Positions 1 through 21,049 of a DNA stretch of 21,049 bases are shown here, one piece after another (positions within the stretch are counted from its first letter, which is position 1; each line of letters starts with the position of its first letter). This stretch comes from Saccoglossus kowalevskii. Its lineage: Eukaryota > Hemichordata > Enteropneusta > Harrimaniidae. Location of the stretch: the NCBI RefSeq assembly GCF_000003605.2, contig NW_003144786.1, positions 1,271,475 through 1,292,523 on the forward strand, given 5' to 3'. The notes beneath the pieces were generated by a model. That model was not told where the DNA came from. It saw only the letters and a program-made list of their open reading frames with translations, and did no database searches. A program made the position numbers and the translations under genes.

Positions 1-178
1 TTCATGATGTCTAAGAAGCTGCAAACTCTAACACAAGCAAATCTATGGTAATTTGTGTCTATTTTCAAGCAACTTCTGACCCAGATATCTTGCATATGTC
101 GTAACTGTTGCAGAGTGTACATTAATTACTCCAAACATTGGGTATGTCCATAATTCAGCTGCAAGAGAATATACTCAC

Positions 179-3100
179 ATGAACCAATTCCATTTCAGAA
201 CCAACTTTCATATTATTCTCAAACCTTTGTATCAGTTTGTCACCCAAGTTAGTAGTTTCACTTGATAGATTTGGATCTATCACAAATATTGATTTGAACC
301 TATAGGTATCAACAAAAGAAGTAAATATTAAGCAATGATAACTAGAATCATGTCTCTGGCAATAAAAACAAGTTACTGTGGAATACTTTATTTTCGCTGG
401 AATTAATTTTCGCTGAAAAGGCTTCTTGGGCGTTTTGCTTGAAATTTATTTTCACTGATTTGTCATGAGTTTAATGTGAAATATAGGAAAACAAGTATAT
501 TCGCTGGATTTTATTTTCACGGAATCATCCCTTCTGCGAAAATAGCGAAAATAAATTCCAAGCGAAAATAAAGTATTCTACAGTACTCCATCAGTCACAC
601 TTTTCGTCTAAATGCAATGAAGCTTCACCATAAAAGTGTGAACTAGAGTTCTTATCATAATAGCATACACGATAATCTCCTCAATGTCAATAAAATTTAA
701 ATATCTTTACGTGTATAGAAAAGTAACTGTTAATGTCCTTTGAGTCAGTTATAATAACACTTTTCGTAAACTGTTGGGGTAGGCCTGTGACTGTAGCGCA
801 ACACTATGTTTGTTGAAAACTGTACAAATACATTTATCGGTTTATATAGAAAGCTAATTTATGCATTTATGGATCGACTACGAAAATCAAGCAATATGCT
901 TGTGTGTGCCTTCCTCAATAGTGATGTGAGATGGAAGTCTTACTTTAGTGCAGCATTGGACAAAGGTAGTCTACTAAGTTTACTATAGTTTTCAAATCTG
1001 TATGGTTTGTAATTTTTATCTTATTACATATTTTTTTGTATCTTTTTCTTTATATATGGACTATGTCTGAAATAGAACCATAATAATAATATATTTAGCA
1101 TACACAATTTCCTTCAATGAAAAATTAGTACTGGTATATAAACTTTAAAACTTATAACTATAGGTAATTTCCATCGATGCAAGTATTAAAGTAACTGCAT
1201 ATCATTAGCATACAATGATTTTCACATTCAAATTTTAACCCACATGACTGCATTAAAGGAAAAGTCAAGGCTAACAACATAATACTTGCAGATGAAAGAG
1301 CTCGACAAATGTAAGGACATGCAATTTACAGTTTGTTTATATCACTTTTCATTCTCTAGATATTCAACTTTTTAGTATTATAGTATTATATATTATAGTC
1401 CACCATCTTGGTTCTTCAGCAAAGGATTATGGGTAAAGTATAACATCATATTCACTGTTGTCAGAAATTAAGAAGATGGCGAACTACATAATATTGGTGA
1501 AAAGTCAAATATCTAGAGAAAGAAAAGTGATATACAAAAACTGTAAATTGCATTCTCCTACATTTGTGGAGCTCTTTCCTTGGGGAGCATTATGTTGTTT
1601 GGTTTGACTTCCTCTTTAAATTCAAGCAGCCTTATAGGTTTATGTTCAAAACTAATTAAAAATTGAAAACATTTATATATGAAATAATTTTTAAAATTTG
1701 GTGATAAATTATTTTATTTGCTATATTTACATGTACAGAAATAAATGTCATGTATATACCATTTGAGTAGCCTTGTTAACAGTGGAACACCCCACTGGTT
1801 TGTCTTTTTCTGTATGAAATGCTGTGGTAGCATAGATAGAGCTATTGCAGTCAGTGTCACATCATTACAAACTTCATTTTGATAGAAACCACTGGCAACA
1901 AGACATAACAAATGAACCTGAGAACAAACAAAAATGCTTGTAATGAATAGATTTCAATTATCTGAGAGTGATCATGACAGTATATACAGCAATTATTCAA
2001 GACATGTAACACAGTGGAATGTGCATAAAGTGGGTTACCGCTAAGTTCAATTTTAAAATCAAAATATTTCTGGAACTCAAAGACTCATGGTAATCACTAG
2101 TTTCAGCCCTTTTTTTACACGGTGGGTAGTAAATTGGACAATGAATATTTTTGCTGTAAGTGCAACTGATTTTTGGCAGCATTTTTTAAACTCAGGTAGT
2201 CACTGCACAACTGTGTTTAGGAACCTTCTGAATTGGTTGCTACAATGTATTATAAATGAATATTGTCTGATGAAGCGATTCTGTCTAGCACTATGCGTAG
2301 GCTCACACAATCAACTTTAATCTAATGCTTTTTGGAGTTTTTCGTAATTGGAAATTTGTTCCATACTGCTATTATAGTTCTGACATCACAAGTACAAGTA
2401 GTTATCAACAGACGTTATTGTTTTGAGTCCCTGGGTTATCATAAAACATTATTGCCCCTGAGTTATTGTAAATGAATTCTCACCTTATGCAGCTCAATTC
2501 GTTGTTCTTTATTGTATCGATTCATTTGACGTCGAAAATATGCAAGCAAATCACATTCATATTTCTTCCTACATTAATTGAATTCAAAATGTTTTTGTCA
2601 ATAACATAACCCCTGTTCAATACGAAATACCCCTCGGTTCTAACAGAGTTCACACATCTGGCATACAAGTGATAATAAAATAAATGCAATTAATTTACCA
2701 ATGTTTACTACCAGTATATGGGGACAGCCATCTTTTTGCATACAGCTAAATGACAGAAAACAAAACTAATTGAAGTTGGTGAGTACCCACTATAACACTA
2801 ATTGCAGACTTCATTATCAGTCTGAGCAATAACACAGTAAGTAGCCCACTGTACAGATGTGATATTTGGGAGGCCCCAACCGGTCTATTGTTTCCTTTTG
2901 CACATTGTTATGCTGCTGCCCCCATTGATTAGACAATATACATTGTACAGTTTGTAAACCAACAAGCTTTGCAGATTGAATCAAAGACACTGAGAAATAC
3001 ATGTATTTTTAAGTGTTTTTGATTGACTAGACATCTAGATTAACATTTTAGTTTACTCAAACTAATAATAATAATAACTTTATTGCTTTACCATGTTTCT

Positions 3101-5225
3101 ATCAGTTAATAGCAATAAAGATTAGTTGTGACATAGACCCTCTAACTGTTAGAGCTAGGGTCTATGCTTGTGATAAACTACTACACTAAAAGGAAAGAAA
3201 GTTGCTAATGGGATAAGCAACTATGATTGTTAGGCATTTTGACAAATTTTTCATTGTACATTGGCCCAAAAAAAAATGACGTAGAACATCTGACCAGACA
3301 ATTGGAATCATTAGCACACATATATATGGTTCATTCACAGTTTGGCCTCAAAATATTATTACTGGCACATTTCCCATAGCACCCGGAACCAGGATACAGC
3401 TGACTTGGATCACCACTAGCACATTAATTTCATCTGCCATCTTGCCCTAAATTTTACAGGATCTTATTTCTCACCTTCTTTTCATCTTCATGGATTCCGG
3501 CATGTCAACTGTAATTTCCAATGGCTTCTCTGGCAGCTGAGATTTCAGAGCAACTAATTGTTCTGCCTTTAATTCTATAAAAAGGTATGGAATACATAGA
3601 ATACTTAACAATAGTTTAATATTTCATTTTGATTTTCACAACTGGAGGACATTATATGAATGACACTGAGACTCACTGTCATAACCCTCTGAATGTCAAA
3701 GATATTACATTTTATCACCAATCACAAAGTATACCTGCACAACTTTTTCATATTTTTCAAAGTTTTTGATCAAAACTTGCATCCAATATACATAGGAAAT
3801 TTTGTCAACAAAATTTTAGTGAAATACATTAAAATTTGAAATATGTGGCCCCAAAAGTTTAGAGGAAAAATGATAGCATTCAAGAGAATCCTAATGCTTG
3901 AAAATTTTATGATTTTCCCAGACTTGTGAAGTTCATGAAAATTTGCTTCTTACAGTTTACAACATTGAAAACAATGCAGGAGACAGTCATTATTTGACTA
4001 CAAGAAAATGGATACATGAAACTAGGTTTACCAAACAATGGTAATAAAATATAAATTACCTTCCACTTCTTCCCAGTCACTTTCATCTGATGAGTCATCA
4101 GATTTCTCATTTGTTTCCATGGTAACTTCTGTATCACCACTACTCATCTGTTCCTTGGAACAGTCTCTTCTTGGAAACTTCTCAGATGTACTTGCATCAC
4201 ATCTTCCACCAACACCTGTTGACCCTTGATCATCTTTATCTTTTTTTATTTCTATGGCAACTGCATCTTCACATTTTCTCTTTCTTTTGTTCCTATTGCA
4301 ACCAACTTTGTCAAGTGTAATAGGTTTTTTATTAAATGTAAGTGTATCTCTTTTCTCTTTGGTTTGTTGAATTTGACATTTCTTGCCACTTTTTTGGCTC
4401 GGCTCCTCATCATTTGGATGTGAAGGTGATGAGATAGTGTTATCTTCATTCTGACTGTTCTTTTTTGAATTTCTACATTTTCTATTCTTCCTTTCTCGTA
4501 AGTTTGTTGGAGATCTTGGTGTGAAAGTTAGTTCTTCAAAATCCACTCTGCCACTATCTATTTTATCATGCTGGCTCTTTCTCTCCTCCAGTGATACTTC
4601 TCTTTTCCTAGTTGCTGGTCTGAGTCTTGTTGTAGGCATAGGTTTACTGCCATTTTCAGTTCCTTTAATGGCACTTTGGCTTGTTAAATCATTATTTCTT
4701 TCTACACTTTTACTTTCCACCCCTGCATAGAATAAAATGAAATATTGCTACAAATTACAGGTTCGAAAATGATATCAATAGTGAAGGCATTTTTACACAA
4801 AAAATAAAAGCACAATGTATGTTTGATATTTGAATGAAGTATGCATTTGAAGTAGACTAGACATACGCACATCAATTTTGAAAAGTAGTCAAAAATATTA
4901 ATTTTGATCAAAAATAATAGTAATTCACCAAAAATCAAAAAATAAAATATATGGTCATATTTTGAAGTCTAGGATAGAAACATCATCAGCGAAAAGTCAA
5001 TAAAAATGTGTATTGTCATATGAGAGTACATCACTAGCTGTGTTTATCGGGACCACATCTACCGGTATTCGAGGGACTGAGCAGGGACGTACTGACAATG
5101 TTTTATATTACAATACCTTCGCGTGAGTTTTCCCTGCCTCTACGTCTGCGTTTAGCACTAGTTGGAGCAGTTATCTCCGATGCAGCTTTTGAAGTCTTTG
5201 CTTTGTTCCTACGTGTATTTGGCAT
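179..5225 (-). CDS. XPC: XPC DNA damage recognition protein, 5' part (six exons, continues off the left edge)
   Basis: Exons in transcript order are 5225-5117, 4722-4060, 3574-3475, 2568-2484, 1917-1760 and 299-179. All junctions are GT/AG and keep phase, giving 412 residues. XPC (Rad4 family), bound to RAD23 and centrin, detects helix distortion to start global-genome nucleotide excision repair in the nucleus. Residues 320-371 (VHLLCLVASGFYQNEV...) and 373-412 match the start of the Rad4 transglutaminase-like fold. The preceding YFRRQMNRYNKE stretch and the acidic SSDESDWEEVEEL motif near 246-259 are also typical. The start is ATG 5225, with an in-frame TAA four codons upstream. A basic KRRRR cluster at 25-29 may be a nuclear localisation signal. 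Residues 38-250 are charged and low in complexity, and look disordered. The N-terminal region before the fold is much longer than in human XPC. The DNA-binding beta-hairpin domains lie outside the window. Confidence 0.93.
374..585 (+). mobile_element. TA-flanked MITE, copy 1 (XPC intron)
   Basis: The element starts TA-CTGTGGAATACTTTATTTT and ends with the near-complement AAAATAAAGTATTCTACAG-TA. This gives terminal inverted repeats of over 20 bp and a TA at both ends, as in Tc1/mariner-type non-autonomous elements. It is about 212 bp with no coding capacity. Internal markers (AAAAGGCTT, then AATATAGGAAAA, then GGAATCATCCCTTCTGC) recur in the same order in the copy at 19356-19516. Confidence 0.75.
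1253..1619. mobile_element. Foldback MITE flanked by TTAA (piggyBac-like), XPC intron
   Basis: Left arm 1257-1375 and right arm 1495-1615 are inverted copies of about 120 bp. Markers such as GAAAGAGCTC, ACAAATGTA, GCAATTTACAGTTT, TATATCACTTTTC and TCTCTAGATATT occur in the same order in the left arm and in the reverse complement of the right arm. Both ends sit on TTAA (1253-1256 and 1616-1619), the target duplication used by piggyBac transposases. The central 120 bp is single copy here. There is no open frame of note, so it is non-autonomous. Confidence 0.75.
3132..3166. repeat. Short hairpin with CATAGACCCT / AGGGTCTATG arms, copy 1
   Basis: Arms CATAGACCCT (3132-3141) and AGGGTCTATG (3157-3166) are perfect inverted 10-mers around a 15-bp loop that itself contains CTAACTGTTAG. 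It lies in an XPC intron, just after a stretch with its own small inverted repeat (TTTATTGCT at 3082, AGCAATAAA at 3111). The same arms recur at 20952-20973. Confidence 0.7.
4723..5116 (-). other. XPC intron 1: nothing recognised
   Basis: A 394-bp intron between the short first exon and the large second exon. It is AT-rich at 4730-4990. No repeat or regulatory element is clear. Confidence 0.6.
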
Positions 5226-5401
5226 TTCGATCTGTGTTTACTTCGCGTACATTGACGAAGAAAAAGGCAAGCCAAACAAAATCAGCTGAACATTTACATA
5301 CATTTACATACGACGTAATCTCGTATAAATCTCGCGCCAAATTTTCTTTGACGAGAACAGCAAACCAACCAATCACAGAACCGAATTCAAAGTAGGTCAA
5401 A
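5226..5401. promoter_or_regulatory. Shared bidirectional promoter region of XPC and LSM3
   Basis: This 176-bp gap separates the two divergent start codons, so both 5' UTRs and the core promoters must lie here or overlap the first exons. A GCGCCAAA at 5334-5341 matches the E2F consensus TTTGGCGC on the minus strand. A CCAATCA at 5369-5375 fits an NF-Y CCAAT box. The AAAATGGCGG at 5399-5408, over the LSM3 start codon, fits the YY1 element often found at start codons of housekeeping genes. An ACGTAA near 5314 resembles a CRE half-site. No convincing TATA box was seen. The motif matches are read by eye and the functions are inferred. Confidence 0.6.
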
Positions 5402-7561
5402 ATGGCGGACGACCAGGATCAGGTACGATAATTGATTGACTGGTTACTATTTACATATATTACTCGATATTAATGTGTAAAAAATAGTTTATTTTAACTT
5501 GTTCTTTCAATAGTCAGCGACTTTGGTCAGTCACTACTAATACTAGTAGTTCACTACCTCAGTACTGTACCGTACATAACCACTGGCACATGTGCATTGC
5601 ATTTGGCATATGCTTTGGCCCCGCTGCTAGTGTACTGACTGGTTAAACACTGCTTACGCGGTTATTTGTTGATATCGTTATGCCTGGTCAAAATTATGCA
5701 AATAAAGAGAATAATATTGAAACATTGTATATTATATTGTTACACCTATGTGAGGAGTATCCAGTGCTTTGGGAAGGTCATAGTTCAAGCACGTGAATTT
5801 ATTAAAAATGTGAAATTTGTTTTATCAAATTCCCAGTAATCTGTCCTGTCAATAGTGTATTATATTGTACAAAGTTAGGCATCTGTTATTCATCTGTTAT
5901 TAACTTATTGGTAGAATGATATTCTATTGAAATCACCAGACCAGTGTAAATCTTAATGAACAAGTCATTTTCAATGACATGGTTTGTTTCATAGACACTA
6001 CATAAATGACTTTATGTGTGATACATGTGTAAAGTTTAAGATTGATTGTTCCAGGTGTGTATGAGATATGTTGCCATAGAACTGCATTCTGGGAACATGA
6101 TGCACATCATTTGTTTTGGCAATTTTGTTTTTCAATGAATGTCGCTCCAGTGCTGCATCAGACATGACTTCATATATAAATTATGTATTGTATGTTCATA
6201 TACCTGTTTGATGATCAGATTCAAGGTGAAAATCATAATTAAAATATAAGTTACCCGGTAATATAGAATAAAAATTACGTGGTTCATTTTAGAAAATAAA
6301 TTGACCAGAAACTGTTCTTTCTCGGCCTTATTGACCATGCTGGCACATATTTATTCTCTAAACTTTGCAATTATTAGATGTATCCCTATTACACGCAAGG
6401 CCTTTTTTCAACTGTCTAAATGGATGTGTACTGATAATTTTGATGATTTCACTCTAGGTACCTTCAAACACAGTTGAAGAACCATTAGATTTAATACGAC
6501 TGAGTTTAGATGAAAGAATATATGTGAAAATGAGAAATGATAGGGAGCTTAGAGGAAGGCTACATGTAAGTGCTCATCTATGTTTTTCATGTCGTGTTTG
6601 TTTCACACTTTCACATTGTAAGAGTTGTAGGACACAATCCTTATAGTATATGAACCAATTTGTTGAACATTATCTTTCATGTAATAATAGTAATCTTGCA
6701 TAATCGTATCCTTATTTGGCTATTGACTCTGAAAAAAAAATTACAATAAAGATGAAAAACTGAAGAAGTAGCAAAACTGGAAATGCTAAAACACATCATG
6801 TGGGTAGCGTCAGTTTTACATTTACTGTTTTCATTAGGCATACGACCAACATCTAAATATGATTCTTGGTGATGTAGAAGAAACAGTTACTACAGTAGAA
6901 ATAGATGAAGAAACATATGAAGAAATTTATAAGGTAATAATAAAACTAACAAGCCAGGGTAGTCAAAGGTATTTCTCATGTTGCATATCTACAGTTGCCA
7001 GAGATCATGTATGTTTATTACTAAAATAACATTTTTTTTGATAGAAAAAGTGGACCAAACCTTACCTGTAATACTGTGGAACTATGAACTTAGAATTACA
7101 GTTCAATAGTATTACTACGTGTACCTTCATCAATTATGTCAACATGTTTTACTTAAGCAAATAATGTTTAATGCAAAGAAATTTGATCGCTAATTTTTAA
7201 ACATGGAATTGCATGGCATGGCATTTGTGCATGTAATTCAATCTACCGGTAATACATTTCTACTGTTTTTTGAGAGATGATAATTTCAGGGCACTTGTAC
7301 TGTCTATTTAAAATGTCACAATGTCATTGATATGGTTCAAGATTCCCCATTGATTTAACATGTCCACAACGTGTCAGTAGGGATCTACATTTTCGTTGAT
7401 GACAATGTGATAATCATATACATGTATATCCCATTGACTGAAAACTAATGTATTTATTTTATTTTCCATTTCAGTCAACCAAACGGAATATCCCTATGTT
7501 ATTTGTTAGAGGTGATGGTGTTATATTGGTCTCGCCGCCACTCAGAGGAACGACCATGTAA
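5402..7561 (+). CDS. LSM3: LSM3, U6 snRNA-associated Sm-like protein (complete)
   Basis: Exons are 5402-5422, 6458-6565, 6838-6933 and 7475-7561. All introns are phase 0 with GT/AG ends, and the protein is 103 residues against 102 in human. LSM3 is a ring subunit of the nuclear LSm2-8 complex on the U6 snRNA 3' end and of the cytoplasmic LSm1-7 mRNA-decay complex. The Sm1 motif spans [20 protein letters not shown] and continues through [18 protein letters not shown]. The Sm2 motif is [17 protein letters not shown]. Apart from the first ten residues and the tail (LRGTTM), it is almost identical to the vertebrate protein as known from family knowledge. The start MADDQDQ matches the usual N-terminus. 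It is divergent to XPC, with 176 bp between the two start codons. No clear AATAAA was seen just after the stop. Confidence 0.97.
5423..7474 (+). other. LSM3 introns: nothing recognised
   Basis: Introns 5423-6457, 6566-6837 and 6934-7474 are AT-rich. Intron 1, the largest, starts beside the shared promoter and could hold enhancer sequence, but no motif stands out. No snoRNA with clear boxes was seen. Confidence 0.5.
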
Positions 7562-8048
7562 TAACTATTCGTATATCGGCTTTTAATTTATCTTTCATTT
7601 TCCAAACAAAGATTTGTTTTTATACTGTTATGAAGTTAAATTATGAAGGATAATCAGTTCTTAGTTCATCTGATAGTAACATAATCCTGGACCAAATGTA
7701 TGGCGAGTATCATGTTGATCACCAGTGATGTACGTTTGCCATTTGGACTAATGTTTTTTTTATTAGGCAAGATAACTATTGCTTTCAACTGCAATTCATA
7801 AATACTCAAACAGGGTAGTATAAGAAGTAAAACCTTCATACTCTGTAGGTTTGAATATATGAGTATTTCTTGCACTGTTTCTGTTGCGCAAGATTTGTCA
7901 TCAATATACTGGTATGCGAAGTCTTATTTTAAGATGTATTATTATTCTATGGTATAATTTTTATGTATAGCCAACTAGAGAACCACTGCAGTCTTCATTT
8001 CTGAGAAATATGCAGTGCAAGAAAAATGAATCATTATCTTCAATGGGT

Positions 8049-8329
8049 CTTGTGCATGATCCGTTACACATCCAGGTATTTTGGGGGTATTTCTTGTGCA
8101 TGATCCGTCACACATCCAGGTATTTTGGAGGTATTTCTTGTGCATGATCCGTCACACATCCAGGTATTTTGGGGGTATTTCTTGTGCATGATCCATCACA
8201 CATCCAGGTATTTTGGGGGTATTTGGTATTTTGGGGGTATTTCTTGTGCATGATCCGTCACACATCCAGGTATTTTGGGGGTATTTCTTGTGCATGATCC
8301 GTTACACATCCAGGTATTTTGGGGGTATT
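8049..8329 (+). repeat. Tandem repeat, 44-bp unit, six copies
   Basis: Six nearly identical 44-bp units begin CTTGTGCATGATCCGTCACA and end GGTATTTTGGGGGTATTT. They differ only at a few sites (CCGTT, CCGTC or CCATC; one GGAGG in place of GGGGG). A 17-bp part-unit, the GGTATTTTGGGGGTATT end, is duplicated between units four and five, so the total is 281 bp. The near-identity suggests recent expansion. It lies about 490 bp downstream of LSM3. Confidence 0.93.
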
Positions 8330-9197
8330 GTTACTTACAAATATTGTATATCAATTTTTGTCATGTTTTTTAAACTGTTTGAATGTCAGTAACAGCTTGC
8401 ATTTTTTGGGGAACAAAATTTAGAAATTCTCATTTATTGAATTTGCACCCCCTCTCCCAGTAAGTACCAGGATGTGTGACCTTGTGAGAGTCATGCATAA
8501 GGATAATTCATTTTGTACATGAACTTCACAACAGTGCTGTAAACCTATAAGTTGTCCAAGTTTGAGATTTTACCGCATTGACTGCTGTAAGCCTCCACAG
8601 TAGTCATGGATAGCCTATATTTATCCTATAAAAAGCCTCTAGCATGAAATATCTTTACACAGTACTCAGTATTTTATTTCCAGTGAATTTGGTGCTTATA
8701 TTTTCTGATATTCTAACTTTGTAAACTAGCTTTCATCTGCAGATTTGGAAACTTGATGTACCGGTGATTATTTAAAGTAACTTTTTCTTATAACTGTACA
8801 TGTGGTGACTCATGAAAACATGAATGGTTGCTTAGCAACTAGGCTTCAAGAGTTGATAAAATAGCATATTTTCCATCAAAATATTGACAATACTAGATTA
8901 TGTGTTGGCTTGGTCACATTTCAAGGTTTTTTCTGATGATAAAATATTAAATATGAATTTGAGCGACTGGTATGTTTATCTCTTTAAGCCATATTATTTT
9001 GTAGCACATGATTTTGGTAAAATCTAACAATAGATCAGAATAACAATACCGTATTTGCTGAATTAAGTGTCTGTGCTCACGTAAATAACACAGTTATTGC
9101 CAATAAGTCATATTGCAATGATCAGGTGTAGTATAAATCCAATATTTGCTTTATATACATTTTTGTTAGGTATGTGCTTCTAATATAATACATACTA

Positions 9198-9336
9198 TGA
9201 GGTTTTAACGAGGATGCCTCAAAGTATGCACAAAAACAGTACAGCGGGAGTATCGATTGACATGCAGCGGAGGTCGATGCAACAGCATACTGTCTGAGTG
9301 CATACTTTGAGGTATCCTTGTAATAACCTTATTATT
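9198..9336. repeat. Inverted-repeat (hairpin) element next to the dispersed repeat
   Basis: The left arm near 9198-9255 and the right arm near 9278-9336 are inverted copies. The core CCTCAAAGTATGCA on the left pairs with TGCATACTTTGAGG on the right, with flanking homology through AGGTTTTAACGAGGAT and the complement of ATCCTTGTAATAACCT. The loop is about 20 bp. It runs directly into the dispersed repeat that starts near 9327, so the two may be one composite element. Confidence 0.6.
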
Positions 9337-9600
9337 ATTATTATACGTCTTTCCTTCCAAGGATACATCATGGCAATGCCGAAATTCAAAAAGTTTAGAA
9401 CAGAATCAGTGAACTTCTTTGTATGGTGTCCAGTCAAACACTGGTGGCAGCCATGTTTGTTTTAATTATTAGAGAATGTTTACGCATGTAATCATTCCAT
9501 ATTTGGAATTCGCATTTCCTAATATGGTAGGATGAAAATACCGCAAAATTACACTACGCTGTAACTTATTGCGTTACGGTGACAGATGTATAATAATGTA
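9327..9600 (+). repeat. Dispersed repeat, copy A
   Basis: This roughly 270-bp segment recurs at 15903-16178 in the same orientation. Shared blocks include CCTTCCAAGGATACATCATG, TTTAGAACAGAATCAG, GGTGGCAGCCATGTTTGTTT, CATTTCCTAATATGGTAGGA and GTGACAGATGTATA. It has no long open frame. The family is not recognised and may be a SINE or MITE fragment. Confidence 0.8.
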
Positions 9601-9751
9601 GTAGAAAGAGAAGTAATGATGATTGTTTTTCTTCATGAAGTAGATTTTTCGGGGAGAATTTGTGTAAAGTTATTTAAACAAAACATAAACTAAATTCTGA
9701 TAGGTTGTAATCAAATCTGCATGAAATGTACTCGTTCAAACTTTTCTTACA

Positions 9752-9921
9752 TACTGTAATATATTTTATTCTCGCTTTGAATCTATTTTTTCTGAAAATT
9801 CAGTGAAAATAAAATCCTGTGAATATACCTTCCCTATATTTTACATTCAACTCGTCAAAACACCCCAAATTTTTTTTCACAGTGAAGAGTAATTCCAGCT
9901 AAAATAAAGTATTTTACAGTA
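9752..9921 (-). mobile_element. TA-flanked MITE, copy 2 (LSM3-DUS4L spacer)
   Basis: Read on the minus strand it starts TA-CTGTAAAATACTTTATTTT and ends at a TA-flanked ACAG. Internal order on that strand (GGGGTGTTTTG, AAAATATAGGGAA, GGATTTTATTTTCACTGAAT) matches the copies at 374-585 and 19356-19516. Length is about 170 bp. It lies in the opposite orientation to those two copies. Confidence 0.65.
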
Positions 9922-10695
9922 TTCCATCTATTTTTAAGTGTGCAACAGTAACCCAGACTGCAATATGCATCAAAACATAGTTGTAAAGCCCATTGAACGT
10001 CATACAAACTGTACTTATTTATGGGCAATATTTTGTCATACCTCAATGTAGACATCATATAGAACTATGATTGTATAGAGGTCTTTTTTGTTTAGCTCCC
10101 TGTGATGGACAAGTAACAAATTTGGAAATTTTAACACCCCGACTACTGAATGACAACACAGATAGTCCTCGATTGCTGATAACTATGGTCTAAAAAAAGC
10201 CACATTTTAAAAGCACTAACAATTTTTTATATTTTGGCGAGTGAAAAATTTCATAAAATCACATAAATTGTGATAACTTTCAAACCTTGTGTGACACAGA
10301 AAAATGTACAGGAAAGTCTACTTCATCCTTACAGGGTCATGTCATTTCCTAAAATGAAAGGAATGATTCTGTGGCTAGTATGAAAGATATGGGCTTTTAA
10401 TGTTACAAAGGTACATTATATAGATGACATGACAATGTGGTGTAGCATTTTCTGTTTTTGTTCACATTACTGCCATTCCAGAAGTAAGGAAAACAAATGA
10501 TGTTTTGTAATTCATTTTTATTATAGAAAAGAATAAAAAGATATTTCTTGAATCGCATCTCAAAGCAATTGATTTATAACATAATTCAGACGTATCTGTG
10601 TTGAGTGAATTTCTCCTAAAACAATCTTGGCTCATATTACAGTACAAGAAACTGGCTGAAATATACACAGCAACTGGCTGTACTGGAAACATGTT

Positions 10696-11006
10696 ACAGA
10701 GGTTCTGAAAATTATTCGGACAGTCAGTTAGCAAGATGACTTTCATATTTGTCCAATCGGCATTGTTCCATCTACACGCATACAGATTAAATCATTCCAG
10801 TGCAGATTTTCAAATGATATGTGTTCATCAGAATACAGAAGCAAGTTATTTTGATTTGCATGACAATTCCCATAAAATAGTGAATCCCACGCAGCATGCT
10901 ATCAAATGGTGCTGTCAAGTCTAGAACAAAGCAAAAGCAAATGTCTTTCGCAAAGTTGCAAGCCATCTTGCTAAGTGACTGTCCGAATAATTCTCAGAAC
11001 AGCTGT
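10696..11006. mobile_element. Foldback element FB1, 311 bp (LSM3-DUS4L spacer)
   Basis: The left end (ACAGAGGTTCTGAAAATTAT, then TCGGACAGTCAGTTAGCAAGATG) is the inverse of the right end (ending CGAATAATTCTCAGAACAGC-TGT) over about 45 bp. It shares these ends with the larger element at 16662-18003. No transposase is present and no clear target duplication was found. The right end lies about 108 bp from the DUS4L stop codon. Confidence 0.75.
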
Positions 11007-11113
11007 TATTTGGACTGACCATAAACATAGTCCTTAGGACGTGTACAACAAATTTAATTACAATTCAATAATAAAAACTTGACAATCATAAATTAGATTA
11101 AAGATAATAAATA

Positions 11114-14100
11114 TTAGACCACTGATATAAAGGTATCACCAATATTATAATCATCTACATTTAGCATGGGTTTATGTTTATTAATTTTCTCTGGTTTCCA
11201 CATGTTCTGTGATTTATTCAGTTGGTGATGAAATCTTGCAGGATTGTAAGATACTTGATAGTGTTCTTGTAAATAGTCTAATACTGCTGGTACATTGGAT
11301 AATGTATTGAAGATTCGTTTGTCAGCCTTTGAAGTCACATGTTCCATCATTTGTATCAAATGATGATGAAAACATTGAAACTGAGTACCCAACTGAAGAG
11401 AAATATCGACCTGTTGAAAAATATAAATAATAACACACTGGGTCAGATCAGATCAGTGCAAGTTATACCACACTACTGTATTTGTTTTATTGCAAGTGTT
11501 TTATTTTGAAGTGCACATCAACAAGAAATTACATTTACCAGTATTGCTGGATCATTAAAATATTTGATGCCTTATTTTACAATATACCGATCATTAACAT
11601 ATTGTTTGCGCAACTAATAGAACAAATACAGTAATACTTGTACTAATATTGGTAGAGATACTATTATTGTAAACTCAACATGTATATCTGACAAAAAGCA
11701 AATTTTCTAGTTGATACTGCACCACCAACAACACATTTGATTTGATAATATGTAAGTAGATATCTCTTACCCAGTCTTGGATGCACTCGAGTGGAGTAAA
11801 TTCATACCCAGCATACATTGCAGGATTATGGAGCATTCCTCTGGCAGCCATAACACCTTTTAAAGAAAAAACAATTTATAGTGAAACAAAACAAGCGTTT
11901 TCATTACTTTAAACTTCATTCAAATATGAAATGTTGTCGAATGAGTTGCAGTGTTACAATAAAACAACCCAAATATTTCACACTTCTCAACAAACCTGTT
12001 AAACAAGAATATGGTTTTGACTATCATTAAATGACTTTGACAATTATCCAAACTATTCAATTTATAAGAGTTATATTTCTCTAACATACTGAAACCATCA
12101 ATTCTTGTTTTTTTTTTCAATATTTTTGTGCCCAGTGACATTCCCTACAGTTTATCTATTTCTACAGCTGTGCTGAAGGTACATGTAGTGTATTTTTGCC
12201 ACAAAAACACATTTGAGACTGCATGATGGCAATTTATCCGACATTTTGTATATGTACAAGGCTTCATGAATGATAGAGAAAGGTGAATATATAAATAGCA
12301 GTGGTTTCCAACTCACCATCAACCTTTGTTAGTTCATGTACCCTATTGACATCTTTCAGTGACTTCACATCACCATTTGCTATAACAGGAATTGACAGAT
12401 TCTCTTTAATTATTTTGATATCTTCATAATTCACTGGTTCTGTTCTTTGTTCTGTGGTTCTGCCATGCACTGTAATCCAGGAAACCCCAGCATGTTCAGC
12501 TTTCTGACACAAGTCTAAAGTATCCCTGAAAAGAAGAGCGTGAGTGAATTATTAGTACAAGTGTATTGTATATTTCTATTTTCATATACTGAAAACAAGT
12601 TGGAAATATAGGTGCAAATTATTTAGCAGACATCATAATACCTGATGTATACAGAATTTTATTTATTATAAAATATTGAAAGAATAAAATTATGAAAACT
12701 AAAAATTCAATATCGATAGATTTGATCAAATTGTCATATTTATAGATCCTTACATAATAGCAATTGATGGACAACAAATTCACTATATTCAATTCTTATG
12801 TTGTGCTTCCACTATTTTAACAGATATGCAAAATACCCTCAGTAACAAGAGAATTTTTAGATCTGAACATTTTAATACAATTGTACCTGAGATTATGCCT
12901 GAGCCTAATTTTAATAGACACTGAAAATTTTTCATCTTGGATCTTGTTCCTTGTTTGCTGTACCATGTCTTTGACAAGCTCTGGGTGTTTTATGAGATTT
13001 GCACCAAAACCATTTGCCATTGCCCACCTAAAATACAAATGTAATATGAAATACTCATTGGTAACCCTACCAGAAGACAATTGAATTAATTGCTTGAAAC
13101 TATATTTTACTAATTCAACTTAGCACAACCTCAATGTTCAGAATTCTATCAATGTTTGCAATGTTCCAGGTCTGCATGTTAATGTCTACAATGTTCCACG
13201 TCTGTCAATATTTACAATGTTCCAGGTCACTCAACATTTTAAATGTTCCAGGTCTATCAATGTTTACAATGTTCCAGGTCTGTCAATGTTTACAATGTTC
13301 CAGGTCACTCAACATTTTAAATGTTCCATGTCTATCAATGTTTACAATGTTCCAGGTCTATCAATGTTTACAATGTTCCAGGTCTGTCAATTTTTACAAT
13401 GTTCCAGGTCTATCAATGTTTACAATGTTCCAGGTCACTTAACATTTAAAATGTTCCAGGTCTATCAATATTTAGAGTGTTCCAGGTCTGTCAATATTTA
13501 CAATGTTCCAGGTCTATCAATATTTACAATGTTCCAGGTCTATCAATATTTAGAGTGTTCCAGGTCTGTCAATATTTACAATGTTCCAGGTCTATCAATA
13601 TTTACAATGTTCCAGGTCACTCAACATTTTAAATGTTCCAGGTCTATCAATATTTAGAGTGTTCCAGGTCTGTCAATATTTACAATGTTCCAGGTCTGTC
13701 AATATTTACAATGTTCCAGGTCTGTCAATGTTTACAATGTTCCAGGTCTGTCAGTATTTAGAGTGTTCCAGGTGTGAAAACTTTATGAATGTAACTATAA
13801 CTTTACCTTTGTGGACAGCCACAGTTCAAGTCCACACCATCTGCAAATCTAACAATTATGAAATAAATAATAAAGAAATCAAAAAATTAATTTCACTTAA
13901 ACTCAAGTATACATTGCAATATTACACCATATCAACCATCTGCTGATTTGTACTATATTATACATGTATTTAAAATTAGAGAACTTTACATTAGAGATGT
14001 AAAGGAATGCATCATAAATAATAAATTATAATAAATAAAGCACAGCACTAAAATATCACCAAGATAAATATTTGCACAAGTTATTTAACTTAAAGTTAAA

Positions 14101-14950
14101 ATCCATCGTCAGTTAGAATAATCTAATGATCATGAGTATATACTTACGGAGCAATTAGTTCTGTAGCAGTTACAAAATCTTTTGTGTTGTTGGCAGCAAA
14201 CTGCACAATTAGAGGCTGGTCTCCTGTTTAATATATAATTTTTTAAATAAAAATCATAATTTCGCTAATTTAATCTGAAAAACTGAACTTGAAAATAATA
14301 GAATGAAATATTTACCTTTGTGTGTTGAGAATTCATTATCTCGTGCCTTGATTGACTTTATAAATGAGTCAGATACAATCATAGGAGTAAAAGTTACATC
14401 ACAACCATACCTGCAATGAGTTTAATTAATTATACAAATTCATGTAATACAGAAAACATGATTTGATTGCTCTTAGTATCAGCTAAATAGATACCTATAA
14501 AGATATAGAAACTTCAGATGTTGAGTCAGTTTGAACAACCCCCACCATGAAAAAACTTTTCAAGCTCAAAATTTCAAATATTGCCTACAACCTTGTCTGC
14601 AAGTTTTTTTTCCTCAAGAACAATCAATATTTGAAAGGATATTTCAGATGTCAACTTACTTTCTCACCAATGTTCTGAATGCCAGCCTATAAATAAATAA
14701 ATAATAACAAATGAATAAATAGTAGGAAATCAAAATGTTTCTGTTATCCATATGGTAAATTGAGAATACATGTATTACAAATATTATTGTTTGTACAAAT
14801 TATCTTCAAATTAACTTACTTTGAATATCTCACCATTGGAGCAGATATGTTTAATACTTTATCATTTTTTAACATCTCTTGCACAGAAACTCTCGGTCGA
14901 CAAGGCATGGTTGTATTACTGCTTTCGTTGCAATCGTCGAAGCTTGCCAT
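11114..14950 (-). CDS. DUS4L: tRNA-dihydrouridine(20a/20b) synthase, DUS4-like (complete)
   Basis: Nine exons: 14950-14820, 14686-14660, 14410-14316, 14223-14148, 13848-13807, 13027-12887, 12525-12317, 11856-11771 and 11410-11114. All are GT/AG and phase-consistent, giving 367 residues. This is an FMN- and NADPH-dependent enzyme that reduces U20a/U20b in the tRNA D-loop. The TIM-barrel opening is APMVRYSKLAFRTLVRKYGC. NCGCPQRWAMANGFGANLI contains the expected catalytic Cys121. ITVHGRTTEQR has His191, and IPVIANGDVKS with GVMAARGML forms the flavin phosphate site. The start is ATG 14950, with an in-frame TAG seven codons upstream. Exon 2 is only 27 nt. The C-terminal tail is longer than in the human protein of about 317 residues. 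A minus-strand ATTAAA at 11058-11053 is a possible poly(A) signal. The gene is head-to-head with COG5. Confidence 0.95.
11411..12886 (-). other. DUS4L introns 6 to 8: nothing recognised
   Basis: Introns 11411-11770, 11857-12316 and 12526-12886 are AT-rich, with plausible donors and pyrimidine-rich acceptors but no repeat element noticed. Confidence 0.6.
13133..13776 (+). repeat. 26-bp minisatellite, about 24 units, in DUS4L intron 5
   Basis: The unit is AATGTTCCAGGTCTATCAAT followed by RTTTAC, repeated about 24 times with a constant 26-bp period after two longer degenerate units at the left. Recurrent unit variants are CACTCAACATTTTA (around units 4, 7, 12 and 19) and ATTTAG-AGTGTTCC (around units 13, 16, 20 and 24), which hint at larger block duplications. 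It fills about 83% of the 779-bp intron and ends 30 bp from the exon 5 splice donor. Stop-free plus-strand frames through it are a by-product of the repeat and are not called as genes. Confidence 0.95.
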
Positions 14951-15390
14951 GTCCACTTCACCTGCATGCTACAATCTCATCGTGTGCATTATGAACTGTA
15001 AACAGAAAGTATTTATACTCGTATGTACTCAGATTCGCAAAATATTGTTGAATGTGTCGTCAATTGAATTGAAAATGGTATCGATCTCAGTATCTCTACA
15101 ACATGTACACATTTACTGCATTCGCTGGCGACTGCAACAAAACAAGTAATGTAATGCGAACAAACAAACCAAACTGAACATTCACAGTTTGTCGCTCAGA
15201 TCAAAGTATTTAATTATTTGTTTAAAATAAATTATATATTTGAAAACTATTTGAAAGTAATTATTATTATTGTTCTAAATATAATACAAATATTATATAG
15301 GCGACATGTATACTTCTGTTTATGTTTAAACTATTATTTTTGAATGAGTCGACCACTGGTCTGCGAATGTTAGAATACTCAATTGCCAGC
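14951..15390. promoter_or_regulatory. Intergenic region between the divergent DUS4L and COG5 starts
   Basis: About 440 bp separate the DUS4L ATG and the innermost COG5 ATG. In a head-to-head arrangement this must contain both promoters. It holds an AT-rich core around 15205-15300. No clear CCAAT, E2F or YY1 element was found, unlike in the XPC-LSM3 spacer. Its role is inferred from position only. Confidence 0.45.
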
Positions 15391-18300
15391 ATGGATCCCA
15401 AACTGCAAAGTCGATTGCTGGAAGATGGTAAGTATCGGTTATTTGATGATCGGATGTACTGCAATCTGTCTAGTGTTAGATATAGTTATTTACATCTTGT
15501 ACTTTAGTTCAACTAGAATATTGGATCATAAATTAACACTTGGTATAAGAGCATCGAGGTAAATCCCCTGCCTGCCTACGTGGCTCTCAACTCGAGAGGG
15601 CACCAACTACACACAGTGGACACATCAACAAACGTTAATTTGGGACCCGCACATTCAATTTCTGTTTTGGTTTCCATCGTGCTTTATTGTAATCGTATCA
15701 CATAATTGTGCTGGGTAAAAACTGGACTACTCGTGTGATTTAGGAATATAAAACAATCTTGTTTATCTGGTGAACAGTTATGTTTATTTATTTGTTTATC
15801 TATTTACTTATAATCAGTCTTTATTAAAACTTGAGGCAGAAAAATGGTTACAAATAAAAAATAAATGAATAAATCGATGATTACTCTGATTTCACCTGAA
15901 ACCTTATTATTATACATCTTTTCCTTCCAAGGATACATCATGGGAATGAAAAAAATCCAAAATGTTTAGAACAGAATCAGCAAACTTTTTTATGTAGAGT
16001 CTGGTCAAACCCTGGTGGCAGCCATGTTTGTTTTTATTATTAGAGGACGCTTACGCACATAATCATTCCATATTTTGAATTTGCATTTCCTAATATGGTA
16101 GGATGAAAATACCCTGTAAAATACCACAAAAATTATGGCACACTGTAACTTATGGCGTTACTGTGACAGATGTATATTAATAGTAATTATTATTATTGGA
16201 TTTTAGATGTATTTCATGAATTCCTTAAGGATGATTTTGATGTCCAGGAGCATACTAACAATGTCATGCAAAGCATGGCTATATCACAGCAGTTATCAAA
16301 ACTGGTTGAGGGCATCTCATTATTGGACCAAGAACTACATTCACAGGTGAGAAATATCCGCTTGTGTTCAATCGAGTGTTGTTGACATCGGGATAGCATA
16401 TTACCATAATGCCATTCTAGGAAGATGGTCACATAGCCCTGTCCCAAACTGAAATATAGTTCCTCTGGAAAAATACACTATATGTCAGCACTGGCACTTG
16501 CACATAAAAAAAATCAGGAGTGACAGTAGTGACATACAGAACTGTCACCTGGCACAAAAATATTTTTTTTTTAATTTTTAAAAAATGTTGATCTGGTCAT
16601 GGTACAGTGGTTAGTGTTTGTCTTGCATCATAGTCAACTACTCACTCACCAGTATAAATTTACAGATGTTCTGAGTATTATTCGGACAGTCAGTTAGCAA
16701 AATGACTTGCAACTTTGCAAAACACTTTGGTCTTTGCCCAATCTAGACTTGTCGGCGCCACTTGAGTGACGGGCGCGTGGTTTGGGGTTACTATTTCATA
16801 GGCGTTGTCGGCTTGGTGAATTGTAAGTATTATCTAGCGTGCCTGTGTCATATGACGCCTTACTCGCCGATTTTGGCTAAAATTCCGCTCCGCCGCCTCT
16901 TTACAACAGTGTTTATACACGGAACTTGATATTGCTTTTTACAATTTGGGTTGCCTTTGAATCACATATTTTAGTGAAATATTGTTTATAGAGTGAAATA
17001 TTACTGTCATACATAATTCAATCTTTGAAACAACAGAAACTAACACATAATAACGATAATCAAATTTGTGTTTGAAGTTCGAAAGTAGTTGCGTTATTTC
17101 CGGTTTCAACTAGTTCGAAAATAGAACGTCCTTGAGCGCAATAAAATCACACGTAGAACTCCATCCGAATCAGACTCTAGCAGCGTAAACTTATTGCAAT
17201 TTGCGCGATTTGGGCCCAGTTTGTTCTTACAAGCTTTCTAAGTTTCATTTATCATTATTTAGAAAGCAGGTCTCTGAAACGATTTAATTAATATATCCGT
17301 AAAATACCTGGCAATCGACGATTGACTTCGAAACGTTCGAAATTTCGAACAAACTCCCGGCACACCTAGCGCGATATGCGTCAGATCGGTGTAGAAGACG
17401 CCGAACTGCAGCGTCAATGTCGTTATACCCGTCATTTTCAAACTGCAGTTGAAAAAGTGATTCGATCAAGCACAGTCCTTCTATCATGTGGATCAAGGAA
17501 GGCACTTTTGATTTCACAAAATCCATCAAACCATTATAATCGAGTTTTCCATCTGTGTATCCCTGACGTACTCACAGCACCAGTAATGTAAAAACAACTT
17601 TTAGTTTGGCCCAAAACTGTCGCGAAACTGCAGCGCGTCCCGCTAAGAAACTTTACTTTGAGTCTTCCCGCCAACGACGAGTTTATTAATACCTGGGGTT
17701 ACTCAACACTCGGGAGTTGTTTTGTAAATTACGCTATGTCAGGTGGACTCAGATGGTTATAACAATTTAAAATAACACTTTGAATGCATATACAACATAT
17801 AACCTGTTAATATATGGTAACCAACGCGTGTCGTTTTGAAAACAGCATTTTACTCGCATCTTGCAAGATAATGGAATGATTCCTATTGTGGGCATGCCAA
17901 TACAACGGTGCCATCAAGTCTAGATTGGAAAAGACCCAAGTGTTTTGCAAAGTTTCAACATATATTGCTAACTGACTGTCCAAATAATTCTCAGAACGGC
18001 TGTAAATATACTGTAAAACCATTTATTTTCACTGCCATTTCATATATTTATATTCATGAATTTTCCAAACAATCAGCTCTATTGTTATTTGACATGTGTA
18101 TTAATTTAGCAGATTTTACTTATCAGCATAAAAGCAAAATTAAAACCCAGTGAATAATTGATGCCTTTACAGTATTCTGCTGTAACCACCAAATATGTGC
18201 TGTTTGAATGGCATCTTTTGAACTGTTTCTGACCCCAATCTACATTAATGAACTCTGGCATTCTTGTTGCAAGTAGTGGATTTCCAGATAGAACTGGGGC

Positions 18301-20870
18301 TTTCAGAACTTACATTGAATGCTTTATCTATGGATTTGAATAGTGAGTATTTTTTTAGACTGATATTCAGAATGACAATCACCAATGACCAGAATCTTAA
18401 CAGTCCACTTAGTAAATAATCCCAGAAAAAGCAGACCTACATTGGCACTGGCAAGTTTCTGGCAGTAATCCTGGTCTCTATTCTGAATATAATAATGTGA
18501 AAATTTTACATCTTAATAAAAGGCCAAGGTAAAGTTTAAATTGGTCTTGTTCCTTTCTTCTAGTCTATTAGAACAATTTGATTGATGTGTTTATATTTAG
18601 GTTGTTGCCCGGCATGAGGATTTGTTATCACAGGCAACTGGAATTGAAACGTTAGAGGTTGTTCTGCAGATGATGCAGACTAGAATTAAGTCATTGCAGG
18701 CTGCTGTAGAAAGGTAACAGTTTTCATTATTCCAGTATAACCGCAAAACTGTTCATGAGATTGTTAGTCTTATTTGTATTGGTAAAGAATGCTTGAATTA
18801 GAAGTATACCAGGATCAGTATTAAATCTTGGAATCTTAGAGCTAGAGTTGAAATGAGTTAAATTCAGATTACTATTCAAGATAAGTTATACATTAATTGT
18901 TAATTCTTTTTTAGGATAAGGGGTAAGGTTGTTGAACCATACAGTAAATCGTGGCTAGGACAGCACAACTTAGAAGATTACAGGTAACACACACATGCTT
19001 TGTTTATACATGTAGTGGTGGTGGTTCCATTCTCTATGCAAAAACAATTTTATACTTTGATTCTGAATAGCTGGCACTATTTTTTGTTTTGTGTATCCAT
19101 ACTTGTTTCTCGAATGTGATTCGACCCAAGCTTAAACAGGTTTTCTTGTCAACACTTATTTTCTCTGATTACAGGAAGCATGTGATCTTCTAAGACGTAT
19201 CATCAGAATTTTATATCTCAGCAAAAGACTTCATAGCCAGTTACAAGGTGGGGCCAGAGAGATCACCAAAGCTGCTCAAAGTCTGAATGAATTAGGTTTG
19301 TAATAGTGTACATATTTGCTCTATTAAATATGCATATTTTGGCTTTATTCGAACTTACTGTAAAATACTATTTTAGCTGAATTTAATTTTTGCAAAAAAG
19401 GCTTTTTTAGTGTTTTATATGAATATAAAATATAGGAAAAATATTATATTTGTTTGATGTTATTTTCATAGTATCATCCCTTCAGCAAAAAAACAAAAAT
19501 AAATTATTTTACAGTAGTTTACCGGATTATAAGTTTTCATTTGAAGGGACAAAAATTGACAATGATGATGATAGGCTTAAAGGTGTGTAATGTACACTCA
19601 TTGACCAATGATGCACCTAATTCTGTGTTGTTATAGCGACCAGTGTCTAGTGTGTAATATGTAATTTTTATTTGGGCGTAGATTACTTGTACCAAGGTGT
19701 TGACTTGGAAGGTATTGAAGTCATAGAACAAGATACACAATTTATAGAAAAAGCCAGGAAAGATGTTGAAGCACAAGCTGAGAAAATGCTGGAACAAGGC
19801 ATGGAAACACAGGTAGGTAATTATTGAACACTCAGACACTCGCAGTACTTCTTACAATACACTGAATCTACTTGTTGTTTCTATTCAGAGGTGTTTATTC
19901 TCTTTTGTCCAGCATTGTTAGACCTTCCATAATCAAGAGTATTCTAGGGGCGGAGCTACATCACAAAACGTTCTATGTTGCTAAGACGCACACCAATGTA
20001 CCATGTCAAATTTATATATGCTGCACATCTAGGGGTTGTTTTGTTACACTGTTCAAGAGAGTCTCAACAACTAGTCCAAAGTACAGATTTTTGAGTGTTT
20101 TTGACTGTTGTTTTTATCTGTTGTGGTTGCCAGGCAGTGAAAATGCCCCGATGTTTGCTCCCAAAAATAGTCAGTAGTACTGGGTCAACTGGGTTACAAA
20201 ATATTATAAAAATCTATTTCCATTTCAAGCAATCATATCAACCAATAGTGAACAGGTTTGTGTAATTGGTTCGAGACTACCATCAACTATATATGCTTGT
20301 ATTTATTTCACAGAATCAAACCCAGGTTGCCACTTCCTTGCAAGTATTTCACAATCTTGGTTGTTTGACTGAAGTAGTCAATAGAGTGGTGTGCAATATT
20401 CGTAAATCTCTTGAAAGAAATGTCATTGAAGCTGTAGATGTGAGACTGATATCACAGAGTCAGGCCCCTGGAAAGGGTGGTCCTGGTCATGCTGCCATGC
20501 CAATGCCTGGCAATACGGCTGCTTTTAGAGCCTCATTATGGACCAATATGGAAAAATTAATGGATCAGATTCATGCTGCGTGTGGACAGGTGAGCATGAA
20601 AAAATGTTTTCTAGAACTGTTTTTTATCTACTGATTTGTTTCTTTGCATTTGTTTTCTAATCAAAACAAAAAAAATACATAAGATTATACAGTTGCTTTT
20701 TACATGTACCAAAATTATGGACAATGTCTAAATGGTATATATTAAACTGTATGATGGATATAATTTCACTTTCTTCTATTTCACTTCTGTAGATTCAGCA
20801 CCTTCAAAAAGTACTTGCTAAGAAGAGAGATCCAGTCACTCATGTTTGTTTCATTGAAGCTCTAATCAAG
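15391..20870 (+). CDS. COG5: Conserved oligomeric Golgi complex subunit 5, 5' part (eight exons, one-base frame break in exon 4)
   Basis: Exons: 15391-15427, 16207-16346, 18601-18713, 18915-18983, 19175-19295, 19682-19812, 20314-20589 and 20793-20870, all GT/AG; the gene continues to the right. COG5 is a lobe-B subunit of the COG tether (CATCHR family), pairs with COG7, and acts in retrograde intra-Golgi transport. Diagnostic stretches are [53 protein letters not shown] and [20 protein letters not shown]. The N-terminal part reads as a helical coiled-coil region. Exon 4 lacks one base at 18946-18949: read literally, translation leaves the family frame after VEPYSK and stops at 19191-19193. 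All other exons are open and well conserved. ATGs at 15322, 15367 and 15391 are in frame after a TAG; 15391 ([12 protein letters not shown]) is closest to where family similarity begins. Confidence 0.93.
15903..16178 (+). repeat. Dispersed repeat, copy B (COG5 intron 1)
   Basis: Second copy of the segment at 9327-9600, matching through most of its length with scattered substitutions and short indels. It ends about 30 bp before the COG5 exon 2 acceptor, so it contributes the sequence in the likely branch-point region of intron 1. Confidence 0.8.
16662..18003. mobile_element. Foldback element FB2, 1.34 kb, with unrelated interior (COG5 intron 2)
   Basis: The left arm (about 16662-16803) and the inverted right arm (about 17870-18003) share ACAG..GTTCTGAG, TATT.GGACAGTCAGTTAGCAA, AACTTTGCAAAACACTT.GGTC and CCAATCTAGACTTG. 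The ends match FB1 at 10696-11006. The roughly 1 kb between the arms is unlike FB1 or the rest of the intron. It is richer in CG dinucleotides (for example 16748-16775, 16860-16905, 17310-17400 and 17625-17680) and holds a coding-like segment on the minus strand. This could be sequence captured by the element or a nested insertion. Confidence 0.65.
17308..17526 (-). CDS. Uncharacterised coding-like segment inside FB2, possible captured first exon
   Basis: From ATG 17526 the minus strand is open for 73 codons ([20 protein letters not shown]... to ...SKSIVDCQ) and reaches CAG followed by GTATTT, a possible splice donor at 17308/17307. The frame is also open about 15 codons upstream of the ATG, to a TGA. 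Composition is amphipathic and protein-like, with many G/C third positions, unlike the AT-rich surroundings. I do not recognise the family. No matching downstream exon was found on the minus strand. A chance frame is possible. Confidence 0.3.
18009..18174. mobile_element. Possible relative of the TA-CTGT MITE family (COG5 intron 2)
   Basis: It is bounded by TA-CTGTAAA and TTTACAG-TA and carries TTATTTTCACTG near its left end, as in the other copies. The interior does not share the ordered internal blocks, so this may be a different family with similar ends. It begins six bases after the right end of the foldback element at 16662-18003. Confidence 0.4.
18184..18600 (+). other. Rest of COG5 intron 2 before exon 3: nothing recognised
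   Basis: About 420 bp of AT-rich sequence between the element at 18009-18174 and exon 3. No open frame or repeat is evident. The earlier part of the intron (16347-16661) holds short A/T runs near 16560 and nothing else. Confidence 0.5.
19356..19516 (+). mobile_element. TA-flanked MITE, copy 3 (COG5 intron 5)
   Basis: Starts TA-CTGTAAAATACTATTTTAG and ends AAATTATTTTACAG-TA. Internal blocks (AAAAAAGGCTTTTTT, AAAATATAGGAAAA, AGTATCATCCCTTCAGC) align in order with the copy at 374-585. It is about 161 bp, and several deletions relative to copy 1 suggest an old insertion. Confidence 0.65.
19813..20313 (+). other. COG5 intron 6: nothing recognised
   Basis: A 501-bp intron. The segment 19945-20160 is slightly richer in G+C than its surroundings and stays open on the plus strand for about 100 codons, but has no protein-like features or flanking splice logic. 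It could be an unidentified old repeat. Confidence 0.5.
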
Positions 20871-20951
20871 GTAAAGTTACTCCGATAAACTGATAAAAGA
20901 ATCATAATGTGTGTATTTCGTAATTGATGGTTTGCACTCTTTTTATCCCAG

Positions 20952-20973
20952 CATAGACCCTGGAGGGTCTATG
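20952..20973. repeat. Short palindrome with CATAGACCCT / AGGGTCTATG arms, copy 2
   Basis: The same 10-mer arms as at 3132-3166 are here separated by only GG, in the COG5 intron after exon 8. They are identical to the other copy, although the two loci are about 17.8 kb apart. Confidence 0.7.
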
Positions 20974-21049
20974 GTCCCAGTTATCTATATCAGTTCCAAT
21001 GAGTGGAAAAAATATATGTCAGTCAAAGCATTTCATCTGATTTTTTATC

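What the first reader, a model, noticed from the sequence alone, without database searches (positions are those of the whole stretch)
179..20870. Two ancient divergent gene pairs side by side: XPC|LSM3 and DUS4L|COG5
In human, XPC and LSM3 are head-to-head neighbours on 3p25, and DUS4L and COG5 are head-to-head neighbours on 7q22. Here both pairs occur within 21 kb, each in the same divergent orientation. This implies that both bidirectional units predate the split of this lineage from vertebrates. The linkage of the two pairs may be ancestral and lost in vertebrates, or it may be a local fusion.
Basis: partly seen in the sequence, partly recalled or inferred. Interest (0 to 1): 0.75.

Follow-up and report, generated by a model that had tools for sequence, protein, structure and literature searches.

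The report
Ancestral gene neighbourhood, split in vertebrates
In this invertebrate-like animal genome, genes that in people lie on chromosomes 3 and 7 still sit side by side, most likely because one ancestral chromosome was duplicated in early vertebrates and each copy then lost different genes.

Summary
Spliced models give XPC(-)|LSM3(+) and DUS4L(-)|COG5(+) in one gap-free 21-kb stretch, with 176 and 416 bp between start codons and 3,552 bp between the LSM3 and DUS4L stops. The window lies in a 2.0-Mb scaffold of a held 572-Mb genome. Its flanks, read to a plan noted beforehand, hold BMT2/SAMTOR(-), FOXP(+), the rest of XPC(-), [window], a fasciclin-domain gene(-) and HBP1(-). Human HBP1, COG5, DUS4L, BMT2 and FOXP2 stand in one chromosome-7 gene series (PMC6834745). 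So XPC|LSM3 (human 3p25) lies inside a block otherwise human 7q. Blocks of human chromosomes 3 and 7 belong to one paralogon of the early vertebrate genome duplications (PMC3826523). Best reading: the linkage is ancestral and was split in vertebrates by duplication and reciprocal gene loss; a local fusion is less likely. No other animal genome could be examined, so the age of the block is untested, and human XPC-LSM3 adjacency is recalled. This is a well-supported instance of a known kind: ancient microsynteny with retained divergent pairs.

The parts
179..5225 (-). XPC, exons 1-6 (5117-5225, 4060-4722, 3475-3574, 2484-2568, 1760-1917, 179-299); continues leftwards off the window
   Evidence: splice model; human XPC in PDB E 1.3e-24; BHD1-3 exons at scaffold 1259.1-1263.2 kb
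5226..5401 (.). XPC|LSM3 gap between start codons (176 bp), presumed shared promoter; CpG o/e 1.79; CCAAT 5369-5373, E2F-like TTTGGCGC 5334-5341; YY1-like ATGGCGG at the LSM3 start just outside it (5402-5408)
   Evidence: 12 of 6629 same-length scaffold stretches reach both CpG count and o/e; motif names recalled
5402..7561 (+). LSM3, complete: exons 5402-5422, 6458-6565, 6838-6933, 7475-7561; 103 aa
   Evidence: Pfam LSM; human LSm3 E 1e-56; 3 of 3 genome matches at E <= 0.001 are these exons
7562..11113 (.). 3,552-bp interval between the convergent stops of LSM3 and DUS4L; holds a 44-bp tandem array (8048-8329) and repeats; no gene recognised
11114..14950 (-). DUS4L, complete: nine exons 14820-14950, 14660-14686, 14316-14410, 14148-14223, 13807-13848, 12887-13027, 12317-12525, 11771-11856, 11114-11410; 367 aa
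   Evidence: Pfam Dus 1.8e-66
14951..15366 (.). DUS4L|COG5 gap between start codons (416 bp), presumed shared promoter; CpG o/e 1.20
   Evidence: 271 of 6545 same-length stretches reach both values: weak
15367..20870 (+). COG5, exons 1-8 (15367-15427, 16207-16346, 18601-18713, 18915-18983, 19175-19295, 19682-19812, 20314-20589, 20793-20870); one-base frame slip within exon 4; continues rightwards off the window
   Evidence: Pfam COG5_N and COG5_C, the two sides of the slip searched apart

Best explanation
The window is the middle of an ancestral animal gene block, BMT2-FOXP-XPC|LSM3-DUS4L|COG5-HBP1, that stayed together in this lineage. Shown: the order and orientation of these genes on one scaffold, and that HBP1, COG5, DUS4L, BMT2 and FOXP2 stand in one human chromosome-7 gene series. 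Inferred: the block lay on one pre-vertebrate chromosome. The two vertebrate genome duplications copied that chromosome. XPC and LSM3 then survived only on the copy now on human 3p, and DUS4L, COG5, HBP1 and BMT2 only on the copy now on 7q, while FOXP survived on both. Each divergent pair probably persists because the two start sites share one short promoter, so a break between them would harm both housekeeping genes. That part is inferred from 176-bp and 416-bp gaps and, for XPC|LSM3, CpG retention.
For: Two pairs in divergent orientation in gap-free sequence. The plan to name the flanking genes and place them in human was written, the flanks fetched: BMT2/SAMTOR (PDB E 1.1e-86; Pfam Bmt2 2.5e-5), FOXP (Forkhead 1.3e-28 and FOXP-CC 4.1e-31; best PDB hits FOXP4, FOXP2, FOXP1), HBP1 (AXH 1.4e-10, HMG box 1.6e-16; PDB HBP1 3.7e-10). 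Nine genes were recognised in the readable 133,789 of 301,049 scaffold bases. Seven of the nine could be given a human counterpart, and 7 of 7 have one on human 3p or 7q: HBP1, COG5, DUS4L, BMT2 and FOXP2 in the chromosome-7 row of Table 3 of PMC6834745, LSM3 near 3p25.1 (PMC12078399), XPC recalled. The paralogon of human 1/3/7/12/X is described as one ancestral chromosome quadrupled by the two duplications (PMC3826523). Its families L1CAM, LRRN, SYP, PLXNA and FLN have members NRCAM, LRRN3, SYPL1, PLXNA4 and FLNC in the same chromosome-7 row as COG5 (family assignment recalled). One of its chromosome-3 blocks spans 3-13 Mb, next to XPC at about 14 Mb (recalled).
Against: No outgroup genome was checked. 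XPC-LSM3 adjacency and both head-to-head orientations in human are recalled. FOXP has four human copies; FOXP3 (X) and FOXP4 (6p) are not on 3p or 7q, and the FOXP1 place on 3p is recalled too. The paralogon paper's main text names none of FOXP, XPC, COG5 or HBP1. A fasciclin-domain gene lies between COG5 and HBP1 here, and the human list has BCAP29, SLC26A4 and many others between DUS4L and BMT2/FOXP2, so the block is not intact on either side. PMC7269912 reports chromosome fusions before the second duplication, so sharing a paralogon does not strictly prove one ancestral linkage group. More than half of the fetched flank letters are N, and flank genes were spotted by eye. The CpG signal at DUS4L|COG5 is weak.
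Confidence: 0.75

Rival explanations
1. Local fusion: XPC|LSM3 moved next to DUS4L|COG5 in this lineage only, by an inversion or translocation, and the pairs were not neighbours before.
For: Gene order within animal chromosomes is largely scrambled over such times (PMC7269912, passage). No outgroup was examined. Repeats and a tandem array lie in the 3.55-kb join.
Against: The genes recognised on both outer sides (FOXP and BMT2; HBP1) and inside (DUS4L, COG5) have human counterparts in one chromosome-7 series. A random insertion would have had to land in a region whose partner block from the vertebrate duplications carries XPC|LSM3. An inversion within the same ancestral chromosome remains possible and would keep linkage but not adjacency.
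Confidence: 0.18
2. Assembly chimera: two unrelated pieces were joined between LSM3 and DUS4L.
For: The scaffold has many N runs, and COG5 exon 4 has a frame slip that looks like a sequence error. Dispersed repeats lie at 9350-9597 and 15920-16181.
Against: No N in the window. The pieces on both sides of the join (FOXP and BMT2; DUS4L, COG5 and HBP1) have human counterparts in one chromosome-7 series, which a random chimera would match only rarely.
Confidence: 0.04
3. The pairs are held together by a shared long-range regulatory landscape, such as enhancers of FOXP spread over its housekeeping neighbours, rather than by promoter sharing alone. This rival concerns the force that keeps the block, not its ancestry.
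For: FOXP, a developmental regulator (recalled), is the next recognised gene beyond XPC. Papers listed treat microsynteny kept by cis-regulatory constraint (listing and starts of abstracts seen).
Against: No enhancer evidence here. In human, many genes lie between DUS4L and FOXP2, and XPC is on another chromosome from FOXP2 (XPC and FOXP1 positions recalled).
Confidence: 0.15

Closest known systems
Ancient bidirectional promoters of chordates (amphioxus functional genomics, 2018, PMC6292497)
   Same: Divergent, mostly housekeeping pairs retained since before vertebrates. The paper counts 372 putatively ancestral ones, most of them lost in vertebrates, above all in stem vertebrates (54.5%) (passages).
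   Different: Its list was not seen, so it is unknown whether these two pairs are in it. No start-site data here.
Visual-opsin/oxytocin-receptor paralogon on human 1, 3, 7, 12, X (2013, PMC3826523)
   Same: Blocks of the same human chromosomes 3 and 7, formed by quadrupling one ancestral chromosome (abstract, parts 1-4 of 9 and passages).
   Different: XPC, LSM3, DUS4L, COG5, HBP1, FOXP and BMT2 are not among its 34 neighbouring families (Table 2), and XPC (about 14 Mb, recalled) lies just outside the 3-13 Mb block it scanned.
Chordate and bilaterian linkage groups (2020, PMC7269912)
   Same: Chromosome-scale linkage kept between amphioxus, scallop and vertebrates and copied by the vertebrate duplications (abstract and passages).
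   Different: Linkage without gene order.
Human 7q22 cluster PRKAR2B-HBP1-COG5-GPR22-DUS4L-BCAP29
   Same: HBP1, COG5 and DUS4L follow one another (the cattle list has GPR22 before COG5).
   Different: Here XPC|LSM3 lies on the DUS4L side where human has BCAP29, and a fasciclin-domain gene lies between COG5 and HBP1.

Membership tests
Ancient conserved bidirectional (head-to-head) gene pair | divergent genes, starts under 1 kb apart | tested here: met
   ATG-ATG 176 and 416 bp; true start sites unknown
Ancient conserved bidirectional (head-to-head) gene pair | same two orthologues adjacent and divergent in a distant lineage | tested here: inconclusive
   COG5 and DUS4L are listed together in human and cattle, GPR22 between them in the human list; orientation recalled. 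XPC-LSM3 adjacency recalled only (searches found no text)
Ancient conserved bidirectional (head-to-head) gene pair | promoter-like CpG retention between the starts | tested here: inconclusive
   XPC|LSM3 met: 12 of 6629 stretches reach its values; DUS4L|COG5 weak: 271 of 6545
Ancient conserved bidirectional (head-to-head) gene pair | both genes transcribed from the shared region | not testable with these tools
   no RNA data
Ancestral linkage split by the vertebrate genome duplications with reciprocal loss | the vertebrate locations lie in one paralogon | tested here: met
   chromosome 3 and 7 blocks of PMC3826523 with chromosome-7 members named in PMC6834745; exact place of XPC and family assignments recalled
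Ancestral linkage split by the vertebrate genome duplications with reciprocal loss | flanking genes in the unduplicated lineage map to the same vertebrate regions | tested here: met
   7 of 7 genes given a human counterpart, of 9 recognised; FOXP has two further human copies elsewhere (recalled)
Ancestral linkage split by the vertebrate genome duplications with reciprocal loss | same linkage in other unduplicated outgroups | not testable with these tools
   no animal genome other than the window's own was reached; LSM3 scans of viral contigs and genome contigs gave no relative

The most novel reading that the evidence does not exclude
BMT2-FOXP-XPC|LSM3-DUS4L|COG5-HBP1 is a multi-gene microsyntenic block of the bilaterian (or older) ancestor. 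Its order can still be read on human 7q with XPC|LSM3 removed to the 3p partner region, making it a gene-order record of reciprocal loss after the vertebrate genome duplications.
Probability: 0.5. Interest if true: 0.5.

Novelty: new member of a known kind. Interest (0 to 1): 0.42.

Why it matters
If true, it gives a concrete pre-duplication gene order for part of the human 3p/7q paralogon. It shows why two human chromosome regions that look unrelated carry once-adjacent housekeeping pairs. It also places FOXP, ancestor of the speech-associated FOXP2 (recalled), next to XPC in the ancestral order, which can be checked in any chromosome-level invertebrate genome.

Tried and rejected
First exon models had off-by-one splice sites and were replaced. 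XPC exon 6 was first cut short (180-259, 179-260) and corrected to 179-299. Searches for XPC/LSM3 as a bidirectional or head-to-head pair found no paper that says so, and LSM3 with DUS4L gave 0 papers. Three papers on paired genes or bidirectional promoters named none of the four genes in their main text, nor did a fourth. LSM3 scans of viral contigs and genome contigs gave no relative. A 95-aa ORF inside the COG5 intron element has no Pfam match, and 85 aa of it no PDB match. No Rfam family reached its gathering score and no tRNA was found in the window. No Pfam hit for the XPC part inside the window; PDB named it. No PDB hit at E <= 0.001 for the COG5 piece. NCBIfam did not name DUS4L. Papers sought and not held.

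Full report
WHAT IS THERE. I read the 21,049-bp window and built spliced models (corrected). The order is XPC(-) 179-5225, LSM3(+) 5402-7561, DUS4L(-) 11114-14950, COG5(+) 15367-20870. LSM3 (103 aa) and DUS4L (367 aa) are complete; XPC and COG5 run off the two ends. Identities come from Pfam (LSM, Dus, COG5_N, COG5_C) and from PDB sequences (human LSm3 1e-56; human XPC 1.3e-24). DUS4L is the least independently named.

GEOMETRY. The start codons are 176 bp apart for XPC|LSM3 and 416 bp apart for DUS4L|COG5. The stops of LSM3 and DUS4L face each other across 3,552 bp. The window has no N. XPC|LSM3 is CpG-retaining (11 CpG, o/e 1.79; 12 of 6,629 same-length stretches of the readable scaffold reach both values). 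DUS4L|COG5 is weaker (12 CpG, o/e 1.20; 271 of 6,545 reach both). CCAAT, E2F-like and YY1-like matches lie in or at the first gap (motif names recalled, no significance computed).

THE GENOME. The window lies at C3574:1271475-1292523 of a 572,110,611-bp genome of 4,830 contigs. C3574 is 2,014,074 bp. The window is bounded by N runs of 6,842 and 10,859 bases, so both pairs sit in a single ungapped stretch. I cannot tell assembly gaps from withheld bases. The LSM3 query (89 aa, exons 2-4) has three matches at E <= 0.001, all in the window. A DUS4L search of the genome did not complete.

THE FLANKS. I wrote the plan to name the neighbours, and to see whether their human counterparts fall in the 1q/3p/7q/12/X paralogon, before fetching them. 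Of 301,049 bases fetched or in hand, 133,789 are not N. Recognised by eye in ORFs and then tested: BMT2/SAMTOR(-) about 1227.0-1230.6 kb (Pfam Bmt2 2.5e-5; PDB SAMTOR 1.1e-86; a further 69-aa piece had no Pfam hit); FOXP(+) about 1245.5-1252.8 kb, perhaps beginning further left (Forkhead 1.3e-28, FOXP-CC 4.1e-31; best PDB hits FOXP4, FOXP2, FOXP1); XPC 3' exons(-) 1259.1-1263.2 kb (BHD1-3; a further stretch at 1257.0 kb resembles the recalled XPC C-terminus); a fasciclin-domain gene(-) about 1303.7-1304.5 kb (2e-12 for one piece); HBP1(-) 1309.7-1312.3 kb, with possible further exons to 1313.6 kb (AXH 1.4e-10 and HMG box 1.6e-16; PDB HBP1 3.7e-10); and one or more Thr-rich VWD, mucin-like genes(-) about 1352-1424 kb, interrupted by N (VWD 2.4e-17 for one piece). 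Other ORFs, some perhaps genes, were not identified, and gene finding by eye may miss some. The stretch from 1131475 to 1225929 reads N throughout.

MAPPING TO HUMAN. The chromosome-7 row of Table 3 in PMC6834745 (part 1 of its section 9 read; passage) lists in series: PRKAR2B, HBP1, COG5, GPR22, DUS4L, BCAP29, SLC26A4, CBLL1, SLC26A3, DLD, LAMB1, LAMB4, NRCAM... LRRN3... TMEM168, BMT2, GPR85, SMIM30, PPP1R3A, FOXP2. This part of the row appears to be in map order; the later part of the row is not. Passages of PMC3603989 (cattle, GPR22 before COG5 there) and PMC3560059 agree on the COG5/DUS4L cluster. So BMT2, FOXP(2), DUS4L, COG5 and HBP1 are five of the seven genes given a human counterpart and all are on human chromosome 7; the band 7q31 for BMT2 and FOXP2 is recalled. 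LSM3 is near 3p25.1 (passages of PMC12078399); XPC beside it, and FOXP1 on 3p, are recalled, as are FOXP3 on X and FOXP4 on 6p. Two recognised genes (fasciclin, VWD) were given no human counterpart and were left out of the count. Result: 7 of 7 such genes, of 9 recognised, have a human counterpart on 3p or 7q. The XPC|LSM3 pair stands inside the chromosome-7-like series, between FOXP and DUS4L.

WHY 3p AND 7q. PMC3826523 (2013; abstract, parts 1-4 of 9 of its main section, and passages) describes one ancestral chromosome quadrupled in the two vertebrate genome duplications, now on human 1, 3, 7, 12 and X and on chicken 1, 12 and 26. Its scanned blocks include chromosome 3 at 3-13, 45.3-55.2, 48.5-58.5 and 124-134 Mb and chromosome 7 at 74.8-84.7 and 123-133 Mb. 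XPC at about 14 Mb (recalled) lies at the edge of one chromosome-3 block. COG5 lies close to NRCAM in the listed series; human NRCAM is at 107.8-108.1 Mb, between the two chromosome-7 blocks. Members of its families L1CAM, LRRN, SYP, PLXNA and FLN (NRCAM, LRRN3, SYPL1, PLXNA4, FLNC; assignments recalled) occur in the same chromosome-7 row as COG5. Its main text names none of FOXP, XPC, COG5 or HBP1. This makes a split by duplication and reciprocal loss the simplest account of why the pairs are on different human chromosomes. Caveat: PMC7269912 (2020; abstract and passages) shows that several linkage groups fused before the second duplication, so sharing a paralogon is strong but not strict evidence of one ancestral linkage group. 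PMC8302630 (abstract and passages) gave no placement of these genes.

HOW IT WORKS. Most likely each pair is kept by a shared short promoter; a break would harm two housekeeping genes. Shown: divergent orientation, short gaps, CpG retention in one pair. Not shown: start sites, transcription, co-regulation. PMC6292497 (2018, passages) counts 372 putatively ancestral bidirectional promoters in chordates, most lost in vertebrates. [quoted passage not shown] it also reports that in metazoa conservation does not peak at short distances. I did not see either list. The joining of the two pairs needs no function: it may simply be inherited linkage.

Observation confirmed. Interpretation partly supported: ancestral linkage is favoured over local fusion by the flanks and the paralogon, but no outgroup was checked. 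The human head-to-head orientations are recalled; the searches made found no held paper that states XPC-LSM3 adjacency, and none that holds LSM3 with DUS4L. This is a well-supported instance of a known kind, not a new one.

Noticed in passing
window 18915-18983 (COG5 exon 4): The reading frame slips by one base inside this conserved exon, so exons 5-8 read in another frame. Probably an assembly error, possibly a real variant; reads would tell.
   Followed up: partly
window 16655-18010 (COG5 intron 2): A 1.36-kb element with 84-nt terminal inverted repeats (86% complementary); its interior has the highest CpG counts of the window and holds a 95-aa minus-strand ORF with no Pfam match, perhaps a captured gene piece. 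A short sister element lies at 10694-11006.
   Followed up: partly
window 13145-13773 and 8048-8329: Two tandem arrays: 24 copies of a 26-bp unit in a DUS4L intron, and a 44-bp unit downstream of LSM3.
   Followed up: no
window 9350-9597 and 15920-16181; 374-608, 9880-9944, 19422-19539: Dispersed repeat families shared between the two halves of the window, as expected if both belong to one genome.
   Followed up: no
window 4060-4722 (XPC exon 2): A 663-bp exon coding a charged N-terminal region that aligns poorly with human XPC except near its end.
   Followed up: partly
scaffold C3574: 1303.7-1304.5 kb (L016); 1352-1372 kb (L021, L022) and 1398-1424 kb (L025, L026, L029, L030): A fasciclin-domain gene lies between COG5 and HBP1, and Thr-rich VWD, mucin-like coding sequence follows HBP1.
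   Followed up: partly
scaffold C3574: 1261.1-1262.3 kb (loci L013, L014): A tandem array with a repeated open frame lies between XPC 3' exons, seen in the ORF list.
   Followed up: no
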